From assembly GCF_032854445.1 (NCBI RefSeq), contig NC_088301.1, forward strand, positions 38,303,187 to 38,367,186: 64,000 nucleotides of DNA. The letters run 5' to 3'. This document shows, one piece after another, positions 1 through 64,000 of this stretch. Position 1 is the stretch's first letter; each line of letters starts with the position of its first letter. A program made the translations under genes and the position numbers. The notes below the pieces were generated by a model that was not told the DNA's origin, did not search any database, and was given only the letters and a program-made list of their open reading frames with translations. The stretch comes from Liolophura sinensis. Lineage: Eukaryota > Mollusca > Polyplacophora > Chitonida > Chitonidae.

Positions 1-366
1 ATACAAGATAATTGTAAATCCTGTTTCTGACCTAAAATTACTCATTTTGCTACATTCTAAAATTCTGTTTTGAGATTTGATTATAAGGTAAGGCATTTTA
101 CTGAAAAAATGTATTTCAGCAGCAAAAGTAATGTTTCACAATCTTTATTTGCCTCTAAAAAGGTAATATTTGGGGAATTTTATGAAAAGTACAATATGTA
201 AAAAAAAACTTCTAAACTTCACCATGTTAGAAGCTTCAAATATTCTGAAGACCTCTTAAATGATAAAAAGTGTAACATGACTTAAAATGCTTTTTCAATA
301 TTGGATAAATGCTGCATCTGTTCAGTACATAGGTTGGTATTGATACATTGTAATTTGAAAACTTAC

Positions 367-3300
367 ACTCAACAACTTCTGGGTAGAGCCACACATTTTT
401 TCCCCCCGTGTTAACAGTGGGGCGCACAGTTCCATCAACAGCCATGCCCATGTACAGACCACGCACAGCTGCAGACTGTAGGCAAATGTAACCCTGCCCC
501 TTATGTTTCTCCACTATAAAGTGAGAATTCACTTCTGTCCCACCCTAAATTAGACAGAAAACAAGATTTCTCAGCTTTAGGACTGTCCAATACATGATTC
601 AAACAAAATTACAACATAAATACATACACAAATGCATCAAAGTCAATGTATTGATCAAATTATCACTGAATTTCATGTCAGTTTTATAAATTCTTCTAAA
701 GACTTTTATTCCATTTATTCGAAGTACAAGGGTGAGATAAGTTGAATTTGCATTACACTTCATCTCTGACAGAACTGCAAGCTAACTTGTCCTTTTTAAT
801 CACAAAAATGTCCTTATTCTCATCCCTGAAAGTAGATGTCCAGGGAACAAAGAATATTAACACTGATTTGTTTCTTACACTGATCTTTCGACGGCGTTTA
901 TTGCATGTATAGGGAACACCCAGAAACTTGACTGACGGGCTGACATTTCCACCTGGCATCACACACTCACCTGGCAGTCAATTTTCCCTTGCTTAACCCT
1001 GAGGTACTTTCCTGGGTTGACAATGCTTTCAAACATCCGTATGCCTCCCTCACTGACTTTGTGAACACGGAACTGTGCCAACCGATTCTTTTTGCCAGTC
1101 CCATTGACCTCATTCTCATGATCAATGCTGATGGCTTGGGTTGGAGAAGACATAAGAATTATGACACCTTTGTTCCTGAACATTCCCTGAAAAACAAAAA
1201 AAATAACATGTTAATATCTAAACATCAAAGTGTTTTACTCCATTCCTTTCAAAATGTTGACCACTTTGAACTCTGATAATCTTAAATCTTTATTTCTTGG
1301 TAATCTTGTTTTTACTATTACTTTGGTCACTTCATCTTTGTATCTCCTGGCAGCATGGACGTCTGATGGTGGTCGTGGGTCTCCTGCGGGCTTTCTGCAG
1401 TTCCTCCCACCATAATGCCTGCCGTCGTCGCATAAGTGAAATATTCTTGAATACAGTGTAAAACATCAATCAAATAAATCAATAGGTAAATTTAATTGTT
1501 TTTTAACACCATACTCATACTTGTGATGGTGGCCAGTTTCACGATTGGTGCAAATCTAATTTCCATGAGGTAAACCACTGACTACATCATAGTGTAGTAC
1601 ATTTTCTGATGTTTGATCACCAAATTCTACTGTTTATTTTTTTTTTTGTTTTCTATGTTTTAACTAAACGGAATCAATTCAGGGGACACCAAACCATTTA
1701 TCTGCAGTTTGGAAGGTGCAGCACTGGGGATCTACTTTAAGTTCCACCTAGTCCTGGAAGTTCAGACCATCGAGAAATTTCATTGTCAAGACAAGTCGAC
1801 AAATTGCCATGAAGGATGTAAACAAACGCGTTCTGATTTCGAAATACATGAATAGCCAGATCTCTAAATTGCGACAGCGTATGGTTGAAAAGACCAGTCA
1901 AAAAGATCTAAATACACATTTCAAAACAAATCAGGGAAAATATTTTTCCAAACCTATCCGACTATCTCGCTTTAAGACTTCCCTGCCCAAGAAAAGGACA
2001 GAGACAGATCTCATACGGCCTACTTATTGAAAGGCAAGCACCTTAACCACTTGTCCAGCAGCCTAATCCCCACCAACCCCTAACCAAAAATCCCACTGCC
2101 CCCAAACACACTCTACTGTGTGGTATATTCCATTTTGCCCACTGCTAAGTAGCAAGGAATTACCAAGACAGTTTCTAAATAAAATCATACCAAGGCCAGT
2201 TATGCTTATGTTACACCATAACTGCTTGGTGAATCTGGCTCATGCTCTTTTAACTTGGCCAAACACACCAATGTCATCACATAAGACCACACAGGGTATC
2301 CATTACCTTGCAGTAGGTATGGAACTGTTTGGACACATCCACCACCAGGCCCCTGACATCTCCTGCTTTACCGTTTTGCATAATCGTAATGTGCTGGAGA
2401 GGGTATTTCACAGATTCAAGCTGAACAGTTCTGTCGTGTTGCACTCTAACTCGGAACTCACAGTATGCCCCACCCTTGCCCTGTGAAAAGTAAATACAGA
2501 GAATCAAGCAGGTTTTGAGAATAAAGTCCCTAACACTTTCTGAGTTAGCATTCTGCAGCAATCGCAGTAATATGTACTGCCAGTAGATGATACTCACTTC
2601 CTCAAAGGCGTGGCACTGACGCTCACAAATGTAATTGTAACAAAGTAAACTACTGATGTAAATACTCTAATGCATTTGACCTCAACTTTGGAGTGTGAGC
2701 AAGTTACTCATGAGAGTTACGGTAAATGACCTAAAATTTCACCTTGGGACTCGCAAAGTGTATCCCATGATTCACTGCACTGATTGTGCTTCTTATTGAC
2801 TGGGCACCGTGGGAGAGCATAGGGGGTGGTAAGGGGATTGCACTAACAGTTCGAGAATGTAATAAACATGCTCATGCTTCACTGAGCAGTTAGTCTATGC
2901 TCCTACCACCAACAGTTCATGTCTTCCTCAATTTGTATCAAAATGATTTTAGCATATGCACTTCACAACAGGTTGATTATTTTCTATGTGTTATCATTAT
3001 TTTGTGATAAGTGCGAATTTAGGAGAAAACACTGGAGATCAAGCATGACTACCCAGTACCTTTCCGCATGTGGAGTGTCATGTCAAATATCGGTTTTTAG
3101 ACTGAAGGGCTCTCTGTATACAAAGCTGTAGCAGAATTTAGCACACTGTGAATCTTACTTGCAAACTAGGCCTGACACCAGACACATTGAAGATCTGTCA
3201 AACTGCAATAAAAGCCACACACATGCACAAGTGCGTCTGACATGCAGCAGCTAAACATTTCTTGCTCATTCTGGCGTAATTTGAAAGACTGTCAAAATCG

Positions 3301-6300
3301 TGATAGATTTCAGAAACCTCGTATGGAGTAAGTTTTCTGTGTTTAATGGAGGTTCCTGATTTAAAAACACGGTAAAAGGAACTGTTCTGCAATAGGAGGT
3401 CATGCTTTCAGACAGTGTTTGGAATTTAAAGGTTTGTAATAGACACCACCTGTCTTAATACTTTCTTTGATTTCTTTTATGGGTATATTTAGAGATGTAC
3501 ATGTTGGCCTGCTAGTCGGGGACCTGCACACATCATCATCAGTGACTTGACCTGATGTGGCGAGGATCAGCAACCAGAGCTGCTAAGTGCCATGCAGGTT
3601 AATGAAACAGGCAGGGGACAGATCACTCTCTTTGACAGTAACTCACATGTGAAACTTGTCATTTACGTCGAAACGAAAGTCATTTACTGTACATTCATCT
3701 TAGAAATATGTTTCATGATTTATTTGGAAGTTAAGATGAAAGTAATATTTCATCCCTTATCCTTTGCCACTGAATACATGTATGCTAAGTTTTCAGGCCA
3801 ATTTTAGGTAAAGATACAGACATAATAATCCAGTCTTAGAATGAAATGGGCAGACTTAATAGTGAAATAGAACACCAACACAAAATCCTAATCAGGTTAC
3901 ATATTTACACACATTTTTTTTCAAGTGAAGCCATTGGTATTTAATATTAAAGAATTTCTGCTAATGGTAAAATACTTCAGTAACTTACCTGTCCCAAAAG
4001 CCTGCCATTGTCAATTGCCAGATGGAAATTGTGATGTGCCTCATTACGAAACACACGCACCATTCCTCGCTTGACAGTCACATTGAAAATGGCTGAAATG
4101 GCAGACAAGATTGTTGTTTATCTTAAGAGAAATTCTTCTTATTTTTACTTTGTTAGACCGTCCTTTGTGCAGGAGGCCTACACCTAGGGTTACATGTACA
4201 TTTATAGATGAGGTAAATTTGAAAACAATGATTCAGGTCTGTGAAATGACAAATTCACAACTGATCTTTCCCAACACGATTCATTGAAAATTTCATTCAA
4301 GGTGGAGAAAACGGAAAATGACAATGTTCAGATGAAAGAAGGTGAAAAGTTATTCCTAATGTAGTCTTCAATATTTTTTCTGATTTTTCCTTAAGAAGAA
4401 AAGACCCTTGAAAATAATTTTTGTACGGTGGATATTTGTAGTCTTTTTTTAATAACATCATAAATGAGGATGTAACACAGGTTTAATCAATATTTTTGCA
4501 CTAGAATTTGTTCTTTTCAGCTAAAAAATTTATCAAACCTCAATGTGGATCATATTTGTATTTTTAATATGTTCATAAATGTTATCATAATTAAAGTTGA
4601 ATGCATATATGAATGTTTCAATATAAACAACAAATTTACATTCAAATAAATTTATAAATTTACCCTCATTTAGACGATTATTATTACGCAACAACCATAA
4701 ATACCAAAAGTTGGTCCCAAATACCCACCATACAAAAATACTTTCAAATACCCTTTTCTCTTAAAAATAAAAAAATCCCCAAAAATATAAAAGATCATAT
4801 CTGCAAATAAGTTTTGACGCTCCTTCGTCTGATTTTGACATCATTTTTATGTCTTCTTCTCCTCTAAGGTAAATGTTAAATATCTGTTGATGGCACTTTT
4901 TAATGTTCAATTTTCCACTGCTACCATGCCACTACGCCATATAATGTTTCATTCTTAAATGCAGAAACACCTTGAAGAATCAACATTAATTTTTTCTAGC
5001 ACAACACCTATTCAAAATGTCTTTGGTCCACCCTCTCCTTACATAACTCACCCGAGACACTACTTTCATCGCCAAGTGCATCCACAACAGCATCGGGTTT
5101 TATACGAAGAGCTTTTCCAGTCTGGCAGGAGAAGAACATCACCTGGTTTTTAGCCCCAAATTTCCATTTTTCAAACTCCCACTGTAAGACAAACAGTTGA
5201 TAAGGTATCTTAAGACAAAGATGAAAACATTTTAGTTGCCACTGACATTTTTACTGTATCATCAGATATATCTGTGAGCTCTGCAGAGGAAAATCACGCA
5301 TTACAAAGGCAAGTTTGGAGCTAAATTTCTATTCTGTTATGTAAACATTTTGCTTCAAAATATCTAAACCACACAAACAGATAGTTCATCAGTGTAAACA
5401 TCCAATACACTGTCTGAAAATACATTACAAAACATTACAAACTATAACATTAGATACAAAATCTGAAAACCCTCACAGAAAGACAGCGAACAGTTAACTA
5501 ATGGTTATAATTGTTTTCACATACATTTCTTTTTTCTAAGATGTCTGCCATGTATTCATCCTGAACTTTCAACTCCCTCACAACCTTGCCGTCATCTTCT
5601 CCAGCATCCAGCCACCTACACAGCATAGAAAAATGATATTGCAAAATGTTACACAAACACTGTATCAAAATCATGAAGACGTTCTTAATGTAACACAATT
5701 ATATTTACAAAAGCAGTTTGTTGATTCCATAAATAATCTTTATGAATGGCTTAATAATTTCTGAACACTTCAGATTCATTCAAAGATTTCTTTTGTCAAC
5801 TCAGCAGGTGAAGCTGAAAATTACTGTTTCCACAGTTCTCCTCACTGAAGGAAATGATATTTACATTTCACATATGAGAAATAAGAGGATGACTTCTCTC
5901 TGTATCAAATCATCTCCTACCCAAGAACAATGTACAATTTAACACATACCACAATTGGTAAGCTTCTTTAAACTTAGACATCCCAGAATAACAATACTGG
6001 AGGCTTTAACAATGGAAATCCACATTTTTAACACAGTGATATATCAACATTTTCAGCATTTTTTACACACAATTCAAAGAGGTACAACAAAAGTCTAAAG
6101 ACACAGTAATATAAAAATGTTTTCACATCATTCAAGTCTATCAAATCTTACTTTCCACAGTAAAATGTAAACTGGTTGTTAGTTTTCGTAGGATCCTTGA
6201 CAACAATTTTTTCTAGATACCAGCCATCTCCTGAAATGGATGTAAACAAAGATAACATAAGATATACATGTATTATTTATTATGAAGTGCACAAGTAGCT

Positions 6301-9300
6301 TTTCTTTTGCACAGATCAACAATACTTCTTCAAAATTTTTATTTATCATTAAGTACTGCATCATAGTAAATTATATTTAATGTAGTATTTTTCTTCCTAC
6401 CTGGATCTTTGGCATCATGTCCAACAATGACCCGGTTAATTGGACCTAAAGATACAGCTTCCACATGGAATGTGTTTGTCTGAAATCAAATAAAGAAAAT
6501 TACATACAGCGAGCAAGCTCAGATAATTTGAGGCTCAACCAGAAAAAAATGTGTCAAAATAGTGATATGAACAAGATGCAGGAATCAATACATGCCACTT
6601 GCAAATCCTGTGGAAAATCATGATTACACAGTCCACATATAAGTATGTTAACTTGTTAAACTGAAAAGTTTCTTATATGGTCCATGAAACAATGACACCT
6701 GAAAATTAAATCATTTACTCTGATGGCATAACCAGATGGATTTTTTTACAGGTGAGAAAAAACTGAAGTTTAAGGCAAGAAAAAACACTAAAATGAAGTA
6801 TATCTCACATCAAAGACCATTGAAAACTGTCCAGAAAAATAGCTTGATTTATTTTTTGTTCTAAAACATCAAATTTTAAGGTGGACTGTAGTGACCCGGA
6901 GGGTATCGGTGACATCACATTCATAATCTTTGCTTGAAGAAGTTCATTTAAATGTCTATTTAGTGAATGCATTCTTAGATCTATATATATTTGTAATTTG
7001 GATCAAGAAATCTAGCAGTCTATGTGTGTTCAGTGGCGAAAACCTGATGCGACGTCAAAAGAAATTGCCACAGTATTCATACTTTCAAACACATCTTAGT
7101 ATGTTGAAAAAAAACTAAAAAAAAAATGGACAGTTTTAATGGTCTTTCATCTGACATACATTCCATATTACAGTTTTCTTTGCCCTTAAAAAAAATACAC
7201 ACATATACTACCTAGCTAACATACCTGTCCTGAGAGAAACAATAAATCCTTTCTCTCTGTTGTAAGCTGCCTCACCCCAGAGTCACCACGTTCGCCATAC
7301 ATCGTCAGGTAAACGTTTGCTTTGGTGCCGGCATTCCACAGCTCTCCAGTTGTCACAGCCACCTCATATTTAATGACTGTCAAAAGTACAAAAGATTGAT
7401 GTAGAATTACATGCATTTTCAGACAAAATATCATGATATCATTCTTATAACTTATCTAACCGAATCATGTAATAACCAAAGCAAAAACACCTCTAAGAAG
7501 CAGAAACTGATCAAAGCTAGCCCATGATGTGAACATTTTAACAAACCAGAAATTTAATGATTCTAGATGAAAATATTGAATCAATGTCAAGATGGAGGAA
7601 GTTTGCCTCTCAGAAAATTACACAAAAATAGAAAAAGGAATAAACTATTTACTTATCGAAGAGCCCTAATATCTTAGGTGAATGCAGGAAAAAAACAAAA
7701 GCAATTTGCTGATCACTGTACACATATTCATATAAGTGCACCTCTTAAGCCACAGATTGGAGAATTATACCCCAAACCTATTTAGAGCATATGTATTATA
7801 ATGGATACTAGGTATTTGTGTACAAGTTTCAATCAATAAGATGCATGAAATACAACACTTCGCTTATAATTTAGCATGGTAACCAGATGTAATTATAAAG
7901 CAATATAAACCTCCTCATTAATGTATCAGTGGAAACCAGACAGTTTATTCATCACCATCATTATCCTTTTAAATCAATAAAAATGCACTAGAACGCCACC
8001 ATGCTAATATCAGTTACAAATTCCATAAAATTTACACTGAAAAAGACATTATTTAGAGTTAACGGTAATGGTTTCCATTAATTATGCACATGAATTTTGC
8101 ATTTTTCAGTATAAAATTTAGAATCTGATGAGACAACTACTATGATTCTTCATTGATTTTCCAGTAAAACCAGGGATACACTTCAAAGATGGATATATTT
8201 TTGTTTGTAGTGACAAACTTTTCCATCGATGAAATACTATATTGTAGACACAATAGGTGAATTTTTAGTGTGTCATTCAGCTATGTGACCTAGTAAATTT
8301 GGATCCAACAATATTGCCTCCAAAATGCGCCAGGAACACAAAGTGGATTTTTGTAATTTAAAAAATATGCCTGTATGGGTAGAAAAAATTACCCTTGTGT
8401 GCCTTGCTTTCAGTGTATTAATGAACACTTGTGCACTTTTAATTAATAGATTGCTAATACAACATAGTAATAGCATGTGATTAGTGGCTGATGCGCCTTT
8501 GATGAAATGTTTGTATGCATTTACAGTACACCTTGGAACATACTTTGCAACTGAGGCTCTCCTTTGCGCACTGCAGGAATTTCACGACATATTTCACCAT
8601 CATCCTCATCTCGAGCCATCCAGCGCTTGCACGGAAATATCAACTGTTCATCTGTATCCAGATCTTTCATCTCCACCTGGTAATAGTCACCATGGCAACA
8701 AACCTATACAGCACTATCAGGTATCTATGGCAACCCTATAACCAAGGTTGAAAGTCTACACTTACAGTGTATGCATTACTGAAGACACACTGAGTCACCC
8801 CTAGAGGGTTTGCCTGGTAACATTTTTAAAAATCCAGGAGAGATAAAGCACGTGAATTTCAGCACATTTTACGGCAAGCTGGAAGCTTAAAATGGTCACT
8901 ATAACCATCTGTAAATCTCTAATGAATGCAAAGCTAAAAATCAATATAAACTTGCCCACTGCATACAGGAAGCTTTTCTTGAGACATTCATTCACTGTTC
9001 ATAAAAGGACCCACCACACATTCTATTTCCCTAGCTCCCAGGTATTGTACAATTTATATCATAAGAGCATCTTATCTATCCTACCACTAAACACCAAACA
9101 TTCAATTTTGCCCTGAGGCTTAAACATGACAAACTGCTTTCGATCTCAAATAAATATTTCATATATAAGTCACATGCACTGATGTACATGCTTATAAAAA
9201 ACAGATTAAGTTCTTGTAATTTCCTTTCTCTAAATAAATTATATGTGACTTTATTTATCTATTTCACATATGACTAGCAGAAGCATACATTTCTTACCTC

Positions 9301-12300
9301 ATCACACAGCCAATTGGGGAATTCTCCCATATTGTCATGTCCAATTCTGATTTTGAAGACTTCTCCTATGTGGCCAACATTTATCTGCAATTTGACAAAT
9401 GCAATCAGACCACCACATACATGAAGGCTGCAGATGCATATATTCAAATGAATACAACTGCATGTATCTCATGATGTCATTTGGATGCAATGTTGCAATC
9501 AGGCATTTAACACTATTAAAGCACTTCTGGGCGCAATGACCCAGGAACCTCCCACCAATGTGGTCCCTCTGAGTTCAAGTCCAGCTCATGCTGGCTTCCT
9601 CTCTGGTCGTATGTGGGGAGGTATTCCAGCACCTGCGGAGGAATGTGGGTTTCTGCCCTGAGCATGGGCTCTGCCCAGTTTCCTCCCACCATAATGCTAG
9701 CCACCGTCGTATAAGTGAAATGTTCTTGAGTGTGCCGTAAAACACCAATCACATAATCAATAAATCATATAATTTGAATAACTTAGCCATCAACACTGGG
9801 CTACCAGCTTTTGTATGATGCTGTCACTTTTGAATAACTACTATATATGTATGTATTCTCCCTATATTATTCATGACTGCATTAGAAGCTTGTTGTCCAC
9901 ATATACATACATCAATAAAAATATTTGCTCTTTCCATTCTATAAAAATTCACGGCAACAAAAGTCTGTTTGCAACCAAAAAAAAGCTTGGCTACTAACTC
10001 AGTACTGCTTAGTGTACGTTGGGCAAAGTTAAACGTAAGAAGACTTGAGTTGTGAGCCTTGAAATTGTGGCTAAGGTGTCACGCGGCATTGTACTTGTTG
10101 CTACGAGTGGTCTCACGAAAAATGGAAGAAACTGATGGGAACCGAAAAAATGTATCCCAACGTTTCCCAGGTCAAAAGTACACGGAAACGAAAAAGTCTT
10201 TCCAAGCAATTCTGAAATTGTCATTTTAGGCACAAGTTTTAAATCATGTAACATTTATTGTAACACATAATTTATTTAATCATTTCATTAGATTTTTATA
10301 CATGTATTCTTCTGTCGTCAAGTTTAACATACATCAAACTGGTCGGTCTTCCCACTCTGAAAATGTTCAGTGCCGTCATTGTGTCCCAGGTGTAAAGGTC
10401 CAGAGTTATTGCGTGTTCCATACACTGTTATGGTGACGCCGGCATCAGTTCCTGCAGACGGCAGCTCATTGGTTGTCACAAAAACCCTCCAGCGCCCTCC
10501 TTTAAATATTTTAAGTTTTAGTCAATCATTTTTTGAAATCTCTTCACAACAAAGTAATACATGTGCAAAATACTAACCCAATTCATGGATGTATTGTAAA
10601 GGATGTCTTTGGGATCATTAAATTTTATAGACATCTGCATCACCAAAATATGCATCTTCAAACATGTACGTATTAATTTGTCACAGCTTGTCATAATTTG
10701 TAATTTGATCACATAAATGAAAACTGCTTCAACTAACGTACATCTAGATGTTTCTTTATTTCTATCTTTGTCAATATTTTAGCATATATTTGGAATCTTT
10801 TACACAAAGCCCTGTATAAGACTGTAAAATGTAGGCTACATGTTATTTAGCATCCAGAAAGATGTGCGGACTTACTTGTTTTTCCAAGTTTTTCTCTCCG
10901 ATCACGCAGCCGATTGGCTACTGTCCTGTCTGGATGGGTCAATAGTCTGCTTCTGTAACCATTAGGCCGGGGCCTGGCTGCCTGGGGAGGTTGAGGTGAG
11001 AGTCCCACCATTGGACGGAAGTTCTCACTGCCAGCCACAACAAACACATCTGGGCCATTGAAGATGGACGACAGGCTCTGAATCTGATGAAACAACCATT
11101 ACCATTATTACTGTTATGGCCAGACTCTCTCTCAGGGAAAAAGTTGCAGGCATTTGGGTGAAGTTAAGTATGCAGGTTAACCATGGGTTAAAGACCAAAC
11201 CATTAAATTTTGGTGGTGATTTTGATCAAGATCTCTATCCACTGGATCCAGGGATTTTTTAAATCACTTTCCTGTATTATTATTACAATGTTACACAATA
11301 CTGTAAACACATAGCACCAAGGATTCTGTCCTTTTCCATAAGTCTGACTCTAACCCCTACATATATCTGTCTTTTTTAACTACATATATGTACATGTATG
11401 TACCCTCTTATGGTTCAGTCCCAGATCAGATTGTTTTCAGTACATGAATTACATTTCATGACTGGATACGTATACAATGATCATTTAGTGGAGCATAAGG
11501 ACCATTCAGACTAGTAGTCAGGTGCTCTAAACACACATATGATCATTTTACAACCATGACAACAAAACAACTAAAGTAAGGAAGTGTAATGCAAGTATTT
11601 GACTGAATACGTCACTACAGGACAATTGCATCTTTCAGCAGCAGGGTGGTTATAGACGAAGAACAGAGGTATTACAAATATTTACATGTACTCCTGAAAT
11701 ATACTACTAATAATGATGATTAATAAACTTAGAAGTACAAGCAAGTAATGCCTGTTCCTCAACAGGGCACTTTTGTCACACCTGTCAACATACCAATGCC
11801 AGAGTGATAACTTTTAGTGCCTGTAATTCTTACCACTGCACAAAGGGCTCTTAAGATGGGCAAAAATATATGCATAATACATAAATAAATTAATCAATGC
11901 ATTTCAAATAATCTTTTAGGCCAATTATAACAATTAAGGCATGTGTAAACATCCTCTGACTGGCTCAGCTGTGACCTTTAACTATGAGTTTTGTCTGGTA
12001 TACATGTACAGATGTGCCTTCATGCCTGGATTCAGGTATTGCATAAAGGAGTTTCATTAGGGCTCCTCTCCCCAATTTCTTGTACCCAAAACTGTAGATA
12101 TTGAAGTCCAGGTGTCATTATTTTCAAAAAAACAATGGTTGTTTCACATATTCAGGTGAAATCCACAAATTCAAGCTTTCTATAAGTTTTGAAGACAGGA
12201 AGATATGCGAGTAGAAAACGTTTCAAAGGTACATGTAGGATGATATCCTTTGCGGGAAATGTCTGCACCAAAAGTATAATTTTATTACCTTTCTTTCTCT

Positions 12301-15300
12301 CTAGAATTTGTATGTCTATCCACTCACACAATTTGGCATTAAATCAGTGTTATCATTAGAATTGAACCAAACAGACTGTTCACACTACCACTGTGGAGTT
12401 ATGTTAGTTGACATCAGTACAAACCAGCTCATGCAAACAGGAACACACAAAATGAAACGATCAGCTAAAATGACCTGTACCTAACCACAAATCTTCGGGG
12501 AAGGGTGAGGGATGCAATGCTATAAAGGTCATTAGCAGTACATGTAGTTCTTTATTTCTGTAACTGGTCCTTGTGGTAGCTACGGTATGCACCCTACACG
12601 TTACCTGGTTACATCAGGAACACAAACCAGTGGAGGAAATCAATAACAGCATGACCATCGTCTTGCTTCCGCTAATTACACTTAATTTGTCAGGAGTTAA
12701 TGGTTCCATGGCACAAGCCAAGGACGACTTTATCATTCATTTTATTGCAGGACGCAGTTAATGTGATAATATGACACTGTGAGGCTTGACATCTGAGAGA
12801 TAGGCAAATCCCTCTTTCATGTATTGATTTATTTGACTGGTATTTTAGTGTCATATTCAAGAATTTTACACGTATATGATGGTAGTCCAGTTTGTGAGAG
12901 GGAGAAACTGGATTGCCTGTAATAAACAACAAACTTTAGAAGAGACACCTCCCTGAACGTGAACTGCTTGCAATGAATTTCTACATGCCTCATCTGTATT
13001 GTAGAAAGGCTATGGAAGCGTCAGTTGTGAAAATAGTTCCTTAATTTCTTAAGTTTTATAAAAAACTGTTTGCATTTGGCTATAAGAAATTTAGATCTGA
13101 GATCTGTTTCAGCTTTCCCAGTTGAGAAATGTAGATCTGTGCTCTTCCATTCACAAATCTGAAACTCACTCTCATCGAGTGACGATGACCTCATGTCAAA
13201 ACATGTTTCATTTAATCATGTAATAACTCTGAATTCATGACTAATGAAAGACCATAATGTCAAAATCAGCACAAATGTTCCTGACACAAGGCAAACTTCA
13301 ATAACTGCCATTTTTGATTCGAGTCAGACATACTTGGCATAATCCAGAAAAAGATACTCAATGGAACATTGGGATAGAAACCATTGTGACAAATGTGTTA
13401 ATTGCCATGTTATGGTCATTGTTATTCCTGCATAATGAGGTGATATAAATTCAGAATTACTTCAAGATCACAGGAGACCTCTTATCACGGCACATGTGAC
13501 TGGGCCAAGATCCAGCTAATAGTGAATGGAATGATGTGGAAAAGCTTGTAAAATGTCCAACTGGTTTCAGAGCTGCATTTACATGTATACAGTTATACTT
13601 AAAAGTAGACATACTGCTTCTGTCTCTCTGTTTTCAGAACAATGATGCAAAGCTAAACAGTGTGATGTTGCCAAACCCCAAATGAATGAGCCACATCATT
13701 TACAACATCGAGATGTACCATAATTAAGGGTAAACAAGTCCTTGCAAATTTGGACTTAAGTCTTAAATTGCTAGATAAATTTGAATCCGATGGCTGATTC
13801 CACCATCCCATTTGTGACTTTTGTGTGTTAAAATTTGAAATATGATTTTAGAGCTCATTTCTGGGCTCTACAAACTAAGATTCTGACCACCTCATAAATG
13901 TGATCAGAAGATAAATGCGTCAAAATTTAATTTTCCAGAACCAAACACTAAGCGTTTTGAGGAGGTTTTAAGTCTTAGCTTATGTCAGAAATGGCTTTGT
14001 GGTATCGGCCCAGGTCTTTAAGCCTACTGAGAAGGCTTTACATCATCCAAATATTCAAAATTGTTTAACAATTCTCTGAGTAGAATCTAACATATTGCAC
14101 ACCTTTAAAATCATATTGGATGACTTCAATTTTTGTCAAGGTTGCCAAATTGAAGAGCTGGAAATATCAGAATTTTGATCCCTGTGTTATACTGTTTGAC
14201 AGATTAGTGCATAAGGTTTACTTCTCATCAAATATACATACATGTTAGTTTCCATATATGTAGCTCATTTATCTTATTGAGTGGGGCAGCCACGAGAATT
14301 ACAATGTGAAAACCTTCCTAAAATGTCTACTTTCTGATTGAAAGCTATGAATTTCACATAACCTACATGTATACCAAACAAAACTCTAATACAAGATCTC
14401 TAATCATACTAATTATGCATTTGTACATTCATGTTGTAAAAATTGTACTGCACAAATGAAGGAGCATTTGGATTTTGGAGTTTTGAGATATGAGATGGTG
14501 CTAAGGTTTTGGGTAACCAACAAATACATGTAAGTGCTGACTGGAATTCACAATGAAAATCACTGTGCTCAGAATCTCAGGAAAATTTCTGTACCTACTT
14601 CCCCTTTGACTACAGTGTACCCTAATTCTTCTAATTTTTGGGAAAGATATTAGGAGTGTTAGAAGTAGAATATTACATTTCTTTTCCAGCCTTTTTGGAA
14701 AAGTAAGGATATGAGTATGTTGTTCATTAGATGGTCTAACCATGTGAGAAAAAACGAATGCAATAATCCTGCTATAATTACATATATATTGGCTGATATA
14801 TGCAGAACATGCAGATGTTCCAAAAATTAGACGAATTAGGGTACTCTGAGCCATCAATAGATGTGGATCATGCATGCATGATTTACGAGTATGTCTCAGT
14901 AAAACTAACAACAAATATGCTTCCACATTTCAAAATATATCACAGACAACTTATTGACATGAAATTACAGCTGTTTTTTTCTCAAGCTTCACGAATCTGG
15001 TGACAGACATTTCTTCTGCTTCTGCAAGAGTTCCCAGAGCGGTACAACAAATGTACAATCAAACAATGTGCCGCTCAATTTGCAGAAATTAGATACCAGA
15101 TTCTCTGACGTCAGACTCAGCGTAAGGTCGATAAAGAACAGTGTCTGTGACTTGGAATCACCAAGCAGCAGTCATTTAAACACAAAGAAGTTAATAGTAT
15201 AAATCAGATATCAAATTTCTGCCTTAAACACAACCGAGTCTAGGGGCCAGAGATATTATAAATTCATTAGGACTAATCCTTAAGCTTGGTTAGCTTGCAA

Positions 15301-18300
15301 ACAGTCACATTAATATTGTACAACCGTTGACATGGTCGACTCAATGTAACTTGTGCACTTTGATCTGATAACTGATAATTTATTTATACCTGTGATCTAG
15401 CTTATCAGCATGGGAACCCTTTTGTTTTGCAAAGCTGTCAGTTTCAACATTTTTATATTATGCTAATAACACAAAAGTATGAAAATTTTTGATTTTGGAC
15501 ATATTTAAACATTCACAGTACCTTCAATAAAATGTTGATTACACAATATATTGGAGGCATCATGGCAAATAAAGCAGAATGGTGAAGCCACAATATCCTT
15601 AAGACCTTGATTACCCAACATCTCCTTAAAACAATTGAAAAAATGATCGAACATGAAAGCCAAGAATGTGCTTTCCAACTGAATAAACTACTGTCATACT
15701 TATTTCATCCTGGAAGGGCCATGCAAATAGTCAGCTGAGATGAATGTTTCAAAATATGAGCATTATTATCATCATATATCTGTCTGTCACAACATCATCC
15801 ATGATTTTTAAGTGACATTGGCTGATTAGTCTGGTTAAAATGTTGACATCCACTAGTCAGTCATGTCAGCACTGAAGGCCGTGCTCACAAGGGGTACATA
15901 CAAGCCCAGCACAGCTGAATTACTGCGCAGGCTGATATAAGTTTTATTCATGACGCTGCATTCCGTGGCACGTCATGGTGATGTCACACCATTAACCAGC
16001 GCTGCCTGAAGTTGTAGCATGCTACATGTAGCATTATTTTTCTTACCTCAGCTTAACATAGGGCGAGGCTGGTTTTCTATTTGATAAATATTGTAGGGAC
16101 AAAATCGTTATCCGCGTGTTGAGAAGGGTATGTAGGGATTTAAACCCTGGGTGTGAAATTTTAACCCTTCACCTGCAGATGAGGGTTAAAATTTCACACC
16201 CAGGTTTTAAATCCCTACATACCCTTCTCAACATGCAGATAACATAATGTAGCAGCATACTGTAAGTAACTGTGTAATAAATTTTTCAGGTACAAGACAC
16301 ATCAGTTCAGTGCAGTTTTAAGGCTGATGTACTAGAGAATTGTTCCAGTGACTTTGTTGTTTTCACAGTTATACAACAGGAGATCGTTTAGTCAACAGAC
16401 GCATATGGCATCAGCTTCAGGTTTGAGGAGATTATACATGCGCTGGATATTTATGTCCCCCGCGTAAACGTTGTTATCCACTGAAAACCAGCGTATTTTG
16501 TCAGGTTCAGGATAATATACATTTACAGTACATGTATCTCCTAAGGTTTACATTATAAGTTTACAATGGTTCATATGAGAGCCTACTGATTTTTTTTGAG
16601 CCTATTAACAATACAATAATAATTTTTTTACAATAATTAATTGCTCATTTTGCAATTTTGTTATTGATCTTCTTTTGGAAGGTAGTACAATATTTTAATG
16701 GTTAATGTAAGTTTCAGCACCAAAAGTATAATATTCTAAAACATTTACTCTGCTCTAAAATGCTCTCTTTTGGGTGAAAATTTAAGTCATTTACACGTAC
16801 ATATCCATTTATTTCTAATTTTGTCGTATTTTCAGAGAAATTCAATCAGGACAGCTGCATGTAATCTATTATAATTTATGCTCAGAGTGGTAGGGTACCA
16901 AGTATAGTCGTACATGTGTGCACCTGGTGTTAACGTAATTTTCCTACATACCAGGTACAAACATGTACATCATATATATGTACGTGATGCTTGGGATCAG
17001 CTCTGAAAACAAATCAATATTCAGCTCACAGGGCCAGTCTCTAACGCTGACCAAAGCAGTCCAAGAAAACTTACATGTACAGGAACAGGCATTATCCTGA
17101 GCTTCTGACTAAAGACTTACATGTAATTAGCTTATTAAACTTCCATGACATATTTTCCACCTAGTCATTAGTTTATCAAATGGCAAAAATATGGACATTT
17201 TTCTCTGCATGTTAAATTTATGTATTTCACAAATTTTGCAACCAAGAGTACCAAAGAGTCTGCCTGGAGGAGACACATGAAACAGAATGCAAAACTCAAA
17301 ATTTTTAAACATTTCACTTGACAAGAAGTCTAATACACAAATGAGACATGAAAGTCATGAATTTCAAAATTTACAGTGAGCAATACATGTACAGTGAATG
17401 CAGCTCTTTTTGAAATACCACCAATAACATTATTTTAACAGTGATTTGATTACACAAGACACTGAGTCATGAATTTTCAATAAGTAATTTACAGCAATAT
17501 CATGCACACAGGACATCAGTTATGGGACATTCATCTCATAGTATTTGTATTAAAATGATATCTATTTCAAGATGAATTTAAATGGCATTCTGTTTAAACA
17601 GGTTATTAGTACCATTAGCTACAATGTAAAACTGGACACCAATCCCTTAGTAAATATCTTAACACTGTTCTACTGTTCTTGGACTCCAGTGCAAGGGGTA
17701 TGAAATAAGCTACACCTGTATCTTGTACTCTGAGTAAAAAAAAAGTCAAAAAATAGTCTCTGCACTCACCCTTCGTCCATCAATGGTGAAGATTTTCCTC
17801 ACAGCTATTTTAAACATATCACTCATGTCTGCCAGCACCTGTTCAAAAGTCTGAGCTGTCCGACGGTTCAACAAAACAATATGGCGGTCTGTCGGCTCCC
17901 CATTTCTCATCACCGTGATCTTTTTTGGTCCATAAATGCTGCTGGCTTGGTAGCTGGCTTCTGCAGGACGTATGCGCTGAACGTCCATTCGACGTCTTGC
18001 GCGAATTCGATTGCGTCTGTCACGTTCTCTTGGAGAGAGTATGCTGTTTAAAGCCCTGCGACCACTGGGTGGTCTTGTATAATGCCAAGCTGGTGGAGGT
18101 CCAAACCGATTCAAGTCCACTCCTTTAGCATAGTGACGGTGACTGGAACAAACATATCGTCCCTCATTTGACAAATCATCGATATTCCCTACAGGATCAT
18201 GTCCACGGGGTGTAAAGATGCTGCGCACACCAAATGACATTGGTATTCTGCTGGACAGCTCGTTGAGCAGAGTATCAAAACTGCGATACTTTCTAGGGTG

Positions 18301-18438
18301 AATGGCAAGCTTGAGGGCATTAAAGTTTTGGTCCCCATCTTTGTAAAAGTAAACAGTTTTTGCTGCAGGGAATTGAGTTAGGGTAGCTCTTGACCCCCAG
18401 GGGGCCCCACTGTCGGGGTTCTGTGGACTATGGTTCAT
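367..18438 (-). CDS. RP1L1: RP1/RP1L1-family doublecortin-PLAT protein, 3' partial
   Basis: Coding exons in transcript order: 18438-17770, 11083-10876, 10499-10333, 9384-9298, 8676-8532, 7376-7225, 6479-6401, 6230-6152, 5615-5525, 5181-5052, 4092-3989, 2480-2307, 1186-971, 544-367. All have GT-AG borders and phases agree throughout (826 codons, continuing past the left edge). Residues ~27-108 and ~171-253 are two doublecortin domains (VYFYKDGD; KITVMRNGEP...FNGPDVFVVAGSE), spaced as in vertebrate RP1/RP1L1. Residues ~294-420 and ~427-555 are two PLAT domains (VTITVYGTR, INVGHIGE; VYLTMYGERGDSG, RVIVGHD, GWYLEKI). From ~560 onward the repeats resemble a beta-trefoil (fascin/ricin-like), which is an inference. 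The RP1 family binds axonemal microtubules of cilia and photoreceptors; PLAT domains usually bind lipid or protein. Start: ATG at 18438, because an in-frame stop lies just upstream in the same exon. It could equally be named RP1-like. Confidence 0.88.
1350..1490 (+). mobile_element. SINE 3' part
   Basis: Body GGTGGTCGTGGGTCTCC, then CTCCCACCATAATG, the conserved ATAAGTGAAATATTCTTGA tail and (AAAT)-like end. Same family as the other SINE copies in the window. 5' truncated. Lies in the intron after coding exon 12 of the RP1-like gene. Confidence 0.75.
1990..2065 (-). mobile_element. Possible tRNA-like SINE head remnant
   Basis: The minus strand reads GGACAAGTGGTTAAGGTGC, like the A-box region of a tRNA-derived SINE. 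No body or tail follows. Weak. Confidence 0.3.
9516..9770 (+). mobile_element. SINE, nearly complete
   Basis: Contains a B-box-like GAGTTCAAGTCC near 9570, the body (CTCTGCCCAGTTTCCTCCC, CCACCATAATG) and the tail (AAGTGAAATGTTCTTGAG, AACACCAATCA). Lies in an intron of the RP1-like gene, antisense to it. Confidence 0.8.
11084..15786. other. Large intron of the RP1-like gene, 5' half on plus coordinates
   Basis: Part of the 6.7-kb intron between coding exons 1 and 2 of the RP1-like gene. Apart from a SINE scrap at 12.8 kb I see no exon: phases of the flanking exons join directly. ORFs here (up to 141 aa at 14501-14926, minus) show no motifs. Confidence 0.6.
12821..12917 (-). mobile_element. 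SINE tail fragment
   Basis: Reverse complement of the family tail: TTTATTTGACTGGTATTTTA, TTCAAGAATTTTACAC, then a degenerate body. 5' truncated. Confidence 0.6.
15787..16101. mobile_element. MITE-like element, copy 1
   Basis: Shares with 26150-26421 the blocks CATCATCC(A/G)TGATTTTT, AAAATGTTGACAT(C/A)CACT, GACGCTGCATT, CAGCGCTG-like and TTAGCTCAGCTT-like, ending GTAGGGACAAAATCGTTA. The end TGTAGGGACAA is the inverse of TTGTCCCTACA at the start of copy 2, so the family has short terminal inverted repeats. Non-coding. It sits directly left of the 16.1-kb hairpin, in the RP1-like gene's large intron. Confidence 0.55.
16107..16243. repeat. Near-perfect inverted repeat (62-bp arms, 13-base loop)
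   Basis: Arms 16107-16168 and 16182-16243 match at 59 of 62 positions when one is reverse-complemented. The loop is TCACCTGCAGATG. Arms include GAGAAGGGTATGTAGGGATT and TGGGTGTGAAATTTTAACCC. It would form a very stable DNA cruciform or RNA hairpin. It lies in the large intron of the RP1-like gene. It may be a recent foldback MITE; the few mismatches argue for youth or gene conversion. Confidence 0.9.
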
Positions 18439-18479
18439 TGTTGGTAGCTCTTTGTCAGGCACTCTCCATGATAATGGTC

Positions 18480-21400
18480 AAGACTGAAAACCTACAAAAA
18501 CAAAATTACTAGTGAAAGAAAAACTAAACATATCTACATGAATTCTTTATTATAAACTGTAAACATATGTTTCAGAGTTTATTGAGATTTCTCCATAAAA
18601 AAAGAGATTAACTACTAAGCAGGAGTTCAAATTAACTACAAAATATCACGGGCCGATAATAGCCAATGTCCTCTCAGATTTACTGGTCCTTCAGATACTC
18701 CTGATCCTTCAGTTAAATAAAGGAAAAGGAGATGCATAAAGTAAACTATAAACAATCTAGTAGAAACCACACTATTTTAAGATGATTGATTGTTTATAAA
18801 ACATATGTATGATCCATGGTACATTTTACTGAATTAAATGACTCCCAATTTAACTAAGCTGACCTAATCAAATTTCCACAAGTCTTGGAGCAGGGGACCA
18901 TTGTTAATTTAAAGGTCCGCAATTGTGTTCAAATCAAACGTTTGGGGTAAATAATAAATTTTAAAAACTTGAAAATGTTATACTGAGAAAAATTACCTGC
19001 AACCAAGCATTTAAGTTGGAATAATATAAGTGTTTCACTCAACCTGATCACTTCTGAATTAAAGACCATACACAAAAACCATACAAATGGCAAAGAATCT
19101 TCCAAGGAAAAATTAAATACCACAAGTAAAACAAGCAAGCACCATCCAAACACAGTATTATTCAACAAATAAAAGTAGAAGTCTTGGTAGGCTATGTTTA
19201 TGTGCATGTGTAAATTACATGATACTCATTTTGCCTGATTCCCTTCCAAATTCAGGAGTCATAAGAAGATGTTGTACAACTGCTGGAATTGGAAAGAAAG
19301 TAAGGAAAACAAGTAAATTAATACATGTACATGTATCTAGCTCTTACCTGATAATGTTGAATCAATGCCAGTCAAATCCCTGTTTAGGAGTGTTTAGGCA
19401 AACATGTAACATGTAATATCCCCCAAGCTGATTATATGCCTACATGCATCTTAATCACCTGGAAAGTTCTACATGAGTGATAATCTCCAAGTCCTAATAT
19501 GAAGCCCTATTCGTGCAACCAATCATTATAAAATCCAAACATGCAAGTCTATGTCTTATATTACAGGTATGTATTTACATCCAGGTCTACATCTACAATG
19601 TATACATGACAGCTGCTGCTTTTTCACGGAGTTGCAGGCAAATGACAAAAAAGCCAGTCAACATCACAGAGAAAGACTGCCTATTGAGTGGGCGGCAGGA
19701 ATGACGAGACAACAGCTCAGCAGCTGCTATAGTCTTCAAAAGCTCAATGAACAGGTGGTGAGCTACAGATAGACTTGATTGTCCAGTGCCAATAAGGATA
19801 ATAAGGAAATGTCTCTCTAAGTAAAATGTATACACATTTTCCAGAATACAGCGTAACATGAACTTACTGTACATGCTACAAAGAAGACATACAGATACAT
19901 ATACATACTTTTTATACATGTATCAGCTGTAATCCTAAACATGAAACACCTGAGAATACTCTATCATAAAAAAATATATGCCATATCAATGCATAATTTA
20001 ACACCATTAATTTTCATGGCTGAGTTCCACTATTAATCATTGCGTCTTTTTGGTAAAATAATATTATGATACACCTGAGACAGAGGGCATATGTCTCAAG
20101 CTTGTCCACTTATCATATGCAGTATATAAACTTAAAAAGGAATCTATCAAAACAAAACATTTCACTCAAACACAAATCATCAGAACATGTATATTCCATG
20201 ACTGGCTGTACACTATCAAAATTGAAACATACACATGTAAATCATGCACATGTATATAAAATGTGTTTCAAGCTCTCAACACCATTTTCATGCCAGAAAC
20301 CAAAACTAAATGCACATAAGATAAATCATTTCTGGTGACAAAGAATCGCCTATTACAGGCACAAGTTCAATAAATTCCTATTTTATTTTTTTTCAAGTGC
20401 CAGTCTGTGTAAAGATGAGCAAGTTTTGAGAAGGGAGGTGTACTCCAGGGCCTGGTTTACATGTTTCTGATCCCCATTACATGTGTCTCTGTTGGTAAAT
20501 GTCAATAGCAACAAGAGCACCCATGTTGACTTTACCACATTCCATAGGCAAAATTTGAAATTCAAATTTTTTCAACCATTCAACCTTGGGTGAGACTGGC
20601 AAGAGCTCATACTCCATAAATCTCTTTCAGCTAACAAGTCAGCAATGGCAATAAAATACTTAAATGACAATAGCAAGATACTTGACCTCCTTGAAACATT
20701 TGCCCAGTGAAAGTAAACCTGTGCGATCAACTTGACACCCAAACACAGAACTGTGCCATGGTATACATAAATTTACTTAAATACATCCCATCTTGCATAT
20801 TAGCTGACCATATACCTCCATATCAGCTTAATCTCTCAACAATAATATTCCTCAAGTTTATAAATGTTGAATAGCCACAAACTGCTATGAGTGCAGTTGC
20901 CTTGGTAACAGCCAGATATATTTAAATTTTTACAAAATATTTTATACTACATTACAATATATTACAGAATATTACAAAACAATCCAATCCTTGATGAATA
21001 ATAAAATGAATAACACTTTTCCTGGGTGTATCCTACATGCATAAATTCTGTTTGTTTCAAAATTTTAACTATATTTTATAAATACTTTACAAAAGAAACT
21101 TAAAGAAACAAAAAACAATAACTGTACCTGAATCGAACATATTTGTGCATTCAATACAGTAATATTAGGCAATATTTACAGTCTTGAACAAATATCACAA
21201 TTGAGATAAAGACTATTAATTTGTATGTCTTGGAAAGCTGTGGGAAAAGGCATTATTTCAAGTAATTTCTCTCGGGAACCATGTAGATCAAATGCATTGA
21301 GTCACAATGCTCAAAACAGAAAACAACTGACTCAAGCTACTGTCCAGAATATTGAATATAGAGGAAATATGAATGACCAAAAATTAAGATATCAGCTGAG

Positions 21401-23336
21401 ACATGGTCGTCCACTTACAACTCTCTAGTATACATAGATGTTGGCTATTGTTTGAAATCTGATTTTGGCTTTAATACTGGCTGATCTCACAAGTAGTGAG
21501 AAAAGGGGAATCTACAATATCCCTGTCCCAAAGTGCTACATGTACCTGTTCATGTATACAGTAACTTCATATGTACTTGTTCTGTTTCCCCGACTAGAAA
21601 GAGTAATGGTACACACATAATGACAACATTTAAAGGACATAAATTCTCACTGCCTGAAAATGAAACAAAACTTAGAAAAAAGAGTTTACATCAATTAAAA
21701 TTTATTACTCAGAATTCTCTGCTTTTAGGAACTGTGAGTTATGTATGTACTGCGCAATCTAAGAGTTATATCTTTATTCCATCTTCACATTTTCTCACAC
21801 AAATAAGTGAGATCTGAACCAAAGAATGGTTCAGATGATCCATTGTGCGGCTCCCAGGTGACAGTGTCATCCATAACCCCCTTTGTGGGAAAGGTCTGCA
21901 TTTTATATGTTTAGACTTAATGCAGTATGCTATCAACTCCTGATATATATACATGAACATGTACATAAATAAGTACCTATAGGTGTGTAGGTTTTTTATA
22001 GAGTACAGTGAAAAACACCAATCAAATAAATAAATATATCTTCATAGTCAAAAAATGAAATGGAAACTAGACGCTGTGCACTGATGCATCTTCTATTGTT
22101 TCATTGCCACACATTACAGGGTAGAGGAACAAATTAAAATGAATCTGTTAATTGATACATTTTCAATTTTTTGCTATAATTTATATCATACATCACTATT
22201 CCATATAAAACCTTTTTTTGTGCTGATGATGTTTCCAGTATATATTGCAATAAGAAGAAATTATTCATGAGAAAAGGTGAAAAATGCTGAGAAAGTGAGA
22301 TTTGTAAATGTCTACAAGTACTACAATTAACACCTCTCACCTAGCAAGAAAGCATACTTCTAAATAAACAAATCCCATTGAATGACATGTATAACTCAGT
22401 GACTGGACAAGAGCAAATACCGTTTTTCTTTGTAGGTCCAGTTAACAAAATGTTCCATTCTCTGTAGCACCTCATGCATTTATGCCATTGTCACATAATG
22501 TGATAAACATGAGTAAACATGTACATGTAGTAGTACTGTTATATATTCATTTGGCCTATGTACAGCAAAGCTATGCTTGCTTGTCATGCAGACAACAGAG
22601 TTGCAAACATAAGTAACATAAGTAGGTTCTACAAGCAGTGTGTGGTAGTTAAGCAAATTTTTTTGTGTTTTAAGGCCATGCAGCCACATTCAAAATTAAG
22701 GACAATAAAATACTTGAATGTACATGTATTTACATCAACTGTTCTGTTACTTTACTCTGTCACTTTATTCTCACAAGGCAGTAACATATAACTTAAAAAT
22801 AACCTAAATTGTTAATACTAAAAGATTTTAAATGTACCAGAATAATGTTATAGTAATAAATAAATATTATATAGCCTACACAGCTAAAAGAACAATGTAA
22901 AGAATAAATTTTATGTTCAAACATTAAATAAACTTTGTTCTCTTGCTGCAGTACAGTTACAGAACTGCAAAAATATGGTATGAAACAACACCCTATTATC
23001 ACCGTCTGCAATAATTTTTCAAAACCTTCTAGGACAAAACATCCCATTAATAAAGAATGAAAATGTAAGCTTGCGCTGGAAATCTATCACCTGCAAATAC
23101 TATTGCAAGGGCACTGGAGTCAATTCACCGTACTTGAGGTACATACTTCAGACTGAGCTTGAGCGTGAAGGTGATTAGTTTGTTCTTTTTTTTTCTTGTG
23201 TTATTTTTTTAACAAAGTAATATACTTCACATGCCAGATAACTAACGTCTTATGAGACACATTTCCTGTGTTTGCCAATCAAACCATTTTCAACTTCGCT
23301 ACACGCAGAGAACAGCATGAAAAAGGCTATACTCAC
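18480..23336. other. Leader intron of the RP1-like gene
   Basis: AT-rich sequence between the putative leader exon and the first coding exon. It contains only a SINE tail scrap at 22.0 kb, frequent TACATGTA motifs and short chance ORFs (108 aa at most). No coding or RNA gene recognised. Confidence 0.5.
22000..22040 (+). mobile_element. SINE 3' tail scrap
   Basis: Only the end is present: GAGTACAGTGAAAAACACCA, ATCAAATAAATAAATAT. In the leader intron of the RP1-like gene. Confidence 0.5.
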
Positions 23337-23450
23337 CAGCAGGTGCGCGACACAAGAAATGCTGTCCGCCATAAGTTTACGTTCGCAACTCTCGTTGAAG
23401 TGCGTCTCCAGTCACGTGACGTAGACGTGTTGTTTACATCGATACCGATG
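23337..23450 (-). other. Probable non-coding first exon of the RP1-like gene
   Basis: On the minus strand a strong donor (CTG|gtgagtat) ends a possible exon at 23337. An acceptor (gttttcag) lies near 18480, just upstream of the DCX start codon. The exon holds ATG at 23372 followed by 12 codons to the donor. After splicing to the 18.48 kb acceptor this frame stops at once (TCT TGA), so it would be a short upstream ORF and not the protein start. The right edge, i.e. the transcription start, is not visible. The implied leader intron is about 4.9 kb. This exon is inferred from splice signals and needs transcript support. Confidence 0.5.
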
Positions 23451-23637
23451 GTTTAGAATTAATGGACTTGTTTCGTGATCTTTTTCCTATTTTGCTGCAT
23501 GACATTTTACAATTTGACTCGTCAGAATTGACCGAGTACAGGAGCAAAAACTTTCCATATAGACCAACTGAGGAAAACCCTAAAAAGTTTGTGAAACGAT
23601 TACTTTATCGGAGCAGCGGGGCTTTGTTAGCAACAAA
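23373..23637. promoter_or_regulatory. Bidirectional promoter between the RP1-like gene and C8orf74
   Basis: About 265 bp separate the minus-strand leader exon ATG (23372) from the plus-strand C8orf74 ATG (23638). The interval is richer in CpG than its surroundings. It contains CACGTG (23413-23418) overlapping TGACGT (23417-23422), an E-box fused to a CRE/ATF-type site. A single RFX-like half-site, AGCAAC, lies at 23629-23634; no complete X-box was found. No TATA box was found. RFX control would be expected if both genes are ciliary, but one half-site is weak support. Confidence 0.5.
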
Positions 23638-23653
23638 ATGGCGACGTCAATAA
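23462..23653 (+). other. 63-codon upstream ORF overlapping the C8orf74 start
   Basis: An ATG ORF of 63 codons (starts MDLFRDLFPILL, ends WRRQ) runs through the presumed 5' leader of C8orf74. It stops at 23651-23653, 13 bases beyond the C8orf74 ATG (23638) in another frame. It resembles no family I know. If transcription starts upstream of 23462, this overlapping uORF would reduce translation of the main frame. It may instead lie in the promoter and never be transcribed. Confidence 0.35.
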
Positions 23654-26594
23654 CAGCGGAGGAAGCGCGTCACGTTGCTTCCTTGCCGGTAAAAACAAAC
23701 TGTCAAACAGTTGATTTTGACGTATAGTTATCTCTTTATAGTCTGTACCTCTTTAATTATTTATGGGGAAAATACGACGCTATGGATTTGAACTTCTCAT
23801 TTTGTGCTGAAGTACTATATACATTATACTAGACCTACTGCCAAGCTGCCTGGTAGTGGTATAATTAAGTTGAATTAGACGTTGATGTCAGTTTTCAATA
23901 ATGAAACAGGCACCAACGTTTAATTAAATTAAATTAAATCAATAGTGGTAGTGGTAAAATTATTTACAGTACTTGATACAGATAAATAAAAAGAAAAATA
24001 GTTTTCATTACCATGGACTAGCCGTTTTGATAATTCATTCATAAGTAAATCAACATTCGGGTCTTTTGTCCTCACCTAAATTACACAAAATTTTTTTTTT
24101 TTTCTGAAAATAAACTCCAGTTACATCAATTTGCCAGTGAACTATAAGGTACTAACAGCTAGTAGCCTATATATTTGCATGGGGTCTAAATATATTTATT
24201 TATTTGATTTGTGTTGTGTGCAGTACTCAAGATAAATGTCTCACTCATACCATGACAGCCAACATTAAGGCGTGAGGAAACCAGGCCCTGGACACGCCCT
24301 TGGCCATCCAAAGGCTGGTATAAGTAAGGCATTATATTACAGTCTGATGAATATATTTGTTATCAACAGAAAGAAAGAGGCAAGCCATTGCTGTCATCCT
24401 ATCTTCACTGGGAACCTTATAGTGACTCCAGTATGACCAGAGAATCCATCCATTTGGATTTCCTCTACGACAGCATCATGTTTGCTTCTGAAAAGGGGTT
24501 CCCATGGGGTCAGGTGTCCCAGGTCATGTCAACAGCAGAAGAGTTACTTACTGGTACAAAAGGTGAGTTTTAGCCTGTTCAACAGTCTCTGCTTTATTTA
24601 TTTTCATACCATACTGCTATGTAAGATCTTTTATGGTAACGACAGGCTTATATATATATATATATATATATATCTATACCAGGTTTATTGTTTTATGGTT
24701 GAGAAAACCAAAGAGTGAAGAGTAAACATACCAGTACCCTTTGGAAAGTAATGCACATAATTTCCCACATCAGGCACACGTGATACACAAATTTTTATCT
24801 GCACAGTGATCTCATGCCATATTGGTGGAAGGCATGTCATCTAACTCCAGTGAATAAAAGTTAAGCACCGCATATTGTCACCGAGGTCCAGATCAACAGC
24901 TGTTGCGACAGTGAGAGGCTGGTATTTTGAACAAGTGCACATTTTAATTGTGTATTAGAATAGCAACTGAAAGATAAGTCACATATCACATCAGAAAAGT
25001 GATGTTGCCACAGTATTGTAATGTAACATCTTGAAACCCTTGTATTAAATACTTAATAGTCTTGTGTGGAAAATGTTACCAGTAGCCTGTGCCCAGACCC
25101 CATGCTTTATTATAGTCTTCAGCACTACCTCAACTTTATCCATATTGACATTGGTATGATTGTGATTATTTTGATGAGTAACAGATGTAAAGTATTGTAT
25201 ATGACCTAAAATTTCGTCCATCATAAGTTACCATAGGTCCTACTTATTTTGCCTGTTTCTGAGAGTTATATTGATCTTAGGACCACGTTTTGGGGTTTGT
25301 TCAGAAGATAGGATTATTAGTATATCCTACTGGTTTCAGAAAAATGTCAGTTTCAGCACCAAAAGTAATACTTGAATTTTTTGATCTTTATTTCCCTCTA
25401 AACATACACTTTTTTGCATGAATGAATTTCAGCCGTACCAGTATGGGATACTTTAATTCCTACTGTTAGGGTACTAATGAAATTTTCAGGTCTCCATTAC
25501 AAAGAAATCACAAATACCACAACATGTGATTGACCATGCAGATTTAAAGATTTAAAAGTATTTTTTTTTTTTTTTTTTTTTTTGGTGAAACTGGATACTG
25601 TTGCTTGTTTGGGAAGAGCAGAGAGAGTGGGAGAGTAAGTTTGATTAATGATGAAATTAGCTCATTTGTTTTTTTTTCACAGGGAAGACTTTGGTGGAAG
25701 CTGTGAAACTGTATCAAGAACAATCCATACACTTGATTGAAAGGCTTGGAGAGAGGAATTTTCAGATTTACACCGAGTTTGTGTTTTCCACATTTATGAC
25801 CCACTTCAAACTGTTTCAATTTGTGTTCAACGTAAACCGTGAAGAGTTGATTCCAAAAGTCTCCAGGACAGTTGCTTGTCCGCCAAGCCCTGTGGCCCTC
25901 AGGGAGGCCAAACTTGACTATATATGGGAATATGAGCAGGAATATAACAGTATCGAATCTAAAGAAAAGGAGAAGTGTGAGAAATGGACCAAAGAACAGA
26001 AGAAAGTGGCAAAACAGTCTGCACAGTCATTGGCCTCAGTTAGGGAAAAACTTCAAACTGTGGAGTCGCCACTCACAAAAGAGGTGGGCTTTTTTATGTA
26101 CCAGTAATTCAGTGAAATATTACAGGAAATTATCAAAATCCAAATATTAGAATTGTCCCTACATCATCCGTGATTTTTGATTGCCATTTGCTGATCATAC
26201 AGATGAAAATGTTGACATACACTTGCAAGCCCTGCATTCCATGCCTACATGAGTTAATTAAATTTTTATGTAAACCCGCACTGCTGAAATAAGGATAATG
26301 TGATTTTATTTAGTGACGCTGCATTTATTGCGAGTCACGCCACTATACTAGCGCTGTCTTCAGTCGTTATGCTTTTTCTTAGCTCAGCTTTACGTATATG
26401 CAAAATTGGCTTTGTTAGGACAAAATCGTTAACTTACAATATTATCTCACATTTTCTGACAAGATGTGCACATCGACCAATCAATACTTCAGTAAGGAGT
26501 TCAAGGCATTCTTATCCTTGTTAAGGCCATAGCTGTAGGGTGTTTTTGGTTGAACCGACACTTTTTGAAACAATATAAGAGAGAGAGAGGTATG

Positions 26595-26650
<56 letters not shown>

Positions 26651-27900
26651 TACTTCAGATTCATTTGTACAGGTGGTTAGCGTGCCAGCACAGTGCAATC
26701 ACTCAGGAGCCTGTCACAAATGTAGTCGCAGTGAGTTCAAGTCCAGTTCATGCTGGAGGATGGCTGTGGGTTTCCCACGGGCTCTATCCAGATTTCTCCC
26801 ACTATAATGTTGGCCAGTCGTATAAATGAAATATTCTTGAGTATGACGTAGAACACCAATCAAATATATAAATATATTCCTTGATACGGTCAGGTTTTTT
26901 TCTCATCACTGACGATAGTAGAAATACAGTAGCAAGTTACATGCCCTTTGAACACTATAAATTGCAATTTCCAATGGAAGTTAAATGTCTCCCTTTCCCA
27001 AAATAGACAGAATTTTAATTATGTCATATTTGATTGCCTTTTAGTCTGTCGCTGAAATCATCAAGGACATTCTCGGAACTTCAGCCTTAGCAACAACCGA
27101 GAGGATAAAGACCTCAATTTCACAGACGATGGAAGACCTTGAGTTAAAGTTGGAGAGAACACTTATTCCTCGCCCCCAGGCTATGGGTAAATTTCCTTTG
27201 AACCGTCTACCATACATACATGTGTATGGAGGAAGACCTAATTCAGACTCAGCTATGGTTTGCTTTCATATCTGCAAATATAAATTACATGCCTTGTTCC
27301 ATTATATCTGTACATCATTGTATTACTTAGTGTATATTTACTTATTTGATTGTTGGTTAATGCCATACTGAAGAAGTTTTCACTTGTATGATGGCAATCA
27401 GTTTAAATTTTGGAAGAAGCAATAATGCCTGGGATAAACCATTAGACTTTGGCAAGTCAAACTTTGCACATGTATGCAATGCACAGCTACACATGTCATA
27501 TTGATGTGAATCTACAAATTCCCAGTCCAAGGCTGAGAACCTGTAATTCAGGAGTTCATTATGTATTGTTGTATAATACATGTACATGTATACATGTATT
27601 TCATGTACTGTTTCGGAAAAATACTGGCAGGGTATGTGAGTTAAATGTTAGTAAAGACTATACAAGTCAGTATTAAATATTTGACAGGCCAAATTAAACT
27701 AATACATACTAGTCTAAAAGTGTGTTATTGGTTTTGCAGGGCCTCCTCCCAGGTTCAACCAAAGTGCGCTACCTCAACTGCCAGAAGCTATCCGCCCTGC
27801 TCCTGTTACATGCACAAAGGCACCCAAGCCAGAGAAAGGAAGACCGAAATCGAGGGAATCTACGCGTTCAAATAAGTCAACGAAATCTGGACAATCTTGA
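23638..27900 (+). CDS. C8orf74: C8orf74 homologue
   Basis: Five exons with consistent phase: 23638-23688, 24370-24562, 25683-26083, 27045-27186, 27740-27900. Together they encode 315 aa ending in TGA (human protein about 294 aa). Recognition rests on the block around residues 37-65, with LDFLYDSIMFASEKGFPW followed by EELLTGTKG, which matches human C8orf74 closely in spacing and key residues (LY-SI-FA--KGFPW-(x)-QV---EELL--TKG). The 401-bp exon adds a helical region (FMTHFKLFQFVF) and a charged coiled segment. The C-terminus is basic and low in complexity (KAPKPEKGRPKS). The biochemical role is unknown; in mammals expression is mainly reported in testis and ciliated tissue. It is divergent from the RP1-like gene and tail-to-tail with EIF3I. 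The start is the first ATG with correct phase before a clear donor; the first 17 codons are the least certain part. Confidence 0.85.
24187..24312 (-). mobile_element. SINE fragment
   Basis: Starts with TTTATTTATTTGATTTGTGT, then degenerate TACTCAAGATAAATGTCTCA and GGAAACCAGGCCCTGG. Lies in intron 1 of C8orf74. Confidence 0.65.
24649..24673. repeat. TA microsatellite
   Basis: About 12 TA units, in C8orf74 intron 2. Confidence 0.9.
25561..25583. repeat. Poly-T tract
   Basis: 23 T in a row, in C8orf74 intron 2, about 100 bp before exon 3. Confidence 0.9.
26150..26421. mobile_element. MITE-like element, copy 2
   Basis: Begins TTGTCCCTACATCATCC and ends TTAGGACAA before AAATCGTTA. Collinear with 15787-16101 over about 270 bases at moderate identity. 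It starts within 70 bases of the C8orf74 exon 3 donor. Non-coding. Confidence 0.55.
26600..26642. repeat. TA microsatellite
   Basis: About 21 TA units followed by CACACACA, directly before a SINE in C8orf74 intron 3. Confidence 0.9.
26672..26876 (+). mobile_element. Full-length tRNA-derived SINE
   Basis: A-box-like TGGTTAGCGTGCC near 26673 and B-box-like GAGTTCAAGTCC near 26735 give a tRNA-derived head with an internal Pol III promoter. The conserved body follows (TGGGTTTCCCACGGGCTC, CTCCCACTATAATG), then the tail ATAAATGAAATATTCTTGAG and ATCAAATATATAAATAT. The best complete copy in the window. In intron 3 of C8orf74, just after a TA repeat. Confidence 0.85.
27329..27560 (-). mobile_element. 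Degenerate SINE
   Basis: Minus-strand tail (ACTTATTTGATTGTTGGTTA, ACTTGTATGATGGCAATC) followed by a body and the block CCCAGTCCAAGGCTGAGAAC, shared with the 48.95-kb SINE. Old, diverged copy in the last intron of C8orf74. Confidence 0.5.
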
Positions 27901-28403
27901 TCGTTCACAATCACAATCACAATGGTCTCCCATGGTAATGAGTGCCATTGTTAAAAGAGCATGTTCTCTGTTAAACTGATATGGTTTAATACCCATGCTT
28001 ATCATATTGCACTGGACAAATTGTGGCTTTAGCTAACGGTTGCATGTGACAATTGAGAAAGCATGTCCATGACTAAGACCAACAATCACATCCAGCTGCC
28101 CTTCATGTTGGAAGTGGGAGATAAAATGTTTGCTTTGTTATACCTGTCACTGGTCTCAGATAAAAAAAATGGCTTCTTGACTCAACAGTAAGAGCAAAAA
28201 GTATTGTATAGTTATTGACAGTGTTTCAAGGTCATCATTAATATGCAAGTCATCAAGAAACGTATGTACTTTTTTAAGTTATGACTGTTCCATATATGAT
28301 TTGGTTCATATTGGAAGTTAATTCAGCTCTTCAGCAAAAAATTGTTTCTATGTGAATTTTCTATTAAACATATTGTCTACCATTCCCAAAGCTCAGGTTT
28401 ACA

Positions 28404-28409
28404 AATAAA
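28404..28409 (+). terminator. Candidate poly(A) signal of C8orf74
   Basis: AATAAA lies about 500 bases after the C8orf74 stop and is the first canonical hexamer found downstream. It sits just before a SINE on the opposite strand, so it could be incidental. Confidence 0.35.
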
Positions 28410-28439
28410 AGCATGTTTTTCTACAAGAAAAAAAAGATT

Positions 28440-28565
28440 TATTTTTTTATGTATTTGATTGGTGTTTTGCGTCGTCCTCAAGAATATTTCTGTTATAAGA
28501 CGGCAGTCAGGGTGATGGTGGGTGGAAACCAGGCATAGCCCCCTGGGAAACCCACTACCATCCAC
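28440..28565 (-). mobile_element. SINE 3' part
   Basis: Minus-strand tail GTATTTGATTGGTGTTTTGC, CTCAAGAATATTTCTGTTAT and body GGAAACCAGGCATAGCCC. Immediately downstream of the C8orf74 poly(A) candidate. Confidence 0.75.
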
Positions 28566-30060
28566 AGGGTTTCAAAGACACAGAAGCCACCTACAACAAA
28601 TTTGGAATCCTTATCAAGAATAGAAAAATGTTCTTGATGAAAGTCCATAAACAAAAACACCAAATTAGGAAGAATCTTTTCACAGGGAAAACAAGGGTAA
28701 ATTTGCAATAGCTACAACATCCCAGATATAGGATTTCAAGTTTTTGTGCTTTCACGCCTCATTAAATGAAGGGCCCAGATTAACATATGGCATGTCAAAA
28801 CTTTGTTCATTCATTTCACAGATGAGAAACTGCATTTCAGTCTTTAGCATATGCACTGCACATTGCACGTGCATCTTCCAGCTCGCCATGAAATGGACAA
28901 GACTCATTTTACCTTGATTCACCCATTTGAGTTTGACACTCAAACACCCAACTGCAGAACTACCAGTGCAAACTGGAGGGATCCTAGATCAGACAAAAAT
29001 ACATGGGATACATGTATATTCCCATATCCAGCTGACTTCATGTGTGTCTTTCATCTTGGTTATCTACCTTTGTTCAGTCGTGAAAAAACTAAATTTATGG
29101 GTCTTTCAAGGATAAATTGGTTACGCTGTTCCCCAGAGACAGGATATGGATATACCAGTATATGGTGTCAGTTACTGACAACATATTCCCACATCCTGTC
29201 ACTGAATAACAACGTAACTAATGATATACCACCTCACCTAACAGCATGAATTTGAAGCTCTTATTAACCTGATCGAGGCCTTTGCACAATTTAATGTGTA
29301 TATTGTCAAATTTTCATGTACCTTAAAAATCAATAATGACCCAAAAGTTACCCGCCAAAAACAAAAAGTGTTCGTGTCAATAAGGCCACACTGCCGTTAA
29401 TCAAAGTCACCACCTTCTCCAGTCATGTAATACGAGACAGATCAGTTTCATAATGGCCAAAGTAGATCTCTCTGAACCAGAGTTGCACAATAAGGACTTT
29501 CTTATTACAAAATATGGATCGCATGTGGTAATACAAAAAAATAACACACTTTCACATGGGCATTAGGTCAGCAGATATTCTTAACTTTTCATAGCAGCCC
29601 TTCAGACTCTTGGGCTGAAAATGGCTGATGATCATAGATGCTATCAGAACCAATCTAAAATGTATACAGTCCCAAGAACTGATGTCCTTGTTATGCAAGT
29701 GAAATTTCACGTTTCTTTCCATTTCTTCCGCCAATAAATGCTTAATTTTTTCAAGATTACAAAGACCAGTGGCAAAATGTTGTTTATGTTGATTTAAAAA
29801 AGAAAAGCAAAATGTGGGTATCCGAATAAGGAAACAGAACCAGTATCTTAATTTGGAATTGTTTTTCAACCTGACATCTTCTTTCAGAGCTCCTGTTTCA
29901 TAAGCACAAAGCACAGGCACATTGCCGGACATTATATGTATTACAAGTCAACAACTTGGCAAGATTGGAGGCAGAACGGTGAATCACTTGCTGCAAATAT
30001 TAACCATAGGTGTAACGCATGAAAGCACACTGAATAACACAATACCGATCATCCCTTATT
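28566..30060. other. Intergenic region between two gene 3' ends
   Basis: Tail-to-tail interval between C8orf74 and EIF3I. It contains ORFs of 132 aa (28851-29249, plus) and 126 aa (29552-29932, minus). Neither has recognisable motifs, flanking splice sites in phase with a neighbour or any sign of family membership. I regard both as chance ORFs. Confidence 0.55.
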
Positions 30061-30066
30061 TTCTGA

Positions 30067-30072
30067 TTTATT
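30067..30072 (-). terminator. Poly(A) signal of EIF3I
   Basis: AATAAA on the minus strand (TTTATT on the plus strand), about 95 bases after the EIF3I stop codon; a normal distance for a short 3' UTR. Confidence 0.7.
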
Positions 30073-30167
30073 GATTTTTCCCTTGGTCATTCAGCTTTCC
30101 GTCTCAGACGATATTTCGATTTTGCAGTTTTTCAGTTATATTTAAATAGTTTTAGGCTCTTCAGACA

Positions 30168-33100
30168 TCAGTATTCCACCTCGAAGTCGAAATAAGAAGG
30201 GTCAAAATAATGTACTCGGACATAACCGTCTTCACCGCCGCTGCTGTAGCTGAAATCAGAACAAAAGCACTAGTAAGTAATAGATCTAGGCTGGTAAATA
30301 ATAGCACAGATCTTATACCAGACTTTGTTCTCATATATTCTTCATGTATCATGCATACTTAACTGCATGACTTCATCCACTTTTTGTCTTTCCTATCTGT
30401 GACCAAACGTGAAAGTTAATTAGTTATGTTTACCATCATCCATACAGTTCATGCTCCCGTTTGTTAAAAACATTGACGATTTCATTTAACACAGCAATGA
30501 TTTAGAAAGTTTCCCTCTTTGCATCAATAATAAAATTTTATTTTCTCTCCAGTTAAATCGTGTTAATATGCAGCTTGGTAGAAGGGGTCCGCCAAACTTA
30601 GAAAGGTTTTTTTGTTTGTTTTTAGAGTGAAGTCTAGACTCTTGCAGTATGCAGATAAGGCTACACTTGTATGTACAGATTCTTACCTTTTTCCATCTGG
30701 GTGAAAAGCTACGCTGTTAATTGGCCCAAAATGTCCTTTTACCCTCCCAAATTCTTCCTCAAACACTAGGTGGTAAAATTTGGCGTCAAATTTTCCTATC
30801 CTTGTTGATGTCGTCGTCACATCCATGGCTTCCTGTCCTCCTCCCACCACAACCTGCAAGACAACCAGAGAAACTGATGTTTATGACGTGACAGACATAC
30901 TGCTGACTTGTAAGATCCATACCATTTTAAACCACAGTTTTGAAACCTCAAGAAGTGCTCATCATCAAAGTAGTGTAGATGCCTCAATCCACTTTGCCAC
31001 CACTTCTCCAAACTTTATCTCAGTGCTGTTAATAAATCTGCTCATTGGCTGCTAATAAATGTAGCTTTCTTGAACAGGTCAGCTACAGTGTATTTAAAGC
31101 TACAGGGAATACATCACCAGCTTGGCTGTAACACATCTTATCTATCAGAATCCTCGCCATCAAACATATAAAGAAGAAATGCAGAATTTCTTACCCGGCA
31201 GAAGGAATTCCCTTCCCTGCCAAAACAAAGCACGCTCTACTGGCGTAGGTGTATTACTATTTTAATGCTTCTGAAAGGAGAATTCCTTCCTTAGCTGGTC
31301 ACAACTTTGCATTTATGGCATTTGACAGGGACTGATGGTGGCAGGCTCATATGCCAACACAAGTTTCCATCTTCTAGAATATAGCTTCTTTCCAGTTGAT
31401 TACCGTTCTTCCAAAGTGAAGCTGTTATGCCACAAAGTTCAAGAATGGACAGGCGGTCAGATCATGAAATACTATAATGTGACCACTAATAGCAGCCTAA
31501 GTCAGCTTAGGCCTTGTACTCTTTTGCTGTCCATGTCATGCATCACACATTTCTGTGTATATATACTGTTTCTGAATATTTGGGTAATACTCAATCAGTG
31601 CAGCATTACTATAGAAAACTGGGTTAACCTCTCAGAGCTTCCCATTGCAACATAAATACCTTGATGAACTTCCACTTTCTACGTGGCAAGAAATAATTTT
31701 ATGAATGATCATTATAACATCTGCAGTGACCTCAACATGAAAAAACAATCACACAATCAGTATATAAAAATAGGTATAACTACATTCCCCCATCCCCCAA
31801 ACCTTACACTAAGACTTCTTAAAAATTTAAAACAGGAGACAATATTTACATGATCTCTGATTGGTGAAACAGCAGCTGAATTAACCGGTCTGTCAGTCTT
31901 GTAGGTCTTCATGTGTTTCAATGTTGCCATGTCAAATAACTGAAATAAAGAAGGCAAATCAGACATTTTAAGTAACACTTATTAACTTAATGTAATTCTT
32001 CATGTAAACCTCCAGGCAATTACAGTTCTGAAATAAAAAAAGACATTTTCCTGATCTTTTCTAATTCCAAATGTTTTTCAAATTTCAAACAAATGAAAGA
32101 ATGAATGATTACACATGTATTTCAGTCTTCAGCCATATCTTAGCACTAACCTATCTTTTATACGAAGCAACAAAGAGTTATGGCTGTTGAGACCAAAAAC
32201 ATGCAAGGATATGGAACAAACTCTGGTGCAATACTTCCATTGAGAAGATAATTATATGTTATAATATTCAAGTATAAAAGAAGACTTAAAACTACTTTGC
32301 ACATGAGTCATCGTATACACTTATAAAGCTTTAAGCCTTCAATGTTATCAGTAATACCAACCTTAGCAGATGTATCTTTTGATGCTGTTATGACCATGGA
32401 GTAATCACTTGTAGTTTGTATGTCATTTATCTGCTTGTGCTCTCTGACAGAATTTAATAATTTTCCAGTCTGTGAAATAATAAAAACAGAATAGTCAATT
32501 ATCAAACTGTTTGTGAGAGTGTTACCTAATACTATCTCAGAAAAGTACATTCTTTTCTTTATACATAGGTGTACATGGTGTACCTTTCAAGACCAGGTGC
32601 AGATGGTCATGGGTTTGCTCTGGGCTCTGTCTGGGTTAGTCCTACCATAACACCAGCTGGCACTATATAAGGGAAATATTCTTCAGTACAGCATGAAACA
32701 CCAGTCTATCTTGATATTTACTCACTTATTGAATTGCATTTTAATGATATGTTTAGGACAGTGGTGAGTTTCACGGCTGCAGGAAACTGGAGTCAGTGCA
32801 TTAAGTATCAAGGTACTGACAGTAATTGAAAGTAATCAGCCATAATCAAATGTGAGAGCTCTGTAACAACCACACCTGATATAAAAAAAAACTAGACCGA
32901 ACAAACCTTGACGTCAAATTGACATAAATCTCCATCTTCATGGCCTGTGACAATGTATTCTTCGTATGGGCCCCAAATAGCTGATGTGACTTTGCTCATC
33001 TGCCCAGAGATTGGAATCATCATTGCAGGGTTGTTTGAACCTAGTAGAGCAAAAAACAATCTTTGACACTTGGGTCATCCGATACACTTCTTTTAAACAT

Positions 33101-36100
33101 TTTCAAAATATCCTGCACAACAGGAATATACCAAATCACGATTCGTTCAATAATGGAAAACTCTTCTTCACATGGCTAGGTGGAGTTTATACATAGGCTA
33201 GACTTCTTAGATTTCTTACTTAATGCTCTCAATGAAAGAGGTTCTTTTTGACTATGTATTTTCATCTTCACAACTTTTCCCTCTAAGAGGCCACCTTTCT
33301 TACAAAACAAGATATGGTTATGACCATGCACAATTTGGCACAGTATTACCATAAAGTAACTTTTTTTCTTTCTTTATTTTCATTTTACCTATCTTGTAAT
33401 GTTGTATGAGATTTGCAGGACATATCTTTTTATAGATGTATGAATTTACAATGACATGATGAACAACTGCCTCTTCATTAACAACAAGGTATTCAAAAAA
33501 TACTGGTAGCTCAAATGATTGAGCAGTTTGTAATACTGCATAATGTTCAAGTCAAAGGATATATTCAAATATTGATCTCTAAACCAACAAAACGCAAAAT
33601 GACTGACACTGTCATACACAGTTATTATCCTCTATTTATACAGTGCTAAGATCTTGCCATAAAATCAACAAGAAAGATCAAAATTATTATACTGTCACAA
33701 TTACGACTGTTCATTGTATGTGTAAGGATTGCACAGCTAATTTTATCCTGCATTTGGCTCAGATAAATCATGCCTTGTGACTGGACCATCTGATAAGAGG
33801 GGTGTGATAGTTTGCTCTCATCAAAATTCATCTTAACTTACTCATTTGTGAAGGGTCTGAAGCATCAAATATGTGTATTTCACAGGGCAGACCCATGGTT
33901 TGATCTGTTGTGTACATACACATCCTTCCACTGTATGACCAGCCACATGTTCGGACAGCTGTCTGTGAGTTCAAACTGACCAGTGTTTTGCCTGTAAATA
34001 TGAACATTACATATAACATATGGTGGCTTACAAAGAAAATTGTGAAATAAAGACATAGGAAAAAATACAGTTGCAATCGATTTGTAAGCAAAACTTATAT
34101 TCAGAATGGGAGATGTTATTTAGAGAGTGATTTTAAGTACTGGTAATTGTAATAGTATTACCTGTAATTATTATTATATCATACTTTCTGGACATATTTA
34201 TTTGACTGGTGTTTTACATCACACTTAAGAATATTTCACTTATACAATGGCAGCAAGCATAATGCTCAGAGGAAGAAGGGCAGAGCTCGGGTGAAACCCA
34301 CAACCATCCACAGGTCCCTAGTGAACCTTCTTACGTACGAATGGAGAGGAAGCCGGCATGGGCCATAAGCTGAACTTGAACTAACAGCAACTGCATTAAT
34401 TAAAGACTGTCAAGCATGTTAACCGCTTGGTCACAGGGGCTTTTCTGGATATAGCACCAGAATATCTGAGTTTATCCACAGAGTGCAATTCCTAATAATC
34501 ATCATACTTTTAATATCAATATTAGTAAATGTAGTTCAAACATGTACAAACTTTTATCACTTTGCACTCACACTTCACAATGTACTTGAAATAGAATGCC
34601 TGATACAGAATGCAATTGATAACTTATGACTTTATGTACTTGTGAGACACCTGATGCAACTCCTTACCTGTCTCACAATCCCATATCTTCAGTGTATTAT
34701 CAGCTGCCCCAGTCAGAACACGAGTTGTGTCCCCTGGATCAACAGTTAAGGTGAAAATACAAATACTCTTCCACGCAGTTCTGTGAACATTTTCTTATAC
34801 AGCACCTTCTACATCACAGCCAAATTATTTCAACTAAATAAGTTACACATACAGTGTATCAGGAGTTAACATTTGTATGCTGTTTACTTCTTTATACATT
34901 TAAACAGTTATGCATATCCAAACACACAAGTTTTTCAATTATTTTCATTTTGAAATTCCTGTCTTTGCTGGAAATAAGAAACTCATCTGAGCTTTGCAGA
35001 TATAAATCCATCTTATCTGACGCATGCACCTGAAAAAACCTTACAGTCACAGTGACCTCATAGGTCTAGAACTTGTTACATCAAAAAAAAACAACCCTTT
35101 TGACCACTGTACTAAACACAGAAGATATAGCACATAAGGTATACAATATGCTTTCTGACTAATAATTTAGAGTAGTACACTCTTCCATATAAAATAGAAT
35201 TTTATATGAACACAAGGATACAGTTTACATCTAAACACCAAACTGCCCCTGTGTGGCCTCGAAATGTTCCTAGTCTTTCTCCATTCAGGGAAAACCATAC
35301 ATTTGGTTGTGGGTCTTTTGCTGCTGAGAATATGAGATCACCTTCTCTGTTGTATTTAATCTGTGTTATGGCTCTCTCGTGGCCATGGAGTAGAATAGGT
35401 TTCTGAAAGAAAAAAGTATTATCAATAACAGCAAACAAAATGGCTCTGACACATTTTTCTAACATGACGGAGGAAGTGCAATGCTTACGTGTAACTGTAG
35501 CCAAGTACACTGTTCAATCTGTAACATTTTCAACATGATCTGCCAAAGGTCAAAAATAATGTTTGTGTGTCAATTAGCTGTCTGAATTGGTTTTTACTTT
35601 ACCAATTTCCACAGTGAAATCATAATGGTGTCTCTTTGATTTTTTAATCTGTTTAATTAAATTGTACATGAATAAGTTGACAATTTAAAAAAGTGTGGTG
35701 GGTGTGGAGAGCAGGTTTTTAGGTTGGTGTCTTTTATTTGCACAAGATTTGTTTGATCACAAAGACAATCAGCCTAGATCTTCATTCAGTACAAAATTAC
35801 TGTTAGCATCGACACTCCAACAAAGCTAGGCCAGTATGATGTGACATTCATCGCTACATCTAAAACAAATCGCCACACATCTGCTCACTCCTACTTCATG
35901 GGGCTGATTTCAATGACATCTGCATTGACAGCACACAAACTTACCTGCACTAATAATACAAGTTCTTTTTTATGCCTTTTTGGTTTGAATTACAAAGATT
36001 GAGGTTGTTCTTGCAAATAGCAATGGAATACAATAGTTTTCTCAAGGATTTCAATGCCAAAACTCTGTTGCATTTTAAACCCAGAAGTAGGTCACATAAC

Positions 36101-38254
36101 ACTTCAAAAAGGCTGTTTTGGGCAAGGCACTCGATACTGCCGAATTTGTAGCAGTCAGCGTGACCACAAGGCAGTGAATGAAATAGCTTCACTGGTGTGG
36201 ATAGTAAATTAAGAGGACAGTGTTGGAGATTCCACCAGAAAGTTACATACACACGCACAGAGGAAGTGAGTTGGACTGCCACAAGTTGGAAGGTGATGGG
36301 GGTTTGAAATCTGTGCCATGTATTTTGAGGGGCAATGATGGACTCCGTGAATGCCAGAATTTTATAATAGCATACTGAGTCCATCTTGATTTTACTTTTG
36401 GACAGATACTCTCATAGTCATGGCTGCTCCCAGTCACCCCTGTATGACACCTCGTCAATTTTTGAAAAAAGGTCAATAACCAACTGCTCTGGCTTACCCA
36501 GTTATTCCTTACAATGCATTTTGTCTCAGAACACCTGGCTGTTAAAATTCAGAGCACTGCTATGGAGTAACTGGGCAGGTTGTTGGCAATCAACTGCTTT
36601 CTGAAACTTCTTCACTAAGTATCCCTCATGGGGTGAATGGGGGAGCAAGCAATTACATCAGTGCTAGTTCAAACATAAAGAAAGAACATTGTCCAAATAA
36701 ATTCTATTAAATTAAACGCTGAGGTCAATTTTCAACAATTTCTGATATTTACCTGCCTCAACATTTAATTGTTGAATTAAAAAACCTGTCAGGTCCATTC
36801 CTCAAGGCAATTTGAGGAATGAAGTTAGCCTTTAAATCCATTCCACATCGGCGGCACATGCCGATTTCTGGTGTGGACTGAGGAGACATGGGTCTTTTAG
36901 ATCACTACTGCAAGTTTCAATCAATCTGAAACTTGCTATGTGCAGAAAACCAGATAAAATGTTGACTTTTATCTTTTCAACATCACGGTGTGTGCGCACG
37001 ACTCATAAGGCACATCCAAAAGCCGGATTGCATCTGAGGTCACGTGCAGAAAACTTAGATAATGAAGCAGATGCGCTTACGACAGCAGCAAGACTTTAGA
37101 ATTCATTTTTCTCGCTCGACTGGCTCAGCAAATTGTTCTTTCTATTCTACATCCATGATAACTGATGAAATCATGCTAAAGTTGTCATTTAAGACTAGTT
37201 TTGTGGTTTTGTCTTGGTAGGTTGATTTCCACATCTGTTGGTGTACGGTTCTGAAATTTTGGTACACCCGACTCATCATGACCTACTAGGTTTTTTAATT
37301 CAACAATTAAAAACGCTGAGGCAGGTAAATATCAGAAATTGTTGACAATAAACCTCAATGTGTAATTTAATTGAAAGTCCAAATATAAAATGATATCATA
37401 ATATCTGCAGCTAGTTTGAGTCAGAATATTCGGACTAGTCCATCCAGAGCTAATATGGTCAGTGTATTGCATGTGTTCTAGGGATTGTTTTTTTGGATTG
37501 GTTGGTTATTGTGCTATGATAGCATCAAATATAGATATGAACATTTTCTGACCAATGCCACACCAGCATATCCTGATACCAGGAGTGATGAACCTTATGG
37601 TCTTGGTCTATGTGCATATGTTGTTGCTGTTGTTTATACAGGGCGGTAACCATATTTATCCACAATTTCACGTGTGTCCGGGTGCCCTCGGGCTGATTTC
37701 TAAGTAAGTAGTTCATGCGTACACATGGGCAGCCATTACAGTAAGAGTGAAAGCACGAATGGAAAAGAGGTGTGGGAGACTTTGTTTGTCAAAATATCGT
37801 GGACAAACAAGGGAAAAATAACTGTAGATGAGGAGAGAAGGACTACAGACTCAAATGTAGCTAGAAGAAGAAGGTGGGTAATTTAGTGTTAAGTTTGGAA
37901 AACTCATAATTTTTACAAATGAAACGACTTCTGACTCTAACCATCCAGAGCTAATATGGTCAGTATATTGCATGTGTTCTAGGGATTTTTTTGATTGGTT
38001 GGTTATTGTGCTATGATAGAATCAAATATAGATATGAACATTTTCTGACCAATGCCACCCCAGGATACCCTTAAACCAAGAGAGATAAACCTTATAGTCT
38101 TGGTCTAAGTGCTTACGTTGTTGTTGTTTCTGCATGGCGGTAACCATATTTATCTAAAATTTCAGAGCAAATCGTAACATCTTAAAAATTCACGGTGCTA
38201 ATCAACGGGCCGTACAAATAGTATACCAAAATATATTCAACAAAAACTCACCAT
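30168..38254 (-). CDS. EIF3I: Eukaryotic translation initiation factor 3 subunit I (WD40 protein)
   Basis: Nine coding exons: 38254-38252 (ATG only), 35402-35222, 34733-34668, 33991-33842, 33040-32907, 32469-32362, 31939-31850, 30853-30687, 30249-30168. Phases agree and give 326 aa (human 325). Diagnostic blocks are [74 protein letters not shown] and [10 protein letters not shown]. The protein is a seven-bladed WD40 propeller of the cytosolic eIF3 complex, which binds the 40S ribosome through the eIF3b/g module. The first codon stands alone before a 2.85-kb intron that carries a foldback transposon and a duplicated segment. Intron 2 has U12-type signals. It is divergent from TMEM234 and convergent with C8orf74. 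No disabling changes were seen. Confidence 0.96.
32572..32708 (+). mobile_element. SINE 3' part
   Basis: Body GATGGTCATGGGTTTGCTC, then GGGCTCTGTCTGGGTTAG and tail AAGGGAAATATTCTTCAGTA, AAACACCAGTC. In EIF3I intron 5, antisense to the gene. Confidence 0.75.
34194..34441 (-). mobile_element. Full-length tRNA-derived SINE
   Basis: Minus strand begins with GCCCCTGTGACCAAGCGG and GTTAACATGCTTGAC (A-box region). It continues through AGTTCAAGTTCAGCTTA (B-box) and the body, and ends with the usual TTCACTTATAC / GACTGGTGTTTTACATC tail complement. In an EIF3I intron, sense to the gene. Confidence 0.82.
34734..35221 (-). other. U12-type (minor spliceosome) intron 2 of EIF3I
   Basis: The 5' splice site reads GTATCCTT, the U12 donor consensus, preceded by AACT. 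The 3' end carries CCTTAACT about a dozen bases before the terminal CAG, matching the U12 branch-point consensus. There is little polypyrimidine tract. The alternative U2-like donor (gat|gtaaac) seven bases upstream would break the reading frame. The U12 donor restores phase and gives VNWDT, matching the human alignment (ADWDT). The intron is 488 bp. Confidence 0.82.
36706..37372. mobile_element. Non-autonomous TIR (foldback) DNA element
   Basis: Left arm 36706-36789 and right arm 37287-37372 are inverted copies of about 85 bp, sharing CAACAATTTCTGATATTTAC, CTGCCTCA and AATTGTTGAATTAAAAAACC. The core of about 500 bp has no ORF. It lies in EIF3I intron 1. Length and long TIRs fit a MITE or foldback element; no superfamily can be assigned and the target duplication is unclear. 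Confidence 0.75.
37441..37670. repeat. Segmental duplicate, copy A
   Basis: About 230 bp nearly identical in order to 37942-38165: CATCCAGAGCTAATATGGTC, TTGCATGTGTTCTAGGGATT, ATAGATATGAACATTTTCTG, GCGGTAACCATATTTATC. Direct orientation, 501 bp offset, in EIF3I intron 1. Confidence 0.85.
37942..38165. repeat. Segmental duplicate, copy B
   Basis: Second copy of 37441-37670 with scattered substitutions and small indels. It ends about 90 bp from the EIF3I start codon, so one copy lies close to the shared EIF3I/TMEM234 promoter. Confidence 0.85.
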
Positions 38255-38442
38255 CTTTGTAGATTTGCTTACAACCTTAAACAATACGATAGATATTTCA
38301 CTTTTACCACGAGTGTCTCAATACCGGAAGTACTATTTCATCTTGCGTCCGCGCAGAAGGGATACGTTTCCGTCGAATGCCATGTGCTTTTGTTTTGAAA
38401 ACTTTAAAGGTTCAGATTTGCTCGAACAGCCTAAATCATGAG
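38255..38442. promoter_or_regulatory. Bidirectional promoter between EIF3I and TMEM234
   Basis: Short interval between the EIF3I start codon (38254, minus) and the candidate TMEM234 first exons (ATG at 38382 or 38443). It is locally CpG-richer (CGTCCGCGCAG; CGTTTCCGTCG) and has no TATA box, as expected for a shared housekeeping promoter. No specific factor site is claimed. Confidence 0.5.
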
Positions 38443-39377
38443 ATGACTCCCATGGGTGCGATGTATTTGTAGTTTATTGTTTTCGCTAAAGCAAACAAAG
38501 CATGAATCAATTGCTGGATATTCATTTGAAAGTTCTTACTACAGCACAATATATTTTAAAGACCGGTAATGATATTTAGTCGGCAATGAAAGATACATGC
38601 CTGCAAGTAGCCTTATGAACTATTTAAATGGAGTATCATGCCCTGTTCCTGTCTGACATGCTGAAGATCATATGATTTAGTGTGTCAGAAGTTTAATCAC
38701 ATCCAGGTTAAAAATTAAATTTTTTATACCGTTAATATGTCCTGAAGAATTTAGCTCAGAATGTGGGTGGGATAGTGTATCAACTGCAGGGTACCTTTTG
38801 GAGTTATAAAATAAATCGTGGAAAGGTATTAAAATAGTTATGACAGAGCTAACAATGATGATACTGATATCCATCAACATCACATTAAATAGTAGAGAAC
38901 AGTTTTATGTAGAAAGATGAGCTTCATGGCATTCAAATTAAAGTACATCAATCTTTTTTGCCAACAGTTTACAATAGACAGACATGAACAATATGGAAGG
39001 TATGGTGATGTATATTTACTGCAGCATTTAACAGTCAGGAATTAATATTGCACCTCACAGTGTTGTTTTGATTGCTATCACTGGAGGTTACTTAATTTCT
39101 GGACTGACATCTATGGCCATATAGAAAAACTGTACCTTAAAGACATTTTTTATGCCTGAAGTAAAGAGCTTAGAAGCTTTTTTGTACCTTTATATGTTAG
39201 GGTGTATCCTGTTAACCTGCATATTAAGATGTAAAAAACCAAACATTTCATGTATTCTTTAACGGCTTCAATTATGAACTTAAAGATCATATATGCAAGT
39301 AAAACAAAATAGTGCATAACAGATAAATTTATATCATAATACATGGCATAATAAATGCATGTCTTTGTGTATTTCAG

Positions 39378-41076
39378 AAAGTGCTCTGTCATTGACAGTT
39401 GTTGCATTTTTATGGGGTGCAACAAATCCTTTGATTAAACTAGGCAGTCAAGGAATTGAGAAAATCAAGGAAAACAATGCTGTAAAGCAGTTCCTGTGTG
39501 AATTCAAGTTTCTGCTTTTGAATTGGAAGGTATTGCATATGTTAGGTTTGTGCTGAATGGACCAGTGTCATTTGTATCTTTAAATTATAGATATGTTGTA
39601 TTTGTTAAAAGTCTTAAGAGAAGGTCATACTTTAATATTCAAAATTATAGTTTGCTTAAAGTGGTTTAGTTAACGTGTATATGATAAATGTATTCATTTC
39701 ACTACTGGTATATGTGTATTTTAAATCTTTGACGTGCTTAGCATTTTGTTTTTATGTGTCATCTGTCATATGTTTCTGTCTGTTTACACTTCAGTATGTG
39801 ATTCCATTCCTGGTGAATCAGTGTGGCTCGGTTGTGTATTATTACACTCTGGCTTCTGCAGGTAAAAGTAAATTTTTGTTACCATGGATTCTCAAAATCT
39901 GGCAGTTTATGCTTCATGCAAACATAAAAATTGCAGGACTCTCAACTTGGTTTATCTTACTTTTTCCTCAAATTAACAGTAAGAAGAAGCCACAAAATTT
40001 TGTCACTACCTAACAAAACAGGTGAGGCAAAGCCACTACTGAACTTGCAAGGATTGGGTTTGAACTCTTTTGTAGGCTTAGGCTTAGTAGAATAAAAACA
40101 GAAAAAAAGCAGTGCAATTTTAATTTCTCTTTGAGCATCTACATTGACATCCCACCCTGCATAAGCATGAGCCCATTGGCAAACCATGCCAAGGCAATAG
40201 TAATAAGTATCCAGTGTGCTTTATGCTGATATGTTTGGAATGTGTTTTATTTTCTCTTACAGAAATGTCTCTCACTGTTCCCATTGCAAACTCTCTAGCA
40301 TTTGTCTTTACTACCCTGGTTGGCAGACTTTTAGGAGAGAAGATACAAAGATGGGGTAAATATTTGTATGACATTTTTTCTACTTCGTCAACACTGTTGT
40401 CACAAAACTGTATTAAATGTCAAGCTTAAATCTCAATACCAATGAGTCATGGACTAGTTATACTAAACTAATGGGGCTTAATAAGTCCATGATTAAATTA
40501 GTGCAGTGGGCACTTTTAAACAACTGGGTCCTTTAGTTGTAATGTGTATGAAATAAGAAATCATGTATTAAAAGAAGTCTTTAAATCTCCTAGCATATTT
40601 AATGGCATTGAAATGACAGCAAAATTGTTGTTAAACTGTATAGCAATCCTTGCAGTTAATGGGGAAGCATATAACTACATGTACATCATAAACATGTTTA
40701 TTGCAATAACTCTAGCAGTGTTTCTCTTTTCGGTTGATTTTGGATGTTCCCATTATCAGATAGAAAACCATTTACTGTCAGCTGGTTTTAAGTTGTTTTT
40801 TTCCACATGGTTCAGCTACTTAAACATGTTTTTTTATGATAATATTGCTAAAGCAGCATTAAGCCATAATCACTGATTTATTCGATTTTTCTGGCATTAT
40901 TGTCAGATCAATTAACCAGTAATGAAACAAATTTTTAATTGTAAAAGGGCAATGGAAATGCATGTACAGATTTCTTCTGATATTGTTGTCGTATTTTCTG
41001 TGTTTTAACAGAGACCTACCTGGGAATGTGCTTGGTGATTACTGGAGTCATGTTTTGTATTGTCGCAAAATTATGA
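39378..41076 (+). CDS. TMEM234: TMEM234 homologue, first exon unresolved
   Basis: Four exons with consistent phase: 39378-39529, 39795-39861, 40263-40355, 41012-41076 (TGA). They encode about 126 aa. Matching motifs are VVAFLWGATNPLIK, VIPFLVNQCGSVVYYYTLAS, LTVPIANSLAFVFT and LVGRLLGE, all diagnostic of TMEM234. Four hydrophobic segments make it a small four-pass membrane protein related to EamA/DMT-type half transporters. The biochemical function is not established; in vertebrates it is linked to the kidney filtration barrier. The first exon must end in phase 1 and supply only a few codons. Two candidates fit: 38382-38409 (9 codons + 1) and 38443-38455 (4 codons + 1); both have weak donors. 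It lies head-to-head with EIF3I. Confidence 0.9.
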
Positions 41077-41293
41077 GAGTGCTTTACATTAGAGTCAAAT
41101 AGAGCTTGACACATTGCCTTGAGGAGTGTTTAATTCTGTAATCTATTACAGAAAATTAAAACTTTTATGATTGTAAATGCATATTTATGCTGAAACTTTT
41201 ACAAGAGAGCGCAAACTTGAGTTTTACACATCATGAACATTTGATATTTATGTTTAATTCCTTGTATGTATAGATATGTATAGATCTGATAAT

Positions 41294-41299
41294 AATAAA
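41294..41299 (+). terminator. Poly(A) signal of TMEM234
   Basis: AATAAA (followed by a second overlapping AATAAAT-like run) lies about 218 bases after the TMEM234 stop codon. Confidence 0.65.
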
Positions 41300-42179
41300 T
41301 AAATGATGATGTGAAGAAAGTTGTAGTGTTATCCTTATTTTATTAAACTATAAAAAAAGATGATTTCACAGGTAGGCTGTAAAAAAGCCTGATTTGATGA
41401 AATGGAATATTTATTATTATTGTATTTCACCTAATATGTTACATTTGCCAAGAGACACATTTTGATTCATTCTGATTGATTTACCCAGCATATATTCCTA
41501 TGTAAAAGTTTTTTGTGAAGTTTGAATTATTTCTTATCAGAAAAACTTGAAAGATAGCATCAAAAATATCATTTTAAGGCCTTAATTAGCATCTGAATGT
41601 GTGTTTTCATGCTGGACCTTAGGTGAAATACAGTAATTTCCATCTGTATGCATGTTTTTTGTGTGCACAAGGTTTATTCTGTCTGCTTAATTATTCTTTA
41701 TATTGAGCACAAGTTGTATCGGTAACATTATTTTCATACATGTGTATCATGTTTATTGTTACAGGGACAAAAAAATTATTGTGCATGCCTCTACTCAATG
41801 TTTGCTTGTATCAGCATTGTGAATGGCACTTCTCTAAATGAAAAAAAAAGAGGTGCCGTAAAGTTCTTACGAGTCTGGATTTTGGACTGATGTGCAGGAT
41901 ATGTGTAGGAGGGAAACGTAGTAAATTTACACTATTACGGTTATCAGTATACGACTATCAACATGCGATGCCCTGAAAATAATTTTCAGGTGTCCATTAT
42001 TTGGAAAACATACTACATGAACATGATTTTAAGGAAGGGCATCTGCTGGTTAATAAGGCTAAGCTATTGTCCTTGGAGCAGGTGTGCTTCATTGACTAAT
42101 GAGACCGTGCTCATGAATTGATTAGTCATTGGTTCAGCTGGAGTCTGCCAGGGAATGATTTACTCTGGGTCATTACCAG

Positions 42180-42325
42180 TTTCCTCCATCCATAAATCTG
42201 ACTGTGCGTCGTTATAAATCAGTGGATTTCCTCCTGCCATAATGATGGCCACCATCATATAAGTGAAATATTCTTGAGTGCAAATTAAAACACCAATCAA
42301 ATAAATGAATAAATAAAAATCAGTG
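42180..42325 (+). mobile_element. SINE 3' part
   Basis: Body TTTCCTCCTGCCATAATG, tail ATAAGTGAAATATTCTTGAG and repeated AAATGAATAAATAAA. 5' end indistinct. It abuts the start of the minisatellite complex. Confidence 0.75.
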
Positions 42326-42464
42326 AAATAAATAAGTGATTTAAATAAAGGTATTATCTCTTGGATCTCATGATGTGAAGTTACACATACTAGTGTCTAG
42401 CTCATCTACTGGGCTTGACTTGATTTACATAATATTATCAAGAGGTTTGGTGTCTTTTTCAGGC

Positions 42465-42850
42465 CTTTTTTCCTGGGCTTGATGTGATGTTCTGAAAAGT
42501 CTTCCATACTGGGCTTGTGATGTACTGAAAATTTTTCCTATTGGGCTTGATGTGATGTTCTGCAAAGCATTCTCCTTGAGCTGAAGGAATGTTCTGAAAA
42601 GTCTATCTTCTAAGGCTTGATATGATGTTCTGTGTTCTGAAAAGTTTTTCTTCTAAGACTTGATATGATGTTCTGAAAAGTTTTTCTTATAAGACTTGAT
42701 ATGATGTTCTGAAAAGTCTTTCTTCTAAGGTTTGATATGATGTGAAAAGTCTTTCTTCTAAGGTTTGATATGATGTTGTGAAAAGTCTTTCTTCTAAGGT
42801 TTGATATGATGTTCTGAATAGTTTTTTTCCTCTTGGTCTTGATTTGGTGC
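42465..42850 (+). repeat. 36-bp minisatellite, subfamily A, forward block 1
   Basis: Irregular repeats of a unit containing GGGCTTGATGTGATGTTCTG followed by AAAAGTCTTTCTTCTAAG. Copies vary from about 28 to 42 bp and are more diverged than in the other blocks. Confidence 0.85.
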
Positions 42851-43214
42851 ACTTCTGTGTGATGTTATGTGTGTTTTGCCTTGGGCTTGAGTGTGTGTAC
42901 TGAAATAATCAAAAGGCAACTCAAAAAAATATCCCTATTTATGAAATGCCAGTGTACATGATTTGGATCCTGATTTAATTTATTTGCCTAGAAAATTCCC
43001 TGAATCTACCCCATCGTCATTTAAAAGTGCTGTCTGCTTCTCTTTACATGAACTGTCATAACTTCTTCCTGCTTATACTTTCTTAGTAGATCTATGTGGT
43101 GAGTTGTGTAGTATTTAGTTTTGGATGTTGGTCATTAAGAATGTCCATTATGGTTGTCGGCTCGTACATGAAAAGTCCTCCCTTGTATACTGAAAAGTCC
43201 TCCTTTTTTGGGCC

Positions 43215-44010
43215 AGGTGTAATGTTGTACTTTTCAGAACATCACATCTAGACCAAGAGGGAAGTCTTTTCAGAACATCACATCTAGACCAAGAGAGAAA
43301 CCTTTTCAGTACATCACATCTAGACCAAGAGGGAAGTCTTTTCAGAACATCACATCTAGACCAAGAGGGAAACCTTTTCAGTACATCACATCTAGACCAA
43401 GAGGGAAGTCTTTTCAGAACATCACATCTAGACCAAGAGAGAAACCTTTTCAGTACATCACATCTAGACCAAGAGGGAAGTCTTTTCAGTACATCACATC
43501 TAGACCAAGAGGGAAGTCTTTTCAGAACATCACATCTAGACCAAGAGGGAAACCTTTTTAGTACATCACATCTAGACCAAGCGAGAAGTCTTTTCAGTAC
43601 ATCACATCTAGACCAAGAGGGAAGTCTTTTCAGAACATCACATCTAGACCAAGCGAGAAGTCTTTTCAGTACATCGCATCTAGACCAAGAGGGAAGTCTT
43701 TTCAGAACATCACATCTAGACCAAGAGGGAAACCTTTTCAGTACATCACATCTAGACCAAGAGGGAAGTCTTTTCAGAACATCACATCTAGACCAAGAGG
43801 GAAACCTTTTCAGTACATCACATCTAGACCAAGCGAGAAGTCTTTTCAGTACATCGCATCTAGACCAAGAGGGAAGTCTTTTCAGAACATCACATCTAGA
43901 CCAAGAGGAAAACCTTTTCAGTACTTCACATCTAGACCAAGAGGGAAACCTTTTCAGTCCATCACATCTAGACAAGAGGAAACACTTTTCAGTACATCAC
44001 ATCACATCAG
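43215..44010 (-). repeat. 36-bp minisatellite, subfamily A, reverse block (~22 copies)
   Basis: About 22 very uniform 36-bp units, with CATCACATCTAGACCAAGAG and GGAAGTCTTTTCAGAA on the plus strand. Units alternate between AAGTCTTTTCAGAACATC and AACCTTTTCAGTACATC types, giving a partly regular 72-bp higher-order repeat. As 36 is a multiple of three, an open frame of 12-residue repeats (WSRCDVLKRLPS type) spans the block. I regard it as a by-product. Confidence 0.95.
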
Positions 44011-44099
44011 CAGAAGAGTACTTGTCCCACGAGAGATAGCCTAGGTACATCACACAAAGCCCAACACAAACAGTTATGCAGCTACATGTAGTATACTGA

Positions 44100-44765
44100 A
44101 GCCTTCCCTCTTAGACATCCATCTGTCTTAAACATTGGTCTGGAAATAACACCATCAAGCCCCACAGACATTCTTCTGTAAATCATACCATTAAGCCCTG
44201 TAGAGATCTCTCTGTAAGTCACAGCATCAAGCCCCACATACATCACAGCATCAAGCCCCACAGACATCACAGCATCAAGCCTCACAGACATCACAGCATA
44301 AGTCCCACAGGCATCACAGCATCAAGTCCCACAGACATCACAGCATCAAGTCCCACAGACATCACAGCATCAAGCCCCACAGACATCACAGCATCAAGTC
44401 CCACAGCATCAAGCCCCTCAGACATCTTTCTGTAAATTGCACCATCAAGCCCCACAGACATTCTTCTGTAAATCATACCATTAAGCCCTGTAGAGATCTC
44501 TCTGTAAGTCACAGCATCAAGCCCCACAGGCATCACAGCATCAAGCCCCACAGACATCACAGCATCAAGTCCCACAGACATCACAGCATCAAGCCCCACA
44601 GACATCACAGCATCAAGTCCCACAGACATCACAGCATCAAGCCCCTCAGACATCTTTCTGTAAATCGCACCATCAAGCCCCACAGACATCTTTCTGTAAA
44701 TCACACCATCAAACCCTACAGATATCTTTCTGTAAATCACACCATCAAGCCCCATATACATCAGT
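44100..44765 (-). repeat. Minisatellite subfamily B, reverse block
   Basis: Two interleaved unit lengths: 24 bp (ATCAAGCCCCACAGACATCA) and about 36 bp (adds CTTTCTGTAAATCACACC). A block of roughly 290 bp starting near 44108 is repeated near 44410. This is the reverse complement of the units at 45.2-46.5 kb. Confidence 0.92.
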
Positions 44766-44773
44766 ACAAAATT

Positions 44774-45197
44774 CAGTGACTGACAATAAGCCTAGGGTCA
44801 AATACTTTTCAGTACATCACACATAGCCCATGGTGCACTGAAAAGTCTTCCCTCTTAGGCTAGATGGGATGTAACTGAGAAGTCTTCCCTCTAGGTTAAG
44901 ATTTGATGTACTGAAAAGTCTTCCCTCTTGGCCTTTAAGTGATTTGCTTGAAAGACTTGAGGTAGATGTGATGTACTGAAAAGTCTTCTGCCTTGGTCCA
45001 GAATTGATGTACTGAAAAGTCCTCCCTTTTGGGGTAGATGTGATATAGGCTATGTATGGACGGGGGGGGGGGGGGGGTGGGGGGGGGGGGGGGTAGTCCC
45101 TCTTGGGCTACATGTAATATACTGAAAAGTCTTCCCTCATGGGCTAGATATGATGTGCTCAAAAGTATTCGAGCCTAGGCTTATTGTCAGTTACAGG
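44774..45197. repeat. Inverted junction arms around the minisatellite axis
   Basis: About 58 bp at 44774-44831 recur inverted at 45139-45197, including CCTAGGCTTATTGTCAG and AAAAGTATT. Between them lie about eight diverged subfamily-A units in forward orientation (44832-45138). Outside lie subfamily-B blocks in opposite orientations. The arms mark the centre of a large imperfect palindrome. Confidence 0.85.
45062..45093 (+). repeat. Poly-G tract near the palindrome axis
   Basis: 32 bases, all G except the T at 45078. Able to form a G-quadruplex. It could also be a sequencing or assembly weak point. Confidence 0.9.
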
Positions 45198-45199
45198 GC

Positions 45200-46530
45200 C
45201 TGATGGTTTGACTCACAGAAGTATGTCTGTGAGGCTTGATGGTGTGATTTACAGAAGGATGTCTGTGGGGCTTGATGGTGTGATCTACAGAAGGGTGTCT
45301 GTGGGGCTTGATGGTGTGATCTACAGAAGGATGTCTGTGGGGGCTTGATGGTGTGATTTACAGAAGGATGTCTGTGGGGCTTGATGGTGATTTACAGAAG
45401 GATGTCTGTGGGGCTTGATGGTGTGATCTACAGAAGGGTGTCTGTGGGGCTTGATAGTGTGATTTACAGAAGGACTTGATGGTGTGATTTACAGAAGGAT
45501 GTCTGTGGGGCTTGATGGTGTGATTTTACAGAAGGATGTCTGTGGTGCTTGATGGTGTGATTTACAGAAGGATGTCAGTGAGCCTTGATTGGTCTTTTAG
45601 AGAAGGATGTCAGTGAGCCTTGATGGTGTGATTTACAGAAGGGTGTCTGTGGGGCTTGATGGTGTGATTTACAGAAGAATGTCTGTGGGGCATGATGGCG
45701 TTATTTCCGTATGGATGTCCTGTGGGGCTTGAGTGCATGCTTTACAGATGGATGGTGATGGGACTTGATGGCATGATTTACAGAAGGATATCTATTGACT
45801 TTGTGGTGTCATTTTACAGAATGATAATGATATTTGTGTGTGTGCGAGGGGAGGGGGGGGGGGGTGATAGAGTGATTTACAAATGGATGTCTGGGGCATG
45901 ATGGTTTGATTTACAAAATGTTGTCTACAGGGCACGATGGGGTGATTTGCAGAATGGTGTCCACAGGCCTTGATGGGGGTTGATTTACGGAATGATGCCT
46001 ACTGGGCCTAATGGTGTTGGTTATAGAGAGATGTCTACTGGGTTTTATTTTATGATTTGCAGAATGATGTCCATGGGGTTTGATGGTGTGATTTACTGAA
46101 AGATGTCCATGGAGCTTGATGGTGTGATTTACAGAAAGACGTCCATGGAACTTGATGGCGTGGTTTACAGAAAGATGTCCATAGGGCTTGATGGTGTGGT
46201 TTACAGAAAGATGTTCATGTGGCTTAATGGTGTGGTTTACAGAAAGGTGTCCATGGGGCTTGGTGATGTTTACAGAAAGATGTCCATGGGGCTTGGTGAT
46301 GTTTACAGAAAGATGTCCATGGGGCTTGATGGTGTGGTTTACAGAAAGATGTCCATGGAACTTGATGGTGTGGTTTACAGATAGATGTCCATGTCCATAG
46401 ACAGAAAAATGTCCACAGAGCCCATTTGCAGAAAGATATCACTGGTGCTTGATGGTGTGGTTTACAGAAAGATTCATGTGATTAACAGAAGAAACGTCTA
46501 CAGGTCTTCATGTCATTTACAGGAAGATGT
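45200..46530 (+). repeat. Minisatellite subfamily B, forward block
   Basis: About 35 units of roughly 36 bp, GGGCTTGATGGTGTGATT followed by TACAGAAGGATGTCTGTG. The 45.2-45.7 kb part is uniform. The 46.05-46.5 kb part has GATGTCCATGGGGCTT variants. A more diverged stretch at 45.7-46.05 kb lies between them. Short ORFs here are repeat artefacts. Confidence 0.92.
45852..45864 (+). repeat. Poly-G tract
   Basis: Uninterrupted G-run in a diverged part of minisatellite B. Confidence 0.85.
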
Positions 46531-46566
46531 CTACAAGACTTCATGGTAAGCCTTTTTTTGGCGAGC

Positions 46567-46583
46567 GGGGGGGGGGGGGGGGG
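46567..46583 (+). repeat. Poly-G tract at the minisatellite right edge
   Basis: Run of 17 G immediately after the last recognisable repeat units. Confidence 0.85.
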
Positions 46584-47097
46584 ATTTTGGAAGAGTATAC
46601 TTTATGGAGAACTATTTCTGTAAGGTGGTCAAGTTTATCTAAAGGTTATATTATTACTTCCAGAGCTTCACAGAGCGGCTTAATGGCGGTTAACCCTGAG
46701 GCTTTACGTTATGACGGAATAGCTTATAGAAGGTAATCATCTATGTGATTTGATGAATTTGTTATTTTTGTACCTTGTATGTCTTACAGCTGGATTTCTT
46801 TCTGGGACATGGTGGCATCTGATCTCTGGGCTTTGGTAAGGTGGAGTCGAGATGGGTCACAGAAAGTTATTATTCTTTATGCTTAAACCATGTGTTATAT
46901 GGCGTTTAGAGGCTTGGGTAACGTTTGGCTCTCTTGGCTTTGGCATGTTAGAGTGACATATTTATTTCGATTATATCACGGAAAATGTTGCCGAGCATAA
47001 CGTGCATATGCAAGTACATTTTGCCATGATTATATCGCTACGAGTTGAAGTCCAATTATTTCTGGATTTCTCTCCTCTCCTGTTCAGGTAATGTCTA

Positions 47098-47248
47098 CCA
47101 CAAAATTGTGGATGGTCGTGGGTTTCCCCAGGCTCTGTCCGGTTTCCTCCTCCTGCTGCCTGCCGAGGAATAGTGAAATATTCTTATATACGACGTAAAA
47201 TCAAATGTCAATACAATCAAAAAAAAAAAAAAAATAAATAAATATAGC
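47098..47248 (+). mobile_element. SINE with A-rich tail
   Basis: GGATGGTCGTGGGTTTCCCC, GGCTCTGTCCGGTTTCC and AGTGAAATATTCTTATATAC, then a run of A and AATAAATAAAT. 5' truncated. Confidence 0.75.
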
Positions 47249-47781
47249 AGAAATCATACCCACATAGAACATCTTTCTATTTTTTTCTTTTTGCATAATT
47301 CACTGTAGTATGATCGAAGGACACGCACTACAAGTGTAGATATGTAATTGTTTTTCTTTTTTTCCCGTATATTGCAGTTTTCCATAGAGCTACTTTTTAT
47401 ATTCTTTCCTTGACGGTGTTCTACGTACTTTTGGGCTTTATCTGGGAGTAAGTCGAGGTAACATTCCTCTGTTAAAAGTAAGCTAGAATCTTGTTGGTGT
47501 ATGTATCCCATGGTTTGTGTATTTGAGATCTATTTCGTTAACAGAATGATTACTTTTCATTGCAGGTGTATTCCACTGATATGACCTTCCTTGCCATTCC
47601 ATATCGAATGACCTTAACGTCATGAAACCTTAATAAATTTGTGGTGTGAAATATACATCCAGTGTATCTAGCTATATTTAGAACGTGTAATTGCGTAATG
47701 GTATGGTTAACTTGCATTAATTAAACTTTGAATAAAGCTAAGCCTGCTGGTCGATGTCTCACGTTGTAAGTTAGTAAGTAA

Positions 47782-47885
<104 letters not shown>

Positions 47886-48954
47886 CCTGTGAACTTGACT
47901 ATACTACCTGTTACATACTGGTACACTCATAATATCAGCGGGAATGTCCCATGATTCGTACGTTATTTCCGTCATAATGGAATTACATAGCACATGATAT
48001 ACCTGTTGATATATCTGAAAGTGGAGTTTTCGTTCATGATTTTTTTCTTCGGATTTTCTAAAATCGTGAAAATAATAGTCCTGTGGCGACTGGTTAACAC
48101 AGGCCTCTATCTTAACTGAACTAGTCTAGTTCGTGTACAGAACTTATGTGAATTTTTCTGAAGTAAAAATGTTGTTGACAAAGGCGCGACGTCATCAGCA
48201 GCATCGGTTTCAGGCTTTTTACATGCTGTTTCTTGGGATACCAATATATACATGTATTCATATAGTTAGTGTAAAAATGTATCTGTCCACAAATCTTCAA
48301 GGAATATCAAAATACTTTTTTACATTTCTAAATGAAACAAGTACATAAGATCAAAAATCTTGCAGTTTCCTGAATAGTTTGTTAGAAACGACGGAGGGTC
48401 ACGTTCCATGAAGAATGGTAATTATCAAGTTAACACGTTGAAGACGTGAGCTATTACCATGGTGCTTACAATCAACCTAGCGCTATGTGGGGCGCTACCA
48501 CAGATCATTTAATAACTTTGTCTATGTATTTGTCACCCTAAATCTGATAATTGTTTAGTCGTGGTTCTCGATTCTCTGGGATTTTAATCTATAACTAACC
48601 ACGAACTATAGTTGTCTGAGAACAATGAGATTACTAACTATGAAGCAGCTGATACTCTGTATGGCCGTTATTTTACATTAAAATTTGTCAGGTATATGCG
48701 CCCCTACTTGTTGAAGTTCTCCACTACTCATAAACCTGACTACCGCTGTATGTAAGTAGAATATTTATTTTTAAAAATCTAATGATTTAGGCCTATTCGT
48801 TTTATTATAGCGACCTTTACAAAAAAAAAAGCAAAAAATAATAAATCACTGACAATTGACAAGTTACAAACTAGCTTTCCGCGTGTGACGCACATATATG
48901 CACACTATATTGGTACAAAACTAGTGACTTTCAATGGATGTTAGGCTGCACAGA

Positions 48955-49112
48955 TGGGCAGATGAGCGTCGTCGTTCACTTTATTGTCATCGAGGCAGGT
49001 GAGCATTGAGATGGGGTGAATCTACACTTTCCCAGTCCAAGGTTAGACTTGAACCTGTACCTCATGTGTCTCGTTGGAAGTAGTTGCACATCTTATTCAC
49101 TGAGGCACGACA
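48955..49112 (-). mobile_element. tRNA-derived SINE head and body
   Basis: The minus strand starts CGTGCCTCAGTGAATAAG (A-box-like), has CAGGTTCAAGTCTAACC (B-box-like) about 50 bases on, then TTGGACTGGGAAAGTGTAG, shared with the 27.5-kb copy. The usual tail is missing. Probably a second SINE subfamily. Confidence 0.55.
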
Positions 49113-49959
49113 AATCTGCTTCCCCTATGTGATAAAATTAAATAAGTTACTGAGTTTACTATGCTCAGCATGTGAGGTTTGCCAATATGCTGCAACTTGG
49201 AGATATATGCGCGGGTATATAGGTCAATACAGAAACTTAAGATTTCAGACGAGTACATGCGCAGTCGGCCATATGCTAAGCTTACAACTTTTTCTTGTAA
49301 ATAATTAAGATAAAAAATTGAAATCCAGTTGTACTATATCTAGGATTTTGTCTCATTCAGTGTTGGCATCAACCGCATGCCTAAACATATCTCTCGCTTC
49401 GAGGCAAAAGGGAATGGAAATTTTACCGAAGATCGTACTTATCTTAAAAGATGCATACAATGATTGACACTCTTGTGTCATTTGCCATATTCTGGTGCAC
49501 CTAAGCAAGCTAGCCCCAGTAGCTTGTCGGTCTTACATCATTCTCTTCCACGTCCACATTACAGTTTTTCAGGTAAAAGACGGATTTTTATATTGTCAGT
49601 GGTAAAACTGAACAAGCACAAATCTCAATACATTCGAAATGTGCTCGGGACGTCACTGCCATCACGACATAAGCTAGCGTATGTCTTAGTGTTAATTACG
49701 TCCTGAATCGTCATTTCGAAAGTATTGGAAATGTGTAGCCCAGCAGGGCACACATACATCTTACATACAACTTGAACTCCTCATGTTTCTTGGCACCAGA
49801 TTTAATTTATGTGTAGAAAACAGGCATAAGGCATCTACAAATGCAAACCTTCATGTATATATATATATATTCCATTCCAACAAATACTGTTTTATGGCCT
49901 CATGAAAATCCTTCGTGGAAAACAATGACTTACACAGCAGGTAAGTGCATGGTCCACCA

Positions 49960-49965
49960 TTTATT
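49960..49965 (-). terminator. Possible poly(A) signal of the 50.4-kb ORF
   Basis: AATAAA on the minus strand about 480 bases after the stop of the 376-codon ORF. No hexamer nearer the stop was noticed. Weak support. Confidence 0.25.
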
Positions 49966-50441
49966 GTAGAACAGTCTGGTCTGGGTAATAAAAAAAACTA
50001 TGGGCGTTTCACGTGACATTACAACAATTTACCCAGACATATTTAACTAGACATCAAGAATACGAGGGTTTCAGGGGCTCCCACATTGGGGATATACAAG
50101 GTGTTTCTATTCTACCCTCCACAACTGTACCGTTTGCCATATGCCAGGCGTATAACTTTTTCTTGTACAAAGATAACATATTGGAATCCCAGTCTAACTA
50201 ACTGTGAGGTCGTCTCCTTTGGTTGTGACATCAACGGAAAGTGAAAGGTCTTTTCCTCAGGAAAAATAAACCCGTTTGACTTAGTGGTGAGTTTATCATT
50301 ATCACATCCGATCCACTAGGAAAGCCATGTTTTCCTTTACTTTGCTGTTGGGTGTCATTCTTGAAAGACCCATCTCTGTTATCGGCCACTCCATTTACAC
50401 TGCTTTCTGCAGAACCTTGCCTTGCTTTGCCAACTTTTACT

Positions 50442-51572
50442 TTAGGGTCCTGAGTTAAGTTTTCCGTTGTCCACGCTCAGTGGATGTTTATTTGCAGACC
50501 TACATCTGCCTTTGTCACTTCCATTTCTTCTGTCGCTTTGATCTCCTTGGTTCTGCCCTCTGCTCACTTGTCGCTGACCTGGCCTATGCAATGACGATAT
50601 ATTGTTATACGTCTTAAATACACGCCTCTGTACTTCACCTTTCATTTCCTTATTTATCATTTCCTTCTCTCTATTACGAGCACTGCTTGTCGAGCGCCTG
50701 TAAGTTCCTTTTTTCGCCGACTTTTGCTTGGGATTTTTCACCGCCGGCGTAATATCGTTGTCCTCTTTATTTGCATTTTTCTCCAGAAACATAGCAATTA
50801 ATTTTTCACCGTCATTTTCATCCTGATCAAGAGTATTGTCGTAGGCAGAACTGTTCTTGGAGTCCTTAACGGTTTTTGTTCCCTTTTTCTTGGCTTTTCC
50901 CGACGACCTAACCCTAAAGTTTTTTCTTTGCACTGGAACGGGGGGTTTAGGAGGGGGGACCTGGGGAGTCTTAGATTCTGCGGAATTGAAATTCCTTATG
51001 TTGGATGTCACGCGGGGCTTATGATGCGAAAATGCTGATTTCTGTTGCTTGGCCGGAGAATTTGCCCCAGAGTTTGTCACCGGGTTATTGGCGTGCGTCA
51101 CTGTATATGTTCCCCACACGTCTGTGTTCCTTCGATTCAACACAGCTCTTTCGGGGCGTTCTGGTCTTGGAAGTCTCTCTGGCAATTCGTCCTTTGGTGA
51201 TTTTTCAGTAGGTTGTCCCACGGAAAATCCTGCGGCATGACCTGAGATTTTCAAGTCTGATTCCGGTTCCTGGTGCACTGTTGAGTTCTGAGGTAGAGGA
51301 GATTGCTCAATAACATCACAAATTTCGTCAAATAAATCTTGACCTCTTGCTGGAATCTCAAAAATTTCCACAAGGTTTTCATCCGTTTGAAACGTGACCC
51401 TCTTTCTCGGTTTACCGTTGTCCCGAGGTGTGATCGTTTCCGGCGCTTCGTCTTCCTCAGAACTCTGATCCGACGAGGAAACCGATAGGCTTTCACTTGA
51501 ATCTGTGTCGTCTGTTCTCAGAGAAAAGCGGTCTCGAGAAACAGTGTCTCCCGGCCAAACTTCTGTACCCAT
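50442..51572 (-). CDS. Unrecognised disordered protein with RVxF motif
   Basis: An uninterrupted ATG-to-TAA frame of 376 codons, far longer than chance in this AT-rich sequence, and with no intron. I do not recognise the family. The N-terminus is acidic and serine-rich (SSDQSSEEDEAPE). Residues ~56-62 read KRVTFQ, a classic RVxF docking motif for protein phosphatase 1, followed by a hydrophobic-acidic stretch (LVEIFEIP, LFDEICDVIE). There is a proline-rich segment (PQVPPPKPPVPV) and long basic, low-complexity regions (GKAKKKGTK; KSAKKGTYRR). It has no signal peptide or membrane segment. A PP1-regulatory or scaffold role is only an inference from the motif. It could be the main exon of a longer gene. 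Composition differs from the flanks: higher GC, with codon-like structure. Confidence 0.68.
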   Translation of the reverse strand: MGTEVWPGDTVSRDRFSLRTDDTDSSESLSVSSSDQSSEEDEAPETITPRDNGKPRKRVTFQTDENLVEIFEIPARGQDLFDEICDVIEQSPLPQNSTVHQEPESDLKISGHAAGFSVGQPTEKSPKDELPERLPRPERPERAVLNRRNTDVWGTYTVTHANNPVTNSGANSPAKQQKSAFSHHKPRVTSNIRNFNSAESKTPQVPPPKPPVPVQRKNFRVRSSGKAKKKGTKTVKDSKNSSAYDNTLDQDENDGEKLIAMFLEKNANKEDNDITPAVKNPKQKSAKKGTYRRSTSSARNREKEMINKEMKGEVQRRVFKTYNNISSLHRPGQRQVSRGQNQGDQSDRRNGSDKGRCRSANKHPLSVDNGKLNSGP

Positions 51573-51599
51573 TGTCTTCGTCCAAAATGTCGTACACCT

Positions 51600-53470
51600 A
51601 TTTCAACCAACACTGAGAGTTAAGCACCACACGAAGCGACACTGATTTTTGGGAAAACAAATTACATCCTCATTCCGAATATTCTGCCCCTACCATAAAA
51701 CACCGTCATTCTTTCATCATGGTTTCTTGTCCAGATATGCACATTAATTAGATATTTTACCCTTGGTATGTCCTTACTAACATATTCACCACTACTTGCG
51801 TCTGTGTATACTGTAGTTGAGTAAAGAATTCTGTCTCGGGAGAGTAATGTGACCCAGCAAGTCGAAAACAGAGTAGTGTATGAAGGTAGCGTATAGAACA
51901 GCTGCACTGAGCAAATTGAAGGCTTATCCGCTTACAACGGGATTTGCAATTCTTACCTACGAAGTACAACGACAGTGGGTAGGGTTTATTTGCCTAGGTT
52001 ATCCCACAATGTCCGTCGTTGCCACAGTTTTCCTCCTACTCCAACTGTTATTGGTTCTTAATCCAGGCTAATCCTCTCAAAGGTTTGCCGAGGCGAACGC
52101 TTGTTGACAATCCCATTTGGTAATACGTAAGTGTAGTTAATGTATATTATAATGCTCCCCTTAAGGACGATCATTAAAATAGCCGTAAAATTACACGTGC
52201 CAATATTCTCCCAAGCTGGACCACACGGGGTTTATAGCGAACTCACCTCACCTTTGGTTGAGAACGCTCGTCTGAAGCCATAGGCCTACATAAATCGAGA
52301 CACCTGACAAAGTGTATTAACTACCAATAATATACCGGTAAGTCCATGTCAGGCTTGTGTTGGTAGGCCTATGTTTCACGCATGACAGCTCGGAAATGGC
52401 AGTTCTCGGTGATGGTAGGCCTTTGCCGGAATCTGACATGAGACGGTATAGTATATAAAGGTTTATACAAAGCGGATCAAAATACAATTACTCTTCACCT
52501 CTCACACAAAATAAATAAAAGGTCTTCCTCGAGTGACTGGCCCCATTTCTGACTTGTATTACCGATCTCCATATCTTGAAATCTTATCGATATGAATATG
52601 ATTGTGTGGTGGGGTTTTCCATGTAGGTCAGTTGAGCAGACTTGTTTAATTTATACAAATGTGAATGTCTTCATATAGGTCAGATAAATTACCATGCTTA
52701 TACTTATGGTATAAATGTATGTATATATAGGTACATACATGTATGTTGTATACAGAAATACGCATAAAGTAATAATTTCCCAGGTCATTAACTTAGTAGG
52801 TTACGAACACAGACATGGAATCACGAACAAATGTACTTATTTTCGACCGACATGCAGAAAATATAAAACTAAATAAAGTCTAAGCAAGGTATGGCAAATT
52901 AAGAGTCACATGTATATGTTATATGTTATATATATTTTCCAATCTCGCACCGTATGTGGGAGGGGCGAATAATTAAAATATTCTGTTCTGCGTAAGAAGG
53001 TGGTTATGTTATAGTGAGATCCAGATGAATAGGGATTACGTTTATAGCAAAAGGGCGGAAGTCGTTTATACAGTGGATGACTAGGACCTTGTGAAACACA
53101 TACCATGCGTGAAAGAAAGCCTGTGTATTAAGCGCCTTGTACCCAAAGTTGGAAATCCTGATTCCATGTAAAGCAAATTTAAAGAAGTGCTTTGTGTTAA
53201 GCCAGTAATTACACGTAAAGCGTCTTTTTGAATTGCCTTAGTAGGCCTACGCTCAATCAGTCAAGTTTTTCCGCAAGGTATCGGATTGTTCATCGGCATA
53301 TCGCATATGCTAAAACTCTTGTAGATGATTTATGGACTTTTCCTGTTAAGCACGCATTTAAATCCCTTTAACATGAAAATTTTTTGGCTGGCATTAGCTA
53401 AGATACATTCTTCATGGTCTTTCCATGTTCCATGGTTAGATAGAGTTATCCCTCAATGTTTATGTTTATT
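51600..53470. other. Region upstream of the 50.4-kb ORF
   Basis: Probably contains the promoter of the 376-codon ORF near 51.6 kb, but no TATA box or clear initiator was seen. The rest is AT-rich with chance ORFs (87 aa at most). Confidence 0.45.
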
Positions 53471-53479
53471 TGTGTTTTA

Positions 53480-55400
53480 GGTAATGAACATGTTTTCTTT
53501 CCAGAGTTAAATTCAACCAACTATTTTGGAGACGATCTTTCTTCACACGACAAATCATGTTCTAAGTTGGACATGGTATCCGGGTGTGTGTTATTGTCAG
53601 TTATGACCCACAAACAAGTATAATCAGCAAATAAACGCGTGCTGATCATTGGTTAGATCATTAATATACAACAAGAACAGAAGGGGTCCAAGAACAGAAC
53701 CCTGGGGAACACCTACACGTATTTTACATAAACCGGATTGCTTCCCGTTAATAACAACTATCTACGATATCGATCTGTGAGATAATCTTTAAAGCTCTCT
53801 AAAAGAATAGCTCTAATACCATAACTCTGAAGTTTAGCAAGTAAACCTTTATGCCACACTTTATCGAAGGTTTTGGAAATATCGAAAAACAAAACAAAGA
53901 CTTCTTTACCTTTGTCTAAAGCAGTAACAATATGAAAATATATATCTACTAACTATGTACATGTTGAGAACGATGGAAGGAAACCGAATTGGCATGGAGA
54001 CATGGAGTAGCAGAGAAATGGAAACACCAAGCTGAAAACCCTTCTTTCAAAAACTTTACTGACACAGCTTAAAAGTTAGATAGGTCGGTGATTCTTAGTA
54101 TCATGTTACATTAGCAATTGTCCATTGTGAAGGAAACCTGATTTGAGCTAATTATTATTTCAGAGTGCAAAGATTCTGGTACATAGTGTAGTAAGAGTGC
54201 CTCTTTTCCACTATCATCTATACAAACAGGAGCAAAGTAGTTATTTTGAATAGTCCCCGTTTCTGTGGAGCGGTAAGCATGTAGACTAGGAGATTTCATA
54301 ACTGGTGGAAATATAGTACCTTGAGGCTTTATCTTGGGGAGGCGTTTGTAAAGCTTCCAGCGCTTTTTTTCCACAACAATTAACTCTTAGTTCCATGTCA
54401 GCAAATCTCTTAACGTTGTTATCCTTTGCTTGTTGGATAAGGCTGTTTCTCTGTTTCTTATCTAGGCATCAATACTGAAATTATGTCTGATACGTCTACT
54501 CGTTTTGAAAACTTCGTGATATTTAAATTCACATTTTAATTAATTGTTACAGTTTTGCTAGGTATGTATTTTTAGCACAATATAATATATTGTTAGTTAT
54601 TTTTTCACGGTAGGTTTTTACCGATATATCGCCTGTTATGTCACAGGAGCACACGGATAGAGCTGTGCAACAACTTTTCCAGTCTGCTTTATCATAATGT
54701 CACAGTGTACGTGCATAGTTCTTCTCGCACACAATAGAATAATTAACTGTAATAAATGTTGGGCGGTGATCACTGCAGCTATTTGGCAGTATCTCCGAGT
54801 TCAGTGTGACAGATGAAAGGATTGCTACAAATTATTGGGTGTAGTAAGGTGATGGAGGATGGCCGTGTTAGCTCATCAATGATCTGGGTCAGTCCCAGGC
54901 GACATGTGCGATCACCTTAGTGGTATTTAGAATAATCTAATAGGTTTTCACTAAGATCACCAAGAATTACTGTATTATTCTTTGTTTTCGTTTTCTATAG
55001 CATATTCAACAGTGCCGCAGACACTTTCCCATTTTTCGACAGGAATATTTGGCGGACGCTATATGACACTGAGTAATAAATTAGTAACATCATAAACTTC
55101 AAGCTAAATAATTTCAATAGACTGACACTCCTAATCTATGTAATTGGGTAACAGCTAAAGTTTTACACGTATAAGCACGTACACCTCCCCACACTTGGTC
55201 ACGATTCCTTTTAAATAGTTCACTATAGCCTGTCATAGAGATAGAGGAATTACTAACATCTTCAGTACGATGGCTTTCGGTTATTGCAATAATATCAAAT
55301 TTAGATAAATTAGCATAAATGGTATCCAACTTATTCCTTAATCCACATACACTCACTCGAACGATAAATACGGATACATTTATTTATACTTCTGAAGGAC
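53480..55400 (-). mobile_element. Degenerate non-LTR retrotransposon (LINE) copy
   Basis: On the minus strand, an apurinic-type endonuclease part lies at 55356-55114 (CGLRNKLDTIYANLSKFDII, AITESH). A reverse-transcriptase part follows at about 54110-53480 with DISKTFDKVWHKGLLAKLQ, a damaged VPQGSVLGP-type block, and a mutated active-site box (ADYTCLW where FADDTSLW is usual). Stops and frameshifts are frequent, so the copy is dead. The motif order (endonuclease then RT) fits Jockey/CR1-type LINEs, but the clade is not determined. Ends and target duplication are not resolved. Confidence 0.8.
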
Positions 55401-57850
55401 CTGGATTTGTTCAACGTCACCACAAAACATCAGAAGTATTATAAGTACACATCGCAAGTTATGCAAAGCAATTTACTGAAATATTGCGGTATAAACTTTA
55501 CTAATAAAGCCTAATTATTAGGCACATTATTATTCGGGACAACTAGGAAAGTACACAAAGTATGAAATTACGATGGAACCATGCAAAGAGAAGTAGACAA
55601 CAGTTTTCTTTCATGTTGGAAAGACGCGAGGATTGTTCTAGGCCAACGAGTAAAATCAGTATTCGAATCGTGTGCCAGACTGCTGCCGATAATAAAATAT
55701 TAATCTCAGTTGCCCTTTGATTGCAACTGTCCATAGATTCAACGTGGAGATCTAATTTAAAACGATGAATATTTAGCATATGGCAACGAGCTTAGTGCAC
55801 GACCGTCTTAAAGGCTGTCCGTCGCTTTTAGCCACGAATGCCACGAAGATTAAGGTTGAAAGCAAATGAGTCGCCAAGATTCATAGGACTGAATAACCAA
55901 CACAACATGTTAGGAGATATAGGCCACAATGTAGTTACTGATGAAAAAAAGACTTATATTTGCAGCACTGGGCGCAGTGATTCAGATAACCACCATATCT
56001 TATATATTGTGGCAGTGGCTCAGCTCCGTTTCTGCTCAAAACACATTTTGCATTGGCGTGACAGTCGTGTTGCGGTCGGGTCAGCTTATTTGAGAGTCTT
56101 ACGATAAAACGTCGAAGGCCAGATGACGTCATTGTCAATTGAAACTTATTTATATATTTATTTGATTGTTGTTTAACAACATATTTAAGAATTTTTCACT
56201 TATACCGGAGTGCCCGACATAAACCACAGACCCTATGACATGTTACTGAAGAGCATTCTCACGTGTGACATACTGATATGCATAACGTACGAAGGTCTTC
56301 CAGCAACCTGCGAATGGTCGTGGGCTTTCATATATATATATATATATTGATTGTAAACACTTGCACCTTGATCCCACTTGATCACAATCCGTTTCCTGTT
56401 AAACAAGATCTCCCCTGACTTCCCTGACACAATTTAATGCAGGTACCACAGCTCCGTCGGGTGATACCGAAGACTTTGAAATGGTAGGCCTACTTGTTGC
56501 TGTCTGGCTCAGTGCTTAGCACAAGGCAACAGGACTGTTTGGTAAGGTGTCAGGACACTGCTACTGGGCGGTGTGTCAGCTTTGACATGATACATGAGCG
56601 ACGGCAGCACTTAGGTGGTGTACCCTTCCACAAGAAGAAACAGTATATGTATACACACTTAATGACTCCTCGTCGTCATATGTGAAAAATGGTTAATTAC
56701 GACGCAGGGGCCTAAAAACCCCTAGCATACATAAGCATACATGTTTACCAGAAACTCTCTTTGAAAGTATGTTAAAGAAGTCAAAAGATGCCAGTAGAAG
56801 GATACATGAAAGGTTTGTTTTTTATTTCAAGATATGGTAAGATCCATTGGTCAGTCTGGAAATTAAGTGCACTGCAGTTATGACATCAACGGTAATAGCT
56901 GTTAAAATAATTCTGTAGGGGCAGAGTCCAGATGGGGGACTCTAAACTGGCCCAACGGTGCTTTCCAAGAAGTTTCAGTATTGACGGAAAATATGCCTAA
57001 AGCATGCAGAGGGTTATCAAAAAAAATAGAAAATATGTATCAAAACTGAAAAAAAAATCGTTTCTTGGGCAATGGATAATATTATTTCCCTCAAAATAAT
57101 AATCTTTTTATTAGAGGCTCTTTTCACGTATCCTTAACAAGAGTCAGTTGACGATTTTTCCCGTTTGTCTCTACCTAGAAAACTTATTTTCGTAAGAAGA
57201 CTTTGTTCTACACCAATGAACAAACGCCATATACTCGAATCTTCCGTGTAAATAGTATAGTCGCTAAATTGGCGACGTTTAACCTGCATACATGGCGACG
57301 AAGCAAACTTTAAAAAAGATTTAGAAAGTAAAGCAAAATTCTGACAACATTTAGGTCGACAATGCAAAATTAGAGAAAGTTTACCACCCGGAATAAAACT
57401 CCGACTAAAATCGTGACTAAATTGAAACAGTCCTGTTGCTCTCGCCTGGTAATTACCTAGTGTCTTTATTTAGGTCATTTTCTTGAAAGGTTAACTCGAT
57501 AGTTAAAAAAACTGTAAGAAAAGATTCAGTCGAGCTTTCGTCTAGAATTGGACGAAGACGCAAGGCTGATTCTAAAGCGCGAGATTCAATCATTTCTTGG
57601 AATCTCGATGTAACGTCATCAAAATGTCGCGTTGAAGCCCCACATCTCGACGATTTCTTTCCTATTAACGTTGTGGGTGGGGGGAGGGCAAGGCTTCTTG
57701 AGAGCACGGGGCATATAAAATCCTATTTTAGGAAAGTTTCATTGCTCTATCGGTTGCAAGCAAAATATACCCTCATGTGGCCTATTTCTTCTTCAAATGG
57801 CTATTACTCGGTCTTGTGTGTCCTGGTAATCTTTTGTTTCCCAAAACCCC
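55401..57850. other. Gene-poor interval
   Basis: Contains one disrupted SINE (56.15 kb) and small ORFs. An 84-codon minus-strand ORF at 57453-57707 (EMIESRALESALRLRPIL) has some helical character but no recognisable family and no joined neighbour exon. Confidence 0.45.
56150..56320 (-). mobile_element. SINE fragment, disrupted
   Basis: Minus-strand tail ATTTATTTGATTGTTGTTTA, TTTAAGAATTTTTCACTTAT, then about 90 bases of unrelated sequence and the body motif GAATGGTCGTGGGCTTTC. Suggests an insertion or rearrangement within the SINE. Confidence 0.6.
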
Positions 57851-57854
57851 TCTA

Positions 57855-58722
57855 TCATGAATCCCCATGAGATTCTCTAACGCAATCTTCATCTGTGTTG
57901 TTAATTATCAGGTTTCTTAGGGATCTAACATCTTTGCTGAATTGCTCCTGTATGCCTTGGAAGTCTTTTGACAATTCCGCATTTTGCTGGCGAAGGCCTT
58001 TCATTTCCTGTCAATGTTGCATCATTACTCCACGCATGGGGGCATTTTCCCTGCTGAAAGATATGTACAGCTTCCGCGTTTCTTCCTCAAATTTGGCAAA
58101 TAAGGAATCTTTCTCGGAAATCAACTTTTCCATTTCATCTTTATGAGCCGTTTTCATTACATGCTCGAACGCAGTAGCGTTTTCCTTCAGTGTTGAGATT
58201 TCTTCTGACAGGCGTTCAATTTCTTGTTTCTGATGTAGATAATCATGATCCATGCCTTTAGTCCCCTTCTCCTCCTCCTGGCGAAGACCTGTTTCAATTT
58301 ATTCTTCAATGTTTCATTTTACTCTTCGTCCTGTTTCACTGTATCCTTCAGACTTAATATCTGTTGTTCCATTTCTTTCATATGAAAGTCCTTTTACGAA
58401 CTTTCTCCCTTCATGACAGTTACAATATTGTCTTTTCGTGTCAGGTTTTGTCTTAGCTCGTCGATGTCACAATCTTTTGCCACCAACATTTCCTCTTTCT
58501 TTGAGATAAGTCTATCCGTTTTCCGCTCGTGCTCCTTTGACATAACTGCATTGCGAAGCATTAGGGTATGTATTACATTACTGACATGAGCCAGGCCTTC
58601 TGTGAAGTCCTTCGGAAAGACCTCTATGTTTTCTTCGCCAGTTGCTACTGAATCTGTCGATCCAGCTAGATACCTTTTGGGGTTAAAGGTTTCGTGTTGA
58701 TACTCAAAGGACCATCGTCTTC
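57855..58722 (-). pseudogene. Decayed coiled-coil protein gene (last-exon region)
   Basis: Reading the minus strand from an intact acceptor (tttcag at 58723-58728), a coiled-coil coding sequence runs for ~290 codons but is broken. Stops occur at 58394-58396 (TAA), 58319-58321 (TAA) and 58011-58013 (TGA), with a frameshift between about 58275 and 58321. On both sides of each break the sequence keeps heptad-like character (KEMEQQILSLKDTVKQ; IERLSEEISTLKEN; FAKFEEETRKLY; LRQQNAELSKDFQ). The final stop is at 57855-57857. The acceptor implies a duplicated, not retroposed, copy. All three internal stops could come from single C-to-T changes of CAA or CGA codons. Upstream sequence (HETFNPKRYLAGS, PKDFTEGLAHVSNVI) is not recognised. 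A recently lost gene or assembly error is possible. Confidence 0.6.
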
Positions 58723-58879
58723 CTGAAATACATGTGAAACGCATATGTACTGGATCAGTCATTAACAGGTCAAAATTTATATGTGCGGTAGGTACTATAC
58801 ATAAGAAAATACTTACTTTGCAGATACTTTTATTTATGTGGCTGTATTTTTTTCTGATCTCATAATTATCTTTCATAGT

Positions 58880-61800
58880 GTTCGTGGAAGAATATTAACG
58901 GTGTGCATTAAATTATTGCCCTTCGGAATTAGGCTGAGCAGTCTACATGTTGGCACACGTTATTCCCGTTTTACAATAGTACAAATGTATGGTGGCTTAT
59001 ATCGTGATGTCTACAGACATAAAAAAAAACATTATTAATATAATGAAAGACATACAGTACAGAGAGTAAAACCAAAGCAGCGACGACAATGTAAGAACTG
59101 GAAAATGGTAGCACGTAGCCGTGTAAAATACTACGGCTTGTCAATTTACCTCGGTTAGGGTTTTGCTCGTAATGTTCATGCGTGTAAATGCTTAATTGGT
59201 AGCAAATTACAGGCGCCTGGCACCATGGCTTAAGCAGAATTAGTTTGAAAAATTAGAAGTGATGTTTATTGCAATTTATTAGTCGTCACTTGTCTAGAAT
59301 TACACAAAATGCTCTGTTGTCATCATATTTGAACATATTAACATCAACCGACCATTGCCAAATCTCAGTTAGTAACTGGTCACGCGCAACTTGAATCCAG
59401 CTTCTTGTCAAGAACCATGTACATAGCAGTCACAGTTTTTAGATATCCAAGTTCAGAAATTTACATATACGTGCATCATTCTTGTGAAGGGGAGGAGAGA
59501 CGATCTCAGCCCTTGTCAAATGAGATGGTGTATATACTGGAATCCAGTTTGGGCTATACACCGAGCATGGATGTAAATTCTATTGATTTTGAATCATTCA
59601 TCGAACGTAGATGTATAGTTCATTGATTTTACAATAATAGTCCGTTTATTTTAGCAGTTTCAAAGTATTCGCACACTTCCTTTCAGTCCCACTTTTCGAA
59701 ACTCCTTTGCTAACTCCGAAACCCATTCCCTACAGTACAGCTATAATTGAATGGATGCTTCAAAGCGGATTTTATCATCCTTAATGGACCAACGTATGCA
59801 ACATATATAAAGGAAATACGTCCCTGATTTTCAGATATGTAGTTAATTTATTTTGCGATGTAATAAATTTGGAATGCTGTGTTGAAGGCTATATATGTAC
59901 AATCATGCCTGCAGTATATTGCCGGTTAGATTGGAGAGTCCCAACTATTTTACCGTCTATACTCGATTTACATCATTCCAAAGTCATTCTTCTGTATTAT
60001 ACAATGCATACATTTGTATCATGCACGTCCTCCACTGACTCTATGCAAGCCATTCCGGTTGCAGCTTCCTGGAAAGTGTGTGTGTTTTTCTAGCATGCAT
60101 GTGTGTAGCTAATCTGTGTCCACATACGATATGTCCACATATAGGTGCTGCAAGTCAAGAGGAATATTCACATCAGGAGTTTATTAAAGCCTTCGTTACA
60201 CACCATCATATTGCTTAACGCTTATAAATTTCTTTCATTTTGTTAATTATAGCATTACCATATAAAGCAATGCAAAATCTGATGATGTGGGAATTACAAT
60301 TCGTGGCATATGGAGCTGGGAAATTATAGATAGCCTTGGATCTCGTGTAGGGAAGATGGCCACACTTTTGTGGTGGAGTTGTCCCTTTGCATCATTTTAC
60401 GATCAGTTACTGTAATCCTGTCATGCTGATGACTGTTTGCATGTAAAAATTGAATAAACAAGATAATTAATTGCTGACCCGTGTATATGATATACAGGCA
60501 CTGTTCAGCTTTCAGTAGGGACTACTTGGAGCAAGCCTCGAATCTAGAAACCAAAGCCTAACTACAAGCACGTGTTAAGTAAGCTCAAAACAGCTGAAAT
60601 TGATGTATCTGTGCAAGCTACAAAATCCTGATGCAGCTTTTTTAAATGTTCTATCTTGGAGTGGAGACATCGCGACATTCTCGATTCATTTAGACGCACG
60701 CATCACCAATTTCCGCTTCTTTTTTAAAAACATAAATTATGGGTTCTTACAGTGGTGTAAGTGTAAGTATGAAAATTGAATCTCAAATGCTGATCATGGA
60801 AAAGAAGCCATATCCATATAGGAATAAACACCCTTAATACTAAACTGTTTTATATGTATATTTTATGTTTATAAATGTGTTGTGTAGTGTAGGAGGCCTG
60901 AAAACATTAGTGACTCATGATGTAGAAATCATCAAAGACTATTCTTTCGTCAAATTAATAGCCTTGCGGGGGTTACTGTGAATGATAAAGGCTTGTTTTC
61001 TCACTATACATGTAAAGGAACTGTTTTCAACAAGGTTTGTCCGGAGGTTTCAACTTAACTCCGGTCGAAAATTCTCATGACATGAAGGGTTTCCATTTAC
61101 ATTTTCTGACATAACTCTTGACTTCTGCCGTAGGCAACTTCCGTCACTGTCTGTTGGTAAATTAACTGGTCTTGATGGAACAATTGAAATGTTCAGATTC
61201 ATCTATATAACTATTCCATTCCCTTTCATTTATAACTTGTCCATCGAAACAGGAACTATGTGCCCGTATATATGGCTAGAAAAAAGCCGTTGTCACACCA
61301 TTCCGCATGCAGATATGGACTTATAGACGATGTAAATAATTAGAGACCCATACTGATTAGTATTGCCAGATATTGACATGTATGAATATCAAGGAAAAGG
61401 CTGTATACGAGCATGCACCTCTATCATTCCTTGCCTTACAGTAAACTAAATTAACTCGCATTCAAGAATATACATGTCAGCGATGGCAGATGTATCTGAT
61501 TCTCTATTAGATAGTATATGAACACAAGCCTGCTCACAGCTGACAGGTGCTGTTTTGCTCCAATTCAAATAAAAAAAATGTATTTTACACACATCACTGA
61601 TCATAATATCTTGTCATCTGTATGAACTAAATAGTGTAGGCATCGTGAAACAGGAGCTTGATTGGTTCAAACTTTATTTAACTGTCTGGAGACAAGTAAG
61701 TGTCAAGCAAATTTCAAGACGTACTGGCTACTGTGTGACGTAGCTCGAGAGTAAATTTTAGGGCTCGTATTGTTTTTTGATACAACAACCTACCTGAGGC

Positions 61801-62190
61801 TATAAATGAAATTGGCAAAGTATGCACAGAGTACAAACTGGGGCGCTACACCTAACCTATGCCAGGCATGCTGTTACCACTTTTGGTCGAATGTTCTCGA
61901 TCTATAATAAGCACTTTCCTGTAGTTTGACTCAGTCAACAAAAAGAGCCACAAAGCCGTGTGTTAAACGCAGCCTACTGACATATATTTGTTAAAAAAAA
62001 TAAAGAAAGAAAAACGATTATACCGACTGAAACTAAAATATACAGGTGATCCGTCTGAAAAAAAGTTCAGATCCTTTAGGATCAAGTTAAGCAATATTAT
62101 TCTTTTAGCAAGAAAATATTACTTTGAAAATAAATGTGAATAAGTTGAAAATGATATATATTTTAGATGAACATAGAAATTTTAAAATGA
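58880..62190. other. Gene-poor interval
   Basis: No recognisable gene, RNA or repeat family. ORFs are at most 74 aa. Any upstream exon of the coiled-coil pseudogene (minus strand) would lie here, but none could be identified. Confidence 0.45.
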
Positions 62191-62194
62191 ATTA

Positions 62195-63000
62195 ATGGAT
62201 CACATGAAATCATCAGAACTTACGTTGTCGTTTAGTATACTTGGTACTCATACAATCGGTCCTGCTACAATAGCGAATAGCTTTAATAAATACTTTTACT
62301 CTGCAGTAGTTTGGATTAAAAAATCCCAACAGTTAAAGATTTTGACAGAATTCGAATGTCAATCGTTAAACTGCCCTACGATAACGTTTCTACCCCTTTT
62401 CCGCTTATATTATCAACTTATTTATATATATATGTATAGTTTCTGGTTCATGGAAATTGCACAAATTTAGAGTGTTAACAAAAATAACAAGGGTAATTTA
62501 TCAAGAATACTACATATATCTGTACTTCCCTGCTTCAGTAAAAGTATCGTCAAATGCAGTATATTGTCATGTAGAAACTAATAGCATCATCTATGGAAAC
62601 CAAAATGGTTTCAGAGCAAATCATTATATGTTTGTGGCTGCGTGTTCATATGATGATATGATTAATTACAGCGTTCGCTAAGGAGTAAACTGTAAAATAT
62701 GTTAACATTTTTCGACCTTTTAAAGGTATATAGAACCGTAAATCATACCATACTTTGGCGTGAACTTTAATATAATGAATTAAGAGGTAATAGTAACTCT
62801 TGCTTTAAAAGTTATACTTGTATATATATAAATCAGTGTGTAACATTTTCAAGGACTTTGTTACAACTTAGTCTATACAATGCTGAGTTCCACAAGGTCT
62901 ATTCTGTGACTCCCTTGTTCGTACTGTATATCAACGATCTCTCTCGTGTATGCGACCTTCTTCATTTTATTTTATTCAAATTTTAGCGTATTAAATATGG
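62195..63000 (+). mobile_element. Degenerate LINE reverse-transcriptase fragment
   Basis: Plus-strand fragments in more than one frame show ATIANSFNKYFYSAV and QNGFRANHYM (NQFGFR-type block). A damaged VPQGS region at about 62885-62945 is followed by LFVLYINDLSRVC. The order and spacing match a non-LTR reverse transcriptase. Stops interrupt it throughout. Orientation is opposite to the 53.5-kb copy; whether it is the same family is not clear. Confidence 0.65.
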
Positions 63001-64000
63001 CGAAGTCTGAAAATATCACTACAAAAGAACAATCGTGTTGATTGTATAACACCACTGAGATCTGGAATATATGTTGACTGCGCGGTAAACAAACCCTCCA
63101 TTTCAGAGGTATCCAAATATATAATACAAAGCCAGACGTTTAAAAAGCTTATCTAATTATTATTATTCCCTCTTTTAACGTATAACATTATACAAGTAGT
63201 GATAACCATGCAGGAAAAGGTCTGACGACATTGGTGATATCGCCAATATGTAAATGACTGAGATATTTTTACATGGTATCTATAATCTATTTCGATAAAA
63301 GTCCATAAACCAGGAAGTCCACGAAATACAAATTTGGCAATCAACCAACCCAAACAATCAATATCTGCGCGCATGCATACAGCACCAGCCAGTACTATAC
63401 CTTCACACAGGTATGCATACAGTTCCCTAATACCTGAATTATGTCAAAAAGGTTGCTTGAGTTGCACTGTGTATAGAATTTAATGAGTCCCTAGTTGACA
63501 GACTGATTGGCAATGTTTTCGTCTTGGTATAGCATTAATTAATAAAGCATTTATAGGAGAAAACGTGGTCAGATTCTGAGCAATATATGTACAAAGCCTT
63601 GTCACCTGAAGAATGCATATTGCACACTATATATTGTGAAGCTCAACTGTTTCATTAATGTAAATTTATATAAAGTATCTAAAGAAATCAAATTAAAGCA
63701 TTGCTGGTGGAGTTGTGTTAAATACTATGCCCAAGATCCACCGGGCAGGCTCCCATGCCGTAATTTGGACATTCCTGAACGTTCATAGTAGTCTGCATAT
63801 ATTATGTACTGCGCAATCAACATATATTCAGATACCGGTAGATTTCTGCAAAGTCAAAAGATGCAGTCAAGAGTTTCCAGGTGATGGTAAAACCTTGTAA
63901 AGGCCTGTATAGGCTCTGTATATACATTGGTTTGGCTGTATACGCCTATGCCCATAAAACGTAAACAAAGTTAGAATAAAGACTGAAATCATGCAGGAAG
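63001..64000. other. Right-edge sequence, nothing recognised
   Basis: AT-rich sequence after the LINE fragment. It may hold more LINE 3' sequence, but no motif supports this. Confidence 0.4.

What the first reader, a model, noticed from the sequence alone, without database searches (positions are those of the whole stretch)
367..27900. RP1-family gene and C8orf74 are head-to-head, as in human 8p23.1
In human, RP1L1 and C8orf74 are neighbours on 8p23.1 in opposite orientations. Here an RP1-type DCX gene and a C8orf74 homologue start about 265 bp apart on opposite strands. If confirmed, this is a bilaterian-age divergent pair, suggesting shared regulation (probably ciliary or germline). It also gives orthology support for both genes beyond sequence similarity.
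Basis: partly seen in the sequence, partly recalled or inferred. Interest (0 to 1): 0.72.

Follow-up and report, generated by a model that had tools for sequence, protein, structure and literature searches.

The report
Head-to-head RP1-type and C8orf74 genes
In this animal genome a relative of the retinal-disease gene RP1 and a relative of the uncharacterised human gene C8orf74, which looks like a cilium protein, start back to back at one promoter-like spot, much as their human counterparts are neighbours, which hints at an old pairing that still has to be checked in other animals.

Summary
A 5-exon, 315-aa C8orf74 homologue (+, 23638-27900) and an RP1-type doublecortin gene (-, down to 367 and off the window) diverge from one spot. 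The two first-exon ATGs lie 266 bp apart, in the most CpG-dense 400 bp of the window. The RP1-type first exon rests on a strong donor and its context; its ATG is probably only an upstream ORF, and the main start is at 18438 in exon 2, as in human RP1.

Identity is firm for C8orf74, as far as a recalled human sequence allows. For RP1 it is only favoured: a 3-residue DC2 gap shared with RP1/RP1L1 supports it, but the tree does not reject DCX or DCDC2. Unlike vertebrate RP1, this gene is DCX2-PLAT2-beta-trefoil.

New lead: C8orf74 belongs to the CLAMP family of C1a central-pair proteins, possibly the FAP114 side (tree not decisive). A second human-like divergent pair, EIF3I/TMEM234, lies in the same window.

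Not shown: bilaterian age (organism unidentified, no other invertebrate examined) and shared regulation. In humans the genes are about 17 kb apart (partly recalled) and reported in different tissues.

The parts
23638..27900 (+). C8orf74 homologue: 5 exons 23638-23688, 24370-24562, 25683-26083, 27045-27186, 27740-27900; 315 aa, CLAMP family
   Evidence: splice model without stops; 102 bits, 31% over 175 aa to recalled human C8orf74, best of 200 shuffles 23 bits; Pfam CLAMP E 1.2e-4, 22.9 bits against cut-off 22.7
23373..23637 (.). region between the two first-exon ATGs, core of the presumed shared promoter (23637 is the base before the C8orf74 ATG)
   Evidence: 266 bp (23372 to 23638); CpG peak 23301-23700, rank 1 of 1272 windows, shuffles at most 20 CpG
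23337..23372 (-). putative first exon of the RP1-type gene from its ATG to the donor; probably 5' UTR with an upstream ORF; true 5' end unknown
   Evidence: G|GTGAGT donor at 23336, one of 8 GGTRAGT on the - strand; ATG position
17770..18438 (-). main start codon and coding part of exon 2 of the RP1-type gene, tandem DCX region up to DGRR
   Evidence: Pfam DCX 8.8e-29, two stretches; 669 bp, phase 0
10876..11077 (-). exon 3 of the RP1-type gene, end of the second DCX domain, ends in phase 1
5525..10499 (-). seven exons that encode two PLAT domains (10499-10333, 9384-9298, 8676-8544, 7376-7225, 6479-6401, 6230-6152, 5615-5525)
   Evidence: Pfam PLAT 1.8e-37, two stretches; PDB polycystin-1 1.7e-10 and lipoxygenases; splice model
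367..5181 (-). five exons that encode FGF-like beta-trefoil sequence (5181-5052, 4092-3989, 2480-2307, 1186-971, 544-367); gene continues off the window
   Evidence: Pfam FGF 1.7e-14, two stretches; PDB designed beta-trefoils 2.6e-11, natural FGFs only 0.04 and weaker; splice model

Best explanation
The locus is a divergent pair of axonemal genes that share one CpG-dense 5' region at about 23.3-23.7 kb. Leftwards runs an RP1-type tandem-doublecortin protein that should bind and stabilise ciliary microtubules through its DCX pair, with PLAT and beta-trefoil domains as membrane- or partner-binding modules. Rightwards runs a C8orf74 orthologue of the CLAMP family, most likely a small subunit of the C1a (PF6/SPAG17) projection of the central pair. 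Shown: both gene models, the arrangement, the CpG peak, CLAMP membership, and C8orf74 identity against a recalled human sequence. Inferred: use of the 23337-23372 exon, RP1 rather than another DCX clade, joint transcription in ciliated or germline cells, the C1a role, and common descent with the human RP1L1-C8orf74 neighbourhood.
For: Gene models and spacing. CpG peak, rank 1 of 1272, above 60 of 60 shuffles. C8orf74: 102 bits against 23 for the best of 200 shuffles; window and human C8orf74 join at 100% bootstrap apart from CFAP119, FAP119 and FAP114; two pieces of the recalled human protein agree with qPCR primers printed in PMC3757027. CLAMP: Pfam in both members; profile hits mouse CFAP119 4.1e-7 and Chlamydomonas FAP114 1.8e-6 in PDB, both central-pair C1a proteins (passages). 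RP1: best full-length scores to RP1 and RP1L1, 3-residue DC2 gap shared only with them among six sequences. Human neighbours: PRSS55, RP1L1, C8orf74, SOX7, PINX1 in a gene table.
Against: RP1 grouping has only 63% bootstrap; DCX (AU 0.42) and DCDC2 (0.18) placements are not rejected, the best single-domain phmmer score is to DCX (86.3 against 74.7 for RP1), and the best solved relative is DCX (no RP1 among its 17 hits). PLAT and trefoil are not in vertebrate RP1 as recalled; a recalled RP1/RP1L1 motif was not found. Intron positions are not diagnostic. The first exon has no transcript support. No perfect or 11-of-12 X-box in 23200-23900. In humans the genes are about 17 kb apart and tissues differ.
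Confidence: 0.5

Rival explanations
1. The DCX gene is not RP1 but another tandem-DCX lineage (DCX/DCLK side, DCDC2 side, or an invertebrate-only DCX-PLAT-trefoil family). The C8orf74 neighbourhood is then coincidence, or marks a common ancestor of several DCX genes.
For: AU test does not reject window+DCX (0.42) or window+DCDC2 (0.18); RP1 grouping only 63%. DCX is the best solved relative and best single-domain score. Different tail. DCDC2B is listed with EIF3I and TMEM234 in one sheep interval of 31 genes, and EIF3I and TMEM234 are in this window.
Against: DC2 three-residue gap shared with RP1 and RP1L1 only; best tree puts it with them; best full-length scores are to RP1 and RP1L1; the neighbour is C8orf74, as for RP1L1 in human.
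Confidence: 0.25
2. The genes are head to head but do not share regulation: the 23.3-23.7 kb CpG peak is the promoter of C8orf74 alone, and the RP1-type gene starts elsewhere (for example just upstream of exon 2).
For: No transcript evidence; exon-1 ATG leads only to a short upstream ORF in the likely splice forms; human genes are far apart and in different tissues.
Against: A strong donor on the RP1-type strand inside the peak, in a window where 5 of 8 such sites are donors of other modelled exons; exon 2 is preceded by a pyrimidine tract and AG, so another exon must lie upstream.
Confidence: 0.2
3. The + gene is the orthologue of CFAP119 (CCDC189) rather than of C8orf74.
For: Same Pfam family; the two-sequence profile hits mouse CFAP119 best in PDB.
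Against: 92.6 bits to recalled human C8orf74 against 17.2 to mouse CFAP119, 100% bootstrap with C8orf74; the window protein alone does not find CFAP119 in PDB at E up to 1.
Confidence: 0.03

Closest known systems
Human RP1L1-C8orf74 neighbours on 8p23.1
   Same: An RP1-family DCX gene next to C8orf74 (gene table of PMC8027303), in opposite directions (recalled)
   Different: About 17 kb apart in human (C8orf74 position, RP1L1 recalled) against 266 bp here; RP1L1 without PLAT or trefoil (recalled); tissues differ
Human TMEM234-EIF3I bidirectional promoter
   Same: Head-to-head pair with a tested 310-bp shared promoter (table of PMC5930751); the same pair is head to head in this window with ATGs 197 bp apart
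   Different: A different, general-function pair; a yardstick, not part of the finding
RP1 / RP1L1
   Same: Tandem DCX, DC2 three-residue gap, start in exon 2 and junction after DGRR as at human c.615
   Different: PLAT and FGF-like trefoil instead of the long vertebrate tail; clade support weak
C1a proteins FAP114, FAP119, CFAP119 (CLAMP family)
   Same: Same Pfam family; profile similarity to CFAP119 and FAP114
   Different: Diverged: the window protein alone scores 17.2, 7.8 and 6.7 bits to CFAP119, FAP114 and FAP119

Membership tests
C8orf74 | Sequence closer to C8orf74 than to the paralogue CFAP119 | tested here: met
   92.6 against 17.2 bits; 100% bootstrap; human sequence recalled, two pieces checked
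CLAMP (PF14769) | Score above Pfam's gathering score | tested here: met
   22.9 against 22.7 bits, narrowly; exon 3 alone is below it, 15.7 bits; recalled human C8orf74 also matches, best 2.1e-8
FAP114 orthology of C8orf74 | C8orf74 groups with FAP114 to the exclusion of CFAP119 and FAP119 | tested here: inconclusive
   Best topology, 81% bootstrap, others AU 0.20 and 0.22; single-sequence scores point the other way: FAP114's best is CFAP119 (43.9) and not C8orf74 (18.5)
RP1/RP1L1 | Tandem DCX domains at the N-terminus | tested here: met
RP1/RP1L1 | Places in the RP1 clade | tested here: inconclusive
   63% bootstrap; DCX AU 0.42 and DCDC2 AU 0.18 not rejected
RP1/RP1L1 | Short DC2 loop (three residues fewer than DCX, DCLK1, DCDC2) | tested here: met
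   alignment of six sequences, five recalled; the feature was picked on this alignment
RP1/RP1L1 | Vertebrate-type tail motif after the DCX pair | tested here: not met
   four patterns made from recalled sequences, none in six frames; PLAT and trefoil instead. The gene runs off the window
Bidirectional promoter pair | Starts within 1 kb on opposite strands | tested here: inconclusive
   266 bp between the first-exon ATGs if the 23337-23372 exon is used; no transcripts
Bidirectional promoter pair | CpG-dense region between the starts | tested here: met
   rank 1 of 1272 windows
Bilaterian-age conserved pair | Same pair in several phyla | not testable with these tools
   No animal genome collection on hand; the genome search 'own' unanswered in 8 tries

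The most novel reading that the evidence does not exclude
C8orf74 is the unrecognised animal counterpart of Chlamydomonas FAP114, a C1a central-pair subunit, and has been transcribed from one shared promoter with an RP1-family microtubule protein since the bilaterian ancestor; the ancestral RP1 was a DCX-PLAT-trefoil ciliary protein whose tail was replaced in vertebrates.
Probability: 0.15. Interest if true: 0.75.

Novelty: new member of a known kind. Interest (0 to 1): 0.5.

Why it matters
If the pair is found across phyla, it is an old divergent gene pair that ties an uncharacterised human gene (C8orf74) to a retinal-disease family. It gives C8orf74 a testable place, the C1a projection of the central pair. 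It would also carry RP1 beyond vertebrates: in the 2006 survey of the DCX superfamily the RP1/RP1L1 group of the tandem-domain tree lists only vertebrates (passage of PMC1550402), and the domains seen here suggest what an older relative looked like.

Tried and rejected
Rejected: that the + gene is CFAP119. Rejected as evidence: the intron after DGRR and the following phase-1 intron, because recalled DCX exon limits (c.705, c.808) have the same phases and the first falls at the matching residue. Rejected as the likely start codon: the 23372 ATG (sequence); one weaker acceptor that would keep the frame was seen by eye and not tested.

Led nowhere: PDB search with the C8orf74 homologue alone (six weak hits, none of the family); four patterns for a recalled RP1 tail motif (nothing); X-box scan (best site in 23200-23900 is 10 of 12, at the C8orf74 exon-1 donor; the single 12-of-12 site of the window is at 20896; 3 of 60 shuffles also hold at least one). 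Paper searches: 'oxygen-regulated protein 1' with 'mollusc' (0 papers); RP1L1 with c.133C and chr8 (0 papers), so RP1L1's position and both human orientations stay recalled; at least two of CCDC189, C8orf74, CFAP119, 4930578I06Rik (0 papers; the last name is recalled); doublecortin with RP1L1 or 'PLAT domain' (none of the 16 listed holds both doublecortin and 'PLAT domain'); microsynteny and bidirectional promoters (nothing on this pair in the 15 of 52 and 10 of 66 papers listed; supplements could not be read). Zebrafish rp1l1 paper PMC7600334: two passages seen, nothing on gene order.
Full report
What is there. On the + strand a five-exon gene encodes 315 residues (23638-27900). On the - strand a gene of at least 14 coding exons runs from 18438 down to 367 and off the window; 820 residues read without a stop, with GT donors and AG acceptors and matching phases at the modelled junctions. 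Pfam gives two DCX (1.4e-28), two PLAT (1.8e-37) and two FGF-type stretches (1.7e-14). PDB searches with the middle part find PLAT proteins (polycystin-1, lipoxygenases); with the last part they find designed beta-trefoils (2.6e-11), natural FGFs only at 0.04 and weaker.

Where they start. The exon with the DCX pair is preceded by a pyrimidine-rich tract and AG, so an exon must lie upstream. Of the 8 GGTRAGT on the - strand, 5 are donors of exons modelled on other grounds (970, 3988, 5051 and 17769 of this gene, 38251 of EIF3I), 23336 is this one, and two are unexplained. The 400 bp at 23301-23700 hold 26 CpG, rank 1 of 1272 windows; the highest value in 60 dinucleotide shuffles was 20. With the likely acceptors the exon-1 ATG opens only a short upstream ORF, so the protein should start at 18438. 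Human RP1 is alike: four exons, three coding, with c.615+1 at the exon 2-intron 2 boundary (passages of PMC11878163).

Identity of the + gene. The recall was checked at two places: one frame of each C8orf74 qPCR primer printed in PMC3757027 (passages) gives a five-residue piece of it. The window protein passes Pfam CLAMP narrowly (22.9 against 22.7 bits; exon 3 alone does not), and the recalled human protein matches too (best 2.1e-8). A profile of the two finds in PDB mouse CFAP119 (4.1e-7), Chlamydomonas FAP114 (1.8e-6) and, not significantly, FAP119 (0.78).

The FAP114 lead. CFAP119 prefers FAP119 (63.8 bits) to FAP114 (41.2). In a five-sequence tree CFAP119 joins FAP119 at 81%, which leaves FAP114 with C8orf74, but the other topologies are not rejected (AU 0.20, 0.22), and single-sequence scores go the other way: both C8orf74 sequences score CFAP119 above FAP114 (17.2 against 7.8, and 31.6 against 19.1), and FAP114's best partner is CFAP119 (43.9), not C8orf74 (18.5). 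Papers name CCDC189/CFAP119 as the homologue of both FAP114 and FAP119 (passages of PMC12297659, PMC7999657, PMC6678824). FAP114 and FAP119 sit with PF6, FAP227 and DPY30 in the C1a arm (passage of PMC9113940). No paper of the open library holds two of CCDC189, C8orf74, CFAP119 and 4930578I06Rik. InterPro may carry the domain assignment already; I could not check.

Identity of the - gene. BLAST against recalled human sequences gives RP1 121, RP1L1 117, DCX 108 and DCDC2 65 bits without composition adjustment, and RP1L1 121, RP1 119, DCX 112, DCDC2 63.5 with it; by phmmer the full scores are 115.7, 106.7, 93.6 and 45.6, but the best single domain is to DCX (86.3 against 74.7 for RP1). The best solved relative is DCX (83 bits), and none of the 17 hits is RP1. 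The alignment shows a three-residue gap in DC2 shared by window, RP1 and RP1L1 and absent from DCX, DCLK1 and DCDC2. The six-sequence tree puts the window gene beside RP1+RP1L1 (63%); DCX (AU 0.42) and DCDC2 (0.18) placements are not rejected, and joining it to RP1 alone is rejected by AU (0.024) though not by SH (0.065). It would thus be a relative from before the RP1/RP1L1 split. The DGRR junction equals human codon 205, but DCX has a junction at the matching residue if recalled c.705 is right. The tail differs, and patterns for a recalled RP1/RP1L1 motif found nothing.

Human comparison. A table in PMC8027303 lists PRSS55, RP1L1, C8orf74, SOX7, PINX1 in that order; PMC6696953 gives C8orf74 at chr8:10530146-10558103 and SOX7 from 10581277. 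RP1L1's position (about 10.464-10.513 Mb, hg19) and both orientations are recalled; the gap is then about 17 kb. RP1 and RP1L1 are mainly eye genes (passage of PMC1550402); C8orf74 appears among germline (meiCT) candidates and was the only one of 11 tested with no up-regulation in cancer arrays (passages of PMC4278308). Shared regulation is thus not visible in human.

A second pair. Pieces of EIF3I (-; 1.5e-33) and TMEM234 (+; 3e-9) are confirmed by Pfam. Their start codons are at 38254 and 38452, 197 bp apart, and splice in frame to the next exons. The human pair is in a table of tested bidirectional promoters, 310 bp (PMC5930751). So this window keeps at least one other human-like head-to-head pair.

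How it works, in my view. The DCX pair should bind between protofilaments as DCX does (passage); PLAT and trefoil would tether partners or membrane (inference). C8orf74 would sit in C1a near CFAP119 and SPAG17 (inference from the family). A joint promoter would switch both on in ciliated or sperm-forming cells (inference, untested).

Noticed in passing
window 35402-39508, start region about 38100-38500: EIF3I (-) and TMEM234 (+) are head to head with start codons 197 bp apart, like the human pair with a tested bidirectional promoter; 38101-38500 is also among the 15 most CpG-rich stretches listed.
   Followed up: partly
window 367-18438 (-): The RP1-type gene combines tandem DCX, two PLAT and FGF-like beta-trefoil sequence; I found no paper on such an architecture (only).
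   Followed up: partly
whole window: Mammals keep DCDC2B, TMEM234 and EIF3I close together (one sheep interval of 31 genes); here a DCX gene of RP1 type lies in the same 64 kb as EIF3I and TMEM234. Coincidence or an old DCX gene cluster.
   Followed up: no
window 20896-20909: The only perfect 12-of-12 RFX X-box match of the window, GTTGCCTTGGTAAC, in the presumed first intron of the RP1-type gene; 3 of 60 shuffles also had one.
   Followed up: partly
window 50445-51602 (-): A 386-residue open frame, CpG-rich, without a Pfam family (best E 0.8); contains RVTF, which recalls a PP1-docking motif.
   Followed up: no
window about 42600-46500: Long tandem-repeat arrays with open frames on both strands (SRCDVLKR... 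and HRHHSIKP... type units; seen).
   Followed up: no
window 53761-55383 (-): Open frames that look by eye like pieces of a LINE reverse transcriptase and endonuclease.
   Followed up: no
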